DNA from: Streptomyces sp. NBC_01275
GTDB taxonomy: Bacteria; Actinomycetota; Actinomycetes; Streptomycetales; Streptomycetaceae
DNA length: 64,000 bases
Assembly (NCBI RefSeq): GCF_026340655.1
Contig: NZ_JAPEOZ010000001.1
Location: 8,432,001-8,496,000, forward strand
Direction of reading: 5' to 3'
Below are positions 1 to 64,000 of this stretch, piece after piece. Under the pieces are notes generated by a model. The model saw only the letters and a list, made by a program, of their open reading frames with translations. It did no database searches and was not told where the DNA came from. Position 1 is the stretch's first letter; each line of letters begins with the position of its first letter. Made by a program: the position numbers and the translations under genes.

Positions 1-98
1 GCGACGCGCTCGCAGCGCGGGCAGCGGACCAGCATCGAGGAGACGTAGTCGTACTGCGTGACACGGGGGTCGCGGAAACGGACGGGCGCGGGGGACAT
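1..98 (-). CDS. Partial hypothetical protein with CxxC motif
   Basis: Only the first 32 codons lie in the window; the gene runs off the left edge. The reading frame from the ATG at 98 gives a protein beginning MSPAPVRFRDPR, then a stretch ending RCPRCERVA. The CPRC pair suggests the first half of a zinc-binding knuckle. No Shine-Dalgarno sequence is obvious upstream. The family cannot be named from this fragment. It reads in the same direction as the MFS gene at its right. Confidence 0.5.
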   Translation of the reverse strand, partial: MSPAPVRFRDPRVTQYDYVSSMLVRCPRCERV

Positions 99-142
99 GG
101 CGTCGAGTATGCGGGCGGCCCGTGGCGCCGGGCATCCGGTTT

Positions 143-3161
<3,019 letters not shown>

Positions 3162-3259
3162 GCCACGAGTCTGCCGTACGCCACTGACAGTGACGGTGCG
3201 GGGTGCGGGGTGCGGGCCCAGAGTGGAATCGGCGCCGACCCGGGGCGGAAGGCGCGCTG

Positions 3260-3793
3260 TCACCGCAGCCGCGGCGCCCGTGTCCGCGCGTCCACCGCCG
3301 TGCCGGTCCGCTCCACCGTCTCCGCGAGCTCCCGCGCCCAGCCGGCCAGCCCGGCGAGATCCAGCCCGTGGGGACGGGTCCGCCCGGTGTCCGCCGCCCA
3401 CTGCTCCACGGCCCCGGCCCCGCGCCGCAGCAGCCGCGCTCCGCCCGTGACGTTCCCCCGGGCCTCGTGGGTGAGCCCCACCGCGAGCTGGGCGAGCCCC
3501 CGCCACAGCGGACGTTCCGCGTCCGGGCCCGACTTCCAGGCGTCCTCGAAGACCTCGTGCGCATGGAACGGCTTCCCCGCCGACAGCAGCGCCTGCGCCT
3601 CGGCCACGGTCTCCTCCGGGGACCGCACCACCCCCTCGGGCTGCCGCTCCACCCCCACCGCGCCGTACGGCAGGGGCCGCCCCAGCCCGTCGCGCGGCCG
3701 CGCGCTGCGCGCCCGCCCGTCGCCGTCCCGATCCCGGACGCCGTCCCCACGGCTGGGCTGCCTACGGCTGCGCTCGATACGGCTGTGCTCCAT
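3260..3793 (-). CDS. DUF309 domain protein
   Basis: The 177-residue protein contains PFHAHEVFEDAWK, the helix signature of DUF309 (an all-alpha family of unknown biochemical role). It continues with RPLWRGLAQLAVGLTHEARGN, which also fits the family. The first 60 residues are Arg-rich and poorly conserved in character. I start it at the ATG at 3793; a longer frame to 3937 exists but would run through the tRNA gene on the other strand. It sits 98 bases upstream of the cobF-like gene in the same direction, so co-transcription is possible. Function unknown. Confidence 0.7.
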   Translation of the reverse strand: MEHSRIERSRRQPSRGDGVRDRDGDGRARSARPRDGLGRPLPYGAVGVERQPEGVVRSPEETVAEAQALLSAGKPFHAHEVFEDAWKSGPDAERPLWRGLAQLAVGLTHEARGNVTGGARLLRRGAGAVEQWAADTGRTRPHGLDLAGLAGWARELAETVERTGTAVDARTRAPRLR

Positions 3794-3894
3794 ACGGCGA
3801 TTGTCCCGCGCCGAGACCTCCTTCGGCGTGGAGTCCGGCGTGGGGTAATGTTCTGTTCGCGCGATCACGTGGCACAACACCGCGAGAAGCGCGA

Positions 3895-3968
<74 letters not shown>

Positions 3969-3995
3969 CTAGAGACGCACTCGTAGTCGCAGGTC

Positions 3996-4029
3996 AGAGC
4001 CCTGGCTCACTTCGGTGAGGCAGGGCTCT
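3996..4029 (+). terminator. Strong intrinsic terminator after tRNA-Pro
   Basis: A hairpin of fourteen base pairs with one G-G mismatch is closed by a TTCG tetraloop at 4011-4014. It is followed within six bases by TTTT (4036-4039). It lies 27 bases past the tRNA 3' end and is the expected end of the tRNA transcript. Confidence 0.85.
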
Positions 4030-4179
4030 TGATCGTTTTCTGGACTGCCATGTCACATTTAGTCACCACCCTGAGGGATCTCCCCAGGCGGCGAACAGCT
4101 CACCGACGGACAGTCCTGATCGAGTGCTACGCCAGCGTGGCGGAGAATCGGGCACTGTTTCCTGGGATGTCATGAGTGG

Positions 4180-5319
4180 ATGATCGAGCCGTCTGCCGCC
4201 GCACAACTCCGCCGGACCGCACGTCGACGGGCCGCCAGGGATCATCGACGGCAACGGAGCCGCCCGATCGGGCCGGGCCGCGACACCGGTATCAGCCGAC
4301 TGACGTGGGTGGCGCTCGCGGCGTCCACGCTGCCGGGACTGGCCGCACTCGTCGCCCTGCTGTTCACATGGCTGTCGGTCGGGCAGACCAACAAAGATCT
4401 GCAGATCTCCGAGCAGGGGCAGATCACCACCCGGTTCAACGCAGCGATCACCAACCTGGGATCAGCGTCGTTGGATGTGGGCCTGGGGGGAATCTACGCC
4501 CTGCAACGCATCATGCAGGACTCCTCTCGGGATCAGCGCACTGTCGTCTCGGTGCTGTCCGCGTTCGTACGCCAGCACGCTCCCGTTCCGGACAGCGGCT
4601 TCAAGCCGGCAGAGGAGTACAGGCCACCTACCGACGTGGCGGCTGTGGTTGCCGTGCTGGGCAACCGGTCCGCCGACCGGGAGGTGACCCAGGACGGGAA
4701 GCCCCTGTACCGAGTTGATCTGAGCAGCGTCGATCTGCGCGGCCTGGAGCGCGAAGTGGGGCTCACGGAAGGCGGCATGCGCAGACGCAGCAACTTCCGC
4801 TTCGCGTTCCTCACCGGCGCGGACCTCCGACACGCAGGCCTCGAGAATTTCGACCTCTTCGGCGCGTCCCTCGACAACGCGGACATGTCCGACGTGAACC
4901 TTCAGGACACGGACCTCCGGCAAGCATTTCTTGGAGGCGCCGTTTTGACCGACGCACTCTTGGGCGCGGCCGTCATGACCGGCGCGGATCTCGGCGGAGC
5001 GAACCTTCACAGCGCGCACCTGAGCAGGGCCGAAGAGACCAACGAAACCAGCGAGGCCGACTCGAGCGCCGATTTGACCCGCGCGTCCCTGATCGGCGCG
5101 AACCTGAGCGCCGCAGACCTGCGCGGCGTGGTCCTGGTCGAGGCGGACTTGACTGACGCGGACCTGGCCGGCGCCGACCTGCGCGGCGCAGACCTGACCC
5201 GTGCAGACCTGAGCAACGCAGACTTGACCGGGGCAAAGCTGTCGGGTGCGAAGCTGGCGGGCGCGATCCTTGAGGGCGCACGCGGAGTGCCTCCTCGCAG
5301 CCGTGGCGGCTCGCCGTGA
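4180..5319 (+). CDS. Membrane-anchored pentapeptide-repeat protein
   Basis: The 379-residue protein has a basic N-terminal tail, then one or two membrane segments at about residues 42-66 (WVALAASTLPGLAALVALLF). A soluble region follows, and a C-terminal block of A(D/N)LXX pentapeptide repeats from about residue 205. The repeats are broken by an acidic insert near residue 285 (RAEETNETSEADSSADL) before resuming. Pentapeptide repeats form a right-handed quadrilateral beta helix. Membrane-anchored versions are common in Streptomyces and their role is unknown. The start lacks a strong Shine-Dalgarno. Codon use is somewhat less GC-biased than the neighbours. A frame overlapping the end stays open to 5509, so the original C-terminus may have been longer. 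Confidence 0.8.
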   Translation: MIEPSAAAQLRRTARRRAARDHRRQRSRPIGPGRDTGISRLTWVALAASTLPGLAALVALLFTWLSVGQTNKDLQISEQGQITTRFNAAITNLGSASLDVGLGGIYALQRIMQDSSRDQRTVVSVLSAFVRQHAPVPDSGFKPAEEYRPPTDVAAVVAVLGNRSADREVTQDGKPLYRVDLSSVDLRGLEREVGLTEGGMRRRSNFRFAFLTGADLRHAGLENFDLFGASLDNADMSDVNLQDTDLRQAFLGGAVLTDALLGAAVMTGADLGGANLHSAHLSRAEETNETSEADSSADLTRASLIGANLSAADLRGVVLVEADLTDADLAGADLRGADLTRADLSNADLTGAKLSGAKLAGAILEGARGVPPRSRGGSP

Positions 5320-5601
5320 TCTGCAGGCCGCCGCGCGCGGACGGCCGGCACACGACGATCCGTGGCTGTCGGTGGCGCGGGATGGATCTACAACGACGGT
5401 CGTGGCCGCTCATGGGGACAACCACATCGGGCTGATCTCGCACGACATCACGAGTTCAAGCTCAGTGACCACTGAGATACCTCTGTCCGGCCCAACCCCG
5501 GGTCGCTGAGATTCGCGCGCGAACCTAGGGTCTTCCACTAGGGCCGGACGCCAGCCGGACGACCGGCTGACCGCCCAGAGCCTGCGGTCAGGAGGAGCGC
5601 G

Positions 5602-6327
5602 ATGAGCGGGGTCCCCAAGAGGACCGGCGAACAAGAACCTGCCCTGACGCACGAACAGATCCAGGCCAGGATCGGAAAGCGCCTGGACGACGTTGCCAAG
5701 ATCCTGGCCGGCGCCCTCGTCGCCGTCGCCGGCGTCATGACCCTGCTCGGCCTCAGCAGCGACGTCGTGTTCGTTGCCCTCAACAACGACTCGTGGCCCA
5801 TCTATGTGGCCTCGCTCTGCGCCATCCTCGCCATCGTCTGCAGCATTGTGGCCCTGCTCGTCCACCCCACGCGGCGGGGCAACCTGTGGGAGACCGTCGT
5901 GCTCATTCTCGGCGTGATCCTCTATATGGCGGCTCTGAGCGTGGCGGTTATCGGCGCGGCCAAGGCTGCCGGGGGAAACGGGCGGCCGACCATCACCAAC
6001 ATCAAAGTCGACGGCCCTCGGTCCCGTCTGAAACTGAGTTTCGACGTTCACGCTGACGGCGTCGAGACGGGGGCCAGCATCGAGGTGTTCGTCAACGCCG
6101 TCAAGGCCGACTTGTCCGAGCCTGCCGTCGGGCCGGACGCCTACTCGAGTGAGCTCAGGCCCAACGACAAGGGCGTGGTCGAGCAGCGGGTCAGTATGCC
6201 GATGTCCCTCCCACCACAGGCCGCGGGCATCAGCATCATGGCCCTCAACGCGGGCGACGGAACCCAGGACGAGTGCGGCTCGCTCACCCAGCGCGGGCCG
6301 ACGTGCGCGAGGTTCCGGGTTCCCTGA
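5602..6327 (+). CDS. Small membrane protein of unknown function
   Basis: The 241-residue protein has a good ribosome site (AGGAGGAGCGCG just before the ATG). Three hydrophobic segments lie at about residues 35-57, 66-88 and 95-120, followed by a soluble C-terminal domain beginning TITNIKVDGPRSRLKLSFDV that looks like a beta-sandwich. A pair of cysteines (DECGS and PTCARF) near the end could form a disulfide if that domain is outside the cell. I do not recognise the family. It follows the pentapeptide gene in the same direction, and both sit in the patch just past tRNA-Pro. Confidence 0.65.
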   Translation: MSGVPKRTGEQEPALTHEQIQARIGKRLDDVAKILAGALVAVAGVMTLLGLSSDVVFVALNNDSWPIYVASLCAILAIVCSIVALLVHPTRRGNLWETVVLILGVILYMAALSVAVIGAAKAAGGNGRPTITNIKVDGPRSRLKLSFDVHADGVETGASIEVFVNAVKADLSEPAVGPDAYSSELRPNDKGVVEQRVSMPMSLPPQAAGISIMALNAGDGTQDECGSLTQRGPTCARFRVP

Positions 6328-6361
6328 GACCGGTGCTTCGGGGGATGACGCAGGTCAGAGG

Positions 6362-7258
6362 TCAGCGCAGGGTGAGCGGGGTCTCGGATGCCACGCGGGT
6401 CAGCTTCTCCGGGTTGCGGACGTAGTAGAGGCCGGTGATGCGGCCGTCCTCGACGCGGACCGCCATGACGCCGTCGATCTCGCCGTCCAGACGCAGGACG
6501 AGCGCGGGGTTGCCGTTGACCATCGTGGGGTCGCTGGTGAGTGCGCCTTCGACCTTGCCGGCGCCGCCGACGATGAAGCGGATCACCTTGTCGGCGCCGA
6601 TGATCGGCCGGCGCGCGGCCTGCTTGAGGCCGCCGCCGTCGCTCATCAGGACGACCTCGGGGGCGAGGACGTCGAGGAGGCCCTGCAGGTCGCTGGTCTC
6701 GAGCGCGCGCTGGAACGACTCCAGAGCCGCCCGGGTCCTGCTCGCGGAGACCACGGTGCGAGGGCGGCGGGCGTCGACGTGCCGGCGCGCGCGGTGCGCG
6801 ATCTGGCGGACGGCCGCGGGGCTCTTGTCGACGGCGGCCGCGATGTCGTCGTAGCTGACGTCGAAGGCCTCGCGCAGCACGAAGACGGCGCGCTCGGTCG
6901 GCGACAGCGTCTCGAGGACCAGCATGATCGCCATCGACACGCTCTCGGCGAGTTCGAGGTCCTCGGCCACGTCCGGCGCGGTGAGCAGCGGCTCGGGCAG
7001 CCAGGGACCGACGTACGCCTCCTTGCGGCGTTTCATCGTGCGCAGCCGGTTGAGCGACTGCCGGGTCGTGATCCGGACCAGGTAGGCGCGCTGGTCGCGC
7101 ACCTGCTCCACGTCGACCTTGACCCACCGCAGCCAGGTCTCCTGGAGGACGTCCTCGGCGTCGGCCGCCGATCCGAGCATCTCGTACGCGACGGTGAAGA
7201 GCAGGTTTCGGTGGGCGACGAAGATCTCGGTCGCCGTGTCACTGGCGTGATCGCTCAT
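6362..7258 (-). CDS. ECF41-family RNA polymerase sigma factor with SnoaL-like C-terminal domain
   Basis: This is a 298-residue extracytoplasmic-function sigma factor. Sigma2 (about residues 11-80) includes DAEDVLQETWLRW. The linker has the ECF41 signature WLPEP at 86-90. Sigma4 (about 110-165) includes LSPTERAVFVLREAFDVSYD. A SnoaL-like fold fills the C-terminal 120 residues. ECF41 members carry DGGGK and NPDKL motifs there; this one has SDGGG near 205 and NPEKL at 282-286. In characterised ECF41 proteins the extension modulates activity instead of a separate anti-sigma factor. The start at 7258 is preceded by AAGGAGAGG. The DoxX and oxidoreductase genes beside it are the usual ECF41 target types, so local autoregulation is likely. 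Confidence 0.9.
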   Translation of the reverse strand: MSDHASDTATEIFVAHRNLLFTVAYEMLGSAADAEDVLQETWLRWVKVDVEQVRDQRAYLVRITTRQSLNRLRTMKRRKEAYVGPWLPEPLLTAPDVAEDLELAESVSMAIMLVLETLSPTERAVFVLREAFDVSYDDIAAAVDKSPAAVRQIAHRARRHVDARRPRTVVSASRTRAALESFQRALETSDLQGLLDVLAPEVVLMSDGGGLKQAARRPIIGADKVIRFIVGGAGKVEGALTSDPTMVNGNPALVLRLDGEIDGVMAVRVEDGRITGLYYVRNPEKLTRVASETPLTLR

Positions 7259-7317
7259 GGTTCGGCCCCTCTCCTTCGCGGCCGAACCCGGTCGGCCGTA
7301 GGACACACACATCTTGG

Positions 7318-7701
7318 TCAGCCGGTGAACGCCTCAGGGCCGAAACGGCCCCACGCGACGAAGACCGCAAGCGCGAAGTAGACCAGGTTCAGCATCACGA
7401 AGCCGAACTGACCAAGCCGACCGTGGGTGATCATCGCACCGACCATGAGCAGGACCCAGCAGACGGCGGTCACCGGCACCATGACCGGTGCGATGTCGAG
7501 CACGGCGGGCAGGATCAGGCCCACCGCGGCCAGGAGTTCGACGACCCCGAGGGTCCTGACGAAGTCGACGCCGACGTCTCGGGTCCACTCCCCGCCGTGC
7601 TGCCCGGCCAGTCGCTCCTTGGGGACGAACGCCTTGCTGACGCCGCCGGCCAGGGCGACCGCGGCCAACAGTGCGGTGGCGATCCACAGAGTGAGGTTCA
7701 T
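7318..7701 (-). CDS. DoxX-family membrane protein
   Basis: A 127-residue protein with four hydrophobic helices, the usual size and layout of DoxX-like proteins. It has an opening ATALLAAVALAGGVSKAF, a middle LGVVELLAAVGLILPA and a C-terminal FGFVMLNLVYFALAVFVAW. The start is supported by AAGGAGAAGGAGAG upstream. It sits between the sigma factor and the broken FAD oxidoreductase in one direction. DoxX and FAD oxidoreductases are common partners of ECF41 factors. Biochemical role uncertain. Confidence 0.85.
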   Translation of the reverse strand: MNLTLWIATALLAAVALAGGVSKAFVPKERLAGQHGGEWTRDVGVDFVRTLGVVELLAAVGLILPAVLDIAPVMVPVTAVCWVLLMVGAMITHGRLGQFGFVMLNLVYFALAVFVAWGRFGPEAFTG

Positions 7702-7721
7702 GGAGGCTCTCCTTCTCCTTG

Positions 7722-7759
7722 CCTTGTGCGGGTGACTCCGCCTTGTGCGGGTGACTTCG
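7722..7759. repeat. 19-bp tandem duplication
   Basis: Two adjacent copies of CCTTGTGCGGGTGACTCCG (7722-7740) and the same with one C-to-T change (7741-7759). The duplication sits in the short gap between the DoxX gene and the truncated oxidoreductase. Confidence 0.85.
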
Positions 7760-7776
7760 GGTTCTCGGGCGACTGG

Positions 7777-8100
7777 CTAGGCCGTCTGTTCGGCGGTGGC
7801 CGGCGTCCCGCCGCGCCCGGCCCCCAGCAGCTGCCGGCGCTTGTCGTCCTGGGCCCAGGTCCAGCTGTGCGAACCGGGCTTGCGTGCCTCGTCGGCCAGC
7901 TGCTTGACGGTGCCCCGGCACACGAGTTCCTTGACCTTGTCGGATCCGCCCACCAGTTGGTGCAGGCGGATCCGCTCGACGAAGGTCGGCCGCGGGTTGA
8001 TCAGGGTCACTGTCACGTCGTCGCGCTGCGTCAGGCGATTGGCCGCCATGACGCCGGCGTATCCGCCGCCGATCACGACCACCTGTGTGCTCCCGGTCAT
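7777..8100 (-). pseudogene. Truncated FAD/NAD(P)-dependent oxidoreductase
   Basis: The frame gives 107 residues starting MTGSTQVVVIGGGYAGVMAA, the FAD-binding Rossmann motif of an NDH-2-like pyridine nucleotide-disulfide oxidoreductase. It continues INPRPTFVERIRLHQLVGGSD as in intact relatives of about 350-380 residues. After that the sequence no longer matches the family and ends in unrelated basic residues. The catalytic centre, NADH-binding fold and C-terminal domain are missing, so I read it as an internal deletion. Intact enzymes of this type are common ECF41 targets, so the sigma factor beside it has probably lost this output gene. Confidence 0.7.
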
Positions 8101-8253
8101 GGTGTCTCCTTCGGTTCCCGCTCTTTTCCAGGGCTTCGGCCTCAAGACACCGGGTGAGGAAGCGCTGTGACAGCATGTGAGCCGGATCACTCCAGGGGTG
8201 TGGGCTCGGCCTGCGGGGCAGTGTGCGCAAGGCGGTGATCCCTGTCATCGCCA

Positions 8254-8313
8254 AGATCCGACCCGATCCGATCCGGCCTGATCCAATCCAATCCGATCCA
8301 ACCTGACTGATCC
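8254..8313. repeat. Cluster of GATCC-type microrepeats
   Basis: Six GATCC words and two AATCC variants at irregular 5-15 base spacing lie just upstream of the thioesterase gene (copies at 8255, 8265, 8270, 8280, 8294 and 8309). It may be a decayed tandem repeat; no dyad stands out. Confidence 0.5.
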
Positions 8314-8331
8314 GACCTGGAGGCCCGCACC

Positions 8332-9132
8332 ATGACTTCTCTGGCCGCCGACCGCGACCTGTGGCTGCGCCGGTTCACCCCCGCTCCCGAGGCCACCGCC
8401 CGCCTGGTGTGCTTCCCCCACGCGGGCGGGGCGGCCAGCGCCTACGTGCACCTGTCGCGCGCCCTCGCACCGTCCGTCGAGGTGGTGGCGGTGCAGTACC
8501 CGGGCCGGCAGGACCGCAGGTCCGAGCCGTGTGCGACGAGCATCGCCGAACTCGCCGACCGTGTCTCGCCGTTCCTCGAGACCGCCGACGCCGACGCCGA
8601 CCTGCCGCTCGTCCTCTTCGGCCACAGCATGGGCGCCTGCGTCGCCTTCGAGGTGGCCCGCCGTCTCGAAGCCGGCGCGCCCGGAGCCAGGCCGCACAAG
8701 CTGATCGTCTCGGGCCGGCGCGCTCCCGGACCCGCCCGCGGCGAACGCGTCCACCTGCTGGACGAACAGGGCGTCGTCGCCGAACTGAAGGCGGTCGGCG
8801 GCACGGTGTCCGCGGTCCTCGACGACCCCGACATCCTCAGCATGGCCCTGCCCGCCATCCGCGCCGACTACCGCGCGGTCGAGCTCTACGCCCACCAGCC
8901 GGGCGAACTCCTGCGCTGCCCCGTGGTCGCCTTCACGGGCGACGCGGACCCCAAGGCGCCCGTGGAGGAGGTCGCCGACTGGGCCGGCCACACCACCGGA
9001 GCGTTCCGGCTGAAGGTCTTCCCGGGCGGGCACTTCTACCTCAGCGACGACCCCGACCCCGTTCACGAGGCGTTGCGCGAGGAGACCGGCCCGGAACGGA
9101 TCCGGATTCCCCAGCGGGACGGCGTCTCCTAG
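8332..9132 (+). CDS. Type II thioesterase (alpha/beta hydrolase)
   Basis: This 266-residue protein is a stand-alone thioesterase of the kind that edits acyl carrier domains in polyketide and nonribosomal peptide assembly. It has the N-terminal LVCFPHAGGAASAY, the nucleophile elbow FGHSMGA with Ser99, VAFTGDADPKAPVEEV with the likely Asp, and FPGGHFYLSDDP with the catalytic His. The start is preceded by GGAGG. No synthase lies within 45 kb on either side in this window, so it is either an orphan or serves a cluster elsewhere. The TetR regulator 14 bases downstream may be co-transcribed. Confidence 0.88.
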   Translation: MTSLAADRDLWLRRFTPAPEATARLVCFPHAGGAASAYVHLSRALAPSVEVVAVQYPGRQDRRSEPCATSIAELADRVSPFLETADADADLPLVLFGHSMGACVAFEVARRLEAGAPGARPHKLIVSGRRAPGPARGERVHLLDEQGVVAELKAVGGTVSAVLDDPDILSMALPAIRADYRAVELYAHQPGELLRCPVVAFTGDADPKAPVEEVADWAGHTTGAFRLKVFPGGHFYLSDDPDPVHEALREETGPERIRIPQRDGVS

Positions 9133-9145
9133 GTAGGCTGGGATC

Positions 9146-9718
9146 ATGTCGCCCACCCGCCGTACCGCCCGACAGGCCGACCTGTTGGAGCGACTCGTCG
9201 TACTGCTCACGGCGGAGGGGTTCTCGGACCTCACCCTGGACGACCTCGCGGAGCGGCTGCGCTGCTCCAAGACGACGCTGTACCAACTGGCCCGCAGCAA
9301 ACAGGGGCTGGTCGTGGAGGCGCTCAAGCACTACTTCCGCGGGGCGACCGAGGCCGTGGAGAAGCGGGTGGCGCAGACCGTCGAACCGTCCGACCGCGTA
9401 CGCGTCTATCTGACCGCCGTCGCGGAGCAACTGCGCCCGCTCTCGCGCCGGTTCCTCGACGACGTCGCGGACTTCCCGCCCGCCCGCGAGGTGTACGAGG
9501 CCAACACGCGGGCGGCCGCGGAGCGGGTCCGGCAGCTGATCGCCGAGGGCGTCTCCGGCGGCGCCTTCCGTGAGGTGCACACCGCGTTCGTCGGCGAGGT
9601 CGCCGCCGCGACCATGCGGCAGATCCAGCAGGGCGAGCTCAAGGCGCGCACCGGGCTGACCGACGCGGAGGCGTACGAGCAGCTCGCCTCGCTGATCGTG
9701 CACGCCGTCTCGTCCTGA
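9146..9718 (+). CDS. TetR-family transcriptional regulator
   Basis: A 190-residue regulator. The N-terminal helix-turn-helix reads FSDLTLDDLAERLRCSKTTL and YQLARSKQGL, typical of TetR, followed by an all-helical ligand domain. It begins 14 bases after the thioesterase. The best operator candidate is the dyad at 9829-9856 in front of the acyl-CoA dehydrogenase gene, about 110 bases downstream. The ligand could be an acyl-CoA, judging only from that neighbour. Confidence 0.88.
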   Translation: MSPTRRTARQADLLERLVVLLTAEGFSDLTLDDLAERLRCSKTTLYQLARSKQGLVVEALKHYFRGATEAVEKRVAQTVEPSDRVRVYLTAVAEQLRPLSRRFLDDVADFPPAREVYEANTRAAAERVRQLIAEGVSGGAFREVHTAFVGEVAAATMRQIQQGELKARTGLTDAEAYEQLASLIVHAVSS

Positions 9719-9828
9719 CACCCCCCGCGCTTCACCCCGCACCCGCGTAGGCGCCCTTGCGGATGCCCTCATGGGCTCCTCGCAGGCGTCTCGCGGGTGC
9801 CTTCGCGCGCCTGGTGGCGTACTCTGAA

Positions 9829-9856
9829 TGATACTGTCGTACTCCTTTCAGTATCA
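9829..9856. promoter_or_regulatory. Palindromic operator before acyl-CoA dehydrogenase
   Basis: The perfect 8-bp inverted repeat TGATACTG (9829-9836) and CAGTATCA (9849-9856) has a 12-base spacer. It ends 15 bases before the ATG at 9872 and so would overlap the transcription or translation start region. The TetR regulator just upstream is the natural candidate to bind it. Confidence 0.55.
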
Positions 9857-9871
9857 CCTCGTGAGGTTGCC

Positions 9872-11050
9872 ATGCCTGCCACCCGCGCTCTGCCGACCGA
9901 GGAAGCCGTCGAGCTCATCCAGCTCACCCGCACCCTGGCCACGAAGGAACTCGCGCCCAGGGTCGCCGACGCGGAGGCGGAAGCCGCCTTCCCCCGTGAC
10001 GTCTTCCGCACCCTCGGGCGCAGCGGCCTGCTGGGGCTGCCCTTCGCCGAGGAGGACGGCGGCGCGGGACAGCCGTACGAGGTGTATCTCCAGGTGATCG
10101 AGGAGGTCGCCGCGATCTGGTCGAGCGTCGCGGTGGGCATCTCCGTGCACGCCCTGTCCTGCTTCCCGCTGGCCCGCTTCGGCACCGAGGAGCAGCGGCG
10201 ACGCTGGCTGCCGGAGATGGTCGGCGGCGAGCTCCTCGGCGCGTACTGCCTGTCCGAGCCGCACGCCGGCTCCGACCCGGCGGCCATGCTCACCCGCGCG
10301 GTCCGGGACGGCGACCAGTACGTGCTCAACGGCGCCAAGGCCTGGACGACCCACGGCGGGTACGCCGACTTCTACACGGTGATGGCCCGCACCTCCGACG
10401 ACCGCGCCCACGGCATCTCCTGCTTCCTGGTCCCGGCCGACGCCCCGGGCCTCAGCGCCGACCCGCCGGAGCGGAAGATGGGCCTGACCGGGTCGGCGAC
10501 CGCCACCATGCGGCTGGACGACGTCCGGGTGCCGGTCGAGCGGCGGATCGGGGCGGAGGGCCAGGGCCTGCAGATCGCGCTCGCCTCCCTCGACTGCGGC
10601 CGCCTCGGCATCGCCGCCGTCGCCACCGGCCTCGCCCAGGGCGCCCTGGACCACGCGGTGCGCTACGCCCGTGAGCGCGAGACCTTCGGCAAGCCGATCA
10701 TCGAGCACCAGGGTCTGGCGTTCGTGCTCGCCGACATGGGCGCCGCGATCGAGTCGGCCCGTGCCACCACGCTGTCCGCCGCGCGGCTGAAGGACCTCGG
10801 GCTGCCCTTCACACGGGAGGCGTCGATCGCCAAACTCGTGGCCACGGACAATGCCATGAAGGTGACCACGGACGCGGTGCAGGTCCTCGGCGGGTACGGG
10901 TACACGCGTGACTTCCCCGTCGAGCGCTATATGCGCGAGGCCAAGGTCATGCAGATCTTCGAAGGAACCAACCAGATCCAGCGCATGATCATCTCCCGTG
11001 CGCTGGACCGTGACGAGGGCGGTGTGCTCACCGTCCTCGGCAAGGAGTGA
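9872..11050 (+). CDS. Acyl-CoA dehydrogenase
   Basis: A 392-residue FAD-dependent acyl-CoA dehydrogenase, which introduces the alpha,beta double bond in fatty or branched acyl-CoA breakdown. It shows the family order: an N-terminal helical domain, YCLSEPHAGSDPAAM (first ACAD signature), WTTHGGYADFYTVMARTS, and the C-terminal YMREAKVMQIFEGTNQIQ, where Glu364 is the catalytic base position. The ATG at 9872 follows GTGAGG; the upstream frame is not family-like. Its stop overlaps the start region of the following SDR gene, so the two are translationally coupled. Chain-length preference cannot be read from sequence. Confidence 0.93.
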   Translation: MPATRALPTEEAVELIQLTRTLATKELAPRVADAEAEAAFPRDVFRTLGRSGLLGLPFAEEDGGAGQPYEVYLQVIEEVAAIWSSVAVGISVHALSCFPLARFGTEEQRRRWLPEMVGGELLGAYCLSEPHAGSDPAAMLTRAVRDGDQYVLNGAKAWTTHGGYADFYTVMARTSDDRAHGISCFLVPADAPGLSADPPERKMGLTGSATATMRLDDVRVPVERRIGAEGQGLQIALASLDCGRLGIAAVATGLAQGALDHAVRYARERETFGKPIIEHQGLAFVLADMGAAIESARATTLSAARLKDLGLPFTREASIAKLVATDNAMKVTTDAVQVLGGYGYTRDFPVERYMREAKVMQIFEGTNQIQRMIISRALDRDEGGVLTVLGKE

Positions 11051-11052
11051 TG

Positions 11053-11811
11053 ATGCAGCTCGCCAACACCGCCGCCCTCGTCACCGGCGGTGCGTCCGGC
11101 CTCGGCGCGGCCACCGCGAAGGCCCTCGCGCAGCAGGGCGCCCAGGTCTTCGCCGTCGACCTCAAGGACGGCATCGACCGGGCGCCCGAGGCGCCGGGCG
11201 TGACCTATGTGCCCGCCGACGTCACCGACCCCGAGCAGGTGGGCGCCGCCGTCGCCGTCGCGGCCGGCGCGGGCGTGCCGCTGCGCACGGTCGTCAACTG
11301 CGCCGGCATCGGCCCGTCCATGCGGATCCTCGGCAAGAAGGGCGTCCACGACCTGGCCCTGTACGCCAAGGTGATCCAGATCAACCTGATCGGCACCTTC
11401 AACGTCCTCGCGCTCGCCTCGGAGGCCATCGCCGAGACCGAGCCCGACGGCAACGGCCAGCGGGGCGTCATCGTCAACACCGCCTCCATCGCCGCGTACG
11501 ACGGCCAGGTCGGCCAGGCCGCCTACGCGTCCTCCAAGGGCGGCGTCGTCGGCCTGACCCTGCCCGCCGCCCGCGACCTGGCGCAGTACGGCATCCGGGT
11601 GTGCACCATCGCCCCGGGCATCGTCGAGACGCCGATGCTGGCCACGGTCTCCGAGGAGTTCCGCGCCTCGCTCGCGGCCGGGGTGCCCTTCCCGCACCGC
11701 CTGGCCCAGCCCGAGGAGTACGCCAAGCTCGCCCTGGCGATCGTCGACCACGACTACCTCAACGGCGAGACCATCCGGATGGACGGCGCGCTGCGGATGG
11801 CCCCGCGCTGA
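11053..11811 (+). CDS. Short-chain dehydrogenase (3-hydroxyacyl-CoA dehydrogenase type 2-like)
   Basis: An SDR of about 252 residues. It has the cofactor loop LVTGGASGLGAATAKAL, an NAD-type acidic residue after the second strand (VFAVDL), NCAG, a catalytic Ser in VNTASIA and YASSK with the catalytic Tyr and Lys. The overall pattern, including SMRILGKKGVHDL, matches the HSD17B10-like 3-hydroxyacyl-CoA dehydrogenases. GTG 11047, ATG 11050 and ATG 11053 are adjacent possible starts; AAGGAG at 11042-11047 is best spaced for 11053. With the acyl-CoA dehydrogenase it forms two steps of a beta-oxidation-like route. Confidence 0.9.
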   Translation: MQLANTAALVTGGASGLGAATAKALAQQGAQVFAVDLKDGIDRAPEAPGVTYVPADVTDPEQVGAAVAVAAGAGVPLRTVVNCAGIGPSMRILGKKGVHDLALYAKVIQINLIGTFNVLALASEAIAETEPDGNGQRGVIVNTASIAAYDGQVGQAAYASSKGGVVGLTLPAARDLAQYGIRVCTIAPGIVETPMLATVSEEFRASLAAGVPFPHRLAQPEEYAKLALAIVDHDYLNGETIRMDGALRMAPR

Positions 11812-11846
11812 GCCGCCCCACGGTCGGGACCTGAGCCGCCCCCGGT

Positions 11847-12626
11847 TCAGGTCCTGACCAGCAGCTGGAAGTCGAACGCGTACCGGGACGCCCGGTAGAT
11901 GTGCGTCCCGTACTCGACCGGCCGCCCGGTGTCGTCGTACGCCGTGCGCTGCATGGTCAGCAGGGCCGCGCCCTCCTTCTCCGCGAGGACGGCGGCCTCC
12001 TCGGCGGTGGCGGAACGGGCGCCGATGGTCTGGCGCGCGCTGTGCAGGGTGATGCCGGTCGCGCGCATCATCCGGTACAGGCCGGTCGCCTCCAGCCGGT
12101 CGGTGTCGAGGTCCAGCAGGGCCGGCGGCAGATAGTTGCACAGGTACGCCACCGGCTGCCCGTGGGTGGAGCGCAGCCGCTCCAGGAGCGTGACCTCGGT
12201 GCCCTCCGCGATGCCCAGGGCGGCGGCGACGTCCGCGGTCGCGGGGACGCGCTCGTTGCGTACGACGTGCGTGGTGGGCCCCTGTCCGGCGGCCTCCAGG
12301 TCGTCGTAGAGGCTGCTGAGCTCCAGGGGGCGCTTGACCTGGCTGTGCACGACCTGCGTGCCGACGCCGCGGCGGCGCACCAGCAGGCCCTTGTCGACCA
12401 GGGACTGGATCGCCTGGCGGACCGTGGGGCGGGACAGGCCGAGGCGGGTCGACAGGTCGATCTCGTTGCCCAGGAGGTTGCCGGGGGCCAGCGCTCCGTG
12501 CTCGATCGCGGCCTCGAGCTGCTGGGCGAGCTGGTAGTACAGCGGCACCGGGCTGGTGCGGTCCAGCGCGAAGTGCAGCGCGTCGAGCGCGGAGCCGGAC
12601 ACGGCACGGGAACCGGTCTTCGCCAT
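11847..12626 (-). CDS. GntR-family regulator (HutC subfamily)
   Basis: A regulator of about 259 residues. The N-terminal winged helix has PLYYQLAQQLEAAIEHG, then RLGLSRPTVRQAIQSLVDKG and RRRGVGTQV, the GntR signature. The C-terminal UTRA (chorismate-lyase-like) ligand domain begins near residue 95 and ends YRASRYAFDFQLLVRT. The ATG at 12626 follows AGGAGG. The gene is divergent from the sugar-type ABC operon, and the gap contains a long inverted repeat with a -35 hexamer in each arm, so it very likely controls both directions. The inducer is probably a sugar or its phosphate. Confidence 0.9.
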   Translation of the reverse strand: MAKTGSRAVSGSALDALHFALDRTSPVPLYYQLAQQLEAAIEHGALAPGNLLGNEIDLSTRLGLSRPTVRQAIQSLVDKGLLVRRRGVGTQVVHSQVKRPLELSSLYDDLEAAGQGPTTHVVRNERVPATADVAAALGIAEGTEVTLLERLRSTHGQPVAYLCNYLPPALLDLDTDRLEATGLYRMMRATGITLHSARQTIGARSATAEEAAVLAEKEGAALLTMQRTAYDDTGRPVEYGTHIYRASRYAFDFQLLVRT

Positions 12627-12780
12627 CGGGGCGCCTCCTGGGGTCGGTGGGGGGTGGCGATCGGCCCCGGAACGCACCATCATGATCGGATGCGCGGACC
12701 CGGCTGACTTGGCCCTACGCGACGCTCCTCACGATGGTCGGGGTCTGGCGTCTCCCAGGTGTAGGCCCTGAAGGCCGACA

Positions 12781-12846
12781 CTGTCAATGCTTTGTTCTTA
12801 CATTCTGACCTGCTCGTGAAATGATGTCTTAACAAAGTATTGACAG
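12781..12846. promoter_or_regulatory. Divergent promoters inside a long inverted repeat
   Basis: The gap between the GntR gene and the ABC operon is about 400 bases. It holds a 16-bp inverted repeat with one mismatch: left arm 12781-12796, right arm 12831-12846, spacer 34 bases. Each arm contains TTGACA facing outward. On the plus strand TTGACA (12840-12845) is followed after 18 bases by TTGGAT. On the minus strand TTGACA (12787-12782) is followed after 18 bases by TACACC. The arms are best read as two GntR operators covering both -35 elements. Nothing else was seen between 12847 and 13026 apart from the leader. Confidence 0.7.
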
Positions 12847-13026
12847 CGGATGCGCCAGGGGAGTTGGATCCCGTCCCAGCAGCGCAGAAGCCGAGTCCGC
12901 GGGAAACTGAATCAGCCGCGGACTCGGCGTATGGCCCGGAACCGAGCAGTGCCGGGTCCCGGATCCTCGCGATCGCCCTCCCCCTTCCCCGTCGTTTCCC
13001 CATTCGCACAGTGAGGTGCAGGAAAG

Positions 13027-14046
13027 ATGGACAGCTCTTCTCCCGCCCGCTCCCGCAGAATCGTCCCCGCAGTGGCCATGGCCGCTGCGGTGGCCCTGAC
13101 CCTCGCGGGCTGCTCCAGCAGCTCGGGCGGCAAGAAGTCCGAGGAGAGCGCGGACGGCGCCTCCGCGGGCAAGGCGAGCACACCGCAGATGACGGTGGCC
13201 CTCGTGACCCACCAGTCGCCCGGCGACACCTTCTGGGACATCGTCCGCAAGGGCGCCGAGGCGGCCGCCGCCAAGGACAACGTCAAGCTGATCTACTCCG
13301 CCGACCCGAACGCCGGCAACCAGGCCAACCTGGTGCAGAACGCGATCGACCAGAAGGTCGACGGCATCGCCGTCACCCTCGCCAAGCCGGACGCGCTGAA
13401 GGACGTCATCAGCAAGGCGTCGACCGCGAAGATCCCCGTGGTCGGCCTCAACTCCGGTGTGAGCGAATGGCAGAAGCTCGGCCTGATGGAGTTCTTCGGC
13501 CAGGACGAGACCGTGGCCGGCGAGGCGCTCGGCAAGCGGCTCAACGAAGCCGGCGCCAAGAAGGCCGTCTGTGTCATCCAGGAGCAGGGCAACATCGGCC
13601 TCACCCAGCGCTGTGACGGGGTGAAGAAGACGTTCACGGGCACCACCGAGGTCCTGAACGTCAACGGCACCGACATGCCGTCCGTGAAGTCGACGATCAC
13701 CGCCAAGCTCACTCAGGACAAGGCGATCGACTACGTCGTCACCCTGGGCGCCCCGTTCGCGCTCACCGCCACGCAGTCCGTGACCGACGCGGGCAGCAAG
13801 GCCAAGATCGCCACCTTCGACCTCAACAAGGACCTGACCGGCGCCATCAGCAAGGGCACCATCGAGTTCGCCGTGGACCAGCAGCCCTGGCTCCAGGGCT
13901 ACCTGGCGATCGACTCCCTGTGGCTCTACAAGACCAACGGCAACTACATGGGCGGCGGTGAGCAGCCGGTGCTGACCGGGCCCGCCTTCGTCGACAAGTC
14001 CAACGTCGCCGCGGTGGCCGCCTTCGCCGCGAAGGGCACCAGGTGA
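13027..14046 (+). CDS. Sugar ABC transporter substrate-binding lipoprotein
   Basis: The 339-residue lipoprotein has a signal peptide ending LTLAGC, with Cys29 as the lipidation site. The body has the periplasmic-binding-protein type I fold of the ribose/inositol family (MTVALVTHQSPGDTFWDIVRKGAEAA, then AKPDALKDVISKAS and IPVVGLNSG). It would capture the sugar outside the membrane for the permease and ATPase encoded next. A Gly/Ser/Lys-rich linker follows the lipid anchor. The stop overlaps the permease start. The product is one of two such systems in this window. Confidence 0.92.
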   Translation: MDSSSPARSRRIVPAVAMAAAVALTLAGCSSSSGGKKSEESADGASAGKASTPQMTVALVTHQSPGDTFWDIVRKGAEAAAAKDNVKLIYSADPNAGNQANLVQNAIDQKVDGIAVTLAKPDALKDVISKASTAKIPVVGLNSGVSEWQKLGLMEFFGQDETVAGEALGKRLNEAGAKKAVCVIQEQGNIGLTQRCDGVKKTFTGTTEVLNVNGTDMPSVKSTITAKLTQDKAIDYVVTLGAPFALTATQSVTDAGSKAKIATFDLNKDLTGAISKGTIEFAVDQQPWLQGYLAIDSLWLYKTNGNYMGGGEQPVLTGPAFVDKSNVAAVAAFAAKGTR

Positions 14047-15122
14047 TGAGCATGACCCATCATGCCGAGCCGGCGGTGACCTCACCGCCGGCCCCCGGCC
14101 CGAAGGAGTCCGACGGCCGGACCGCTCGACGTTCCCTGGCCCTGCGGTTGCTGGGCCGTCCCGAGGTGGGCGTCTTCCTCGGCGCGGCCGCGGTGTACGT
14201 GTTCTTCCTGATCACGGCGCCGCCGGTGCGCGACGGCAGCTCGATGGCCAACATCCTGTACCAGTCGTCGACCATCGGGATCATGGCGCTGCCCGTGGCC
14301 CTGCTGATGATCGGCGGCGAGTTCGACCTGTCGGCCGGCGTCGCCGTCATCACCTCGGCGCTCACCGCGAGCATGCTCAGCTACCAACTGACCATGAACG
14401 TCTGGGTCGGCGTGATCGTCGCGCTGCTGGTGTCGCTGGGGATCGGCTTCCTCAACGGCTGGCTGGTGGTCAGGACCGGACTGCCCAGCTTCCTGATCAC
14501 CCTGGGCAGCTTCCTGATCCTGCAGGGCGTGAACCTGGCGGTGACCAAGCTGGTCACCGAGAACGTGGCCACCGACGACATCAGCACCATGGACGGCTTC
14601 GACCAGGCCAAGAAGGTCTTCGCGTCGTCCTTCGACGTCGGCGGCGTCCAGGTGAAGATCACCATCGTGTACTGGCTGGTCTTCGCGGCCATCGCCACCT
14701 GGGTGCTGCTGCGCACGAAGTACGGCAACTGGATCTTCGCGGTGGGCGGCAACAAGGAGTCGGCGCGGGCCGTCGGCGTGCCGGTGGCGTTCACGAAGAT
14801 CACCCTGTTCATGCTGGTCGGCTTCGGCGCCTGGTTCGTCGGGATGCACCAGCTGTTCACGTTCAACACCGTGCAGTCCGGCGAGGGCGTCGGCCAGGAG
14901 CTGATCTACATCTCGGCCGCGGTGATCGGCGGCTGTCTGCTGACCGGCGGCGCCGGCTCCGCGATCGGCCCGGTCTTCGGCGCGTTCATGTTCGGCATGG
15001 TCCAGCAGGGCATCGTCTACGCCGGCTGGAACCCCGACTGGTTCAAGGCCTTCCTCGGCGTCATGCTGCTGGGCGCCGTCATGATCAATCTGTGGGTCCA
15101 GCGCACGGCGACCCGGAGGTGA
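14046..15122 (+). CDS. Sugar ABC transporter permease
   Basis: A 358-residue integral membrane protein of the RbsC/BPD_transp_2 family. It shows the conserved [20 protein letters not shown] segment (normally GGIDLSVG) and [19 protein letters not shown] in the middle. The EAA-like cytoplasmic loop is [15 protein letters not shown]. About ten hydrophobic helices are predicted. The ATG at 14046 overlaps the previous TGA; an ATG at 14052 is an alternative. It pairs with the lipoprotein before it and the ATPase after it. Confidence 0.92.
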
Positions 15123-15129
15123 GACCCGC

Positions 15130-16056
15130 ATGACCACTGACCACACCGACAACACGGCCGGCACGCACGGCGCGATCCTGACGGACACCGTCGCCGAGGA
15201 CGGCGACCGTCCCCTCGTCGCACTGCGCAACGCGGGCAAGTCCTACGGCAACATCCGTGCCCTGCACGGCGTCGACCTCGAGGTCCACCCCGGCAAGGTC
15301 ACCTGCGTCCTGGGCGACAACGGCGCCGGCAAGTCCACCCTCATCAAGATCGTCTCCGGACTCCACCAGCACACCGAGGGCGAGTTCCTCGTCGACGGCG
15401 AACCCGTCCGCCTGACCACCCCCCGTCAGGCCCTCGACAAGGGCATCGCCACCGTCTACCAGGACCTGGCGACCGTCCCCCTGATGCCGGTGTGGCGGAA
15501 CTTCTTCCTCGGCTCCGAGATGACCAAGGGCCCCTGGCCCCTGCGCCGTCTCGACATCGAGAAGATGAAGAAGACCGCCGACCAGGAACTGCGCAACATG
15601 GGCATCGTCCTCGACGACCTCGAACAGCCCATCGGCACCCTCTCCGGCGGCCAGCGCCAGTGCGTGGCCATCGCCCGCGCCGTCTACTTCGGCGCCCGCG
15701 TCCTCATCCTCGACGAGCCCACCGCCGCCCTCGGCGTCAAGCAGTCCGGCGTGGTCCTGAAGTACATCGCCGCCGCCCGCGACCGCGGCCTCGGCGTCAT
15801 CTTCATCACCCACAACCCCCACCACGCCTACATGGTCGGCGACCACTTCAGCGTCCTGCGCCTGGGAACCCTCGAACTCACCGCCTCCCGCGACCAGGTC
15901 AGCCTCGAAGAGCTCACCAACCACATGGCCGGCGGAGCCGAACTCGCCGCCCTCAAGCACGAACTGGCACAGGTACGGGGCGTCGACGTCGAAGAGCTCC
16001 CCGAGGAGAAGGACCTCACCGCTCCCGTGGCGAGCTCGGGGGAGGGGACGGCCTGA
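15130..16056 (+). CDS. Sugar ABC transporter ATP-binding protein (single NBD)
   Basis: A 308-residue nucleotide-binding subunit. It has Walker [10 protein letters not shown], signature [15 protein letters not shown], Walker [12 protein letters not shown] and switch His in VIFITHN. Unlike RbsA, which carries two NBDs, it has only one domain, as in FrcA-type systems, so it probably acts as a homodimer. The C-terminal 50 residues are acidic. It is 7 bases after the permease and 1 base before the isomerase, so all four genes form one operon. Confidence 0.93.
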
Positions 16057-16057
16057 C

Positions 16058-16990
16058 ATGTCCGGCGCACTCGGCTCTCCCGCCCCCGGCTCTCCCCTGC
16101 TCGACCGCATCCGCGTCGGCTCCGCTCCCGACTCCTGGGGCGTGTGGTTCGCCGACGATCCCCGACAGGTGCCCTGGGAACGCTTCCTGGACGAGGTCGC
16201 CGAGGCGGGCTACTCCTGGATCGAGCTGGGACCGTACGGCTACCTGCCGACCGACCCGGTCCGGCTCACCGACGAGGTGGACCGGCGCGGTCTGAAGGTG
16301 TCCGCGGGCACGGTCTTCACCGGCCTGCACCACGGCCCCTCGGTCTGGGAGTCCACCTGGGCGCACGTGAGCCAAGTGGCCGCGCTCACCCAGGCGATGG
16401 GCGCCCGGCACCTGGTGGTGATCCCGTCCTTCTGGCGCGACGACAAGACCGCGGAGATCCTGGAGCCGCCGGAGCTGACCGGCGAGCAGTGGGCGCATCT
16501 CACCAAGGGCATGGAGCGGCTCGGGCACGAGGTGAAGGAGACGTACGGCCTGGATCTCGTGGTCCATCCGCACGCCGACACCCACATCGACACCGAGGCC
16601 CATGTCGAACGGTTCCTGGACTCCACCGACGCCGAACTGGTCAACCTCTGCCTGGACACGGGGCATTACGCCTACTGCGGCGGCGACAGCGTCCAGCTGA
16701 TCGAGACCTACGGCGAACGCATCGGCTATCTTCACCTCAAGCAGGTCGATCCGGAGATCCTCGCCGCCGTGGTCGCCGACGAGGTGCCGTTCGGGCCGGC
16801 GGTCCAGCGCGGGGTGATGTGCGAACCGCCGTCCGGCGTACCGGAGTTGGAGCCGGTCCTGGTCGCGGCGCAGCGGCTCGGCGTCGAGTTGTTCGCGATC
16901 GTCGAGCAGGACATGTACCCGTGCGAGCCCGACGCGCCGCTGCCCATCGCGGTGCGGACCCGCAAGTTCCTGCGGTCCTGCGGGGCTTGA
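16058..16990 (+). CDS. Sugar phosphate isomerase/epimerase (IolE-like TIM barrel)
   Basis: A 310-residue xylose-isomerase-like TIM barrel (AP endonuclease 2 fold). It opens VGSAPDSWGVWF, the opening seen in the inosose dehydratase (IolE) group. Metal-binding positions are suggested by WIELGPYGY, LVVHPHADTHI, LCLDTGHYAYCGG and FAIVEQDMYPC. In this group a divalent metal supports isomerisation or dehydration of a keto sugar or cyclitol. It is the last gene of the ABC operon, so it most likely acts on the imported sugar. Inositol is a reasonable guess but no other iol gene sits with it. Confidence 0.8.
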   Translation: MSGALGSPAPGSPLLDRIRVGSAPDSWGVWFADDPRQVPWERFLDEVAEAGYSWIELGPYGYLPTDPVRLTDEVDRRGLKVSAGTVFTGLHHGPSVWESTWAHVSQVAALTQAMGARHLVVIPSFWRDDKTAEILEPPELTGEQWAHLTKGMERLGHEVKETYGLDLVVHPHADTHIDTEAHVERFLDSTDAELVNLCLDTGHYAYCGGDSVQLIETYGERIGYLHLKQVDPEILAAVVADEVPFGPAVQRGVMCEPPSGVPELEPVLVAAQRLGVELFAIVEQDMYPCEPDAPLPIAVRTRKFLRSCGA

Positions 16991-17104
16991 GGGACGAGAG
17001 GGACAGAGGGGCAGAGGGACGGCGAGAGCGGGACGCGAGCGGTACACGGAAGTACACGGAGACGTGAGCCGTACGTGGAGTGCGAGCGGTACGCGAGTGC
17101 GTCG

Positions 17105-17136
17105 GACGCCCCGGTCCCTGGGACCGGGGCGTCTTT
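17105..17136 (+). terminator. Intrinsic terminator of the sugar ABC operon
   Basis: A perfect 13-bp GC-rich stem (17105-17117 with 17121-17133) has a CTG loop and is followed by TTT. It lies 115 bases after the isomerase stop. The rest of the 350-base gap to 17343 holds GA-rich low-complexity sequence and no gene that I can support. Confidence 0.85.
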
Positions 17137-17343
17137 GTAGGCAGAAGGCCCGGTGGCCCGGTGGCTCAGAGGCGATGAGGCACAGAGGCACAGAGGCCCG
17201 GAGGTCCGCCGGCCGGGCGTGTCGGCGTCGACAGGCGGGCGTGTGCGGGCGCTCCTAAGCTGGAGACTGATGGGCCGCACGCGGCCCGTGCCCCTGGTGC
17301 GGCTGTGGCCTGCGGCGCAACCTCCTCATGCGGGAGCAAGCCC

Positions 17344-18612
17344 ATGACACACCCGTACATCCGACTGAGCAGAGGGGCCGTCGCCGCCGCCGCGGTCGGC
17401 GCGCTGGTGGTGCCGGCCACGGGCGGGGCCGCTCTGGCGCTGCCGTCCTCGTCCGCCGCGACGGTCTCGGCCGTCGCCGCCACCGATCCGCCCTCGCCCT
17501 CCGCGTCCTCCTCGGGCGACGGCGTCCGTGAACTCACCCCCGCCGTGCAGCAGCAGGTCGACGACGCCGTGCAACGGGTCATGGAGCAGGCGAACGTCCC
17601 GGGCGTCGCCGTCGGCATCTGGACGCCGGACAAGGGTCAGTACGTGAAGGCCTTCGGCGTCGCCGACAAGGAGACCGGCAGGGAGATGACGCCGGACCTG
17701 TACATGCGGATCGGCAGCGAGACCAAGACGTTCACCGTCACGGCGCTGCTGGAACTCGTCGACCAGGGGAAGATCGGCCTCGACGACACCATAGGCACGT
17801 ACATCGACGGCGTGCCGAACGGCGACGAGATCACCCTGCGTCAGCTGGCCGGCATGCGCAGCGGGCTGTTCAACTACTCGGCGGACGAGGACTTCTTCAA
17901 GGCGCTGACCTCCGACCCGACGCGGCCCTTCACCCCGCAGCAGCTGCTCGACTACTCCTTCAAGCACCCGGTGCTGTTCCCGCCCGGCAAGGAGTTCTAC
18001 TACTGCAACACCAACCTGATCCTGCTCGGCCTGGTCGTCGAGAAGATCAGCGGTCAGCCGCTCGGGAAGTACATCCAGCAGCACATCCTCGACCGGGCCG
18101 GCATGGAGCACACCCTCTTCCCGACCGGCGCGGAGTTCCCCGAGCCGCACTCCCAGGGCTACACGAACCAGACCGCCACCGGGAAGGTCGAGGACTCGGC
18201 CGACTGGAACCCCTCCTGGGGCTGGGCGGCCGGCGCGATGATCTCGCGGCTGCAGGACCTGCGGATCTGGGCGCGCACGGTGGCCACGGGCGTCCTGCCC
18301 GACGGTGACACCCTGATCAGCCCCGACACCCAGAAGCAGCGGCTGATCACACCGCCGACCACGATCCCGGGCGCCGGATACGGTCTGGGCATCTTCAACG
18401 TGCAGGGCTGGATCGGCCACAACGGCTCCCTGCCGGGCTACGAGTCCCTGACGATCTATCTGCCGTCGGCGCGGGCGACCCTCGTCGTCGTGCTGAACAC
18501 CGACATCGACTACAAGAACCAGGAACCGAGCACCGTGTTCGGCGACGCGATCACGAAGATCATCTCCCCGGACCACGTCTTCAACCTGCCGGCGGAACCG
18601 ACGGCGCGGTGA
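17344..18612 (+). CDS. Secreted beta-lactamase-family serine hydrolase (DD-carboxypeptidase-like)
   Basis: The 422-residue protein has a signal peptide ending near GGAALALPSSSA, so it is exported. The penicillin-binding fold carries the SxxK motif as SETK (Ser125, Lys128). The second motif is YCN at 220-222 in place of the usual Y-[SA]-N, and HNG near residue 359 fills the KTG/HxG position. Such enzymes include D-alanyl-D-alanine carboxypeptidases, esterases and amidases; the substrate is not clear. The start at 17344 follows GGGAG. It is monocistronic or paired with the small gene after it. Confidence 0.88.
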   Translation: MTHPYIRLSRGAVAAAAVGALVVPATGGAALALPSSSAATVSAVAATDPPSPSASSSGDGVRELTPAVQQQVDDAVQRVMEQANVPGVAVGIWTPDKGQYVKAFGVADKETGREMTPDLYMRIGSETKTFTVTALLELVDQGKIGLDDTIGTYIDGVPNGDEITLRQLAGMRSGLFNYSADEDFFKALTSDPTRPFTPQQLLDYSFKHPVLFPPGKEFYYCNTNLILLGLVVEKISGQPLGKYIQQHILDRAGMEHTLFPTGAEFPEPHSQGYTNQTATGKVEDSADWNPSWGWAAGAMISRLQDLRIWARTVATGVLPDGDTLISPDTQKQRLITPPTTIPGAGYGLGIFNVQGWIGHNGSLPGYESLTIYLPSARATLVVVLNTDIDYKNQEPSTVFGDAITKIISPDHVFNLPAEPTAR

Positions 18613-18677
18613 GAACGTTCAGACAGGTGCAGGGACTGCAGGGACTGCAAGGTGTGCAGGGGTGGACGGGAGGCTCG

Positions 18678-18863
18678 ATGCAGGACGAGAAGCAGCCGGA
18701 CGCGACGTCGGACGGCTCCGAGGCGCTGCGCAAGGCCCGGTTCGGTGCGCTGCCGGAGCGGATTCTTCTGGAGGACATGGTGGAGGAGCAGCCTCCCCAG
18801 CCGAGGGACCCCTCGCGGGACGCCTTCGACCCCGACGAGGTGTCGGTCCGCAACGCCCTCTGA
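18678..18863 (+). CDS. Small acidic protein of unknown function
   Basis: A 61-residue product, MQDEKQPDAT..., with a strong GGGAGG five bases before the ATG. It contains ALRKARFGALPERILLEDMV and ends FDPDEVSVRNAL. It is highly charged, has no membrane segment, and the family is not recognised. An in-frame longer version from 18609 would translate a 9-bp repeat (TGCAGGGAC-like, about 18627-18662) and is less likely. Confidence 0.6.
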   Translation: MQDEKQPDATSDGSEALRKARFGALPERILLEDMVEEQPPQPRDPSRDAFDPDEVSVRNAL

Positions 18864-18919
18864 GCCGCAGAACGGCAAGGCAGAACGACAGGGCAGAACA
18901 GCAGGGCAGAACGCGAGAA

Positions 18920-18946
18920 GGGGCGGTGGCGCATCGCCACCGCCCC
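18920..18946. terminator. Bidirectional hairpin terminator
   Basis: A 12-bp perfect stem (GGGGCGGTGGCG, 18920-18931, with 18935-18946) has a CAT loop. It lies between the plus-strand small gene and the minus-strand dehydrogenase operon, so it can stop both. There is no T-run, as is common in Streptomyces. Confidence 0.75.
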
Positions 18947-18977
18947 CTCCTGCCAGGCCTCTTGGGCCTTCTGGGCC

Positions 18978-19985
18978 TCAGGAAGACGCCCGCACCTCCG
19001 CGATCGTCACCGGCCGGTGCTCGTGCAGCGACAGCGTGCACGCCTCCGCGATCCAGCCCGCCTCCAGGGCGTCCTCGATCGTGCAGGGCGACGGGCGGGC
19101 GCCGGACACGACCTCGGTGAACGCGGTGAGCTCGGCGCGGTAGGCGGCCGTGAACCGGTCCATGAAGAAGTCGTGCGGGACGCCGGCGGGGAAGGTGACG
19201 CCGGGCTCCACCGAGCGCAGCGGCAGCTTGTCCTCCAGGCCCACGGCGATGGAGTCGGTGAAGCCGTGGATCTCCATGCGGACGTCGTAACCACGGGCGT
19301 TGTGGCGGGAGTTGGAGACCACCGCGATGGTGCCGTCGTCGAGGGTGAGGATCGCGCCGGTGGTGTCGGCGTCGCCCGCCTCCTTGATGAAGTCCGCGCC
19401 CCGGTTGCCGCCGACCGCGTACACCTCGGTGACCTCGCGGCCCGTCACCCAGCGGATGATGTCGAAGTCGTGCACGGAGCAGTCCCGGAAGATGCCCCCG
19501 GAGGCGGCGATGTACGCGGCCGGCGGCGGCGCCGGGTCCAGGGTGGTCGACCGTACGGTGTGCAGCTTGCCCAGCTCGCCGGAGTGCACGGCGGCGCGCG
19601 CGGCGACGAAGCCGGCGTCGAAGCGGCGGTTGTAGCCGATCTGGATGGGGACGGCGCTGCCCTGGACGGCCTTGAGGACCTCGACGCCCTCGCTCATGGT
19701 CTTGGCGACGGGCTTCTCGCAGAAGACGGGCACGCCCGCCTCGACCGCGGCCAGGATCAGCGCGGGGTGGGCGTCGGTCGCGGCCGCCACGACGATGCCG
19801 TCCACGCCGGCCGCCAGCACGGCCTCGGGGGAGTCGGCGACCTCGGCGCCGAACCGCTCGGCGGCGTTCTTGGCGGCCTCCGCGAACGGGTCGGCCACGA
19901 CGAGCGACTCGACGACGTCGAGTCCGGAGAGGGTCTCGGCGTGGAAGGCGCCGATGCGGCCGAGGCCGAGGATTCCGATGCGCAT
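18978..19985 (-). CDS. Gfo/Idh/MocA dehydrogenase (inositol 2-dehydrogenase-like)
   Basis: A 335-residue NAD(P)-dependent sugar/cyclitol dehydrogenase. The Rossmann fold opens MRIGILGLGRIGAFHAE. EKPVAK supplies the catalytic Lys at 91, and CSVHDFDIIRW supplies the conserved His/Asp. The whole length fits inositol 2-dehydrogenases and related hexose dehydrogenases, which oxidise C2 or C3 of a ring sugar. It is the last gene of a three-gene minus-strand set with an SDR and a PhyH-like dioxygenase. The LacI regulator divergent from the set is the likely controller. Confidence 0.88.
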   Translation of the reverse strand: MRIGILGLGRIGAFHAETLSGLDVVESLVVADPFAEAAKNAAERFGAEVADSPEAVLAAGVDGIVVAAATDAHPALILAAVEAGVPVFCEKPVAKTMSEGVEVLKAVQGSAVPIQIGYNRRFDAGFVAARAAVHSGELGKLHTVRSTTLDPAPPPAAYIAASGGIFRDCSVHDFDIIRWVTGREVTEVYAVGGNRGADFIKEAGDADTTGAILTLDDGTIAVVSNSRHNARGYDVRMEIHGFTDSIAVGLEDKLPLRSVEPGVTFPAGVPHDFFMDRFTAAYRAELTAFTEVVSGARPSPCTIEDALEAGWIAEACTLSLHEHRPVTIAEVRASS

Positions 19986-20037
19986 GGGGAAGGTGCTCCT
20001 TGGGGGTACGGGTGGCTTGCGAGGTCGGGCAGAGAGG

Positions 20038-20811
20038 TCAGTCGAGGCCGCCGAGGACGTTCTGGTCCCAGTCGATCACCGAACCGGTGACCACGCCCGA
20101 CCGGTCGGACAGCAGGAAGACCACGAAGTCGGCGATCTCGTCCGGCTGGCCGAGCTTGCCCATCGGCAGCCGTGCGGCCGCCTGCTCCCGCCAGTCGTCC
20201 CCGGCGCCGTGGAACGCCTTCTGCGTGGCGTCCTCGCCCTCGGTCGCCGTCCAGCCGATGTTGAGGCCGTTGATCCGGACCCGGTCGAAGCGGTGGGCGT
20301 GCGCCGCGTTGCGGGTCAGCCCGATCAGCCCGGCCTTGGCGGCCACGTAAGGGGCGAGGAAGGGCTGCCCGCCGTGCGCCGAGGAGGTGATGATGTTGAC
20401 GACCGTCCCGGGCTCCTCCCGGGCCACCATGTCCGCGACCACCGCCTGCATCGCGAAGAACGGCGCCTTGAGGTTGATCGCGATGTGCTCGTCGAACAGC
20501 TCGGGCGTGGTGTCCAGCAGGGTGCCGCGCGAGGTCAGCCCCGCCGAGTTCACCAGGCAGTCGACCCGGCCGTACGCGGCCACGACCTCGGCGACCGCCG
20601 CCTTCGTCTGCTCGGCGTCCGCGAGGTCGGCGCGGACGAACGTCGCCTTGCCGCCCGCCGCCGTCAGCTCCGCCACCAGCGCGTCGCCCGGTTCCGCCCG
20701 GCGCCCGGTGACGGCGACGACCGCGCCCTCACGGACCGCGGCCCGGGCGATCGCGGCGCCGACGCCCTGGCTGCCGCCGTTGACGAGGACGACCTTGTCG
20801 TCGAGTCCCAT
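20038..20811 (-). CDS. SDR-family oxidoreductase
   Basis: The 257-residue protein has VLVNGGSQGVGAAIARA (cofactor loop), VNSAGLTSRG, the catalytic Ser in NIITSSAHGG and YVAAKAGLIG. An Arg pair in TGRRAE after the second strand suggests NADP preference. It lies between the PhyH-like gene (16 bases upstream) and the Gfo/Idh gene, in one operon. It probably oxidises or reduces a hydroxyl on the same sugar-like or hydroxylated substrate; the substrate is unknown. Confidence 0.88.
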   Translation of the reverse strand: MGLDDKVVLVNGGSQGVGAAIARAAVREGAVVAVTGRRAEPGDALVAELTAAGGKATFVRADLADAEQTKAAVAEVVAAYGRVDCLVNSAGLTSRGTLLDTTPELFDEHIAINLKAPFFAMQAVVADMVAREEPGTVVNIITSSAHGGQPFLAPYVAAKAGLIGLTRNAAHAHRFDRVRINGLNIGWTATEGEDATQKAFHGAGDDWREQAAARLPMGKLGQPDEIADFVVFLLSDRSGVVTGSVIDWDQNVLGGLD

Positions 20812-20826
20812 GATGTTCCTGCCCTT

Positions 20827-22005
20827 TCAGGTGGCGCGGCGTTCGGCGCCGGCCCGCAGCTCTTCGCGGAGCGCCTGCGGGGTCCAGCCCTCGCGCAGCG
20901 CCTGTCGTACGACGTCCGCCTGGGAGGGCGGAGCCAGACCCTCGACCGGCGGATCCCGGTCGAGGTTGGTGGGGAACGGATAGCCCTCGGCGCTCGCGGC
21001 GACGACGTGCTCCAGCCACTCCTCGCCCACGCCCTGCGCCCGGCGGGCCAGCAGCACGGGGAAGACGGCGTTCGCCACCGCCTCCCGGTCCACGCTCTCC
21101 ATGGCCCGCCCGAACGCCGAGGACACCTGGAGCAGATTGGCCGTACGGCGCACGTCGGCGGTGCGGTTGGAGCCCGCGGCGTGGAAGACGGCCGGGTTGA
21201 AGAAGGCGGCGTCGCCCTTGCGCAGCGGCAGCTGGACGTGGTGCTTCTCGAAGTACGCCTGGAACTCGGGGAGCCGCCACGCCAGATACCCGGGCTCGTA
21301 CGTCTGCGAGTACGGCAGATACAGCGTGGGGCCGGACTCCACCGGCATGTCGCAGTGCGCGACCGCGCCCTGGAGAGTGAGCACGGGGGAGAGCCGGTGC
21401 ACGTGCGCCGGGTAGGCGGCGGCCGTCTCGTTGGAGAGGAAGCCGAGGTGGTAGTCACGGTGCACGCTCTGCGCCGTACCGCCCGGGTTGACCACGTTGA
21501 CCTGCGAGGTGATCTGGTAGCCGGGGCCCAGCCAGGCGCGGGAGACCAGGGCCAGCATGTCGTTGGCGTAGTAGTCGGCGAACGCCTCCGGGTCGTACAG
21601 GGCCGCCTTCTCCAGGGCGTTCCAGACGCGGTCGTTGGCGCCCGGGCGGGCGAAGTGGTCGCCGGCGCTGTGGCCCGAGGCGTGCTGCTCGGCGATCAGC
21701 GCGTCGAAGACGGCGGTGGCCCGGTCGACGACCGCCGGGTCGGGGAACGCGCCGCGCAGGACCACGATCCCGGGCCCGTCGGCGAAGGCGCGCACCAGTT
21801 CGGCCCGTACCGCGCGGCCGGCTCCGGCGGCTTCGACGGCGCGCAGTCGCTCGCTGTCGTAGACGAGGACGTTGCCCTCGACCGACGCGGCGTGCGGGTA
21901 GTCGGCGAGGTGCGTGGTGCGCTCGACGAGGGGGCGGAAGGCGTCGAGGTCGCAGTCCTGTTCGCTCAGCCATGCGGCATGGCTCTGGACGGGGGTGAAG
22001 GACAT
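20827..22005 (-). CDS. Phytanoyl-CoA dioxygenase (PhyH) family protein
   Basis: A 392-residue Fe(II)/2-oxoglutarate oxygenase of the PhyH type. The metal triad is visible as HRDYHLGF (His-x-Asp) and, near residue 275, NPAVFHAAGSNRT with the distal His and the Arg that holds 2-oxoglutarate. YLPYSQTYEPGYLAW lies between them. Such enzymes hydroxylate many small molecules. It is the first gene of the three-gene minus-strand operon and faces the LacI gene across a 106-base gap. Confidence 0.85.
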   Translation of the reverse strand: MSFTPVQSHAAWLSEQDCDLDAFRPLVERTTHLADYPHAASVEGNVLVYDSERLRAVEAAGAGRAVRAELVRAFADGPGIVVLRGAFPDPAVVDRATAVFDALIAEQHASGHSAGDHFARPGANDRVWNALEKAALYDPEAFADYYANDMLALVSRAWLGPGYQITSQVNVVNPGGTAQSVHRDYHLGFLSNETAAAYPAHVHRLSPVLTLQGAVAHCDMPVESGPTLYLPYSQTYEPGYLAWRLPEFQAYFEKHHVQLPLRKGDAAFFNPAVFHAAGSNRTADVRRTANLLQVSSAFGRAMESVDREAVANAVFPVLLARRAQGVGEEWLEHVVAASAEGYPFPTNLDRDPPVEGLAPPSQADVVRQALREGWTPQALREELRAGAERRAT

Positions 22006-22047
22006 CGTCGTCCCTTCGGTGACAGCGGCGGCTCAGTGCTGCCATTG

Positions 22048-22059
22048 TTGTCAGTACAA
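22048..22059. promoter_or_regulatory. Possible LacI-type operator
   Basis: The small dyad TTGT-CAGT-ACAA sits between the divergent PhyH and LacI genes. It is short, so support is weak; it is listed because this is the only dyad I see in the gap. Confidence 0.35.
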
Positions 22060-22111
22060 ACCCCTCGAACAACCAGCAGGCAGCCGTCAAAAACCCCTCA
22101 AGGAGCCGTCC

Positions 22112-23146
22112 GTGGGCCACCCCTTCCCGATCCGTGAGATCGCACGTCAGGCGGGTCTCAGCGAGGCCACCGTGGACCGGGTCCTCAACGGCAGGGGAGG
22201 GGTGCGCGAGTCCACCGCGCAGGAGGTGCAGCGGGCCATCGCCGACCTGGACCGGCAGCGCACCCAGGTCCGGCTCGTCGGCCGCACCTTCATGGTCGAC
22301 ATCGTGATGCAGGCGCCGGAGCGCTTCACCACCGCCGTCCGCGCCGCCCTGGAGGCCGAGCTGCCCGCCCTGCATCCGGCCGTGCTGCGCTCCCGCTTCC
22401 ACTTCCGGGAGACCGGGCCGGTCCAGGAGCAGGTCAGGACGCTGGACCTGATAGCGCGGCGCGGCTCGCAGGGGGTGATCCTGAAGGCGCCCGACGTCCC
22501 CGAGATCACCGCCGCCGTGGGCCGCCTGGTGGCCGCCGGCATCCCGGTCGTCACCCTCGTCACCGACCTGCCCGCCAGCGCCCGCCTCGCCTATGTCGGC
22601 ACCGACAACCGGGCCGCCGGCGCCACGGCCGCGTACCTCATGGGGCAGTGGCTCGGGGACCGTCCCGGCAATGTGCTCACCAGCCTCAGCAGCGGCTTCT
22701 TCCGCAACGAGGAGGAGCGCGAGATGGGCTTCCGCAGCGTGATGCGGGCCCAGCATCCGCAGCGCACGCTCGTCGAGATCGCCGAGGGCCAGGGCCTGGA
22801 CGCCACCCAGTACGACGCCGTGCGGGCCGCGCTCGCCCGCGACCCGCGCATCCGCGCCGTCTACTCCATCGGCGGCGGCAACATCGCCACCCTGCGCGCC
22901 TTCGCCGACCTGGGCCGCGAGTGCGCGGTGTTCGTCGCGCACGACCTCGACCACGACAACACCCGGCTGCTGCGCGAGCACCGGCTGTCCGCCGTCCTCC
23001 ACCACGACCTGCGGCACGACATGCGCGAGGCCTGCCACACGGTGATGCGGGCGCACGGCGCGCTGCCGCCCGCCGGGCCCACCCTGCCGTCGGCGACCCA
23101 GGTGGTCACCCCGTACAACCTGCCGCCGCGGGCGACGGCCGGCTGA
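22112..23146 (+). CDS. LacI-family transcriptional regulator
   Basis: The 344-residue regulator starts with GTG at 22112 after AAGGAG. The helix-turn-helix is IREIARQAGLSEATVDRVLNG with the hinge helix following. The sugar-binding domain runs to the end, with VILKAPDVPEI and SIGGGNIATLRAF as the strands around the ligand cleft. It is divergent from the PhyH/SDR/Gfo-Idh operon and is the likely controller of it. The ligand-binding domain is closest in character to ribose/xylose-type binding proteins. Confidence 0.9.
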   Translation: MGHPFPIREIARQAGLSEATVDRVLNGRGGVRESTAQEVQRAIADLDRQRTQVRLVGRTFMVDIVMQAPERFTTAVRAALEAELPALHPAVLRSRFHFRETGPVQEQVRTLDLIARRGSQGVILKAPDVPEITAAVGRLVAAGIPVVTLVTDLPASARLAYVGTDNRAAGATAAYLMGQWLGDRPGNVLTSLSSGFFRNEEEREMGFRSVMRAQHPQRTLVEIAEGQGLDATQYDAVRAALARDPRIRAVYSIGGGNIATLRAFADLGRECAVFVAHDLDHDNTRLLREHRLSAVLHHDLRHDMREACHTVMRAHGALPPAGPTLPSATQVVTPYNLPPRATAG

Positions 23147-23153
23147 TCCGGCC

Positions 23154-23801
23154 TCACACCGAAGCGGCCGTCCGGGCGGCGCTGCGGTGGACGCTGACGC
23201 CCAGGGCCAGCAGCCAGTAGCTGAGGATCGCCCCCATCAGCGCGGTCGTGCCCCAGCCGTTCGCCGCGTAGAAGAACGCGGGGTCGTTGCCGAAGAACAG
23301 CGACGGCACGAAGGCCAGGTTGACCGCCGCCAGGACGTACGCCGACCGGCCGGTCCAGCGCGGCAGCAGGCGGGTGCGGGCGACGGCGTACCCGAACGAG
23401 GTCAGGAAGAGCGCCAGCATCAGACGGGAGATCGACCCGTAGAGGACGTAGGTGCCGCTGACGTCGATCGTCGGGTCGATCGGACGGTCCACGGCGATGA
23501 CCGCGCCGGCCTCCAGACCGCTGGAGACCAGGGTGACCGTCGCGTAGACGAGCCCCGTCGCGAAGGCCAGCGAGCCGACCCACTCATGGGCGGGGTCGAC
23601 GCGCTTGACCAGTTCCCGGAAGGCCGTCACGAACACCACCAGGAACGCCAGCGCGACGATCCCGACCAGCAGCCGGGACAGCACGTTCACGTCCGGCGGC
23701 GGGCCCGAGTAGACGAAGTACAGCGGCACTTCGACGATGAGGGCGGCCGCGGCGGCGATGCCCGCGAGGCCGGTCAGACGGCGGGCGAGGATTTCGGACA
23801 T
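23154..23801 (-). CDS. DUF4386-like integral membrane protein
   Basis: The 215-residue protein has about six hydrophobic helices, beginning LTGLAGIAAAAALIVEVPLYF. A central loop carries VDRPIDPTIDVSGTYVLYG. The layout fits the DUF4386 family, whose role is unknown. The ATG at 23801 is preceded by GGGGACT. It ends 7 bases from the stop of the LacI gene on the other strand. Confidence 0.7.
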   Translation of the reverse strand: MSEILARRLTGLAGIAAAAALIVEVPLYFVYSGPPPDVNVLSRLLVGIVALAFLVVFVTAFRELVKRVDPAHEWVGSLAFATGLVYATVTLVSSGLEAGAVIAVDRPIDPTIDVSGTYVLYGSISRLMLALFLTSFGYAVARTRLLPRWTGRSAYVLAAVNLAFVPSLFFGNDPAFFYAANGWGTTALMGAILSYWLLALGVSVHRSAARTAASV

Positions 23802-23934
23802 GGAGTCCCCCGGGTTCTCGGTGCGGCGGATACCGCGCCGGCGCACTCGCGCCGACCCCTGAAGCCTGCCGTTCCGGGGGCTCGAAGTCCCTGGGCCTGA
23901 GGACCGGAACCGGGGTGGTCCCAGCCCCCTGCCC

Positions 23935-25116
23935 CTACGGGTTCACGTCCACCCAGGAACCGCTCTGCGCGGAGCGCGCCATCGCCTCCAGCACGGTCGC
24001 GCTGTGCACCGCGTCCGCGAGCGTCGCCCCGTACGGCGTGCCCTCGGCGATCGACCGCAGAAAGCGGTACGCCTCCACGACCTTGAGGTCGTCGTAGCCC
24101 ATGGCGTTCGCGGCGCCGGGCTGGAAGGCGGCGAACTCGCCGTCGCCCGGGCCGACGTACACCGTGCTGACGGGCTGGTCCTGGTACGTCGTGCCGCGGC
24201 TGACGCCCAGCTCGTTCATCCGGCGGAAGTCCCAGAACACCGCGCCCCGGGTGCCGTGCACCTCGAAGCCGTAGTTGTTCTGCTCGCCGACCGAGACCCG
24301 GCACGCCTCCAGGACGCCCCGCGCGCCGGAGGCGAAGCGCAGCAGACAGTTGACGTAGTCCTCGTTCTCGACCGGGCCGAGCTCGCCGCCGGTGGCCAGG
24401 GTGTGGCCCGCGGTGGCGCCGGTGGGCCGGGCCCGCTCGGGCAGGAAGATCGCCGTGTCGGCCGTCAGGGAGGCGATGTCGCCGAGCAGGAAACGGGCCA
24501 GGTCCACGCCGTGCGAGGCCAGGTCGCCCAGTACCCCGCTGCCGCCGCGCTCCCGCTCGTAGCGCCAGGTCAGGGCGCCGTCCGGATGGGCCGCGTAGTC
24601 GCTGAACAGGCGGACGCGCACGTGGGTGACCGTGCCCAGCTCACCGGAGGCGATCAGGGCGCGGGCGGCTTCCACGGCGGGCGCGTTGCGGTAGTTGAAA
24701 CCGACCGCGCCCTGGACGCCGGCCTGCGCGACCGCGTCGGCCACCGCGCGCGCGTCCGCCGCCGTCAGGCCCACCGGCTTCTCGATCCAGATGTGCTTTC
24801 CGGCCTCGGCCATCGCGACGCCGATCTCGCGGTGCAGGAAGTTCGGCGCGGTGATGCTGACGGCCCGCACGCGCGGATCGGCGGCCACCTCGCGCCAGTC
24901 CCGGGCGGTGGCCGCGAACCCGAACTGCGCCGCGGCCTCCTCGGCCCGGCCGGGCACGTCCTCGGCGACCGTCACCAGCTCCGGGCGCAGGGCCAGCTGC
25001 GGATAGTGGTGCCGGACGCGGGCGTACGCCTGGGTGTGCACCCGGCCCATCCAGCCGAATCCGACGACGGCGACACCGAACGCGTCCCCCTCGGCATGCG
25101 CATCCACATCCACCAT
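23935..25116 (-). CDS. Gfo/Idh/MocA-family oxidoreductase
   Basis: The 393-residue NAD(P)-dependent dehydrogenase has VAVVGFGWMGRVHTQAYA (Rossmann loop), WIEKPVGLTAADA (catalytic Lys), and SGVLGDLASHGVDLARFLLG with the Asp/His pair. It is longer than the gene at 18978 and belongs to the group acting on sugars such as glucose, inositol or amino-sugar derivatives. The start at 25116 follows AGAGGGG. It is divergent from a LacI regulator, and two palindromes in the gap point to direct control. Confidence 0.88.
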   Translation of the reverse strand: MVDVDAHAEGDAFGVAVVGFGWMGRVHTQAYARVRHHYPQLALRPELVTVAEDVPGRAEEAAAQFGFAATARDWREVAADPRVRAVSITAPNFLHREIGVAMAEAGKHIWIEKPVGLTAADARAVADAVAQAGVQGAVGFNYRNAPAVEAARALIASGELGTVTHVRVRLFSDYAAHPDGALTWRYERERGGSGVLGDLASHGVDLARFLLGDIASLTADTAIFLPERARPTGATAGHTLATGGELGPVENEDYVNCLLRFASGARGVLEACRVSVGEQNNYGFEVHGTRGAVFWDFRRMNELGVSRGTTYQDQPVSTVYVGPGDGEFAAFQPGAANAMGYDDLKVVEAYRFLRSIAEGTPYGATLADAVHSATVLEAMARSAQSGSWVDVNP

Positions 25117-25129
25117 GACAGCCCCTCTT

Positions 25130-25141
25130 TGGACCGGTCCA
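25130..25141. promoter_or_regulatory. LacI-type operator 1
   Basis: The perfect palindrome TGGACCGGTCCA lies 14 bases upstream of the dehydrogenase ATG on the minus strand. The same half-site recurs at 25210-25223. Twin sites facing both genes fit repression by the adjacent LacI protein. Confidence 0.75.
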
Positions 25142-25209
25142 TAATCTGTCCAGGCCACCCTGAGCGGGGTTTCCACTGGTGTCAACCCTTTGACAAGCCG
25201 GAGGGCCGC

Positions 25210-25223
25210 ATGGAACGGTCCAT
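25210..25223. promoter_or_regulatory. LacI-type operator 2
   Basis: ATGGAACGGTCCAT is the same dyad as operator 1 with one mismatch. It ends 3 bases before the ATG of the LacI gene, so bound repressor would block its own expression. Centre-to-centre distance to operator 1 is about 81 bases, close to eight helical turns, which would allow looping. Confidence 0.7.
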
Positions 25224-25226
25224 GGC

Positions 25227-26228
25227 ATGAGACCGCCGACCATCCGTGACGTCGCCGACCGCGCCGGAGTGTCCAAGTCGCTGGTCTCCCTGGTGCTGCG
25301 CGGCTCCGAGCAGGTGCGCGCCGAGAAGCGGGAGGCCGTGCTGCGGGCCGTGCGCGAACTCGGCTACCGGACGAACGCAGCCGCGCGCAGCCTCAGCGAG
25401 CAGCGCACCCGCACGGTCGGCGTCCTCCTCAACGACCTGCGCAACCCCTGGTTCGTGGACCTCCTCGACGGCCTGAACCCGCTGCTGCACGACCACGGCC
25501 TGCACATGCTGCTGGCCGACGCCCGCCTCAACCGCCGCACCGGCCAGGACCCGGCCGGCCCCCTCCTGGACCTCCGGGTCGACGGCCTGGTCGTGGTCGG
25601 CACCCTGCCCGACCCGGCCGCGCTGGGCGCGGTCGCCGCCCGCATCCCGGTCGTCGTCGCGGGCGCCCGCGAGCCGGTCCCGGCCGGCGTCGACGTGGTC
25701 GCGGGCGACGACGAGCGGGGCGCGCGGCTGATCACCGAGCACCTCATCGGCCTCGGCCACCGCAGGATCGCGCACATCGCGGGCTACGGCGCGGTCGGCG
25801 AACTGCGCCGACGCAGCTTCGAGGCGACGATGCGGGCGCACGGGCTCGCCGACGGCGCCCTGGTGGAGCCCAGTGACATGACCGAGGAGGGCGGCTACCG
25901 CACCACCGTCCGGCTGCTCAGCCGCCCGGCGCGCCCCACCGCCGTGTTCGCCGTCAACGACATCGCCTCGGTCGGCGCGCTCTCGGCGGCCGAGGAACTG
26001 GGGCTGCGCGTCCCCCGGGACCTGTCCGTCACCGGCTACGACAACACGAGCATCTCCCGGCTGCGCCATGTCTGGCTCACCACCGTCGACAACGCCGGTC
26101 ACGAGGTCGGCCGGCGCGCGGCCCGCTGCCTCCTCGACCGCTTCGACACGCCCGGCCTGCCGGGCCGCGTCCACCTCGCCGCGCCCGCGCTGGAGATCCG
26201 GGGCACCACGGCCGCCGTCACAGACTGA
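25227..26228 (+). CDS. LacI-family transcriptional regulator
   Basis: The 333-residue repressor has TIRDVADRAGVSKSLVSLVL as the helix-turn-helix and NAAARSLSEQRTRTVGVLL as the hinge. The sugar-binding core ends with SVTGYDNTSISRLRH and TTVDNAGHEVGRRAARCLL. The start at 25227 has only a distant GGAGG (25200-25204), so translation may be leaderless or weak. It is divergent from the Gfo/Idh gene and flanked by two copies of its likely operator. The last 11 bases overlap the end of the convergent cupin gene. Confidence 0.9.
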   Translation: MRPPTIRDVADRAGVSKSLVSLVLRGSEQVRAEKREAVLRAVRELGYRTNAAARSLSEQRTRTVGVLLNDLRNPWFVDLLDGLNPLLHDHGLHMLLADARLNRRTGQDPAGPLLDLRVDGLVVVGTLPDPAALGAVAARIPVVVAGAREPVPAGVDVVAGDDERGARLITEHLIGLGHRRIAHIAGYGAVGELRRRSFEATMRAHGLADGALVEPSDMTEEGGYRTTVRLLSRPARPTAVFAVNDIASVGALSAAEELGLRVPRDLSVTGYDNTSISRLRHVWLTTVDNAGHEVGRRAARCLLDRFDTPGLPGRVHLAAPALEIRGTTAAVTD

Positions 26229-26562
26229 TCGCGTACGCCTTGCGCAGCGTCTCGTGCACCGTCCACGTCGTACGGTCGCCCGCGCGCAGCACGGCCAGGT
26301 CGCCGGGGCCGACCCGTAGGGTCTCGCCGCCCTCGACCTCGATCGTGGCCGACCCGCTGATCACCACGAACAGCTCGTCCGCCTCGGTGTCGGTGACGAC
26401 GCCCGGCGTGATCTGCCAGATCCCGCGGATCTGCGTGCCGTCCGCCGACTCCCACACCACCTTCCCGGTCACCTCGGGCGTCCCGGAGACGATCTGCCCC
26501 GGGTCGAGCGGATCGGGCTCGAGGTCGGCGTCGGGGATGTGGAGAACGAAGCTGTGGGTCAT
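26218..26562 (-). CDS. Cupin-domain protein
   Basis: The 114-residue single cupin belongs to the family with GIWQITPGVVTDTEADELFVV and GSATIEVEGGETLRVGPGDL. In that group the metal ligands are replaced or reduced; only Glu residues are seen in the first motif here, so it may not bind a metal. It overlaps the LacI gene tail-to-tail. Function unknown; such proteins often bind or isomerise a small sugar-like ligand. Confidence 0.75.
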   Translation of the reverse strand: MTHSFVLHIPDADLEPDPLDPGQIVSGTPEVTGKVVWESADGTQIRGIWQITPGVVTDTEADELFVVISGSATIEVEGGETLRVGPGDLAVLRAGDRTTWTVHETLRKAYAISL

Positions 26563-26684
26563 GGACCGACCCTAGCGACAGCGTCCGCCGCCCGGCCGCC
26601 GACAGAGTGTGGCGGATCGGCCCAGGCGGGAGGACACTTCGTCGCGACTGGCGGGCGGGGCGGGGCCGGGTGATCGTGGAGGGC

Positions 26685-27197
26685 ATGGCGCAGTCCACGG
26701 CGGCGGCCCACCCGCAGCGTCCGCACGACACCCGCGAGGCGCTCCTCTTCGGCGGCGTCTACGGCGCGGTCCTGGCGAGCTCGATGGTCGCCGCGCTCAC
26801 CCAGTACGGGCACACTTCCCGAGACAGCCGCCGCTACGACGCCGTCTGGCTGGTGGTGACCGCCCTCGCCTCCGCGCTCGCGCACGGCTACGCCCACTAC
26901 ATCGCCGAGCGCGCCCCGCACCGCCGCGGGGACGCGCTGCGCACCCTCGCCCTGGAGTGGCCGCTGGTCGCGGCCGTCCTGCCCACCGTCGCGATCCTCG
27001 CGGGCGCGGGCTGGGGCTGGTGGCCGGCGAACGGGGTGGAGTACCCGGCGTTCGCCCTCAACATCGCCCTGCTGTTCACCCTGGGCCTGGTCACGGCCCG
27101 CTGGTCGCATCGCGCGTGGCCGGTCGCGGTGCTGATCGGCGCGGTGGACGCACTGCTCGGCGTGATCGTGGTCGTGGCGAACGCGCTCATCAAATAG
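26685..27197 (+). CDS. Five-helix membrane protein of unknown function
   Basis: The 170-residue protein starts after GGAGGGC. Hydrophobic helices include FGGVYGAVLASSMVAALTQ, LVVTALASALAHGYAHYIAE, LEWPLVAAVLPTVAILAGAG, ALNIALLFTLGLVTARW and VAVLIGAVDALLGVIVVVAN. It ends NALIK, and the DNA of those last codons resembles the repeat array that follows. The family is not recognised beyond being a small actinobacterial membrane protein. Confidence 0.6.
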   Translation: MAQSTAAAHPQRPHDTREALLFGGVYGAVLASSMVAALTQYGHTSRDSRRYDAVWLVVTALASALAHGYAHYIAERAPHRRGDALRTLALEWPLVAAVLPTVAILAGAGWGWWPANGVEYPAFALNIALLFTLGLVTARWSHRAWPVAVLIGAVDALLGVIVVVANALIK

Positions 27198-27214
27198 ACG
27201 CGTCCATCAAGTCA

Positions 27215-27282
27215 GACGCGCTCGTCGAACAGACGCGCTCGTCGAACAGACGCGCTCGTCGAACAGACGCGCTCGTCGAACA
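27215..27282. repeat. 17-bp tandem repeat, four perfect copies
   Basis: The unit GACGCGCTCGTCGAACA occurs four times without a change (27215, 27232, 27249, 27266). An 18-base relative (27197-27214) and the 17 bases that end the preceding gene (27180-27196) have the same pattern, so the array appears to have grown from the gene end. The stretch 27198-28172 has no intact gene; it holds this array, two gene remnants and the next promoter. Confidence 0.92.
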
Positions 27283-27356
27283 GACGACGGACGCCGGGTG
27301 ACGAGGCGGGCGGACACGGGTGCGATCGTGGCGCCGCGCGAGGCTCCCCGTGGCGG

Positions 27357-27643
27357 GTGGAACGACCCCCGGTCCGGTCGGCGCGCTGCTGACGGCGACG
27401 GGACGGCACCCGTACCGTCCCGCCCATATCCACTTCATCGCCTCCGCCGCCGGCCACGCCCCGGTGACCACGCACATCTTCGTGGCGGGCGGCGACTTCC
27501 TCGACTCCGACGCCGTGTTCGCCGTGAAGCAGAGCCTCGTCCAGGACTTCACCCCGGTCGACGACCCGGCCCTGGCCCGGCAGTTCGGGGTGCCGAACCC
27601 GTTTCGGCACGCCCGCTTCGACCTGGTCCTGCAGCCGGTCTAG
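27357..27643 (+). pseudogene. Remnant of an intradiol (hydroxyquinol/catechol-type) ring-cleavage dioxygenase
   Basis: The last 95 codons match the C-terminal third of intradiol dioxygenases: PGPVGALLTATGRHPYRPAHIHF includes the RPAHIH motif with two Fe(III) His ligands, then VTTHIFVAGG and DSDAVFAVKQSLVQDF. The N-terminal two thirds, including both Tyr ligands, are absent and the upstream frame is unrelated. Intact hydroxyquinol 1,2-dioxygenases are about 280-300 residues. The fragment has no start signal of its own. It converges on another remnant and suggests a deletion in an aromatic-degradation locus. Confidence 0.75.
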
Positions 27644-28090
27644 AGCGTCCCGGAGCTAGGCCCGGCGGTCCGGTGGCCGGACGGGATGGGGGCGCCCGCC
27701 CAGTCGCAGGCGTCGTCGGCGGTCTTGCCCTTCGGGGTGTACGCGACGTGGTTCGCGGCGTCGTCCCGGTCGCCCGTGCCGCCTTCACGATCTTCAGCCG
27801 AGCCGGAGACAGCGCTGCCGGTACGTCGGCGTGGGCAGCCGCGGCTCGAAGCGGATCTGCGGGGCGATGACGCCGGATACCTTGCAGTGCTTCTACGCGT
27901 TGCTCGCGCTCTTGGCCACGACGGCCGTGGCGGTGATGCTGGTCGCTGCGTCGTCGAGGCGGCCGAAGTCCTGGGCGGCGAGCTGGGCGCAGGGCAGGGT
28001 GGGGGCGGTGACGGGGAGGTCGCGGCCGGCCGAGGTGGGGGAGGGACCGAGCGGCGCCGCCACGGGAACGCAGCGCCGCCGACGTTCGCA
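27640..28090 (-). pseudogene. Remnant of a tannase/feruloyl-esterase family protein
   Basis: Read on the minus strand, one frame gives TLPCAQLAAQDFGRLDDAAT and ITATAVV, the N-terminal mature region of the tannase/feruloyl esterase family. After an in-frame TAG near 27896 it continues HCKVSGVIAPQIRFEPRLPT, which is also family-like, and then stops. A different frame nearer 27700 gives GDRDDAANHVAYTP, like the C-terminal end of such enzymes. The catalytic GCSNGG-type region is missing. I read it as a gene inactivated by a stop and a large internal deletion. The boundaries are approximate. Confidence 0.6.
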
Positions 28091-28103
28091 GGCAATACGG
28101 CGG

Positions 28104-28142
28104 ACAAAATTGTTGACAATCTTGTTTGGCTAGATTTAGGTT
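28104..28142 (+). promoter_or_regulatory. Autoregulated promoter of the GntR gene
   Basis: A 22-bp palindrome (28104-28125) has core ATTGTTGACAAT and outer arms ACAA and TTGT. The core contains TTGACA (28113-28118), and TAGGTT follows after 18 bases (28137-28142), a very good Streptomyces sigma-70 promoter. The palindrome therefore covers the -35 region. The core recurs upstream of the transporter gene at 32642. Confidence 0.8.
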
Positions 28143-28172
28143 CGACAGGCACTCACTCAGGGAGGGCAAACG

Positions 28173-28823
28173 ATGCCGAAAGAAGCCCGTCCGAGCACCG
28201 GAGAGCAGGCCAAGCAGCATGCGCTCGCGCAGCTGCGGCAGGCGATCCTGCACGGCGAGATGGCCCCGGCGCAGCGGCTGGTGGAGAACGAGCTCGCCGA
28301 GCAGTTCGGTGTGACACGGGCCAGCATCCGTGCGGCGCTCATCGATCTGGAGTCCCAGGGACTCGTGGAGCGGATCCGCAACCGCGGCTCGCGGGTGCGG
28401 GTGGTGACCGTGGACGAAGCGGTGGCCATCACCGAGTGCCGCATGGTCCTCGAAGGGCTGTGCGCGGCGAAGGCGGCCGTCGCCGCAAGCGACGAGCAGC
28501 TGCTCCAGCTGACCGACCTCGGCACGGCGATGAGCAAGGCCGTCGCCGACGGCGAGCCGGTCACCTACTCCGACCTCAACCACGAACTGCACGTCCGCAT
28601 CCGGGAGTTCTCCGACCAGCGGACCGCGCAGGAGCTGTTGGAGCGGCTCAACGCCCAACTGGTGCGCCACCGCTTCCAGTTGGCGCTGCGGCCGGGGCGG
28701 CCGCAGCAATCCCTGAACGAGCACCTGACCATGATCGAAGCGATCAGGGCCAGGGACCCGCAGGCGGCCGAGACGGCCGTCCGCGCCCACCTCACCAGTG
28801 TGATCGAGGCGCTGCGCGACTGA
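28173..28823 (+). CDS. GntR-family regulator (FadR/FCD subfamily)
   Basis: The 216-residue protein has a winged helix QLRQAILHGEMAPAQRLVEN, then FGVTRASIRAALIDLESQG. The all-helical FCD ligand domain has Asp/His metal-site residues in DLNHELHVRIREF and NEHLTMIEAIRARD. The start follows GGGAGGG. FCD regulators usually sense organic acids. It heads the aromatic-acid gene set, and its own promoter and the transporter promoter share a palindrome of the GntR type, so it is very likely the local repressor. Confidence 0.9.
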   Translation: MPKEARPSTGEQAKQHALAQLRQAILHGEMAPAQRLVENELAEQFGVTRASIRAALIDLESQGLVERIRNRGSRVRVVTVDEAVAITECRMVLEGLCAAKAAVAASDEQLLQLTDLGTAMSKAVADGEPVTYSDLNHELHVRIREFSDQRTAQELLERLNAQLVRHRFQLALRPGRPQQSLNEHLTMIEAIRARDPQAAETAVRAHLTSVIEALRD

Positions 28824-28880
28824 TCGCGACCGATCGCGGCGGTGCGGGCGGGCGCCCATCTGTCACCAAGGAGATTCAGC

Positions 28881-29633
28881 ATGACCCAGGCCAACGCGCC
28901 CGCCGTCCCACCCCGATCGACCCTCGTCGTCACCGCGCACGCCGGGGACTTCGTGTGGCGGGCGGGCGGCGCCATCGCCCTGGCCGCCTCGCGCGGGGAG
29001 AAGGTCACCATCGCCTGTCTGACCTTCGGCGAGCGCGGCGAGTCCGCCAAGGCGTGGCGTGAGGGCAGGAAGCTCGAGGAGATCAAGGCGATCCGCCGGG
29101 ACGAGGCCGAGCGCGCCGCCGCGACCCTGGGCGCCGAGGTCCGCTTCTTCGACGCCGGCGACTACCCGCTGGTGGCCACCGCCGAGCTGACCGACCGGCT
29201 CGTCGCCGTCTACCGCGACACGCAGCCGGACGTCGTCCTCACCCACCCCGCCGAGGACCCGTACAACGGCGACCACCCGGCCGCGAGCCGGATGGCCCTG
29301 GAGGCCCGTGTCCTCGCCCAGGCCATCGGCTACCCGGGCGAGGGCGAGATCATCGGCGCGCCGCCCGTCTTCTACTTCGAGCCGCACCAGCCCGAGATGA
29401 GCGGCTTCAAGCCCGAGGTCCTGCTCGACATCACCGAGGTGTGGGCCGCCAAGCGCACGGCCATGGAGTGCCTCGGCGCCCAGCAGCACCTGTGGGACTA
29501 CTACACCGACCTCGCCGTCCGCCGGGGCGTCCAGCTCAAGCGCAACGCCGGCCCCAACCTGGGCCTGGCGCACAAGACCATGGCCGAGGCGTACATGCGC
29601 CCCTACCCGCAGATCGCGAAGGAGCTGGCATAG
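28881..29633 (+). CDS. PIG-L-family hydrolase, probable 4-oxalomesaconate hydratase (GalB-type)
   Basis: The 250-residue protein has the PIG-L/LmbE fold. The first motif is TAHAGDFVWRAGGAI, a variant of the classical AHPDDE zinc site, followed by CLTFGERGES, FFDAGDYPL and HPAEDPYNGDHPAASRMAL. This variant is shared by GalB-like hydratases, which add water to 4-oxalomesaconate to give 4-carboxy-4-hydroxy-2-oxoadipate. The start at 28881 follows AAGGAG. It sits directly before an RraA-type aldolase and a PrpF-type tautomerase, exactly the partners of GalB in the gallate pathway. The family assignment is firm; the substrate is inferred from context. Confidence 0.78.
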   Translation: MTQANAPAVPPRSTLVVTAHAGDFVWRAGGAIALAASRGEKVTIACLTFGERGESAKAWREGRKLEEIKAIRRDEAERAAATLGAEVRFFDAGDYPLVATAELTDRLVAVYRDTQPDVVLTHPAEDPYNGDHPAASRMALEARVLAQAIGYPGEGEIIGAPPVFYFEPHQPEMSGFKPEVLLDITEVWAAKRTAMECLGAQQHLWDYYTDLAVRRGVQLKRNAGPNLGLAHKTMAEAYMRPYPQIAKELA

Positions 29634-29635
29634 CC

Positions 29636-30412
29636 ATGGGCGGAGTGATCGTCACCAACCCGCCGAAGGCGGACGCGGCCGACGTCGAGGCCCTGGGCGG
29701 CTTCGGCGTGGCCACCGTCAGCGAGGCGATGGGCCGAACCGGGCTGCTGAGCCCGCAGATCCGGCCCGTCCAGCAGGGCGTGCGGATGGTCGGCACCGCC
29801 GTCACCGTGCTCAGCTGGCCCGGCGACAACCTCATGATCCACGCGGCCGTGGAGCAGTGCGGCGAGGGCGACGTCCTGGTCGTCACCACCACCTCCCCGT
29901 CCACCGACGGCATGTTCGGCGAGCTGTTCGCCACAGCGCTGCAACAGCGCGGGGTGCGCGGCCTGATCACCAACGCCGGCGTCCGCGACACCCAGGAACT
30001 GCGGGACATGGACTTTCCCGCCTGGGCGCGGGCCGTCTCCGCGCAGGGCACGGTGAAGGCGACCGGCGGCTCGGTCAACGTGCCGGTCGCGATCGACGGC
30101 CAGGTGATCCGCCCCGGCGACGTGATCCTCGCCGACGACGACGGCGTCGTGGTCGTCCCGCGCGAGCGCGCCCGCGCCGCCGCCCTGGCGTCCGAGGCCC
30201 GCGAGGCCAAGGAGGCGAGGACCCGCGCCGCCTTCCTCGACGGCGAACTCGGCCTGGACCGCTACGGGTTGCGCGACACCCTCAAGCGACTGGGCGTGGA
30301 GTACCGGACGTACGAGGAGCACCAAGGAGACGAGGGGCGCGCGGGGCGCGAAGGGTCCGAGGGGCGCGCGGGGCGCGAAGGGTCCGAGGGTCGTGCGGGG
30401 GAGCGGTCGTGA
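29636..30412 (+). CDS. RraA-like aldolase, probable 4-carboxy-4-hydroxy-2-oxoadipate aldolase (GalC-type)
   Basis: The 258-residue protein has the RraA/HMG aldolase fold, with GLITNAGVRDTQELRDMDFP holding the Arg-Asp pair that binds substrate and divalent metal, and VIRPGDVILADDDGVVVVPR near the end of the core. Such enzymes split 4-carboxy-4-hydroxy-2-oxoadipate into pyruvate and oxaloacetate. The core ends near residue 230. The last 25 residues are a repeat (EGRAGREGS units) coded by a 27-bp tandem repeat and are not part of the family. GGAG precedes the ATG, which lies 2 bases after the hydratase stop. Its end overlaps the next gene start. Confidence 0.82.
   Translation: MGGVIVTNPPKADAADVEALGGFGVATVSEAMGRTGLLSPQIRPVQQGVRMVGTAVTVLSWPGDNLMIHAAVEQCGEGDVLVVTTTSPSTDGMFGELFATALQQRGVRGLITNAGVRDTQELRDMDFPAWARAVSAQGTVKATGGSVNVPVAIDGQVIRPGDVILADDDGVVVVPRERARAAALASEAREAKEARTRAAFLDGELGLDRYGLRDTLKRLGVEYRTYEEHQGDEGRAGREGSEGRAGREGSEGRAGERS
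30334..30387. repeat. 27-bp in-frame tandem repeat in the aldolase 3' end
   Basis: Two perfect 27-base copies (30334-30360, 30361-30387) and a partial third add EGRAGREGS units to the C-terminus. The reading frame is kept. Confidence 0.9.
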
Positions 30413-31647
30413 CGTTCGTGCCCGAGGAGGTGCCCTGTCTGCTGATGCGGGGCGGCACCTCCAAGGGCGCCTACTTCCTCGCCGAGGACCTCCCGGCCGA
30501 ACCGGCCCTGCGCGACGAGCTGTTGCTGCGCGTCATGGGCAGCCCCGACGAGCGGCAGATCGACGGCGTCGGCGGGGCGCACCCGCTCACCAGCAAGGTG
30601 GCCGTGGTGTCGCCCTCCGCCGATCCGCACGCCGACGTCGACTACCTCTTCCTCCAAGTCGCCGTCGACAGGCCGGAGGTGAGCGACCGTCAGAACTGCG
30701 GGAACATCCTCGCCGGCGTCGGCCCGTTCGCCGTCGAGCGCGGACTCGTGGCGGCGGGGGAGCAGGAGACCGCCGTCCGCATCCGCATGGTCAACACCGG
30801 CGACCACGCGACGGCGACCTTCCCGACCCCCGGCGGCCGGGTGCGCTACACCGGGGACGCCGAGATCTCGGGCGTGCCCGGGACGGCGGCGCCCGTGGTG
30901 ATCGAGTTCCCGCCGAGCGCCCACCCGCTGCTGCCCACCGGCAATGTCCGCGACGAGATCGACGGCATCGCGGTGACCTGCGTGGACAACGGGATGCCGA
31001 CGGTGCTCATCGAGGCGACCTCGCTCAAGGTCACCGGCTACGAGTCGCCGCGGGACCTGGAGGAGGACGTGGCCCTCGCCGACCGGCTGCGCGCGATCCG
31101 GCTGGCGGCGGGCCGTCTCATGGGCCTCGGCGACGTCTCGGACGCCACCGTGCCCAAGCTCACCCTGCTCGCCGCGCCCCGCGCAGGCGGCGCGATCACC
31201 ACCCGCACCTTCATCCCGGTGCGCTGCCACACCTCCATCGGCGTGCTCGGTGCGGCCAGCGTCGCCGCCGGCCTGCGCATCGAAGGCGGCGTGGGCGCAC
31301 GGCTCGCACGGCTCACGCCCGACAGTGACCGAATGCGCATAGAACATCCCACGGGATTCCTGGACATCGAAAGTAGCCTCGGAACCGCCCCCGACGGACT
31401 GCCCGCCGCCCGCCGCACCGCCGTGGTCCGCACGGCCCGCAAGCTCTTCGACGGCACGGTGTTCCCCCGTTCTCCCCGTTCCGCCCCTTCTCTCCCTTCC
31501 GCCCGCTCTCTCCGTTCCCCCGGTTCCGCCGGTTCCCCCGGTTCCGCCGGTTCCCCCGGTTCCGCCGGTTCCCCCGGTTCCGCCGGTTCCCCCGGCTCCG
31601 CCGGGACGGCGCCGATCCCCGCACCCTTCCAAGGAGGTCAACGATGA
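30409..31647 (+). CDS. PrpF/GalD-family tautomerase (probable 4-oxalomesaconate tautomerase)
   Basis: The 412-residue protein opens VPCLLMRGGTSKGAYFLAED, the PrpF/GalD opening. It also has DGVGGAHPLTSKVAVVSPS, NCGNILAGVGPFA with the active-site Cys, and RCHTSIGVLGAASVA. The fold is diaminopimelate-epimerase-like. GalD converts the keto and enol forms of 4-oxalomesaconate; PrpF isomerises 2-methylaconitate. Context favours the former. The core ends near residue 355. The last 55 residues are Ser/Pro/Gly-rich with SPGSAG repeats. The GTG start overlaps the aldolase stop; the stop overlaps the dioxygenase ATG. Confidence 0.82.
   Translation: MTFVPEEVPCLLMRGGTSKGAYFLAEDLPAEPALRDELLLRVMGSPDERQIDGVGGAHPLTSKVAVVSPSADPHADVDYLFLQVAVDRPEVSDRQNCGNILAGVGPFAVERGLVAAGEQETAVRIRMVNTGDHATATFPTPGGRVRYTGDAEISGVPGTAAPVVIEFPPSAHPLLPTGNVRDEIDGIAVTCVDNGMPTVLIEATSLKVTGYESPRDLEEDVALADRLRAIRLAAGRLMGLGDVSDATVPKLTLLAAPRAGGAITTRTFIPVRCHTSIGVLGAASVAAGLRIEGGVGARLARLTPDSDRMRIEHPTGFLDIESSLGTAPDGLPAARRTAVVRTARKLFDGTVFPRSPRSAPSLPSARSLRSPGSAGSPGSAGSPGSAGSPGSAGSPGSAGTAPIPAPFQGGQR
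31522..31593. repeat. 18-bp in-frame tandem repeat in the tautomerase 3' end
   Basis: Four perfect copies of GGTTCCGCCGGTTCCCCC code for SAGSPG units at the C-terminus, outside the catalytic core. Confidence 0.92.
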
Positions 31648-32594
31648 CTCCGCCGCTCGGCGACATCGCCCACATCGGCCACGCCCAGCTCTTCACCCCG
31701 GACCTGGACGCCAGCGTCGCCTTCTTCACCGACTATCTCGGGCTGACCGTCAACGGGCAGGACGGCGACACGGTCTGTCTGCGGACCTTCGACGACTACG
31801 AGCACCACAGCCTGGTGCTCACCGCCCGCGCACAGCCCGGCCTCGGCCGGCTCGCCCTGCGCACCTCCAGCGAGGAGGCCCTGCACCGCCGTGTCGAAGC
31901 GGTGGAGGCGGCGGGCGGGGCCGGGCGCTGGGTCGAGGACGAACCCGGGCTCGGCAAGCTCTACGTCACCGCCGACCCGGACGGACACGAGCACGCCCTG
32001 TACTGGGAGAGCGAGTACTACCGGGCCCCCGAGGAGCTGAAGCCGGCGCTGAAGAACCAGCCGCAGGCCAAGCCCAACCGGGGCGTGGGCGTACGGCGCC
32101 TGGACCACGTCAACTTCCTCGCCGCCGACGTCCTCGCCAACGCCGAGTTCCAGCAGGACGTCCTCGGGGCCCGGCCCACCGAGCAGATCCGCCTCGACAC
32201 GGGGAAGATCGCGGCGCGCTGGCTGACGTACACGAACAAGTCGTACGACGTCGTCTACACGTCGGACTGGACCGGCAGCGCCGGGCGGCTGCACCACATC
32301 GCCTTCGCGACCGACACGCGGGAGGACGTCCTGCGGGCGGCCGACCTGGCGATCGACAGCGGGGTGTTCATCGAGACGGGCCCGCACAAGCACGCCATCC
32401 AGCAGACGTTCTTCCTGTACGTCTACGAGCCCGGCGGCAACCGCATCGAGCTGTGCAACCCCCTCACACGCCTCGTCCTGGCCCCTGACTGGCCGCTCGT
32501 CACCTGGACCGAGGAGGAGCGCAAGAAGGGGCAGGCCTGGGGCCTGAAGACCATCGAGTCCTTCCACACGCACGGCACGCCGCCTGTGGGCTGA
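31644..32594 (+). CDS. Two-domain VOC extradiol ring-cleavage dioxygenase
   Basis: The 316-residue protein is a type I extradiol dioxygenase with two vicinal-oxygen-chelate modules. The N-terminal module begins IAHIGHAQLFTPDLDASVAF. The C-terminal module carries the Fe(II) triad: His in RRLDHVNFLAADV, His in GRLHHIAFATDT and Glu in GGNRIELCNPL. This is the arrangement of catechol 2,3-dioxygenase. It is coupled by a 4-base overlap to the tautomerase gene, so the ring-cleavage product is expected to feed that enzyme, which points to gallate or a protocatechuate-like acid as substrate. The known gallate dioxygenase is an unrelated LigAB-type enzyme. Confidence 0.88.
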   Translation: MTPPLGDIAHIGHAQLFTPDLDASVAFFTDYLGLTVNGQDGDTVCLRTFDDYEHHSLVLTARAQPGLGRLALRTSSEEALHRRVEAVEAAGGAGRWVEDEPGLGKLYVTADPDGHEHALYWESEYYRAPEELKPALKNQPQAKPNRGVGVRRLDHVNFLAADVLANAEFQQDVLGARPTEQIRLDTGKIAARWLTYTNKSYDVVYTSDWTGSAGRLHHIAFATDTREDVLRAADLAIDSGVFIETGPHKHAIQQTFFLYVYEPGGNRIELCNPLTRLVLAPDWPLVTWTEEERKKGQAWGLKTIESFHTHGTPPVG

Positions 32595-32641
32595 CCCCTC
32601 CCGGGTGCACAGAACTCCCGGTGGGATCGATTGTCGATGAG

Positions 32642-32687
32642 ATTGTTGACAAAAACGTTGACACTCCAGGTTCCGGATCCCTAGCGT
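32642..32687 (+). promoter_or_regulatory. Promoter and GntR operator before the MFS importer
   Basis: ATTGTTGACAAA (32642-32653) repeats the core of the palindrome before the GntR gene. TTGACA at 32658-32663, then 18 bases, then TAGCGT at 32682-32687 form a strong promoter. The operator lies just upstream of the -35, so the transporter is transcribed separately but under the same regulator. Confidence 0.75.
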
Positions 32688-32741
32688 TTGCGCACCATCG
32701 TCCCCTCCAGGGAACGCCTCCTGGACGAGAGGAAAACAAAG

Positions 32742-34076
32742 ATGTCCTCCTCCCCCGCCCCCGCGCTGTCCGCTCGCGGCAGCAGACTGGCCCTGCTGGT
32801 CGTCGGTCTGTGCTGGCTGGCCGTGCTCTTCGACGGCCTCGACATGTTCATCTACGGCTCGGTGCTGCCGCACCTGCTGGAGACCAGGACCTTCGGCCTC
32901 ACCCCGGACACGGCCGGCGACCTCGGCAGCTACGCCACCTTCGGCATGCTGGTCGGCGCCCTCACCGCGGGCACCGTCGCCGACCGCATCGGGCGCAAGA
33001 AGCTGATGGTGGCGTGCGTGATCCTCTTCTCGCTGGCCTCCGCCGTGTGCGCCGTGGCCGGCAGCGTCGAGGTCTTCGGCCTCGGCCGGACCCTGGCGGG
33101 CGTCGGCCTCGGCGGCCTGCTGCCCACCGCGATCAGCATGGTCTCCGACTACGCCCCGCGCGGCCGCGGCGCCCTCGTCATCGGCCTGCTGATGACCGCC
33201 CACCACGCCGGCGGCATCCTCTCCGCCTACGTCGCCAAGTGGCTCATCGACCCGGTCGGCTGGCGCGCCGCGTTCTGGGTGTGCGTGCTCCCGCTGCTCT
33301 TCGCCCCGGTGCTGGCCAGGTTCCTGCCCGAGTCGCTGAGCTTCCTCGTCGCCAAGGGCCGCGCCGACGAGGCCCGCGAACTCGCCGCCCGCTACGACGT
33401 CGAGCTGCCCGCCGCCAAGTCCGGCAAGCAGGGCGCGGCCGACCGCTGGAACGCGCTCCAGAACCTCTTCCGCGGCGGTGAGTGGACCCAGACCGTCCTG
33501 TACTGGCTGGCCTCCTTCGGCGGTCTCCTCCTCGTCTACGGCGTCGCCACCTGGCTGCCCACCCTGATGCGCGCCGAGGGCTACGCACTGGGCTCCGCCC
33601 TCACCTTCGTCGTCGTCTTCAACCTCGGCGGCATCGTGGGCATGCTGGTGGCCGGCCGCGCCGCCGACCGCTTCGGCGCCCCGCGCATCTCGGCGATCTG
33701 GTTCGCGCTGACCGCCGTCGGCGTCTTCCTGCTCAGCGTCCACATGGCGACGACCGTGACGATGATCGTCGTCTTCCTCACCGGCGTGTTCCTCAACAGC
33801 GCCCAGACGATGATCTACGCGACCGTCTCCATCCGCTCCGACCCCGACAACCGGGCCACCGCCGTCGGCTGGACCTCCGGCATGGGCCGCTTCGGCGCCG
33901 TCTTCGGCCCGTGGCTCGGCGGCCAGCTGCTCGCCGCGGGCAACGGCGACTGGGGCTTCACCGCGTTCGCGCTGGCCGGTCTGTCGTCCATGGTCTTCAT
34001 CGGCATCGCCGCGCTGCGTAGCGCCAAGCAGACGCCTCGCGACAGCGCCGACCAGGAGCTCGTCGGCGCGCACTGA
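32742..34076 (+). CDS. MFS transporter, aromatic acid:H+ symporter type
   Basis: The 444-residue protein has twelve helices. It opens LCWLAVLFDGLDMFIYGSVL (the D-G-x-D motif of the AAHS family) and carries the motif A loop GTVADRIGRKKLMV and FLPESLSFLVAKG after helix 6. AAHS members such as PcaK, BenK and GalT import protocatechuate, benzoate or gallate with protons. The start at 32742 follows GAGAGG. With the pathway genes upstream, gallate or a related acid is the likely cargo. Confidence 0.9.
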   Translation: MSSSPAPALSARGSRLALLVVGLCWLAVLFDGLDMFIYGSVLPHLLETRTFGLTPDTAGDLGSYATFGMLVGALTAGTVADRIGRKKLMVACVILFSLASAVCAVAGSVEVFGLGRTLAGVGLGGLLPTAISMVSDYAPRGRGALVIGLLMTAHHAGGILSAYVAKWLIDPVGWRAAFWVCVLPLLFAPVLARFLPESLSFLVAKGRADEARELAARYDVELPAAKSGKQGAADRWNALQNLFRGGEWTQTVLYWLASFGGLLLVYGVATWLPTLMRAEGYALGSALTFVVVFNLGGIVGMLVAGRAADRFGAPRISAIWFALTAVGVFLLSVHMATTVTMIVVFLTGVFLNSAQTMIYATVSIRSDPDNRATAVGWTSGMGRFGAVFGPWLGGQLLAAGNGDWGFTAFALAGLSSMVFIGIAALRSAKQTPRDSADQELVGAH

Positions 34077-34105
34077 CCAGGCGCGCCGCCACCGGGGGCA
34101 AGGAC

Positions 34106-34145
34106 GGACGCCGGCCACCGCACACCCTGTGCGGGGCCGGCGTCC
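34106..34145 (+). terminator. Intrinsic terminator after the MFS importer
   Basis: A 17-bp stem with one bulged A (34117) has an ACCCT loop at 34124-34128. It is very GC-rich with no T-run. It ends the catabolic gene set that begins at 28149. Confidence 0.8.
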
Positions 34146-34205
34146 GGCGTGCCACGGCGGTCCGTTCGGGGTGCGCCCGAGCGGATACGGCGTCACGCTC
34201 GACGT

Positions 34206-34994
34206 ATGAGCGAGCGGTGGGAGGTGCGGCGGGCGGGCGCGGTGGACGCCTCGCACCGGGTGCTGATGATTCCGGGGGCGCTGTGCACGACCGTGTTCTA
34301 CGCGGACGTCATGGCCGAGCCGGCGGTGGCGGGCCTGGGGATGGTCGCGGCGGCCCTGCCGGGGTTCGGCCGCACCGAGGCGCCCGAGGACGTGTCCATG
34401 GAGCACTACGCCCGGCTGATGGCGGACTTCGCCGCCGACGCCGGCTGCGACACGGTCGTCGGGCACAGCCTGGGCGCGAACGTGGCGATCGAGATGGCGG
34501 CGGCGGGCCTGTTCGCGGGCCCCGTGGTGCTGCTGTCGCCGGCCTTCTCGCGCGGGGACGAGTCGAGGCCCCTGTCCGTGATGAACACCGTGGGACGGGT
34601 CCCCGGGCTCGGGACGGCGGCCTGGGCCGGCATGCTGAGACTGCTGCCCCGGGCGATGAAGGACGACCTGCCGCCGGAGCACGCCGAGGCGCTGGCCGCG
34701 GTGCTGGGCGACAACGACCCGGCGACCTGCCGCCGCATCGTACGGCGCTACTACGCCTACCTGGACCGGTATCCGTCCCTGGTCCCGAGGCTGTGCGAGG
34801 CCGGGGTCCCGGCCTGGGTGGTGCGCGGCGACCGCGACGACATCGGCCTGACCGACGAGGAGCGGCGCGGGCTGGAAGCCTGCCCGCACGTCCGGATGGT
34901 CGCGGTCCCCGACGCGGGGCACCTCGCCCTGGTGGAGCAGCCCGCGCGGGTCGCCGACGTGGTGGCGGAGGCGGTCACGGCGGCGGTGCGCTGA
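34206..34994 (+). CDS. Alpha/beta hydrolase
   Basis: The 262-residue protein has VLMIPGALCTTVFYADV (oxyanion loop), the nucleophile elbow VVGHSLGANVAI, VVRGDRDDIGL with the acid and VPDAGHLALVEQP with the catalytic His. It looks like an esterase or C-C hydrolase of the MenH/meta-cleavage type. It stands alone between the gallate-like set and the larger locus, and a connection to either is unproven. The start is ATG 34206; no clear Shine-Dalgarno is seen. Confidence 0.85.
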   Translation: MSERWEVRRAGAVDASHRVLMIPGALCTTVFYADVMAEPAVAGLGMVAAALPGFGRTEAPEDVSMEHYARLMADFAADAGCDTVVGHSLGANVAIEMAAAGLFAGPVVLLSPAFSRGDESRPLSVMNTVGRVPGLGTAAWAGMLRLLPRAMKDDLPPEHAEALAAVLGDNDPATCRRIVRRYYAYLDRYPSLVPRLCEAGVPAWVVRGDRDDIGLTDEERRGLEACPHVRMVAVPDAGHLALVEQPARVADVVAEAVTAAVR

Positions 34995-35084
34995 GGGTCG
35001 TACGCAGTCCGCTGGACGCCCTACTCGGTCGCGCCGCGCGCAGTCCTGCCGTGCTCAGTCGTGCCGTGCTCACTTGTGCCGTGC

Positions 35085-35498
35085 TCAGTCGTCCGAGCCC
35101 ATCTGGTCCTCCGCCGACAGGTGTTCCACCGTTTTGCCGGTCTCGGTGAACGTGCGGGTGACATGGCCCGAGGAGTACACCCACAGGATCCGCAGCGGGC
35201 GGTCGCCGATGTTGCGGAACAGGTGGGGGATCGGGGAGGGGATGTACGTGGTGTCGAACTGCTCCAGCTTCGTCACCTCGCCGTCGACCCAGACCTCCGC
35301 CTCGCCGTCGAGGACCGTCACGTGCTCGTCGCAGTTGTGCGAGTGCAGCGGGGCTCCGGAGCCGACGGGGTAGACGCTCATGCCGCTGGTGATGCGGTTC
35401 TCCCCGTGCGCCGAGGGCGTGGTGATCAACGGCGTCGTCACGACGGCCCCGCCGCGGTCCAGCAGCGGCACCGACGCGACTTTGATGATGGTGGTCAT
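35085..35498 (-). CDS. Cupin-domain protein
   Basis: A 137-residue cupin with a metal site: [20 protein letters not shown] gives His, His and Glu, and [18 protein letters not shown] gives the last His. It may be a dioxygenase or an isomerase. It is divergent from the CMD-family gene, and the LysR-type dyad at 35545 lies between them, so it probably belongs to the same regulon. GC-rich short repeats (GTGCTCAGTCGTGCC-like) lie in the gap to its right neighbour at about 35040-35090. Confidence 0.8.
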
Positions 35499-35544
35499 GT
35501 CGGACGACGTTAGGCCGCCGCCCGGCGAATGGGGGGCCTCCGGC

Positions 35545-35563
35545 ATGCAGTTTTACGTTGCGC
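35545..35563. promoter_or_regulatory. LysR-type site A
   Basis: ATGCAGTTTTACGTTGCGC shares the GCA-N9-TGC core and the complete right arm with the sites at 40952 and 50292. It lies between the cupin gene and the CMD-led transporter operon. A weak -10 (TACCTT, 35596-35601) begins 42 bases from its centre. Confidence 0.5.
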
Positions 35564-35681
35564 TCCGAGGTGGGTGAGCTTCTCGGACCCGGCTGTACCT
35601 TCACCTGCACCGCACGGCTTGACGATCCGTGTTCGTAGTGCGCCGGAAAGAAGCCGGAAAGAAAAGGCAGGTATCGGCCAG

Positions 35682-36269
35682 ATGAGGCTCCCCGTTCTCA
35701 GCGAAGAGGAAATGGATGCGCGGCAGCAGGAGCTGGCCGCCCGGATCGCCGGCCGCCGAGGCGCGGTGCGCGGTCCCTTCCGGGTCTGGCTGCACAGCCC
35801 GGAGATGTGCGAGCGGGCCGAGTCCCTCGGCGCCTTCGCCCGGTTCGACTGCAGTCTGCCCGAGCATCTGCGCGAGCTGACCCTGCTCATGGCCGCCCGC
35901 AACTGGGACGCGCAGTACTCGTGGAACGCCCATGTGCGCCAGGCCGTCGAGGCCGGCGTCCCCGAGGCCGCCGTGAAGGCCATCGCCGAGAAGCGCGAGG
36001 CGGTCTTCGACAACGCGGCGGACCAGGCGTTCTACCAGTTCTGCCGGGAGATCCTCGACGAGCACTTCGTCACCGACGCCACCTTCGCCGCCGCCCTGGA
36101 CCACTTCGGCTCCAGGGGCCTGGTGGACACCATCGGCGCGCTCGGCAACTTCACGATGCTCGGCATGTGCCTGAACACCTTCCAGGTGGACCTCCAGGCC
36201 GACAGGGAGCCCCCGTTCCCGGACGTCCGCGGCTACGGACGCGTGGCCCCCGACGGCGACCGGCCGTGA
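35682..36269 (+). CDS. Carboxymuconolactone decarboxylase-family protein
   Basis: The 195-residue AhpD/CMD-fold protein has LPEHLRELTLLMAARNWDAQ and YSWNAHVRQAVEAGVPEAAV, the central helices of the family. The CxxC pair of peroxidase-type members is absent and is replaced by the YSWNAH region, so it is more like decarboxylase-type or orphan members. The ATG at 682 is chosen over longer frames because the family begins there. It is the first gene of the importer operon; its stop overlaps the GTG of the ATPase gene. Such proteins occur often in aromatic-catabolism clusters. Confidence 0.82.
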   Translation: MRLPVLSEEEMDARQQELAARIAGRRGAVRGPFRVWLHSPEMCERAESLGAFARFDCSLPEHLRELTLLMAARNWDAQYSWNAHVRQAVEAGVPEAAVKAIAEKREAVFDNAADQAFYQFCREILDEHFVTDATFAAALDHFGSRGLVDTIGALGNFTMLGMCLNTFQVDLQADREPPFPDVRGYGRVAPDGDRP

Positions 36270-37825
36270 GCCCGGCCATGCCCGCGACCCCGACTCCGGT
36301 CCCGGCTCCGGCACCGGGCCCGGCCCCGACCCCGGCCCCGATCCCGGTCATGCGCGTCCGGGGCGTCACCAAGAGCTTCGGCGGGGCGGCCGCGCTCAAA
36401 GGCGTCGACCTCGATCTGTACCCCGGGGAGATCCACGCCCTGATGGGCATGAACGGCGCCGGCAAGTCGACCCTCGTGCAGGTGCTGTCCGGGGTCCACC
36501 AGGCCGACGGCGGCACGATCGAGGTCGACGGACAGGAGCGGCACGGGCTGACCGTGCGAGCGGCCCGCAGGCTCGGCGTCTCGTCGGTGCCCCAGCGCCG
36601 GGAGCTGGCGCAGGGCCTCACCGTGGCCGAGAACATCCTGCTCGGCGATCTGCCCACACGGGGCGGGGCCGTGCGGTGGAAGGCCGTCAGACAGGAGGCC
36701 CGCCAGGCGCTCGCCGCCCTCGGCATCGCCGTCGACGTGGAGCGCACCGCCGGTTCGCTCACCGTCGCCGAGCAGACCATGGTCGAGGTGGCCCGCGAGG
36801 TCCGTCGCGGCGGCCGGATCCTGATCCTGGACGAGCCGACCGCCTGTCTCAGCGCGGAGTCCGCCCACCAGATCCGCGCCCTGGTGCGCACCCTGCGGGA
36901 CGAGGGCGTCGCCGTCGTCTACATCTCGCACTACATCGACGAGGTCATGGCCGTCGCCGACCGGCTCACCGTGCTGCGCGACGGTGCGGTCGTGACGAGC
37001 GCGCCCGCCGCCGCCCTGGACCACGCCGGACTCGTGCGCGCCATGGTCGGCCGGGACGTCGTCTCCACCCGCCCCGAACGCCTCGCGCCCAAGCCGGAAG
37101 TCGGCCTCTCCGTCCAGGGGTTGAGCCACGGCCGGGCCATCCGGGACTTCACCGTCGAGGTGCGCAAGGGCGAGATCGTCGCCGTCCTCGGGCCCGCCGG
37201 CGACGCCCAGTCCCGCCTGTTCGACCTGCTGTCGGGACGGCAGCGCCCGGACGCCGGCCAACTCCACGTCGAGGGACGGGCGGTGCCCCTCGGCCGGGTC
37301 CACGCCTCGCTCGCCAGCGGTCTGCGCTGCGTCACCGGCGACCGCCGCGCCCTCGGCCTCGTCCCCGAACTCTCCCTGGACGAGAACCTGATGCTCGCCG
37401 GCGACCGCTTCGCCCGCCGCCGACTGCACCGACGCGGTCGACTCGCCCGCCGGGCCGCCCCCTTGCGCCACAGCTACGGCGTGAAGGCGCTGGCCGGGAA
37501 CCCGCCGGTGAGCGCGCTCTCAGGCGGCAACCAGCAGAAGGTGCTGCTCGGCAAGTGGCTGGAGACCTCGCCGGCCGCCTGCTTCCTGGAAGACCCCACC
37601 AACGGCGTGGACATCGCGGCCATGGCCGACATCCACACCCTGCTCGACGACCTCGCCTCCCGGGGCGTGGCCGTCCTGCTCGCCTCCTCCTCCGCCGAGG
37701 AGGTCATGCGCCTGGCCGACCGGGTCGTCGTGGTGAGCGCCGGCCGCACGGTCGCCGAGCACGACGTCACCGCCATCACCCGCGACGAACTCGTCGCCAC
37801 GGCCCTCGGAGGACAACCGCAGTGA
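36266..37825 (+). CDS. RbsA-type ABC transporter ATP-binding protein (two NBDs)
   Basis: The 519-residue protein has a Pro/Ala-rich N-terminal tail of about 28 residues, then two ATPase domains. The first has GMNGAGKST, SLTVAEQTMVEVAREV in the signature position and [10 protein letters not shown]. The second has GPAGDAQSRLF in the Walker A position (no Lys-Ser/Thr), then LSGGNQQKVLLGKW and FLEDPTNGVDI. A degenerate second site is normal in the ribose/galactose importer family. The GTG at 36266 overlaps the CMD stop; ATG 36278 is an alternative. Its stop overlaps the permease GTG. Confidence 0.92.
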   Translation: MSPAMPATPTPVPAPAPGPAPTPAPIPVMRVRGVTKSFGGAAALKGVDLDLYPGEIHALMGMNGAGKSTLVQVLSGVHQADGGTIEVDGQERHGLTVRAARRLGVSSVPQRRELAQGLTVAENILLGDLPTRGGAVRWKAVRQEARQALAALGIAVDVERTAGSLTVAEQTMVEVAREVRRGGRILILDEPTACLSAESAHQIRALVRTLRDEGVAVVYISHYIDEVMAVADRLTVLRDGAVVTSAPAAALDHAGLVRAMVGRDVVSTRPERLAPKPEVGLSVQGLSHGRAIRDFTVEVRKGEIVAVLGPAGDAQSRLFDLLSGRQRPDAGQLHVEGRAVPLGRVHASLASGLRCVTGDRRALGLVPELSLDENLMLAGDRFARRRLHRRGRLARRAAPLRHSYGVKALAGNPPVSALSGGNQQKVLLGKWLETSPAACFLEDPTNGVDIAAMADIHTLLDDLASRGVAVLLASSSAEEVMRLADRVVVVSAGRTVAEHDVTAITRDELVATALGGQPQ

Positions 37826-38847
37826 GCGTCAAGACACTTACCGATGCCCCCGGCGTCTGCGACGACCCGCCCGAGCGGCCCACGTCCCGGTATTCCCTGG
37901 GCAGGTTGCGCGACGTCCCGCACGCCGGCCTGATCGCCGTGCTCGTCCTCGTGACCGTCTTCACCGCCGCGCAGAGCGAGACGTTCGCCACCGACCGCAA
38001 CATCGTCAACATCCTGAGCCAGGTGAGCGTCAACGCCGTACTCGCCGCGGGGCTCACGCTGTTGATGACCGCGGGCGGCATGGACTTCTCCATGGGCAGC
38101 AACGTCGCCGTCACCGCCGCCGTCTCGGCGAAACTCCTGGCCGACGGCCGGCCCACGCTGTACGCCGTCGCTGTCGCGCTGCTGCTCGGCACGGCCATCG
38201 GCCTGGTCAACGGCCTGGTGGTGACCTTCACCCACGTGGCCCCCTTCGTGGTGACGCTGGCCTCGGCCACCCTGCTCGACGGCGTCGCGCTCCTGGTGCA
38301 CGACGGCTCCACGATCTCCATCGGCACCCGGATGTTCGCCCTCGGCAACGACAAGGTCCTCGGCGTGCCGTATCTGCTGATCGTCGCCGTCCTGGTGCTG
38401 GCGGCGACGGGCCTGGCCATGCGGTTCACGGTGTTCGGCCGCGACGCCTTCGCGATCGGCGGCAACGAGCACGTCGCCCGGCTCAGCGGCATCGACGTCA
38501 CCGCCCGCAAGCTCACCCTGTACGGCCTCACCGGCACCCTCTCCGGACTCGCCGGCCTGATGCTGCTGTCCCGGCTGGGCTCCTCCAGCCCCGGCGGCAC
38601 CGCAGGGCTCTCGCTGCAACTGGCCGTCGTCGCCGCGGTGGTGATCGGCGGGACCTCGCTGGCCGGCGGCCACGGCACGGTCATCGGCACCGCCCTCGGC
38701 CTGGTGCTGCTCGGCGTGGTGGCCAACGCCCTGAACCTTCTGGACTTCTCCAGCAACTACCAGCCGGTCTCCGTCGGCGCGGTGCTGCTCGTGGCGGCCG
38801 TCGCCAACGAGATGCACAAGTCCCGCTCGGGCGCGTCCCGCCACTGA
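37822..38847 (+). CDS. RbsC-type ABC transporter permease
   Basis: The 341-residue membrane protein has about ten helices. It has TAGGMDFSMGSNVAVTAAVS (usual GGIDLSVG), NGLVVTFTHVAPFVVTLAS and the cytoplasmic loop IGGNEHVARLSGIDV. The GTG start at 37822 follows GGAGG and overlaps the ATPase stop. It pairs with the ATPase and the lipoprotein that follows. The family normally imports sugars, but here the genes sit in what looks like an aromatic or hydroxy-acid locus. Confidence 0.92.
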   Translation: MSVKTLTDAPGVCDDPPERPTSRYSLGRLRDVPHAGLIAVLVLVTVFTAAQSETFATDRNIVNILSQVSVNAVLAAGLTLLMTAGGMDFSMGSNVAVTAAVSAKLLADGRPTLYAVAVALLLGTAIGLVNGLVVTFTHVAPFVVTLASATLLDGVALLVHDGSTISIGTRMFALGNDKVLGVPYLLIVAVLVLAATGLAMRFTVFGRDAFAIGGNEHVARLSGIDVTARKLTLYGLTGTLSGLAGLMLLSRLGSSSPGGTAGLSLQLAVVAAVVIGGTSLAGGHGTVIGTALGLVLLGVVANALNLLDFSSNYQPVSVGAVLLVAAVANEMHKSRSGASRH

Positions 38848-38920
38848 CCTCGCTCCTCGCCCACCCGGCTTCTCGCCCACCCCTGTCTTCTGCACTCCCG
38901 TACCTGAAAGGCGGTCCACC

Positions 38921-39868
38921 ATGCGACTTCCCGTCCGTTCGCGCAGAGCGCTGTACGCCACCGTCACCGGCTGCGCCCTGGTGCTGACCGGCTGCGGCAA
39001 CGACGACGCCGGCGGCTCCGACAGCGTCTCCCTAGGCTTCGTCAACGGCGGCGACACCAACTTCCACAGCTGTCTGCTGAAGGCCGTCGAGGGCCGGGCG
39101 AAGACGGAGGGGGCGAAGCTCTACACGGCCAACTCCCACCAGAACGCCGGGACCGAGCTGTCCAACATCGAGGACATGATCTCCCGCGACGTGAGCGCGC
39201 TGATCGTGCAGACGGTGAACGTCGACTCCCTCAAGGGCGACATCGCCAAGGCCAAGGCCGCGGGGATACCGATCTACCTGACCTCGGTGTCGACCAGCGA
39301 CGTCGACGACATCCTCGGCGCGGCCGTCGTCGACCTCAAGAAGGTCGGCAGCCTCGACGCCGGCTGGGTGGCGAAGGACGCGGGGACGAAGAAGGTCCAG
39401 GTCGGCATCGTCGCCGGCGCTCCCGGCGCTGCCTCGGACCTGCTCGTGGGCGGCTTCCAGGACGCCCTTCCGGCCACCGCCGAGGTGGTCGCCGACCAGC
39501 CGGGCATGTTCAACCCGGCGAAGGCCCAGGACGTGGCGGAGAACATGATCCAGGCCCATCCCGACCTGGACTACGCGTTCGTCGCCAACGAGGAGATGGC
39601 GTTCGCGGTGCGCAAGGCGTTCGACGCGGCCGGCGCCGACGACGTCAAGATCGTCACCGCGAACGGCACCGACGAGGGGCTGGCCGCCGTCAAGAGCGGC
39701 GCGTTCTCGGCCACCGTGGCGAACTCGGCGAAGACGATCGGCGAGACGGCCGTACAGAACGCCGTCGGACTCCTGGACGAGAAGAAGGTTGACAAGATTG
39801 CCAACATTCCTCTTCTGTTGGTGACCGAGGACAACCTGAGCGAGGCCCCCCAGTACTGCCCGAAGTAA
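38921..39868 (+). CDS. ABC transporter substrate-binding lipoprotein
   Basis: The 315-residue lipoprotein has a signal peptide ending VLTGC, with Cys25 lipidated. The body is a type I periplasmic binding protein: VSLGFVNGGDTNFHSCLLKA, MISRDVSALIVQTVNVD and AAGIPIYLTSVSTSDVDD. It follows the permease after a 73-base gap that contains a short CTCGCCCACCC repeat. It is the capture subunit of the RbsABC-like importer. Confidence 0.92.
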   Translation: MRLPVRSRRALYATVTGCALVLTGCGNDDAGGSDSVSLGFVNGGDTNFHSCLLKAVEGRAKTEGAKLYTANSHQNAGTELSNIEDMISRDVSALIVQTVNVDSLKGDIAKAKAAGIPIYLTSVSTSDVDDILGAAVVDLKKVGSLDAGWVAKDAGTKKVQVGIVAGAPGAASDLLVGGFQDALPATAEVVADQPGMFNPAKAQDVAENMIQAHPDLDYAFVANEEMAFAVRKAFDAAGADDVKIVTANGTDEGLAAVKSGAFSATVANSAKTIGETAVQNAVGLLDEKKVDKIANIPLLLVTEDNLSEAPQYCPK

Positions 39869-39962
39869 GGGACCTGGGGCGACCGGGCCGGCCGGGCTGT
39901 TCCGAGCCGCATGAACGCTCCCGCTCTCGACGCCGCGGGCGGGGGCCGCAAACGGAGGAAAC

Positions 39963-40871
39963 ATGGACCGCTTGCTGCTGATGCACAGCTTCGTCACTGT
40001 CGCTCAGGCCGGAAGCTTCAACGGAGCCGCCAAGAAACTGGGCTCCTCCGGGTCACTGGTGTCACGGCACGTGGCCGAGCTGGAACGACAGGTGGGGGTC
40101 CGCCTGGTCAACCGCACCGCCCGCTCGGTGAGCCTCACGGAGCCGGGACAGCGCTACGCGGAGTTCGCCGCCCGCATCCTCGACGAGATCGAGGCCCAGG
40201 ACGCGGCGCTCGCCGACTCGCACGACCGCGCGGAGGGCACGCTCAGCATCATCTGTCCGAAATGGATAGGCAGCCTGGACCTGGGCGACGCGATCGCCGC
40301 CTTTTCCGCGGCCCATCCGAAAATCCAGGTCCGTTTCGAACTCGGCGGGATGTCCGACCGCACCTACGATTTCCTGGACAGCGGATTCGACGTCGCCTTC
40401 CACACCAGGGATCTACGGGACTCCAGCGTCCGCCTGAAGAAGATCTCCTCCCTGCCGTTCGTGCTGTGCGCCTCGGAGGGCTACATCAAGCGCCAGGGCG
40501 CCCTCGCGCACCCCAACGACATCGCCGGCCACGACTGCCTGGTGCACGTCAACGACCCGGTCTGGCGCATCGGCCACGGCCACGCCAGCACCCTGCACAA
40601 GATCCGCAACATCGCCTTCTCGTCCAACTCCTACCTGGCCCTGCAGAAGGCCGCCGTGCACGGCCGGGGCATCGCCCTCCTCCCCCAGCGACCGGCCTAC
40701 GACGACCTCGTCTCCGGCGCCCTTCAGGTGCTGCTGCCGGAGCTCGCCGTACCCGACCGTCCGCTGTACGCGATCTACGGGCCCGGGCAGGACACCCCGC
40801 GCAAGATCAGCGTGTTCCTGGACTTCCTCTCCGACTGGTTCTCGCAGAACCCGATTCCCGCGATCCGGTAG
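39963..40871 (+). CDS. LysR-family transcriptional regulator
   Basis: The 302-residue regulator has an N-terminal helix-turn-helix FVTVAQAGSFNGAAKKLGSS, then SLVSRHVAELERQVGVRLVN. The effector domain from about residue 92 opens GTLSIICPKWIGSLDL. It lies in the middle of the locus in the same direction as its neighbours. A 19-bp dyad (40952-40970) lies 80 bases after its stop and about 66 bases before the likely start of the next transcript. That dyad recurs in three other gaps of the locus, so it is the likely master regulator. Confidence 0.9.
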   Translation: MDRLLLMHSFVTVAQAGSFNGAAKKLGSSGSLVSRHVAELERQVGVRLVNRTARSVSLTEPGQRYAEFAARILDEIEAQDAALADSHDRAEGTLSIICPKWIGSLDLGDAIAAFSAAHPKIQVRFELGGMSDRTYDFLDSGFDVAFHTRDLRDSSVRLKKISSLPFVLCASEGYIKRQGALAHPNDIAGHDCLVHVNDPVWRIGHGHASTLHKIRNIAFSSNSYLALQKAAVHGRGIALLPQRPAYDDLVSGALQVLLPELAVPDRPLYAIYGPGQDTPRKISVFLDFLSDWFSQNPIPAIR

Positions 40872-40950
40872 ACGCGCGATCGGGTTGACGCGCAATCCGG
40901 GAGATGCGCAATCCGGGAGACGCGCCATTCGAAAGGTGCGCCCTCCGGTG
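40871..40950. repeat. 16-bp degenerate tandem repeat after lysR
   Basis: Five units of about 16 bases (GACGCGCAATCCGGGA-like) begin at the last base of the LysR stop codon: 40871, 40887, 40903, 40919, 40935. Units two and three differ by one base. The last codons of the gene (CGCGATCCGGTAG) are related to the unit. Confidence 0.75.
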
Positions 40951-40951
40951 G

Positions 40952-41020
40952 GCGCAACAAAGGGTTGCGCGTTCCGTAGAGCTCGGGCCATTGAGGCTCC
41001 GGCCACCTCAAACCTACGCT
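40952..41020 (+). promoter_or_regulatory. LysR-type site B and promoter of the VOC-ALDH-FAH operon
   Basis: The perfect dyad GCGCAAC-N5-GTTGCGC occupies 40952-40970. Downstream, TTGAGG (40991-40996), 18 bases, then TACGCT (41015-41020) form a sigma-70 promoter. With a start near 41027 the dyad centre is at about -66, the classical position of a LysR recognition site. Confidence 0.75.
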
Positions 41021-41048
41021 CACCAGGCGACCCGGAAACGAGGAATCC

Positions 41049-41969
41049 ATGGGAATCCAGAGAATCGAATCGGTCACCTACGGCATCGACGACCTCGACG
41101 CATGCGTCCGGTTCTTCGACGACTTCGGTCTGTTCCTCGTTGAGCGGACCGACGAGCACGCCGTGTTCGAGACGCTCACCGGGCAGACGCTGCATCTGGA
41201 CACCGACCCCGGCCCCCTGCTCCCCCCGGCGGTGGAGACCGGACCCACCCTGCGGGAGGTCGTCTGGGGCGTCGACACCCGCGAGGAGCTGGAGCGCCTG
41301 GCCGCGGCCGCCGGCCGGGACCGGGAGGTGCGCGAGAGCGCCGACGGCGTCCTGCACACCGTCGACCTCAGCGGCTTCGGCGTGGGCCTCGCCCTCGCCC
41401 GGCCCAGGAAGGTCGCCGTGACGCCCCGCCCCGCCAACGCGCTGGGCGGCGTCAACCGCTGGAACACCCCGCTGGAGCCGCTCACGCGCGCGTACCCGCT
41501 GCGGATGTGCCATGTGGCGCTGAACATAGCGAAGGCCGGCAAGGACGAGGCCGTCGCCTTCTACACCGACGTCCTCGGCTTCCGCCCGACCGACGTAGTG
41601 GAGCCGATGGGCGTCTTCATGCGGGCCCCGGGCGACGAGGACCAGCACACGATGCTGCTGTGCCACCGCCCCGACCGGGTGAGCGTCAACCACGTCGCCT
41701 ACGAGGTCCCCGGCTTCGACGACGTCATCGAGGGCGGCAACTTCATGATCGAGAAGGGCTGGCGGGAGGCCCGCAGACTCGGCCGCCACACCGTCGGCTC
41801 GAACGTCTTCCGCTTCCTGCACGCCCCCTGCGGGGGCCGCGTCGAGTACGCCGCCGACATGGACCGCGTCGACGACACCTTCGAGACCCGCGTCCACGAG
41901 ACCACCCCGCCGCACCACATCTGGGCGCTGCGCACCAACCGCGACCAGGACGCGGCCTCCGCCTCCTGA
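41049..41969 (+). CDS. Two-domain VOC extradiol dioxygenase-like protein
   Basis: The 306-residue protein has two VOC modules. The C-terminal one has the expected metal residues: His in LRMCHVALNIAKAG, His in VSVNHVAYEVPGF and Glu in GGRVEYAADMD. The N-terminal module is degenerate, as is usual. It resembles catechol 2,3-dioxygenase and related ring-cleavage enzymes. It is the first gene downstream of the best LysR promoter and precedes an aldehyde dehydrogenase and a FAH-family enzyme, an order that fits a meta-cleavage pathway. Substrate unknown. Confidence 0.85.
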   Translation: MGIQRIESVTYGIDDLDACVRFFDDFGLFLVERTDEHAVFETLTGQTLHLDTDPGPLLPPAVETGPTLREVVWGVDTREELERLAAAAGRDREVRESADGVLHTVDLSGFGVGLALARPRKVAVTPRPANALGGVNRWNTPLEPLTRAYPLRMCHVALNIAKAGKDEAVAFYTDVLGFRPTDVVEPMGVFMRAPGDEDQHTMLLCHRPDRVSVNHVAYEVPGFDDVIEGGNFMIEKGWREARRLGRHTVGSNVFRFLHAPCGGRVEYAADMDRVDDTFETRVHETTPPHHIWALRTNRDQDAASAS

Positions 41970-42032
41970 GCCCAGCCCCCGTGACGTTCTGCCCAGCCCT
42001 TGTGGCGTTCCGCCCAGCCCTTGTGACGTTCT
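41970..42032. repeat. 21-bp tandem repeat, three copies
   Basis: Three 21-base units (GCCCAGCCCTTGTGACGTTC plus T; 41970, 41991, 42012) begin on the last base of the VOC stop codon and nearly fill the gap to the aldehyde dehydrogenase. A decayed fourth copy follows. Confidence 0.9.
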
Positions 42033-42059
42033 GACCGACCCCTGAGAGGGCACCCACCC

Positions 42060-43508
42060 ATGACCACCGACCACGGCTACCCCGCCGTCCGCCTGCACAT
42101 CGCGGGCGAGTGGCGCCAGGGCGGCACCGGACGGACCGCCCCGATCGTGAACCCGGCCACCGAGGAGGTGATCGGAGAAGTACCCCTGGCCACCCCCGCC
42201 GACCTGGACCGCGCGCTCGCCGCCGCAGCGGAGGGCTTCAAGACATGGCGCGCGACGCCCGTGGCGCGGCGCACCGCGATCCTGCACGCCGCCGCCGACC
42301 TGCTCACCGAGCGCGCCGCCGAGGTCGGGCGGATCATGACCCTGGAGCAGGGCAAGCCCCTCACGGAGGCCGCCGGCGAGGCCCGCCGGGTCGCCGACAC
42401 CCTGCGCTGGCACATCGAGGACGCCCGCCGCGCCTACGGCCGCATCATCCCCTCCGCGCCCGGCACCGTCCTCACCGTGCGCCGCGAACCGGTCGGGCCC
42501 GTCGCCGCCTTCGTCCCGTGGAACTTCCCGGCGGGCGGGCCGATGCGCAAGATCTCCTCCGCGCTCTCCGCCGGCTGCTCGATCGTCATCAAGGCCTCGG
42601 AGGAGACCCCGGCCACGGCCATGGAGCTGGTCCGCTGCTTCGTCGACGCCGGGCTCCCGGCCGGGGTGCTCAACCTCGTCTTCGGCGAGCCCGCCGAGGT
42701 CTCCGCCCACCTGATCGCCTCCCCGGTGATCCGCCTGGTCGCCTTCACCGGCTCGGTCCCGGTCGGCAAGCTCCTGGCCGCCCGGGCCGGGGAGGTCATG
42801 AAACCGTCCCTGATGGAGCTGGGCGGCCACGCCCCGGTGATCGTCTGCGCGGACGCCGACCCGGTGCAGGCCGCCCGCAAGGCCGCCCAGGCCAAGTTCG
42901 TCAACGCCGGACAGGTCTGCACCTCGCCCAGCCGCTTCCTCGTCCACGAGAGCCTCGTAGAGGAGTTCACCGCCGAGTTCGTGAAGGCGGCGGAGGCGGT
43001 GGTCGTCGGCGACGGTCTGGAACCGGGCACCACCATGGGCCCCCTCGCCAACGAGCGCCGCCTGAAGTCCCTGGAACGGCTCACCGCCGACGCCGTCGCC
43101 CGCGGCGCGAAGGTCCTCACCGGCGGCGAACGCCCGGACCGGCCCGGCTACTTCTTCGCGCCGACGGTCCTCACCGACGTACCCGAGGACGCCGAGCTGC
43201 TGCACGAGGAGCCGTTCGGGCCGATCGCGCCGATCGTGCCCTTCAGCGACCTCGACGAGGCCCTGGCCACCGCCAACGCCCTGCCGTACGGTCTCGCCGC
43301 CTACGGCTTCACCGCCTCCGCGGCGACCGCCGAGAAGCTCGCCGGCGAGCTGGAGGCCGGCATCCTCTCCCTCAACCACTGCGGCGGCTCCGTCCACGAG
43401 GCCCCCTCCGGCGGCGTCAAGGACAGCGGCTACGGCCGTGAGGGCGGCCCCGAGGCGCTGGACGCCTACCTGGTCACCAAGCGCGTCTCCCACCTGCTGG
43501 CGCCATGA
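42060..43508 (+). CDS. NAD(P)-dependent aldehyde dehydrogenase (semialdehyde type)
   Basis: The 482-residue protein has FVPWNFPAGGPMRKISSAL (substrate/cofactor entry), ELGGHAPVIV with the general-base Glu and FVNAGQVCTSPSRFLV with the catalytic Cys. The pattern is closest to succinate-semialdehyde dehydrogenases and 2-hydroxymuconic-semialdehyde-type enzymes. It would oxidise an aldehyde made by ring cleavage or side-chain removal. Its stop overlaps the FAH-family gene by 4 bases. Confidence 0.92.
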   Translation: MTTDHGYPAVRLHIAGEWRQGGTGRTAPIVNPATEEVIGEVPLATPADLDRALAAAAEGFKTWRATPVARRTAILHAAADLLTERAAEVGRIMTLEQGKPLTEAAGEARRVADTLRWHIEDARRAYGRIIPSAPGTVLTVRREPVGPVAAFVPWNFPAGGPMRKISSALSAGCSIVIKASEETPATAMELVRCFVDAGLPAGVLNLVFGEPAEVSAHLIASPVIRLVAFTGSVPVGKLLAARAGEVMKPSLMELGGHAPVIVCADADPVQAARKAAQAKFVNAGQVCTSPSRFLVHESLVEEFTAEFVKAAEAVVVGDGLEPGTTMGPLANERRLKSLERLTADAVARGAKVLTGGERPDRPGYFFAPTVLTDVPEDAELLHEEPFGPIAPIVPFSDLDEALATANALPYGLAAYGFTASAATAEKLAGELEAGILSLNHCGGSVHEAPSGGVKDSGYGREGGPEALDAYLVTKRVSHLLAP

Positions 43509-44320
43509 GGTACGCGCGAGTCTCGGTCGGCGGCCGGCCGTTGTGGGGCCGCGTGGGGGAGGAGGCCGTCGAACTGCTGTCGGGCTCGCCGTTGGAGGCC
43601 ACGTGGCGGCAGCCGCAGAGCGACAGCGGTCCCGAGGTCATCGGCACCGTCCAGCGCGACACCGCCGTCTGGCTCCCGCCGGTGATCCCGCCCGTCTTCT
43701 ACGCCGTCGGCATGAACTACCCGCGCCACATCGAGCACGCGGCCCGCGTCGGCGACACCGCCGCCGTCCTGCCGGACCGACCCGAGGTCGGCTACCGCGC
43801 CAACAACGCGCTCACCGGCCATCTCTCACCGATCGTCAAACCGGTCGAGGTGGTGGGCCGCTTCGAGGCCGAGCCCGAACTCGTCGCCGTCATCGGCCGT
43901 ACGATCCGCCGCGCCACCTACGAAGACGCCCGCGCGTCCGTCTTCGGCTGGACCATCGGCAACGACGTCAGCGCCCGCACCTGGCAGCACCAGGACCGCT
44001 CGTTCTGGCGCAGCAAGAACAGCGACACCTTCAAGCCCATGGGCCCGTGGATCGAGACCGATGTCGACGCGCTCGCCCAGACGACCACGCTCCGCGTCAA
44101 CGGCGAGGAACGGGCCTCGTTCCCCACCGGCGACATGGTGTTCGACCCCTTCGACCACATCGTCGAGCTCACCCGGCACAACACCCTGCACCCCGGGGAC
44201 GTGCTGTGGATGGGCGCCGAGTCGGCCTGCCAGATCGAGCCCGGGGACACCGTGGAGGTCGAGATCGGCGGCATCGGCGTGCTGTCCAACCCCGTTCACC
44301 TCGAAGGGAATCCGTCATGA
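43505..44320 (+). CDS. Fumarylacetoacetate hydrolase-family protein
   Basis: The 271-residue protein has the FAH fold. It contains GRFEAEPELVAVIGRTI with the metal-binding Glu residues, FGWTIGNDVSARTWQ with the Asp, and GDMVFDPFDHIVELTRHNTL near the C-terminus. Family members hydrolyse acylpyruvates or act as 2-oxo-hept-3-ene-dioate hydratases and decarboxylases in meta-cleavage pathways. It is coupled by 4-base overlaps to the aldehyde dehydrogenase before it and the VOC gene after it. Confidence 0.9.
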   Translation: MRYARVSVGGRPLWGRVGEEAVELLSGSPLEATWRQPQSDSGPEVIGTVQRDTAVWLPPVIPPVFYAVGMNYPRHIEHAARVGDTAAVLPDRPEVGYRANNALTGHLSPIVKPVEVVGRFEAEPELVAVIGRTIRRATYEDARASVFGWTIGNDVSARTWQHQDRSFWRSKNSDTFKPMGPWIETDVDALAQTTTLRVNGEERASFPTGDMVFDPFDHIVELTRHNTLHPGDVLWMGAESACQIEPGDTVEVEIGGIGVLSNPVHLEGNPS

Positions 44321-44688
44321 GCAACGCACCCCGCTACATCCACCACGTCAACTTCCCGACCACGGACCCCGACCGCACCGCCGAGTGGTACACGAAGGTC
44401 TTCGGCATGAAGCGGATCATGCCCAAGTCCAACACCCGCGTGGTGCTGATGACCCGGGGCGACTTCGACCTGCACTTCACCCCGGTCGAGGAGATGGAAC
44501 GCATGGCGCCCTACCACTTCGCCGTCGAGGTCGACGACTGGGACGACTTCCTCGCCCACCTCAAGGAGCTGGGCATCCGCCACACCCGGCCCGTCCAACG
44601 GCCCGAGAACCAGTCGAAGTTCTGCTACATCCACGACCCCGACCACACCATGATCGAGCTCGTCTACCACGCCAAGCGCCCCAACTGA
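44317..44688 (+). CDS. Single-domain VOC protein
   Basis: The 123-residue protein has RYIHHVNFPTTDPDRTAEWY, YHFAVEVDDWDDFLAHLKEL and HTMIELVYH, giving the His and Glu positions of the VOC/glyoxalase fold. With only one module pair it must dimerise to form a site. The ATG overlaps the FAH stop. Possible roles are a lyase, an isomerase or a small dioxygenase in the same pathway. Confidence 0.85.
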   Translation: MSNAPRYIHHVNFPTTDPDRTAEWYTKVFGMKRIMPKSNTRVVLMTRGDFDLHFTPVEEMERMAPYHFAVEVDDWDDFLAHLKELGIRHTRPVQRPENQSKFCYIHDPDHTMIELVYHAKRPN

Positions 44689-44714
44689 TCGTCACCGCTT
44701 AGGAGTTCTTTCCC

Positions 44715-45518
44715 ATGCCTTTCGCCGACTCCGACGGCACCTCCCTCTACTACGAGCGCCACGGCAGCGGTCCGGCGATCCTGTTCGTGCACGGCAGCGG
44801 CGGCCACCACGCCGCCTGGTGGCAGCAGGTCGCCGCGCTGCGCGAGCAGTTCACCGTGGTCACCCTCGACCTGCGCGGCTTCGGCAAGTCCGGCGCACCC
44901 ATCCCTGCGCACTCGTCCAGGCCGGAGTTCGACGGCCAGGACTTCCCGGGCGACGTCGTCGCCGTCCTCGACCAGGAGGACCTCACCGACGTCATGCTGG
45001 TCGGCCAGTCCATCGGCTCCGTCGCCGCCCTGCGGGCCGGCCTGCTGCGCCCCGAGCGGGTCTCCTCGGTCGTCCTCGGCCACTCCCTGGGCGGCGTCAG
45101 CCACCCGGAACTGAAGGAGCTGGCCGCCGCCGACCGCGCCGAGGCCGTCAAACTCCCGGTCATCGACCGCCTGTTGACCAAGCCGTTCCAGCAGGAGCGC
45201 GCAGACCTCACCTTCCTGTTCCAGCAGATGGGCACCTTCAACGTCGCCCGGATGCAGGACCTGCGCAACCTCGACACCAACGGCCCCTCCCTGGAGGAGA
45301 TCGAGGCCTCGGGCGTCACGGTCGCCTTCCTGGCGGGCGAGAAGGACGCCGTGCTCAGCGTGCAGACCGTCACCCGCGCCCACGAACTGCTGCCCGGCTC
45401 GCACCTGGAGATCGTCCCGGGCGCCCCGCACTCCATGTACTGGGAGACGCCCCAGGCCTACAACGAGGCCGTCGCCCGTCTGCGTCGCACTCTCACCGCC
45501 CAGAAGGAAGCAGCATGA
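44715..45518 (+). CDS. Alpha/beta hydrolase (meta-cleavage product hydrolase-like)
   Basis: The 267-residue protein has the oxyanion loop LFVHGSGGHHAAWWQQV, the nucleophile elbow VGQSIGSVAALRAG, FLAGEKDAVLSVQ with the acid and VPGAPHSMYWETP with the catalytic His. The length and the helical cap fit C-C bond hydrolases of meta-cleavage pathways, but an esterase or lactonase role is possible. It follows AGGAG. Its last 4 bases overlap the GlcG-like gene. Confidence 0.88.
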   Translation: MPFADSDGTSLYYERHGSGPAILFVHGSGGHHAAWWQQVAALREQFTVVTLDLRGFGKSGAPIPAHSSRPEFDGQDFPGDVVAVLDQEDLTDVMLVGQSIGSVAALRAGLLRPERVSSVVLGHSLGGVSHPELKELAAADRAEAVKLPVIDRLLTKPFQQERADLTFLFQQMGTFNVARMQDLRNLDTNGPSLEEIEASGVTVAFLAGEKDAVLSVQTVTRAHELLPGSHLEIVPGAPHSMYWETPQAYNEAVARLRRTLTAQKEAA

Positions 45519-45991
45519 GCAACATCAGCCTCGACGCGGCCGAGGAGATCATCGCCGCCGCCCACCAGCGCGCCCAGGCGGTCGGCAAGGCGGTGAGCGT
45601 GGCCGTGGTGGACTCCGGCGGCTTCGTCGTCGCGATCCGCCGCCCGGACGGGGCCCGCCCCCTCACCCCGGACATCGCCCGCGCCAAGGCCTACACCGCG
45701 GCCGTCATGCAGCGGCCCGGCAAGATGCTGAAGAAGTGGCAGGAGAGCCAGCCCGTCTTCTTCGCCCAGCTCTCCCAACTCCCCGGCGCCGCTTGGCCGA
45801 TCATGGCCACCGAGGGCAGCGTCACCATCAAGAGGGACGGCGAGATCATCGGCGGTCTCGGCATCGCCGGCGGCACCGCCGAGGAGGACCAGGCAATCGC
45901 CGACGAGGTCCTCGCCTCCCTCGGCTACGAGCTGGAGTTCGCCGCCTGGGGCGTCGCCGGCGGGCCGGCCGGGCCCGGAAAGGACGTGTGA
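45515..45991 (+). CDS. GlcG/HbpS-family protein
   Basis: The 158-residue protein of the GlcG/HbpS (DUF336) family has GKAVSVAVVDSGGFVVAIRR, ARAKAYTAAVM and GGLGIAGGTAEEDQAIADE, all diagnostic. Characterised relatives bind haem or cobalamin-pathway ligands or act with glycolate and propanediol catabolism. Its role here is unknown. It is coupled to the hydrolase upstream and lies 3 bases before the MetE-like gene. Confidence 0.88.
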   Translation: MSNISLDAAEEIIAAAHQRAQAVGKAVSVAVVDSGGFVVAIRRPDGARPLTPDIARAKAYTAAVMQRPGKMLKKWQESQPVFFAQLSQLPGAAWPIMATEGSVTIKRDGEIIGGLGIAGGTAEEDQAIADEVLASLGYELEFAAWGVAGGPAGPGKDV

Positions 45992-45994
45992 CCC

Positions 45995-47023
45995 ATGGCG
46001 GACACCTTCAACTACCGCATCGACCACCACGGCAGCCTGGTCCGCCCCGCCGAGCTCACCGCCGCCCGCGCGGCCGGCGACCCGGAGGCGCTGCGGGCGG
46101 CGCAGCTGCGGGCGGTCGAGGAGGCCGTCGTCCTCCAGCGCAGGCTGCGCTCCACCGTCGTCACCGACGGCGACCTCCCGCGGGAGGACTTCCGCAGCGC
46201 CGTCCTCGCCGGCGTCTGCGGTTTCCGGCGCACCGAGGAGGTGGGCGAGGACGGCCTGGTGCGCTGGGTCGCCGAGTCGCTCCCCAAGGCCGGCGGCCCC
46301 CTGCTCGCGGACTGGGCCGCCCGGCTCGCCGAGCTGACGGTGATCGCGCCGAAGGCGTCGCTGCCGTCCCCGGCGTACCTCGCCGCGACCACCTTCCGGC
46401 CGGGCCTCGGCCCGTCCTCGGCCCGTGAGCTCGGTGAAGCCCTCGCCGAGATCGTCCGGGCGGAGATCGCGCTGCTGGTGTCCAGGGGCGTCCGGCTGAT
46501 CCAGCTGAACAACCCGCTCCTGCTGGGCCAGTTGGCCACCGACCCGGCCGACCCGGGCGCGCTCTCCTTCGAGGACGCGCTCGCCGTCGAGGCCCTGGCC
46601 GTACGGCTCGACGAGCGTCCCGAGGGGGTGCGCATAGGAGTCGCCCCCGGCTGGGCCGCCCCGGCGGCGGTGGACCGGGCGCGGGCCGAGCAGTTGTACG
46701 GGGCCGTCCCGGCCGACCGCTGGATCCTGCCGTTCGACCAGGGCGCCGACGCCGAGCTGGACCTCGTCAGGGCGCTGCCGGAGGACCGGGACGTCTGCCT
46801 GGGCGTGGTCGACGCGACCGTGCCCGAGCTGGAGGACGTCGACACGGTGATGGCCCGGATCGACGCGGTCGGCGAGTTCAAGGACCTGGAGGACGCGGCC
46901 GTGTCGCCGTCCCGGGGCTTCGCCGACGTGGCGAGCCGGCCGCTGCTGAACGCGGAGGAACAGCGCCGCAAGTTTGTCCTGGTGGAGACCGTCGCCCGCT
47001 ACTGCTGGGGCAACGAGTTCTGA
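45995..47023 (+). CDS. MetE-like protein lacking zinc ligands
   Basis: The 342-residue protein has the fold of the catalytic half of cobalamin-independent methionine synthase (YRIDHHGSLVRPAEL at the start, VRLIQLNNPLLLGQL in the middle, FADVASRPLLNAEEQRRK near the end). In active MetE relatives a His-x-Cys pair and a later Cys bind zinc to activate the thiol. Here those places read RIGVAPGW and VSPSRGFADV, so all are lost. It is unlikely to be an ordinary methionine synthase. In this catabolic operon it could have another lyase or transfer role. Confidence 0.8.
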   Translation: MADTFNYRIDHHGSLVRPAELTAARAAGDPEALRAAQLRAVEEAVVLQRRLRSTVVTDGDLPREDFRSAVLAGVCGFRRTEEVGEDGLVRWVAESLPKAGGPLLADWAARLAELTVIAPKASLPSPAYLAATTFRPGLGPSSARELGEALAEIVRAEIALLVSRGVRLIQLNNPLLLGQLATDPADPGALSFEDALAVEALAVRLDERPEGVRIGVAPGWAAPAAVDRARAEQLYGAVPADRWILPFDQGADAELDLVRALPEDRDVCLGVVDATVPELEDVDTVMARIDAVGEFKDLEDAAVSPSRGFADVASRPLLNAEEQRRKFVLVETVARYCWGNEF

Positions 47024-47028
47024 CAGCC

Positions 47029-47056
47029 GCCGGGCAACTCCCTTGAGTTGCCCGGC
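47029..47056. terminator. Bidirectional terminator
   Basis: A perfect 12-bp stem (GCCGGGCAACTC paired with 47045-47056) has a CCTT loop. It sits between convergent genes, 6 bases after the MetE-like stop and 9 bases before the ABM-gene stop on the other strand. Confidence 0.85.
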
Positions 47057-47064
47057 AGTTCGCT

Positions 47065-47352
47065 CTACAGCACCTCTGCGAACGTCACCGTCCGGTCCGT
47101 CAGCAGCGGCCACACCGCAGCCACGATCAGCTCCTGGAAGTGCTCGGCCGCCTTGTGCGCGTCGAATCCGGCCCGGTCGGCGTACCGCTCGTAGAGCAGG
47201 AAGCCGCCCGCCTCGTCCGCCACGGAGTGCACCTCGTACGCCTCGTTCGCGGGCTCGGCGCGGGTGTGCTCGCGTACCTCGAGCAGCGCGGCGCGCACGG
47301 TGGCCTCGTCGGCGGGCTCGCAGCGGTAGTGGGCGACGACTGCATAGGCCAT
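47065..47352 (-). CDS. Antibiotic biosynthesis monooxygenase (ABM)-domain protein
   Basis: The 95-residue ferredoxin-like protein has YAVVAHYRCEPADEATVRAA, NEAYEVHSVADEAGGFLLYE and FDAHKAAEHFQELI, the three ABM motifs. ABM proteins are cofactor-free quinone-forming monooxygenases or haem-degrading enzymes. In an aromatic locus a quinol oxygenase is plausible. The ATG at 47352 follows AGGAGAG. The LysR-type site C lies 70 bases upstream, with a possible -10 TGGAAT (47389-47384). Confidence 0.85.
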   Translation of the reverse strand: MAYAVVAHYRCEPADEATVRAALLEVREHTRAEPANEAYEVHSVADEAGGFLLYERYADRAGFDAHKAAEHFQELIVAAVWPLLTDRTVTFAEVL

Positions 47353-47421
47353 GTGTCTCTCCTCGGGTCGGTCCGGCCCGGCGATTCCAGCATGGATCAT
47401 GCCCGCGCCCACCCGCGCGCG

Positions 47422-47440
47422 GCGCAACCAATGCCTGCCG
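47422..47440. promoter_or_regulatory. LysR-type site C
   Basis: GCGCAACCAATGCCTGCCG has a complete left arm and the GCA-N9-TGC core. It lies between the divergent ABM gene and the aldehyde dehydrogenase. Toward the ABM gene a TGGAAT hexamer begins 42 bases from the centre, the same distance as at site A and one base less than at site D. Confidence 0.5.
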
Positions 47441-47536
47441 CCACGGGGCTGGTGGCACCGCCCCGACATGGTGTGTCGTCGCAGTCCGCACAGTGGCAGT
47501 CCGCACCCTGGCCGACAAAGGAAGTGACCCCTTTAC

Positions 47537-48985
47537 ATGCGTACCGTGGAAACCCTCGTGGGCGGGGAGTGGGCGGCGAGCGCCGAATGGATCGACGTCC
47601 TCGACCCCGCCGACGTCCGCACCCCGTTCGCCCGCGTCCCGGCCCTCACGGCCAAGGACGTGACCCGGGCCTTCGACCACGCCGAGCGCGCCTTCGCCGT
47701 CTGGAAGCGCACCAGCCCCTTCGAGCGGGCCCGGATCTTCACCGACGCGGCGCGTCTGCTCCGCGAGCGGGTCGAGGCGATCGCCGCCGACGTCACCGCC
47801 GAGAACGGCAAGACCCTCACCGAGGCGACCGGCGAGACCCTCAAGGCCGCCGACTTCCTGGAGTACTACGCCGGTCTCGCCCGCCAGGGCTACGGCACCC
47901 TTCTGCACGACGTACGGCCGCACCACCGTACGCACACCCAGCGCGAGCCGATCGGCGTGATCCTGGTGATCAGCCCGTGGAACGACCCGCTGATCACCCC
48001 CGCCCGCAAGCTCGCCCCGCTGCTCGCGGCCGGCAACGCGGCCGTGTTCAAGCCGGCCACCGAGACCCCGGTGTCCGGCCTGCACTTCGCGCGGGCCCTG
48101 CACGACGCGGGCCTGCCGGCCGGGGTCCTCAACGTGGTGACCGGCCGTACGGCAGAGATCGAGGAGGCGCTCCTGGACGACCCGCGGATCGTCGGCGTCA
48201 CCTTCACCGGCTCCAACGCCGTCGGCAACCGCATCCGGCGTCGCCTCGCCGACCGAAACGTCCGCTTCCAGGGCGAGCTGGGCGGCAAGAACGCCTCCGT
48301 CGTCCTGCGGGACGCCGATCTGCCGGCCGCGGCGAAGGCCGTCGTGGCCGCCTCGTTCGGCCAGGCGGGTCAGCGCTGCACCGCCACCAGCCGGGTGATC
48401 GTCGAGCGGCCGGTGTACGAGGAGTTCACCCGGCTGCTGGTCGCCGAGGTCGAGACGCTGAAGGTCGGCCCGGGCAGCGACCCGGCGACCACCCTGTGCC
48501 CGCTCTCCAGCCCCCGGCAGCGCGACAGCGTGCTGGCCGATCTCGCACAGGCCGTCGAGCAGGGGGCCGTCGTCCTCACCGGCGGCCGGGCCGACGTCGA
48601 GGGCGAGCGCGCCCACGGCTGCTATGTGCTGCCGACCGTGCTCGGGGACGTCACCCCCGAGACGGCTCTGTGGCGCGAGGAGGTGTTCGGGCCGGTCCTC
48701 GCCCTGCGCGCGGTCGACGGCTTCGACGCGGCCGTCGAGGCCGTCAACGACTCCGCCTTCGGTCTGGCCGCCGCCGTCTTCACCCGCGACCTCGCCGCCG
48801 CGTACCGTTTCGCCGACGAGGCCGAGTGCGGGCAGGTCGCCGTCAACACGACCACCACCGGGTGGGACGTCCATCTGCCGTTCGGCGGGTTCCGCGACTC
48901 GGGAACCGCCTACAAGGAGCAGGGCGAGGAAGTCCTGCGGTTCTCCACGCGGGTCAAGACGGTCGCCGTGCACTTCGGTGGCTGA
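47537..48985 (+). CDS. Aldehyde dehydrogenase (vanillin/benzaldehyde type)
   Basis: The 482-residue protein has VISPWNDPLITPARKLAPLL, FKPATETPVSGL, ELGGKNASVVL with the Glu and FGQAGQRCTATSRVIVE with the catalytic Cys. It is distinct from the enzyme at 42060 and closer to aromatic-aldehyde or 2,5-dioxovalerate dehydrogenases. The GGTFR-type C-terminus reads PFGGFRDSGTAYKEQG. It starts the second plus-strand operon of the locus. The gap to the next gene (48986-49056) holds GCAGAGAACGCCGAG twice. Confidence 0.92.
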   Translation: MRTVETLVGGEWAASAEWIDVLDPADVRTPFARVPALTAKDVTRAFDHAERAFAVWKRTSPFERARIFTDAARLLRERVEAIAADVTAENGKTLTEATGETLKAADFLEYYAGLARQGYGTLLHDVRPHHRTHTQREPIGVILVISPWNDPLITPARKLAPLLAAGNAAVFKPATETPVSGLHFARALHDAGLPAGVLNVVTGRTAEIEEALLDDPRIVGVTFTGSNAVGNRIRRRLADRNVRFQGELGGKNASVVLRDADLPAAAKAVVAASFGQAGQRCTATSRVIVERPVYEEFTRLLVAEVETLKVGPGSDPATTLCPLSSPRQRDSVLADLAQAVEQGAVVLTGGRADVEGERAHGCYVLPTVLGDVTPETALWREEVFGPVLALRAVDGFDAAVEAVNDSAFGLAAAVFTRDLAAAYRFADEAECGQVAVNTTTTGWDVHLPFGGFRDSGTAYKEQGEEVLRFSTRVKTVAVHFGG

Positions 48986-49056
48986 AGACATGAGAAGAGC
49001 CCGCAGAGAACGCCGAGCCGGCGGAGAATGCAGAGAACGCCGAGAGGAGCCCGCCG

Positions 49057-50265
49057 ATGGCTGAGGAGACGATCGGCGTCGTGGGCGCGGGCATCGTGGG
49101 TCTGGCCACGGCCCGCGAGATCGCCCTGAGCCGCCCCGGCGCCCGGGTCGTGGTCTTCGAGAAGGAGCAGGAGGTCTCGCTCCACCAGACCGGCCACAAC
49201 TCGGGCGTCGTCCACGCCGGCATCTATTACAAGCCCGGCAGCCTCAAGGCCGACCTGACGGTCCGGGGCGTGTCCCTGTTGCGGGAGTACTGCCAGGACC
49301 GCGCGCTGCCGTACCGCGAGATCGGCAAACTGGTCGTCGCGGTCCGCGAGGACGAGCTGGGCCGGATGGAGAACCTCTACGAACGGGCCAGGAACAACCA
49401 CGTGCCCGACCTGAGGAGGATCTCCCGGGACGAGATCCGGGAGCTCGAGCCGCACGCCGGCGGCATCGCGGCCCTGCACTCCCCGCGCACCGCGATCACC
49501 GACTACCCGGCGATCGCCCGCGCCTTCGCCCAGGACGTCCTCGACGCCGGCGGCGAGGTGCGACTCGGCTTCCCGGTCACCGGCGTCACCGACCTGCCCG
49601 GCGGCATCGAGGTCGTCTCCCGGCAGGAGAGGGTCCGCGTGGACCGGCTGATCCTGTGCGCGGGGCTTCAGTCCGACGCCGTGGCCAGGCTCGCGCAGGA
49701 CGGGCGGGAGCCGCGGATCGTCCCGTTCCGGGGCGAGTACATGCTGCTCAGGCCGGAGAAGAGGGACCTCGTGCGCGGCCTGGTCTATCCGGTGCCGGAC
49801 CCGCGCTATCCCTTCCTCGGCGTCCACTTCACCCCGCGCGTCGACGGCTCGGTGGAGGTCGGCCCCAACGCGGTCCTCGCCCTGGCCAGGGAGGGCTACA
49901 CCCGGACCAGGATCTCCCCACGGGACCTCCTCGGCCTCGCCGCCTACCCCGGGGTCTGGAGGATGGCGGCCCAGCACTGGCGTACCGGCGTCAAGGAGTA
50001 CCGCGGCTCCTTCTCCGCGGCCGCCTTCATGAAGGACGCCAAGCTGTACGTCCCCGCGGTCGGCGTCCGGGACGTCGTGCGCGGCGGCGCGGGCGTGCGG
50101 GCCCAGGCCCTGGACCGGGACGGCGCCCTCGTGGACGACTTCCGCATCCATCAGGTGGGCCGCGTCACCGCCGTCCGCAACGCGCCGTCGCCGGCCGCGA
50201 CGGCCTCCATGGCGATCGCCGAACACATCGCCGACGCGGTGTTCAAGCACCCTTCCGCAAGCTGA
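49057..50265 (+). CDS. lhgO: L-2-hydroxyglutarate oxidase family FAD enzyme
   Basis: The 402-residue FAD protein of the DAO fold opens IGVVGAGIVGLATAREIAL. It has LHQTGHNSGVVHAGIYYKPG, the signature of LhgO, and FRGEYMLLRPEKRDLVRGLV. LhgO oxidises L-2-hydroxyglutarate to 2-oxoglutarate and passes electrons to the quinone pool. In this locus a different 2-hydroxy acid made by the pathway is equally possible. GAGGAGC precedes the ATG. The stop codon lies inside the stem of the terminator that follows. Confidence 0.85.
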   Translation: MAEETIGVVGAGIVGLATAREIALSRPGARVVVFEKEQEVSLHQTGHNSGVVHAGIYYKPGSLKADLTVRGVSLLREYCQDRALPYREIGKLVVAVREDELGRMENLYERARNNHVPDLRRISRDEIRELEPHAGGIAALHSPRTAITDYPAIARAFAQDVLDAGGEVRLGFPVTGVTDLPGGIEVVSRQERVRVDRLILCAGLQSDAVARLAQDGREPRIVPFRGEYMLLRPEKRDLVRGLVYPVPDPRYPFLGVHFTPRVDGSVEVGPNAVLALAREGYTRTRISPRDLLGLAAYPGVWRMAAQHWRTGVKEYRGSFSAAAFMKDAKLYVPAVGVRDVVRGGAGVRAQALDRDGALVDDFRIHQVGRVTAVRNAPSPAATASMAIAEHIADAVFKHPSAS

Positions 50266-50292
50266 AAGTGCCCTCTGTACAGGGCACTTTCA
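50263..50292 (+). terminator. Intrinsic terminator containing the lhgO stop codon
   Basis: A perfect 12-bp stem (50263-50274 with 50281-50292) has a CTGTAC loop. The stem begins with TGA, the stop codon of the preceding gene. No T-run follows. Its right arm touches LysR-type site D. Confidence 0.85.
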
Positions 50293-50349
50293 CGCAACAA
50301 CAGCTTGCGCTCCCAGAGGCTCCGCAAGGCCTTTCCGCCCGCCTAGCGT
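50292..50349 (+). promoter_or_regulatory. LysR-type site D and promoter of the amidohydrolase operon
   Basis: ACGCAACAACAGCTTGCGC (50292-50310) is the same dyad as site B with the same spacing. TAGCGT at 50344-50349 is a good -10 that begins 43 bases from the dyad centre. No -35 hexamer is visible, as expected for an activated promoter. Confidence 0.65.
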
Positions 50350-50399
50350 TCCCTCCACAAGGCCCGTCGCCTTCTTCTGCCTTGTTCGGCCTTGTCCTG

Positions 50400-50432
50400 C
50401 CGAGAGTCTGCCGAGAGTCTGCCGAGAGAAAG
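50400..50432. repeat. 11-bp tandem repeat in the leader
   Basis: Two perfect copies and one changed copy of CCGAGAGTCTG (50400, 50411, 50422) lie in the 5' leader of the amidohydrolase gene. The last copy, CCGAGAGAAAG, ends 10 bases before the ATG. Confidence 0.85.
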
Positions 50433-50442
50433 AAGCACCAGC

Positions 50443-51303
50443 ATGTTCGTCGTCGACACGCAGATCCACATCTGGCTGGAAGAGACCCCTGACCGCCCCT
50501 GGGTTCCCGGCGCCCGGGAGCGGATCCGCCTCAACGGCCACCGCGAGGACCCCTTCTCCTACGAGGAGGCCCTGGAGCTGATGGACGAGGCGGGCGTCAA
50601 CCGTGCGCTGATCCTGCCGCCGTCCTGGGAGGGCGACCGCATCGACTACGCCCTTCAGGCCTGCGAGGCGCACCCCGACCGCTTCGGCATCATGGCCCGC
50701 ATCCCGCAGAACAAGCCCGAAGAGGGCAAGGCGATGCTCGCGGACTTCGCGCAGAACCCGCACGTCAAGGGTACGCGGCTGACCTTCCACCGGCCCCAGG
50801 ACCGCAACTGGATGATCGACGGCACCAACGACTGGTACTGGCCGGTCGCCGAGGAACTGCGCATCCCGACGATGGTCCACGCCCCGATCTGGAAGCGTGA
50901 GCTCGGCGAGATCGCCGCCAAGCACCCCGAGCTGAAGATCATCATCGACCACATGGGCATCATGGCCCGCTGCGTCGACGACGCGATCGGCTACTGGGTC
51001 GCGGAGACCGCCGACCTCGCCGCCCACCCGAACATCTACGTCAAGGTCTCGGCGCTCCCGGGCTACTCGACCCAGCCGTTCCCGAACAACAACATCCAGA
51101 AGTACGTGCGCGAGATGGTCGACAAGATGGGCCCGCAGCGCTGCTTCTACGGCACCGACATCACCCGCCTGCTGGGCCACGGCATCACCTACACCGACAC
51201 CATCGAACAGTTCACCAAGCACTGGGACTTCACGCCCGAGGAGCTGGAGTGGATCATGGGCCGCGGTATCTCCGAGGTCCTGAACTGGCCGATCGAGGGC
51301 TGA
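50443..51303 (+). CDS. Amidohydrolase-2 family protein
   Basis: The 286-residue metal-dependent hydrolase of the amidohydrolase 2 family (TIM barrel) has FVVDTQIHIWLEETPDRPW in place of the usual D-x-H-x-H/W opening, MVHAPIWKREL, IIIDHMGIMARC and CFYGTDITRLLGHG with the catalytic Asp. Relatives include 2-pyrone-4,6-dicarboxylate lactonase and aromatic acid decarboxylases, both common in ring-degradation pathways. It leads an operon with a thiamine-diphosphate enzyme and an Ldh-type dehydrogenase under site D. Confidence 0.87.
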   Translation: MFVVDTQIHIWLEETPDRPWVPGARERIRLNGHREDPFSYEEALELMDEAGVNRALILPPSWEGDRIDYALQACEAHPDRFGIMARIPQNKPEEGKAMLADFAQNPHVKGTRLTFHRPQDRNWMIDGTNDWYWPVAEELRIPTMVHAPIWKRELGEIAAKHPELKIIIDHMGIMARCVDDAIGYWVAETADLAAHPNIYVKVSALPGYSTQPFPNNNIQKYVREMVDKMGPQRCFYGTDITRLLGHGITYTDTIEQFTKHWDFTPEELEWIMGRGISEVLNWPIEG

Positions 51304-51316
51304 GGACACACCAGAG

Positions 51317-53074
51317 ATGACGGACAGCAACGACAACGGCCCGGGCGCCGACGACCGTGACGGCGGTGACGGCGGTGACGGCCGCGACGGCGGGGATGCC
51401 TTCGTGTCCGCCTTCAACGCCGTCGGCGCGGACTACCTCTTCTGCTCCTCGGGGTCCGAATGGGCCCCGGTGTGGGAGTCCCTGGCCCGGCGCCACCGCG
51501 ACGGAGAGCCGGCCCCGGCGTATCTGGACCTGACCCACGAGACCGTCGCCGTCGGCATGGCCACCGGCTACGGCCTCGTCAGGCGCCGGCCCCAGGGCGT
51601 CCTCCTGCACGCGGCCCCCGGTCTGCTCCAGGGCTCGATGGCGGTGCACGGCGCGCTGCTCGCGGGCGTGCCCATGGTGGTCGCCTCCTCGGAGTCGACC
51701 ACCTACGGTGACGCCCCCGGGCACGACCCGGGCGGCCAGTGGTACCGCAACCTGTCGATCGTGGGCGGCCCGCACGGCATCGCCCAGCCGTTCACCAAGT
51801 GGTCGACCGAGGCGGCCGGCGTGCACACGCTGCCGACGATGATCACCCGGGCGGCGGAACTGTCCTGGCGCGCCCCGGCCGGACCGGCCTATCTGAACAT
51901 CCCCCTGGAGACCCTCCTGGCGGACTGGGACGGCCGGGAGGCCAAGCCGATCGTCGCGCCGGGCTCCACGCACAGCTCGCCCGAGGAGGTCGACCCGGTC
52001 GCGCAGCTGATCCGGGAGGCGACGAACCCCGTGATCGTCACGGAGACGGCGGGGCGCGAGGCGGGCGGCTTCGAGGCCCTGGTCGCCTTCGCCGAGGCGT
52101 GGGACATCCCCGTGGTCGAGCCGGACTCGGCGGTGTGCGGCAACTTCCCGCGCACCCATCCGCTGCACGCCGGCAGCGACATCGGCCCGTGGATGGACAC
52201 CGCGGACCTGATCCTCCTCGTCAACTGCCGCGCCCCCTTCTACCCGCCGTCGCGCCGCCCGTCCAAGGCGCGGGTCGTCGTCATCGACGAGGTGCCGCAG
52301 CGCCCGCACGTCGTCTACCAAGTGCTGTTCGCCGACCGGTACTTGGAGGGAAACGTCGCCAACACCCTGCGCCAGCTGGCCAAGCGGGCGAAGGACCTCG
52401 ACGAGGCGGCCGTCGCCGAACGCCGGGCGGCCCAGGAGGCCCGGTTCGCCGCGGAGCAGACCGGGCTCGCCCAGGCCGAGACCAAGGCCCGCGAGGTTCG
52501 ACAGGCCGCGGGCGTCGACCCGGTGCTGGTCGCCGCCGCCCTGCGCGCGCTGCTCGACGGCCGGGACGGCATCGTCGTCGACGAGACCATCACCCACAGC
52601 CGCGTCGTCAAGCGCCATCTGCCCACCGCCGACCCCGACTCGTACTTCTACGTCCAGGGCGGCCTCGGCCAGGGCATCGCCGTCGCGCTCGGCGTCAAAC
52701 TCGCCGCGCGGGAGAGGCCGGTGGTCCTCACCATCGGCGACGGCGCGTTCGCCTACAACCCGGTCATCCCGTCGTACGACGCCGGCAAGGCGTACGAACT
52801 CCCGGTGCTGATCGTGGTGTTCAACAACCGGGTCTACAAGTCGATGAACCTCAACCACCGCAGGTTCTACCCCGAGGGAGCGGCCGCCGAGACCGGCGAG
52901 TGGCTCGGCACCGATCTGCACCGGCTGCCCCGACTGGCCCAGTTCGCCGAGCCGTTCGGGATGCACACCGAGACCGTCGACACGGCCGAGGCGCTGGCGC
53001 CCGCCCTCGACCGCGCCCTCAAGGCCGTGACGGAGGGCACCACCGCCGTCGTCGACGTCCTCGTCACCCGCTGA
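51317..53074 (+). CDS. Thiamine-diphosphate-dependent decarboxylase/acetolactate synthase-like enzyme
   Basis: The 585-residue protein has the three domains of the ThDP decarboxylase family. The N-terminal domain has AYLDLTHETVAVGMATGYG with the activating Glu75. The middle domain is followed by a C-terminal domain with VVLTIGDGAFAYNPVIPSYD and VFNNRVYKSMNLNHRR, the GDG...NN ThDP motif. An Asp/Gly-rich tail of about 27 residues precedes the core. It may decarboxylate a 2-oxo acid such as benzoylformate or join two carbonyls. Its last codons and stop seed the 12-bp repeat that follows. Confidence 0.9.
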   Translation: MTDSNDNGPGADDRDGGDGGDGRDGGDAFVSAFNAVGADYLFCSSGSEWAPVWESLARRHRDGEPAPAYLDLTHETVAVGMATGYGLVRRRPQGVLLHAAPGLLQGSMAVHGALLAGVPMVVASSESTTYGDAPGHDPGGQWYRNLSIVGGPHGIAQPFTKWSTEAAGVHTLPTMITRAAELSWRAPAGPAYLNIPLETLLADWDGREAKPIVAPGSTHSSPEEVDPVAQLIREATNPVIVTETAGREAGGFEALVAFAEAWDIPVVEPDSAVCGNFPRTHPLHAGSDIGPWMDTADLILLVNCRAPFYPPSRRPSKARVVVIDEVPQRPHVVYQVLFADRYLEGNVANTLRQLAKRAKDLDEAAVAERRAAQEARFAAEQTGLAQAETKAREVRQAAGVDPVLVAAALRALLDGRDGIVVDETITHSRVVKRHLPTADPDSYFYVQGGLGQGIAVALGVKLAARERPVVLTIGDGAFAYNPVIPSYDAGKAYELPVLIVVFNNRVYKSMNLNHRRFYPEGAAAETGEWLGTDLHRLPRLAQFAEPFGMHTETVDTAEALAPALDRALKAVTEGTTAVVDVLVTR

Positions 53075-53145
53075 ATCACCCGCACAGTCATCCGCTGAAC
53101 ACCCGCCGAGTCACCCGCCGAGTCACTCGCCGAGCCATCCGCTGA
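53063..53145. repeat. 12-bp tandem repeat that starts with the gene's own last codons
   Basis: Seven units, all 12 bases except one of 11: the first is GTCACCCGCTGA, the last three codons and stop of the ThDP gene. Later copies such as GTCACCCGCCGA and GTCATCCGCTGA fill the gap to the next gene. Confidence 0.85.
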
Positions 53146-53165
53146 ACCAGGAGGCACCCGCCACC

Positions 53166-54248
53166 ATGTCCGACACACCCACCCCCAAGCCGGGCAAGGT
53201 GCTCGTCCCCGCAGCCGACCTGCGCACCTTCTCCGCGGCCCTCCTCGAGAAGGGCGGCCTCAGCGCCGAGCACGCCCGCACCACCGCCGACGTGTTCGTC
53301 TGGGCGGCGCTGCGCGGCGTCGACTCGCACGGCATCGCCCGGGTCCCCGCCTACCTGGACCTGCTGGACAAGGGCGTCGCCAACGCCGACGCCCACCTCA
53401 CCGTCGAGTCCACCACCCCGGCCGCCGCCGTCCTGGACGCCGACCGCGCCCCCGGCCCGGTGGCCCTCAGCGCCGCCGCCGACGAGGCGGTGACCCGGGC
53501 CAGGACGACCGGCGTCGCCGCGGTGGGCGTGCGCCGCACGGTGCACACCGGCGCCATCGGCTACTACGTGTCGCGGATCGCCGAACAGGGCCTGGTCGGC
53601 ATCGGCTTCGTCGCCGGAATGCCCAACATGGGCTACACGGGCGTCAAGGGCGCGGCCGTCGCCACCAGCCCGCTCGCCATCGCCGTACCGACCGCAGCCA
53701 CCTCCGCTCACGCCCCGCTGCTGCTCGACATGGCCACCGCCACCATCGCCCTCGGCAAGATCCGCCAGGCGAAGGCCGGCGGCGCCCCGCTGCCCGAGGG
53801 CGCGGCGGCCACCGCGGACGGCACCCCGACCACCGACCCGGAACTGGCGGTCATGCCAATGCCGTTGGGCGGGGCCAAGGGCTCCGGCATGTCCCTCGCC
53901 TTCGAGGTGCTGACCAGCGTGCTCGTCGGCGCGCCGATCTTCGCCGCGTTCCACTCGGACGACCCGGCGGGCCGGGGGCACCGGCAGAACGCGCTGCTCA
54001 TCGCCGTCGACCCGGCCGCCTTCGGGGGCGTGGACGCCTTCGCCGAGGCCGTCGACGCCACGCTGGACACGCTCAAGGGCCTGCCCGCGGCGGACGACGC
54101 GGAGGGCGTCTTCTACCCCGGCGAGCGCAGCGCGGCGGTGGCCGTCGGCCGGGGGGAGAAGGGCGTTCCGGTGGCGCCGAAGGTGTGGCGCGAGCTGACC
54201 GAGCGCGCCGAGAAGCTGGGCGTCGCCCTGCCGGAAGCCGCTGGATAG
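53166..54248 (+). CDS. Ldh-family (malate/L-lactate-type) NAD(P)-dependent dehydrogenase
   Basis: The 360-residue protein of the Ldh_2 family has VFVWAALRGVDSHGIARVPAY with the catalytic Asp/His, VRRTVHTGAIGYYVSRIAEQG and MPLGGAKGSGMSLAFEVL. The family includes L-sulfolactate, ureidoglycolate, malate and 2-oxo-acid reductases and does not have a Rossmann fold. It would interconvert a 2-hydroxy acid and a 2-oxo acid, which fits its place after a 2-oxo-acid decarboxylase. It follows AGGAGG. Confidence 0.9.
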   Translation: MSDTPTPKPGKVLVPAADLRTFSAALLEKGGLSAEHARTTADVFVWAALRGVDSHGIARVPAYLDLLDKGVANADAHLTVESTTPAAAVLDADRAPGPVALSAAADEAVTRARTTGVAAVGVRRTVHTGAIGYYVSRIAEQGLVGIGFVAGMPNMGYTGVKGAAVATSPLAIAVPTAATSAHAPLLLDMATATIALGKIRQAKAGGAPLPEGAAATADGTPTTDPELAVMPMPLGGAKGSGMSLAFEVLTSVLVGAPIFAAFHSDDPAGRGHRQNALLIAVDPAAFGGVDAFAEAVDATLDTLKGLPAADDAEGVFYPGERSAAVAVGRGEKGVPVAPKVWRELTERAEKLGVALPEAAG

Positions 54249-54293
54249 GGGACAGCGGCTTCCCCGGGGCGGCGACGGGGTCGCCCGCACCTC

Positions 54294-55250
54294 TCACGGG
54301 GCGTCGGGCGCCCCGGCGTCGGCCGTCGCCTTCCTGATGTGACGGGCGATCAGGGCGTAGGTGACACGGGCCCGTTCGTCGTCCTTGGTGTCGTAGCCGT
54401 GGTCGGCTCCGACGACGTCGTGGTGCTCGACGAGGGCGCCGACCGCGGCCAGCCGCTCGGCGTAGCGCGTCGCCTCGTTGCGGAGCAGGTCGTACTCGGC
54501 CGTGATCACCAGTGCCGGGGCGATGCCCGTCAGATCGGTGGTGTCGGCGGCGCCGGCGGGCGACACGAGCGGGTGGGCGCGCTCGCTCTTGTCCGGGACG
54601 TACGACGTGTCGAACATGTCGCCCATCCAGGGCCGCAGCATGGGCTTGGCGACGGCCGCCTTCTTGTCCTTGGCACTGGTCGAGAGGTCCAGCGGCGGAT
54701 AGTGCAGCACCTGGAGGGCGATCGACGGGCCGCCCTGCTCCAGGGCCTGGCGGGCCACGGCGGCGGTCAGCCCGCCGCCCGCGCTCTGTCCGCCCACGGT
54801 GAGCCTGTCGCCGTCCCAGCCGTGCTCCGCGCCGTGCTCGGCGACCCAGCGCACGACCTCGAAGGCCTGCGTCGGCGGGGCCGGGAACGGGTGCTGCGGG
54901 GCGACGACGTACTTCACGTTGACGACGACCACCCCCGCCTCGGCGGCGAGGAACCGGCACAGCGCGTCGTCGATCTCCGGCGCCGAGATGACGTAGCCGC
55001 CGCCGTGGAAGTTGACGTGGACGGGCGCGGGCGTCGGCGTCCCGGCCGGGGGCGCGTGGACGGTGACCGGCGCCGGGGCGACGGAGGTCGGCACCGTCAG
55101 CTCGCGCACCTCACGCGGGTACTCCGGGAGACGGGACTGCCAGGCGGTCGTCGAGCCGGGGCCGTCGGACCTGCGGCTCGCCAGTCGGGTGAGCCCCTGC
55201 ATCGTCTTGGCGGCACGGGCGGCCACCGCCGGTCTGGCCAGGAGGGACAT
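54294..55250 (-). CDS. HSL-family alpha/beta hydrolase (esterase)
   Basis: The 318-residue esterase of the hormone-sensitive lipase family has the HGGG oxyanion motif in VHVNFHGGGYVISAP, the nucleophile elbow VGGQSAGGGLTAAVA, the acid in ALVITAEYDLLRNEA and the His in VVGADHGYDTKDD. It stands alone on the minus strand. A dyad CGCCAG (55283-55288) with CTGGCG (55307-55312) lies about 35 bases upstream of its ATG and could be an operator. Substrate unknown. Confidence 0.88.
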   Translation of the reverse strand: MSLLARPAVAARAAKTMQGLTRLASRRSDGPGSTTAWQSRLPEYPREVRELTVPTSVAPAPVTVHAPPAGTPTPAPVHVNFHGGGYVISAPEIDDALCRFLAAEAGVVVVNVKYVVAPQHPFPAPPTQAFEVVRWVAEHGAEHGWDGDRLTVGGQSAGGGLTAAVARQALEQGGPSIALQVLHYPPLDLSTSAKDKKAAVAKPMLRPWMGDMFDTSYVPDKSERAHPLVSPAGAADTTDLTGIAPALVITAEYDLLRNEATRYAERLAAVGALVEHHDVVGADHGYDTKDDERARVTYALIARHIRKATADAGAPDAP

Positions 55251-55435
55251 GCGGCTTCCGTTCGTCGGGCGACACCATCAATCGCCAGGAATCCTGATGA
55301 TGGATACTGGCGCGAAGCTAGCACGAAGGCCCCCGTCCGCGCACCCGTGGATCCTCCGCCCGGCCAGTCGCGCGGCCCTGCGGCCGATCAGCCGCGCAGC
55401 CTTCCGGCCGGCCGGCCGCAGAGCCCTCCGGCCGG

Positions 55436-56566
55436 TCAGTCCCGTCGCGCCACGATCCGGTACGCGTTCGACACGCCCAGTCGGTGGGACAGCGGCCGGA
55501 CCGCGAACCGGTCGAGCAGCGTCCCCGCGATCAGCGCAGGGATCCCGGCGATCAGCAGCGCCGCGCGCAGGACGCGGCGCAGCGCGTTCGGCGGCTCGGG
55601 CAGCCACGGCGCGTCGTCGCGCGGTGCCGCGTGGTCCAGCGCCAGCCATACGGCGGCCAGCAGGTCCACCGGGTCGTGCGGCTCGGCGTGCTGCTCGTCC
55701 ACGACGGTGAAGCCCAGGTCCGTCAGGCGTCGGCACAGATTGGCCACCGGCACGAAGTGCAGGTGCTGCGGCTGGAGCCAGGGCAGCCAGAAGCGGCCCA
55801 GAAGCCGGGCGTAGCGGCTCTCGGGGTCCGGCACCTCGATCAGCAGATGCCCGCCGGGCCGTACCGTCTCCCGGGCGGCGCGCAGCTCACGGTCGGGGTC
55901 GGTGCTGTGCTCCAGGTAGTGGAACATGCTCACCACGTCGTAGCGGGCGGCGAGTTCGGGCGCCAGGTCGGGGAAGCTGCCCCGGTAGCCGTGCTCCACC
56001 CGGCCCTCCCGCTCGGCGAGTTCGACGCCGTCGGTGAAGTCCAGTCCGTCGAACGTCGTCCCGGGCAGGACCTCGCTCGCGGCCGCGCAGAAGTGACCGT
56101 GCCCGGTGCCGACGTCCAGCCAGGTCTTCGGCTCGGGATCGTGCGGCAGCATCGACTCGGCCCGGCCCCGGTACATCGCCGTACGCCCGCCGAAGGTGTC
56201 GCCGAGCTTCTTCTCGCCCAGCCCGTCGTAGAAGTCCCGGTAGTAGAACTCCAGCCCCTCCGCGCTGAGTCGGGGATTCTGGAAGGTGTGTCCGCACCCC
56301 TCGCAGCGGTCCAGGGCGAAGCGGCCCGGCTTGTGCTGGAGCAGGTCCGTGGTGCGCAGCCGCGCGGTCAGCTCGTCCGAGCCGCACCAGGGGCAGCTGG
56401 TGCGCCGGGGCTCGAAGAAGCGGTCCAGGCCGGCGGCGATGTCCGCCTGGTAGGCGGGACGCAGCGCGGCGATCCGCTCGGCGGCCGACGCCGACGCCGA
56501 CGCCGGGACCGCGGTCGGCTCGGTCTCTTCGCGTGCGGTCTCGTCGCGCTCGGTCTTCTCGCTCAT
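55436..56566 (-). CDS. SAM-dependent methyltransferase with N-terminal zinc knuckle
   Basis: The 376-residue protein has two CxxC pairs, SCPWCGSDEL and DRCEGCGHTF, that should bind zinc. A class I methyltransferase core follows: TWLDVGTGHGHFCAAASEV as motif I, DVVSMFHYLEHSTDPDREL and RPGGHLLIEVPDPES. A hydrophobic stretch near the end (LLIAGIPALIAGTLL) may touch the membrane. It is the last gene of the PKS operon, overlapping the glycosyltransferase stop by 4 bases. The target may be the sugar or the polyketide chain. Confidence 0.87.
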   Translation of the reverse strand: MSEKTERDETAREETEPTAVPASASASAAERIAALRPAYQADIAAGLDRFFEPRRTSCPWCGSDELTARLRTTDLLQHKPGRFALDRCEGCGHTFQNPRLSAEGLEFYYRDFYDGLGEKKLGDTFGGRTAMYRGRAESMLPHDPEPKTWLDVGTGHGHFCAAASEVLPGTTFDGLDFTDGVELAEREGRVEHGYRGSFPDLAPELAARYDVVSMFHYLEHSTDPDRELRAARETVRPGGHLLIEVPDPESRYARLLGRFWLPWLQPQHLHFVPVANLCRRLTDLGFTVVDEQHAEPHDPVDLLAAVWLALDHAAPRDDAPWLPEPPNALRRVLRAALLIAGIPALIAGTLLDRFAVRPLSHRLGVSNAYRIVARRD

Positions 56567-57741
56567 CTGAACTCCCTGGCCAGCTCGTCGAGATGGGCCG
56601 CGGCGGCGGGGGCCCCGCCCGCGGCGCGGAACGCCGTACGGATCCGGTCCGCCGAGGCGCGGTACCCGGGCTCGTCCAGCACCGAGTCGAGCGCGGCGCC
56701 CAGCTTCTGCGCGGTGACCCGGCCGAACCGCACCCGCACCCCGGCCCCCGCGTCCACGACCTGCCCGGCCACCACCGGCTGGTCGTCGCGGATCGGGGCC
56801 ACCACGAGGGGCGACCCGTGCCACAGCGCCTCGCACACCGTGTTGTGCCCGCCATGGCACACCACTGCGCCGACCCCCCTTTCCAGCAGGGCGAGTTGCG
56901 GCACGTGCGGCACGATCAACACGTCCTTGTCCTCGCCCCGCGCCTCCGGTCCCGTCGCCTCCAGCGTGCCGCCGGGGTCGACGAGCACCGCCTGCACCCG
57001 GTCGGCCCGTTCGCGCAGCGCACTGCGGCACACGTCGAGGAAGCGGCCGCCGACGTCGGCGTTGGCGGTGCCGAGCGTGACCAGCACGGTGGTCCGGCCT
57101 GCGTCGAGCCACTCCCACGGGAAGCCGGAGGCGGCCGGGCGGGCGTCGATCGACGGGCCGACCCAGCGGACCCCCGCGGCGGAACCCGCCAACTCCGGTG
57201 CGCTGAAAGCGAGTACGAGATGCGGCGAGAACCGGGGGTCGGCGTCGCCCGCCGGGTCCCCGACGGCCGCCCGCAGCCGGGCAAGCCGCTCCTCAAGCCA
57301 CTCCCGCACCTTGGGCAGTCCGGCCAGCGGGTCGGTGAACTCGGCCGACGTGGTCGCCGAGGTCGCCCACGGCAGGCCCAGCCGCTCGGCGACCAGCGCG
57401 CCGGCGAAGGCCTGCTGGTCGGCGACCACGACATCCGGCCGGAACTCCTCGACGGCCGCCCGCACGCCCGGCGCCATCGCCTCCGCCAACGGCAGCAGAT
57501 ACCACTCCCAGAGGAACTTCAGCGCCTCCGGACCGCGCAGGTCGGCGGGCCGCTCGCCCTGCGGAGCCCCGGCGCACCCGAACACCGCCCCGGCGTCCGG
57601 CCCCGCGAGCCGCCGGACCAGCCCAGGATCGGGGCACGCCCATGCCGTCGTGTGGCCCCGCGCGGCGAGTCCGGCGGCGACGCCGACCGTCGGGTTGATG
57701 TGCCCGACCAACGGCGGGACCACGAACAGGAACCGGCTCAC
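56563..57741 (-). CDS. GT1-family glycosyltransferase
   Basis: The 392-residue GT-B enzyme opens FLFVVPPLVGHINPTVGVA. The C-terminal donor site reads VVCHGGHNTVCEALWHG and SPLVVAPIRDDQPVVAGQV, the UDP/dTDP-sugar motif. It resembles macrolide and carotenoid glycosyltransferases. It overlaps the hydrolase gene before it and the methyltransferase after it by 4 bases each, so it should decorate the product of the adjacent PKS with a sugar. Confidence 0.9.
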   Translation of the reverse strand: MSRFLFVVPPLVGHINPTVGVAAGLAARGHTTAWACPDPGLVRRLAGPDAGAVFGCAGAPQGERPADLRGPEALKFLWEWYLLPLAEAMAPGVRAAVEEFRPDVVVADQQAFAGALVAERLGLPWATSATTSAEFTDPLAGLPKVREWLEERLARLRAAVGDPAGDADPRFSPHLVLAFSAPELAGSAAGVRWVGPSIDARPAASGFPWEWLDAGRTTVLVTLGTANADVGGRFLDVCRSALRERADRVQAVLVDPGGTLEATGPEARGEDKDVLIVPHVPQLALLERGVGAVVCHGGHNTVCEALWHGSPLVVAPIRDDQPVVAGQVVDAGAGVRVRFGRVTAQKLGAALDSVLDEPGYRASADRIRTAFRAAGGAPAAAAHLDELAREFR

Positions 57742-58553
57742 CGGGCCGCCTCCGCCCCCACCCGCCGGGCCCCGTCGATGAGCGACAGGATCTGACCGCC
57801 CACCGTCCCCGAGGCCTCCACCAGCACCGAGTGCTCATGCCCCGGGATCACCACGGTCCGGCAGTCCGGGAGCGTCGACTCCAACCACGGCGCCAGCTCG
57901 GCGAGGTCGGAGTCGCCGCCGTACACCCCGAGCACCGGGCAGCGCACCGCCCGGATCTGATCCTCCGTCAGTATCCGGCTGGCCGGGATGTCCCGGCCCA
58001 GGGTGGTCTCGCGGGCGAGGCGGGCCGCGCCCTTGGCCAGCCGGGCGGTGTTGTGGCCGCGGTTCGCCGTGATCCAGGCGATCGCGTCGGACTCGTTGTG
58101 CGCGAGCTGGGTCACCACCCGGTCCAGGATCCCGCCCAGTTTCACCGCCCAGGCGGCGGTGGCCGGTTCGGACTCGATCAGGGAGACGCTGGCCGCACGC
58201 TCCGGGCGGCGGGCCGCGTAGCCGAACGCGACCGTGCCGCCGTAGGAGTTGCCGACCAGGTGCACCGGGCCGGTCACCGCCAGCCGGTCGAGCAGCGCCT
58301 CCAGGTCGTCGACGTTGTCGTCCAACGTGTAGCCGTCGGCGGGGCGTTCGCTGCGGCCGTGGCCGCGCAGGTCGTACATGACGACGTCGAGGCCGGCCGC
58401 CGCGAACGCGGGCGCGACGGTGAAGTAGTAGCTGGCCAGACTGTCGGTGAGCAGACCGTGCACCAGCACCACGGTGGCGGTGGCCGGCCGGCCCTGGCGG
58501 GGGCCGATCCGCTGTACGTGCAACCGGACGGCGCCGGTGTCGACCATCGCCAT
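57738..58553 (-). CDS. Alpha/beta hydrolase of the PKS operon
   Basis: The 271-residue protein has VVLVHGLLTDSLASYYF, the nucleophile elbow LVGNSYGGTVAFGYAARR, YGGDSDLAELAPWL with the acid and IPGHEHSVLVEASG with the His. It may release or cyclise the polyketide from the ACP, taking the place of a thioesterase domain, which the PKS lacks. ATG 58553 and ATG 58547 are both possible starts. It lies 2 bases after the ACP stop. Confidence 0.85.
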   Translation of the reverse strand: MAMVDTGAVRLHVQRIGPRQGRPATATVVLVHGLLTDSLASYYFTVAPAFAAAGLDVVMYDLRGHGRSERPADGYTLDDNVDDLEALLDRLAVTGPVHLVGNSYGGTVAFGYAARRPERAASVSLIESEPATAAWAVKLGGILDRVVTQLAHNESDAIAWITANRGHNTARLAKGAARLARETTLGRDIPASRILTEDQIRAVRCPVLGVYGGDSDLAELAPWLESTLPDCRTVVIPGHEHSVLVEASGTVGGQILSLIDGARRVGAEAAR

Positions 58554-58555
58554 GC

Positions 58556-58873
58556 TCAGCTCGCCCCCGCGGCCTTCAGGCTGGTCACGACGTACTCGAC
58601 GAGCCGGCCCACGGTCAGCTCGATGATCTCGTCGAACTCCATGCCGGCCAGGAACTCGGCGAAGTTGACCCGGTCTCCGTACCGCTCCTGGAGCAGACCG
58701 GCCAGGGTCACCAGGTCGATGCTCTCCAGCTCCAGGTCGCGGTTGAAGGTGGTCTGCATCCCGATCTCGACGTCGTCGACGCCGTACTCGTCCTCCAGGA
58801 GCCGGGTGAGCATGCCGGTGAGGTCGGCGAGGACGGCCTCCTCGTCGGCGGTGACGGGGGTGGGGGAGGTCAT
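58556..58873 (-). CDS. Discrete acyl carrier protein
   Basis: The 105-residue protein has the four-helix ACP pattern with FNRDLELESIDLVTLAGLL; the Ser in LESIDL is the phosphopantetheine site in place of the usual DSL. It ends with helix IIELTVGRLVEYVV. The start overlaps the PKS stop by 4 bases. The PKS has no ACP of its own but has a phosphopantetheinyl transferase domain, so this protein is its expected partner and substrate. Confidence 0.9.
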   Translation of the reverse strand: MTSPTPVTADEEAVLADLTGMLTRLLEDEYGVDDVEIGMQTTFNRDLELESIDLVTLAGLLQERYGDRVNFAEFLAGMEFDEIIELTVGRLVEYVVTSLKAAGAS

Positions 58874-61800
58874 CGGTCGTACTCCTTCGCTCGAGTGGGG
58901 CCCGTCGTCCAGGCCACGACGTAGTCCCGGGCCGGCAGACGGGGCGGGTTGGCCGCCGGTTCGCAGTGGACGGAGTAGGCGCGTTCCAGCCGGCCCGCGA
59001 CGGTCAGCCGGTCGCCGGCCGGGGTCGCGTCGAGGACGACGAAGTCCCGCGGCCGCCCGCCGAACCCGGTGCCCTCCGACTTGGCGACCGCCTCCTTCGC
59101 CGTCCAGAAGCGGGTGAACCACAGTGCCCGGGAGTCGCCGGACGCGGCCGACAGGACGTCCAGCAGCCGCAGTTCGTCCGAGCCGAGGGCGGCGGCGACG
59201 GTCTCCGGGGTACGGTCGAGCACCTCCTCGACGTCGATGCCGGGGCCCGGACCCGGGACGTGCGGCCGGACGAGCGCGACGCCCGCCTCCGCGCAGTGGG
59301 CCAACGACACGTCCAGCGAGGGAAGTTCGCGCCCGTGCACGCCGGTGACGTACGGACGGCCCGCCTCGTCGTTGCGCACCCGCAGCTCCGCCGGGAAGAC
59401 CGGGCCCTCGCCCTGGTCCCACAGCCACTGCCGTACCGCGTCCTTGACCGCGATCCGGCCGAGCAGCCACTGTCGACGCCCGCGCGGAGCGTGCTCGGCG
59501 TACTGCGAACGCTCCACACCCCCAAGGGAGTTGCGCATGATCAGCTCGCGGGACGCGAGGTCCGGCCACCGCTCGTGCAGCAGAGTCCAGCCGCCCGGTC
59601 GGGCCTCGGAGAGCGTGTGACGCTCCGGGAAACGCTCCACGGGACGGGTCTTCGGGTCGTTGTCGAAGCGACGGTCCTGCCAGCCGTACAGCTCCGCCCA
59701 CACCACGCCCCCGACCGTCAGCTGTACGTCGGCCTCCAGGACCGCGTCGGTGAGCGAGGTGATCCGCACCAGACAGCCGACCTCGGTCCCCGGCGCCGGA
59801 TGCGGTCCGTGGAAGCGCATCTCCCGCATCCCCACCGGGAACACGACGGTCCGCTCGGTGCGGGTCGCCATGATCCAGTAGCCGAGGATCTGGCCGACGT
59901 TGTCCAGCAGCGCGCCGGGCGCGGGCGGGGTCGTGATGATCCCGCGGACATGCCGGTCGCCGAGCGCGGTCAGCTCCGTGACGCCCTGGAACGCGGGGCC
60001 GTGGAACATCCAGCGCTCGCCGTAGAGCTGGGCGGCGGTGTGGTCGGGGGTGCGTTCGGGAGGGCCTTGAGCAGTGCCTTCGGCGGTGGGGTCGGCGGGC
60101 CAGGGGGCCGGGGGCGGAGACGGGTAGCGGGGGGCCAGTTCGACCGTGGCGCGGGCTCGGGGGCCGAAGGAGACGGCGATCCGGTCCGGGCCCTCGGGGG
60201 TCGCGGTCACCGTCACGTCGACGGCGGGCGTGGCGGTCAGCCACTCCTCGAACCGGGCTCCGTGCACGGCGACGGGAACCGTGCCGGGGGCGGCCTCGCG
60301 CGCCGCGTCCATGATGTGCTGCACGATCGTCGTCGCCGGGACCACCGGCCACCGGTCGGCGACGTCCGGCCAGCCGGGGCGCTGGGGGAAGAAGCAGTGG
60401 TCCAGGAGGTAGGGCATGGCGTCGGGGGAGACGTGGACGGTGGTGCGGCGGGGAGCGGGCCGCGGCGGGGCCGCAGGTGCCGGGGGCGGAGGGGCGGGGA
60501 CTTGAGCGGGGCCGGTCGTTGGGGCCGGGGCATTGAGCAGGGCCGCTGCCGTGTCCGCCGTGTCACGGAGGAGGGCGCTCAACTCGGCCGCGATCGGGGA
60601 GCGTTCGACGAGGGCGTCCAGCGGGGAGGGGCCGCCCGCGAGGGCCGCTGCGCGGGCGGGGCGGGACTCGGTGCGCGGTTCTGTACGGAGTTCAGTGCGG
60701 AGGTCGGTGCGGAGTTCTGTGCGGAGGTCGGTGCGGAGTTCCGCTCGGAGTTCGGCGAGCCTGTCCGGCGCGAGGGAGACGAGCGCGCCGCCCAAGTCCA
60801 GCCGGACCGGCGGCCGTTGTGACCTGAGGCGGCCTGCCTGGTCGTTCTCGTTGTTCGGGTTGCCCTGGCGGTTCTGGCGGCTCTGGTTGTTCTGGTTGTT
60901 CTGGGTGAGGGCGGGAGCCACCGGCGCCCCCGCCGCCCACAGTGCCGTCGCCACCCGGCGGAGCTGGGCGAGGCCCGTGCGGTGGGGGGAGTTGGCGGCG
61001 ACGACCAGGTGATCGTGGCCGCCGAGGGTGTCGCCGACCAGGGAGCCGAGCTGACCGGGGCCGACCTGGACGTACACGCGATGGCCGGCCGAGTGCAGGG
61101 CCTCGGCCAGCTGCCGGAAGCGGACCGGTTCCAGCAGGTGCCGTACGAACAGGGAGCGGATCTCCGCCTCGGCGGCAGGGAAGGGCGCGGCGGTCGTCCC
61201 GGACCACACCGGGGTGTGCGGCGGATGCAGCCGGAACCGGCCGGCGGCTTCCTTGATCGGGCCGAGGTGGGGCTCCAGCATCGGCGTGTGGAAGCCCGAC
61301 TGGAACGGCAGCACCTGGCTGAGCACGCCTCGGGCGCGGAAGGCGCGCACGAAGTCCTCCACCGCGGCCATCGGCCCGCACACCATCGACTGCCCGGGCG
61401 CGTTGTCGTGGGAGAGCACCAGCCCGGCCTCGGTCCCGCCCTCCTCGCGCAGTGCCGCGAGCACGCGCTCGGCGGACGCGCCGATCGCGCCGAAGGCGAG
61501 GCCCGGCACCGTCACCGAGTCCGGGTCGAAGGCCGCCATGAAGGCGTCGACCTCGTCTCCGGCGTACAGCCCGGCCGCCGCCATCGCCGTCCACTCGCCC
61601 ACGCTGTGCCCGGCGACGGCGTCCGGCACGATGCCGCTGCGGCGCAGCGCGGTGTCGAGGAGGCGGCCGACGGCGACGACGCCGAAGCCGTGCCGGCCGA
61701 TGTCACCGGCCTGTTCCTCGGCGAGGGCCGGGGCGGGCAGTCCGAAGTGGGCGGCGACGTCGTCGACCCGGGGGGTGAAGTCGCCCTCCAGACCGGGGAA

Positions 61801-63963
61801 GAGGAACGCCAGCCTTCCGCGTCCCGCGCCCAGCAGGGGGTCGGGCCGGAACCAGACGTCGCTGCGCCCGTGCCAGGCGCGCCGCTTGGCGACCGCCCGG
61901 CGGGCCAGGGCGAGCCGTTTGGCGGTCGGATCGACGATCCCGAGCCGGGCCGGCCCCGCGCCCGGGTGCGGGTGGGCGGGGTCGAGCCCGGCGGCGCGTA
62001 CGGCGTCGTCGTCGCCGTCGAGGAGGGCGGCGAGGCGGTCGGGGGAGCCCGCGGCGAGCAGCAGGACCCGCTCTGGCTCGACGACCTGGGTCACGGCGAC
62101 CGCACGGGCGGGTGCCGGGGCGCGGGCGCCGGGGTCGGCCTTCGCAGAGGCAGACCCGTCGGGGGAAGCTTTCTCGGAGGCGGAGGCGGAGGCGGAGGCG
62201 GAGGCGGAGGCGGGGGTGTCCGGGTCGGCGTTCGCGGAGGCGCGCACTCCTGGTGCGGCCGTCATGGAGGAGTGCGCGCCTGTCGCAGCCTTTGCCGAGG
62301 CAGGCGCGCTTGGCGCGGCCTGCGCCGAAGGGCGCATACCTGGCTCAGCTTCTGCCGTGTCGGGCACGCGTGGCTCAGCCTTCGCCGGGACGAGCCCGGC
62401 TGGCTCAGCCTTCGCGGAGGCGCGCTCGCCTGGGCTGGTCATCACGGAGGAGTGCGCGCCTGTCGCAGTCCTCGCCGGGGCAGGCGCGCCTGGTGAAGCC
62501 GGCGCCGAAGAGTGCGCGCTTGGCGCGGCCTGCGCCGAGGCGTGGGCGCCCGGTGCCGACTCGAGCACCACATGTGCGTTGATCCCGCCGAACCCGAACG
62601 CGTTCACGGCCGCCCGGCGTACCGGCCGTTCGGCGCTCGTCTCCCAGTCGGTCGCCTTCTCCAGTGGGCGGAAGCGGGTGCGGGCCAGCGCGGGATGCGG
62701 GTCGTCGCAGTGCAGGGTCGGCAGCAGGGTGCCGTGGTGGACGGCGAGCGCGGCCTTGACCAGACCGGCGACGCCGGCGGCGGGCATGGTGTGCCCGATC
62801 ATCGACTTGACCGAGCCGATGACCGCGTCCGGATCCCCGTCGCCGGGGCCGAACACCGCGGCCAGCGTGCTCAGTTCGGCGCCGTCGCCGGCCGGGGTCG
62901 CGGTGCCGTGGGCCTCCAGCAGGCCGACCGAGCCGGGGGCGGCGGGGTCGAGCCCGGCGGCCCGCCACGCCTGCCGCACGGCCTGCGCCTGACCGCCGGG
63001 GTCGGGGTTGACCAGCCCGGCCGCCCGGCCGTCGCTCGCCACCCCGGTGCCCCGGATCACGGCGTAGATCCGGTCGCCGTCCCGCTCGGCGTCGGTGAGC
63101 CGCTTGAGGACGACCACGCCGGTGCCCTCGCCGATCAGGATGCCGTCGGCGTCCCGGTGGAAGGGCCGGATGCGCTGGCTGGGGGAGAGGGCGCGCAACT
63201 GGGAGAAGACGCTCCACAGCGTGATGTCGTGGCAGTGGTGGACGCCTCCGGCGAGCATCAGGTCGCAGCGCCCGAAGGCGAGTTCGCCGACCGCCTGGTC
63301 GACGGCGACCAGCGAGGAGGCGCAGGCCGCGTCCACGGTGTACGCCGGTCCGCGCAGGTCGAGCCGGTTGGCGACCCGGGACGCGGCGAGGTTGGGCACC
63401 AGGCCGATCGCCGACTCGGGACTGTCCGGGCCGAGCCGCTCGGTGAACGCCTCCCGCACCCGGTTGAGTTGGCCGTCCGTCAGGTCGGGCAGCAACTCGC
63501 CCAGGGTGCGGACGAGTTGGCCCGCCGTGCGCACCCGCTGGTCGAGCCGGACCAGGCCGGGGGTGAGGTAGCCGCCCCGGCCGAGAACGACGCCGACGCG
63601 CCCTCGGTCGGGGAGCCGGTCCGTGCCGCCCGCGTCGGCGAGGGCGGCGGAGGCCACGTGCAGGGCGATGAGCTGGTCGGGCTCGGTGCCGGCCACCGAG
63701 TTCGGCATGATCCCGAACCGGGTGACCTCCACCTCCGCCAGCCCGTCCACGAATCCGCCGCGCCGGCAGTACACCCGGTCCGCGACGGCCGGGTCCCCGG
63801 CGGTGCCGGGACGGTAGTAGTCGGCGTCCCAACGCCCGTCCGGCACCTCCCCGATCGCGTCCACGCCGTCCCGCAGGTTGCGCCAGTACGCGTCCAGGTC
63901 GGCCGCGCCGGGCAGCAGCACCGCCATCCCTACGATGGCGACCGGCACTTGACGAGAAGTCAC
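58870..63963 (-). CDS. Iterative type I PKS: KS-AT-DH-phosphopantetheinyl transferase
   Basis: About 1,697 residues. KS covers about 5-450, with DAACASSLVAV (Cys near 213), EAHGTATPAG (His near 348) and SVKSMIGHTMPAAG (His near 391). An Ala/Ser/Pro-rich linker of about 150 residues follows. AT is near 700-1010 with GHSVGEWTA (Ser near 786). A second low-complexity stretch (near 1020-1090) precedes a double-hotdog DH with YLLDHCFFPQRPG (His near 1189) and GALLDNVGQILGYW (Asp near 1353). The end is an Sfp-type domain with GIDVEEVLDR and FWTAKEAVAKSEG. No KR, ER, TE or ACP is seen. GTG 63963 is chosen; GTG 63999 or a start beyond the window is possible. Confidence 0.88.
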   Translation of the reverse strand: MTSRQVPVAIVGMAVLLPGAADLDAYWRNLRDGVDAIGEVPDGRWDADYYRPGTAGDPAVADRVYCRRGGFVDGLAEVEVTRFGIMPNSVAGTEPDQLIALHVASAALADAGGTDRLPDRGRVGVVLGRGGYLTPGLVRLDQRVRTAGQLVRTLGELLPDLTDGQLNRVREAFTERLGPDSPESAIGLVPNLAASRVANRLDLRGPAYTVDAACASSLVAVDQAVGELAFGRCDLMLAGGVHHCHDITLWSVFSQLRALSPSQRIRPFHRDADGILIGEGTGVVVLKRLTDAERDGDRIYAVIRGTGVASDGRAAGLVNPDPGGQAQAVRQAWRAAGLDPAAPGSVGLLEAHGTATPAGDGAELSTLAAVFGPGDGDPDAVIGSVKSMIGHTMPAAGVAGLVKAALAVHHGTLLPTLHCDDPHPALARTRFRPLEKATDWETSAERPVRRAAVNAFGFGGINAHVVLESAPGAHASAQAAPSAHSSAPASPGAPAPARTATGAHSSVMTSPGERASAKAEPAGLVPAKAEPRVPDTAEAEPGMRPSAQAAPSAPASAKAATGAHSSMTAAPGVRASANADPDTPASASASASASASEKASPDGSASAKADPGARAPAPARAVAVTQVVEPERVLLLAAGSPDRLAALLDGDDDAVRAAGLDPAHPHPGAGPARLGIVDPTAKRLALARRAVAKRRAWHGRSDVWFRPDPLLGAGRGRLAFLFPGLEGDFTPRVDDVAAHFGLPAPALAEEQAGDIGRHGFGVVAVGRLLDTALRRSGIVPDAVAGHSVGEWTAMAAAGLYAGDEVDAFMAAFDPDSVTVPGLAFGAIGASAERVLAALREEGGTEAGLVLSHDNAPGQSMVCGPMAAVEDFVRAFRARGVLSQVLPFQSGFHTPMLEPHLGPIKEAAGRFRLHPPHTPVWSGTTAAPFPAAEAEIRSLFVRHLLEPVRFRQLAEALHSAGHRVYVQVGPGQLGSLVGDTLGGHDHLVVAANSPHRTGLAQLRRVATALWAAGAPVAPALTQNNQNNQSRQNRQGNPNNENDQAGRLRSQRPPVRLDLGGALVSLAPDRLAELRAELRTDLRTELRTDLRTELRTEPRTESRPARAAALAGGPSPLDALVERSPIAAELSALLRDTADTAAALLNAPAPTTGPAQVPAPPPPAPAAPPRPAPRRTTVHVSPDAMPYLLDHCFFPQRPGWPDVADRWPVVPATTIVQHIMDAAREAAPGTVPVAVHGARFEEWLTATPAVDVTVTATPEGPDRIAVSFGPRARATVELAPRYPSPPPAPWPADPTAEGTAQGPPERTPDHTAAQLYGERWMFHGPAFQGVTELTALGDRHVRGIITTPPAPGALLDNVGQILGYWIMATRTERTVVFPVGMREMRFHGPHPAPGTEVGCLVRITSLTDAVLEADVQLTVGGVVWAELYGWQDRRFDNDPKTRPVERFPERHTLSEARPGGWTLLHERWPDLASRELIMRNSLGGVERSQYAEHAPRGRRQWLLGRIAVKDAVRQWLWDQGEGPVFPAELRVRNDEAGRPYVTGVHGRELPSLDVSLAHCAEAGVALVRPHVPGPGPGIDVEEVLDRTPETVAAALGSDELRLLDVLSAASGDSRALWFTRFWTAKEAVAKSEGTGFGGRPRDFVVLDATPAGDRLTVAGRLERAYSVHCEPAANPPRLPARDYVVAWTTGPTRAKEYDR

Positions 63964-64000
63964 CTCGGTGGAGAGTCCCGCCTGTCGAGGTGACGCCACC

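Follow-up and report, generated by a model that had tools for sequence, protein, structure and literature searches.

Genes and features of the locus

The window analysed here is a stretch of 64,000 nt from Streptomyces sp. NBC_01275 (GCF_026340655.1, NZ_JAPEOZ010000001.1, positions 8,432,001–8,496,000 of the forward strand). Its catabolic locus, with the dyads and promoter boxes discussed below, is laid out in Table 1. Among the genes examined between 34 and 54 kb there is one LysR gene (39963–40871), whose product matches PF00126 at 65.9 bits and PF03466 at 116.4 bits, both above the cut-off, as befits a LysR-type protein. The CMD-like gene (cmd) is the likely first gene of a unit predicted to extend through the ABC importer into lysR. 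The homoprotocatechuate (Hpa) meta-cleavage pathway was tried as an identity for the encoded enzymes and rejected: the HpaD, HpaE and HpaG models scored 43.6, 340.1 and 124.3 bits against cut-offs of 321.4, 638.35 and 276.4, so far below that the pathway is left without a name. A search of open-licence papers found no description of the locus or of the dyad motif.

Table 1. Genes, dyads and promoter boxes of the locus. Distances run from the dyad centre to the first base of the −10 box; −10 boxes were chosen by conservation.
Feature	Position	Strand	Remarks
Cupin_2 protein	35085..35498	−	
cupin −10, TAACGT	35507..35512	−	42 bp
Dyad 1	35545..35563	−	GCGCAACGTAAAACTGCAT; common to divergent cupin and cmd promoters
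cmd −10, TACCTT	35596..35601	+	42 bp
CMD-like protein	35682..36269	+	22.5 bits, Pfam cut-off 23
Ribose-type ABC importer ATPase and permease	36266..38847	+	start codons assumed
ABC importer substrate-binding protein	38921..39868	+	Peripla_BP_4
LysR-type regulator	39963..40871	+	HTH_1 and LysR_substrate; presumed binder
Dyad 2	40952..40970	+	GCGCAACAAAGGGTTGCGC; before dox operon; perfect 7-N5-7 dyad
dox −35, TTGAGG	40991..40996	+	
dox −10, TACGCT	41015..41020	+	54 bp
dox, two-domain VOC protein	41049..41969	+	extradiol-dioxygenase-like
aldA, aldehyde dehydrogenase	42060..43508	+	
fah, fumarylacetoacetate-hydrolase family protein	43505..44320	+	
Small VOC/glyoxalase protein	44317..44688	+	overlaps fah stop
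abh, alpha/beta hydrolase	44715..45518	+	
HbpS-like protein	45518..45991	+	start codon tentative
MetE-like protein	45995..47023	+	Meth_synt_2
abm, antibiotic biosynthesis monooxygenase (ABM) domain protein	47065..47352	−	
abm probable −10, TGGAAT	47384..47389	−	42 bp; weak consensus match, strongly conserved
Dyad 3	47422..47440	+	GCGCAACCAATGCCTGCCG; common to divergent abm and aldB promoters
aldB probable −10, TGTGTC	47472..47477	+	41 bp; weak consensus match
aldB, aldehyde dehydrogenase	47537..48985	+	
L-2-hydroxyglutarate oxidase (dao in gap names)	49057..50265	+	NCBIfam equivalog, 533.8 bits, cut-off 299
Dyad 4	50292..50310	+	ACGCAACAACAGCTTGCGC; before amh operon
amh −10, TAGCGT	50344..50349	+	43 bp
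amh, amidohydrolase	50443..51303	+	Amidohydro_2
Thiamine-diphosphate enzyme	51317..53074	+	tpp of amh-tpp-ldh unit
Ldh_2 family dehydrogenase	53166..54248	+	ldh of amh-tpp-ldh unit

An earlier note on this DNA had drawn attention to four 19-base elements with the core GCA-N9-TGC, and all four are present where it placed them. One correction applies: the copy at 35545 reads on the minus strand as GCGCAACGTAAAACTGCAT, and RCGCAAC therefore begins all four copies. Of the two copies singled out as near-complete dyads, that at 40952 is perfect and that at 50292 lies within one mismatch of CGCAAC-N5-GTTGCG. The interrupted dyad of about 15 bp expected of a LysR operator is found in the form GCAA-N7-YTGC at 4/4 sites and is conserved, while the T-N11-A typical of such operators is replaced by C-N11-G in the site majorities of the alignments. 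No second dyad near the −35, as an activation site, stands out in these alignments; CTCCGCAAGG is conserved near the −35 of amh and might be a half-site. Because the dyads at 35545 and 47422 sit midway between two divergent −10 boxes, the four sites probably serve six promoters.

Conservation across related loci

The window was compared with 68 related loci, and all four-part counts below follow the order cupin/cmd (35545), dox (40952), aldB/abm (47422) and amh (50292). Orthologous loci that have retained lysR conserve the four sites, the absence of which the earlier note would have taken as a refutation: GCA-N9-TGC stands at the aligned position in 64/65, 62/67, 53/61 and 47/53 gaps, counts that are not independent events because most of the loci are from Streptomyces. 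With a matrix trained on these same sites, scores of 15 or more are reached in 65/65, 66/68, 57/61 and 51/55 gaps, the better strand being the opposite one in 4 of the 51 amh gaps. The sites scoring below 15 are those of L133 (9.3) and L135 (13.6) at dox, of L080, L108, L123 and L127 (12.1–14.8) at aldB, and of L073 and L096 at amh, where the gaps measure 34 and 50 bp; L126 and L127 join the last group only under strict gap limits. In seven distant loci (L202–L208) nothing scores above 7.0 in the 220 bp before amh. Six distant loci show a drifted operator at an unchanged spacing.

The motif is also rare in other gaps of the same loci. The trained matrix reaches 15 in 0/323 of these control gaps and in 0/250 coding stretches. 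Held-out matrices, read at a score of 10 or more, recover the sites in 18/65, 65/68, 54/61 and 51/55 gaps and match 2, 22, 45 and 1 of 312 control gaps. Of these control matches 1, 22, 43 and 1 fall in the fah-abh stretch, which was discarded as a control gap: it is coding (the VOC gene at 44317–44688). The cupin/cmd site, at 18/65 here and rank 10 in the window, is the least like the others.

Promoter boxes and quantised spacing

At cmd, TANNNT lies 42 or 43 bp from the dyad centre in 65/65 loci; TGTAC, an alternative −10 found at 40/41 in 36/65 loci and absent from 29, was rejected in its favour. The aldB box is less uniform, 11/61 gaps having neither TGTGT at 39–41 nor TANNNT at 42/43. The cupin mRNA is probably leaderless, with its ATG at 35498. 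The centre-to-−10 distances of 54, 43, 42 and 42 first listed are close to those obtained here (dox 54, amh 43, cupin 42, cmd 42, aldB 41 and abm 42), and the 40952 site would fall at −66 of dox if transcription is assumed to begin 12 bp beyond the first −10 base. A LysR operator is expected to be centred near −65; with starts placed from the conserved −10 boxes, the dyad centre would lie at about −66 for dox and nearer the start, at about −53 to −55, for the other five promoters.

This difference of one turn relative to the −10 could mean that bound LysR represses, or that its sign is mixed, with activation at dox and another action where the site would be centred near −54. The dox site precedes a good −35, and dox is the only promoter at which a conserved −35 is seen. 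A dyad 41–43 bp away nevertheless leaves the −10 uncovered, and with no conserved −35 there the arrangement suits activation; moreover, in eight loci the dox site itself stands one turn nearer, in the 42/43 form, and the −35 box (TTGA/TTGG) is missing. Repression or a mixed sign is unlikely, if still worth bearing in mind, and activation from all sites is the reading followed here.

The distances fall into discrete classes. TANNNT boxes lie 31–32, 42–43 or 52–54 bp from the dyad in 258/266 cases, as against 11/91 at 31, 32, 42, 43, 52, 53 or 54 in one shuffled control, the phase offsets having been named after the data were seen. The spacing class has changed at least five times on a quick LysR tree. 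An activator is generally expected to occupy the correct helix face. We lean modestly towards a picture in which one dyad acts both ways and at a ladder of positions about 31, 42 and 53 bp from the −10 (roughly −43, −54 and −66), always on one helix face, and is moved in full turns by evolution with the operator free to drift. What is conserved for this regulator would then be helical phase, and not the absolute distance or any separate activating site. Orthologous promoters turn the general expectation about phase into a naturally occurring series, in which one LysR operator stands at 31–32, 42–43 and 52–54 bp, and with this series the geometry by which LysR activates when no activation site is evident can be tested directly.

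The linked LysR protein as the probable binder

As expected of a LysR regulon, the regulator gene is linked to and co-inherited with its presumed targets: at E ≤ 1e-60 an identical set of 12 among 394 genomes from the class carries LysR and amh, and within the genus LysR is present in 21/21 genomes with amh. The genomes sampled yielded no LysR-free orthologous locus to serve as a negative control. In an acidimicrobial MAG (L133) a site lies directly between divergent cupin and lysR genes, and cmd and amh are each preceded by one as well; the training rows include none of these three sites, whose TANNNT distances are 43 bp for cupin, 43 bp for cmd and 42 bp for amh. The LysR protein is pointed to as the binder by gene linkage, by co-occurrence, by the geometry of the motif and by this lysR-cupin arrangement. 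Among six stretches with LysR paralogues, the best match in the 190 bp after lysR lies at 28–36 bp in four (scores 7.9–15.0), and in two nothing exceeds 1.9. No recognition-helix change matching the drifted operator was found, SGSxxSRHVA being identical in the orthologues examined.

The dyads might instead be operators of another transcription factor encoded elsewhere, the linked LysR having a different target. The motif lacks T-N11-A, the LysR protein has another 29 matches in the genome at E ≤ 0.001, and LysR is proposed as the binder from sequence. Against this stand the shared distribution of LysR and amh over the same 12/394 genomes, the L133 site directly between cupin and lysR, the few motif matches elsewhere in the genome and a dyad geometry that is that of LysR-family dyads, all of which make a foreign factor distinctly improbable.

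The preferred reading, that the four dyads are operators of the LysR encoded at 39963 and unite the catabolic locus as one regulon, has in our estimate a probability of nearly nine in ten. Conservation, specificity, linkage, co-occurrence and geometry all favour the regulon that the earlier note had called probable. The regulator, as a dimer or a dimer of dimers, would occupy YGCAR-N7-YTGCR and, when bound to inducer, would touch RNA polymerase always from the same side of the helix at six promoters: cupin, cmd-ABC-lysR, the dox operon, abm, aldB-L2HG oxidase and amh-tpp-ldh. LysR would govern its own unit via the cmd promoter, and the inducer would come from the pathway of the locus, probably one of aromatic ring cleavage. 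For this catabolic locus, which Streptomyces shares with several further actinomycete genera, the analysis proposes a concrete map of regulator, operators and promoters.

The motif in the window and the genome

The core GCA-N9-TGC alone is weak evidence: the window holds 30 matches where 20.4 ± 4.8 would be expected, and 4/100 shuffles reach 30. The longer GCAA-N7-YTGC, a pattern derived from the sites themselves, gives six strand-matches at four places in 64 kb, exactly the four dyads; the number is modest (mean 2.1 expected, 3/100 shuffles reaching six), and the weight of the result is in the location of the matches. Across the 10.4 Mb genome, CGCAAC-N5-GTTGCG occurs without mismatch once, at 40952, and with at most one mismatch at 35 places, 50292 among them; RYGCAA-N7-YTGCRY occurs at 23 places, three of them within the locus. 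Neither is over-represented genome-wide, the backwards controls giving 60 against 35 for the former and 25/19 against 14/14 for the latter. The 20 RYGCAA-N7-YTGCRY places elsewhere score at most 20.2 (L156), below the four sites (21.5–23.0), and two of them (L143 and L151, scores 11.4 and 7.0) are not clearly coding by a rough reading-frame check.

A matrix scan of the window, as the earlier note had suggested, ranks the sites, when held out, 10th (35545), 4th (40952), 6th (47422) and 5th (50292) among 127,964 positions, using oriented matrices of three gaps and counting in the three training sites. Symmetrised single-gap matrices were abandoned: built from the other gaps, they placed 35545 at ranks 22, 61 and 41, and the oriented matrices of three gaps together raise it to 10th. 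Chance matches in promoter gaps, a reading that could draw on the modest excess of the core and the absence of genome-wide enrichment of the extended patterns, are scarcely credible given the aligned footprints, the empty control gaps and the held-out tests.

Relation to known LysR systems

CatM/BenM-type LysR proteins bind ATAC-N7-GTAT (PMC6628147), and the present sites share with these operators the 15-bp interrupted dyad with 4-base halves and an N7 spacer, upstream of aromatic catabolic promoters. The halves differ, GCAA/YTGC giving C-N11-G instead of T-N11-A; as further differences, no conserved second dyad is seen here and most sites would lie near −54 rather than −65. In tetralin degradation, a single LysR regulator, ThnR, serves at least four promoters, divergent ones included, and controls its own unit (PMC4834489). 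Several and divergent promoters and own-unit control are likewise proposed here, and most sites here would be centred about one turn off −65, as a ThnR site is at −75 (PMC4834489). With ThnR, however, each divergent promoter has its own primary site, and there is a co-activator (PMC4834489), whereas in the present locus a single dyad is placed halfway between divergent promoters and the shift would bring sites nearer the promoter. CutR of Mycobacterium, a LysR activator of CO dehydrogenase genes, uses T-N12-A in one LysR-type dyad near −60, its authors finding no suitable second site, and modified variants of T-N11-A exist among LysR operators (PMC12609908). CutR resembles the present case as an actinobacterial LysR whose dyad departs from T-N11-A, no second dyad standing out here, and differs from it in the motif, C-N11-G here, and in its targets, a catabolic locus here.

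The LysR protein is remotely similar to the AphB/CrgA/AaeR/YafC branch (E 1e-25 to 1e-30), and the YafC and AaeR models match it far below cut-off. The closest solved structures include PDB 3t1b, 3szp and 3hhg, which we take to be AphB and CrgA entries, with alignments that span nearly the full length. The genes controlled here differ from those of that branch; AphB sites are reportedly TGCAA-N7-TTGCA, which would be the same dyad.

The catabolic locus and its four dyads

The catabolic locus spans 35.1–54.2 kb of the window, in a host genome of 10.4 Mb; the nearest relatives of its LysR gene are in Streptomyces (96% identity to related locus L070). From the left, it comprises genes for a cupin (minus strand), a CMD-like protein (cmd), a ribose-type ABC importer and the LysR regulator, followed by an extradiol-dioxygenase-like two-domain VOC protein (dox), an aldehyde dehydrogenase, an FAA-hydrolase family protein (fah), a small VOC protein, an alpha/beta hydrolase (abh), an HbpS-like protein, a MetE-like protein, an ABM protein (abm, minus strand) and a second aldehyde dehydrogenase (aldB), and, at the right end, L-2-hydroxyglutarate oxidase, an amidohydrolase (amh), a thiamine-diphosphate enzyme (tpp) and an Ldh_2 dehydrogenase (ldh). 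This enzyme set looks like one for ring cleavage and then breakdown to central metabolites; against specific Hpa models, the locus proteins score far below cut-off. The small VOC/glyoxalase gene overlaps the fah stop and is easily overlooked. In 11 orthologous loci the importer genes are absent and lysR directly follows cmd. More catabolic-type genes lie left of the locus, in a stretch (31644–34994) containing none of the window's 15 best operator matches.

Features in and beside the catabolic locus (window coordinates)
Feature	Position	Remark
Two-domain VOC protein gene	31644–32594	left of the locus
Alpha/beta hydrolase gene	34149–34994	left of the locus
Cupin −10 box to ATG	35496–35512	TAACGT
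Dyad 1	35545–35563	cupin/cmd gap
ABC importer genes	36266–39868	
lysR	39963–40871	plus strand
Dyad 2	40952–40970	before dox
Small VOC/glyoxalase gene	44317–44688	
Dyad 3	47422–47440	abm/aldB gap
Inverted repeat	50264–50291	GAAAGTGCCC...GGGCACTTTC
Dyad 4	50292–50310	before amh
Conserved CTCCGCAAGG	50320–50329	includes GCAA half

The four 19-mers claimed by the earlier note are indeed at the coordinates it gives. Their GCA-N9-TGC core is present but is not specific by itself, occurring 30 times in the window versus 20.4 ± 4.8 expected. GCAA-N7-YTGC, a pattern derived from the four sites themselves, is confined to them within the 64 kb (6 strand-matches; 2.1 expected; at least 6 in 3 of 100 shuffles). 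The 35545 copy is oriented to the cupin gene and belongs to the minus strand; read in this way, it and the other three all begin RCGCAAC. Across the whole genome, the only mismatch-free copy of CGCAAC-N5-GTTGCG is that at 40952, 35 places (50292 among them) match with at most one mismatch, and RYGCAA-N7-YTGCRY has 23 places, 3 of them in this locus. Because backwards control patterns outnumber the real ones (60 vs 35; 25/19 vs 14/14), the motif is not enriched genome-wide; it is unusual in being clustered within this locus.

Conservation of the four sites

One scan with the LysR protein yielded 68 named loci, most sharing gene order, and the counts cover these plus the window, for every gap that was mappable. 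When the four gaps were aligned with MAFFT, GCA-N9-TGC proved to be kept at the corresponding position in 64/65, 62/67, 53/61 and 47/53 loci. An oriented matrix made by combining the four site families, and hence trained on the sites it scores, matches at a score of at least 15 in 65/65, 66/68, 57/61 and 51/55 gaps; the remaining gaps of these loci, of which 67 (fah–abh) are actually coding, give 0/323, and coding stretches give 0/250. Since the full matrix was trained on these sites, each gap was held out in turn, and scores of at least 10 were then reached in 18/65 (cupin/cmd), 65/68 (dox), 54/61 (aldB) and 51/55 (amh) gaps. The respective control matches were 2, 22, 45 and 1 of 312, with 1, 22, 43 and 1 of these in the coding fah–abh stretch (median length 397 bp, 67 gaps), which contains the small VOC gene. 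Held-out sites ranked 10, 4, 6 and 5 among 127,964 window positions, a ranking that also included the three training sites. The low held-out count and the rank of 10 make the cupin/cmd site the least similar member.

Association with the LysR gene

Among 295 genomes of the genus, LysR occurs in 22 (E ≤ 1e−50) and the amidohydrolase in 21 (E ≤ 1e−60), all within those 22; among 394 genomes from 137 genera of the class, both (E ≤ 1e−60) occur in an identical set of 12. A LysR-free locus to serve as negative control was found in neither set. In L133, a locus from an acidimicrobial MAG (LysR 65%), genes are rearranged so that cupin and lysR are directly divergent. Its three best places, absent from the matrix training rows, are before amh, between cupin and lysR, and before cmd, none being before dox; measured from the dyad centre, TANNNT is 42 bp away at amh and 43 bp away at both cupin and cmd, the sole one on the lysR side being at 65 bp. 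L203 (LysR 59%) has its two best matches in the cupin/cmd gap and before dox; TANNNT stands at 52 for dox, where TTGA lies upstream, and likewise at 52 for cupin, but there is none towards cmd. In six distant loci (L202, L204–L208; LysR 55–57%) the matrix finds little; a drifted dyad, NCGNANNATTAGNNTTCGN, a consensus written from the same sequences in which it is seen, occupies the cupin/cmd and dox gaps, again 42/43 and 52/53 bp from the −10. Before amh, L202–L208 have no site above 7.0. In substance, the earlier reading was right: the four conserved sites are very probably the operators of one LysR regulon.

One genome, G228, carries a second amh–tpp–ldh set with the operator GCGCAACAAGTGGTTGCGC (L064 13009–13027; same copy L065 16553–16571) and LysR paralogues of 77–78% identity close by.

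Promoters and helical phase

Gap alignments reveal a conserved −10-like box at each promoter. When every TANNNT 15–70 bp from the dyad centre was counted in gaps with a site scoring at least 12, 258/266 fell at 31, 32, 42, 43, 52, 53 or 54 bp, against 11/91 after the flanks had been shuffled once, the classes (31/32, 42/43, 52–54) having been chosen after data inspection. Cupin TANNNT lies at 42/43 in 60/65, at 31/32 in 4 (Actinoplanes/Paractinoplanes) and at 53 in 1 (Nocardia); the 42/43 class accounts for 65/65 at cmd (one locus with a second at 55) and 52/52 at amh. At dox, spacing is 52–54 in 58/67 and 42/43 in 8/67, with none in L073; a TTGA/TTGG −35 accompanies 57/58 of the former and 0/8 of the latter. 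For aldB, TGTGT occurs at 39–41 in 40/61, and 10 have TANNNT at 42/43; seven more TANNNT lie elsewhere (33, 61). TANNNT is absent from abm, where 52/61 carry TGGAAT at 42, 43 or 31. The aldB and abm boxes are candidates picked by conservation, on weaker evidence.

In the alignments for cupin, dox, aldB and amh (cmd being excluded with 56/65 rows gapped), each promoter shows 2 to 5 different dyad-to-−10 distances and 18 to 30 different −10-to-start-codon distances. On a quick LysR tree, spacing class changed at least 3 times for cupin and at least 2 times for dox, each change being about one helical turn. The window's cupin mRNA is probably leaderless, the −10 beginning 14 bases before ATG; the leader is longer in many other species.

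Known systems and proposed mechanism

The nearest solved structures to the LysR protein include 3hhg, 3t1b and 3szp, which we take to be CrgA and AphB. AphB sites have been described as TGCAA-N7-TTGCA. CatM/BenM sites (ATAC-N7-GTAT; PMC6628147) match the present ones in geometry, but T-N11-A is replaced here by C-N11-G. The closest precedent found for a multi-promoter LysR with a turn-shifted site is ThnR, one regulator serving four or more promoters and having a site about one turn off the usual place (PMC4834489). No paper recognisable as treating this locus or motif turned up among the open-access papers searched. The regulon as such is of a familiar kind; its distinctive aspects are the operator variant, the midway and probably bidirectional placement and the turn-by-turn spacing.

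Each dyad is probably bound by LysR, either as one dimer or as a dimer of dimers, which would contact RNA polymerase from one helix face and activate once inducer is bound; the sign of regulation, the inducer and the transcript starts are what we infer. At dox the operator would act from upstream of a normal −35, and at the other promoters from one turn closer, with no conserved −35. Since dyads 35545 and 47422 have −10 boxes 41–42 bp off on both sides, each can serve two divergent promoters. As lysR lies after cmd and the importer genes in the same direction, and the sbp–lysR gap (sbp, substrate-binding protein) has an operator site in 0/47 loci, self-control would go via the cmd promoter.

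Two further elements flank dyad 4. The inverted repeat sits where the L-2-hydroxyglutarate oxidase gene ends, stops just before the dyad and lacks a trailing T run; the conserved CTCCGCAAGG, between the dyad and the amh −10, is a possible activation half-site.
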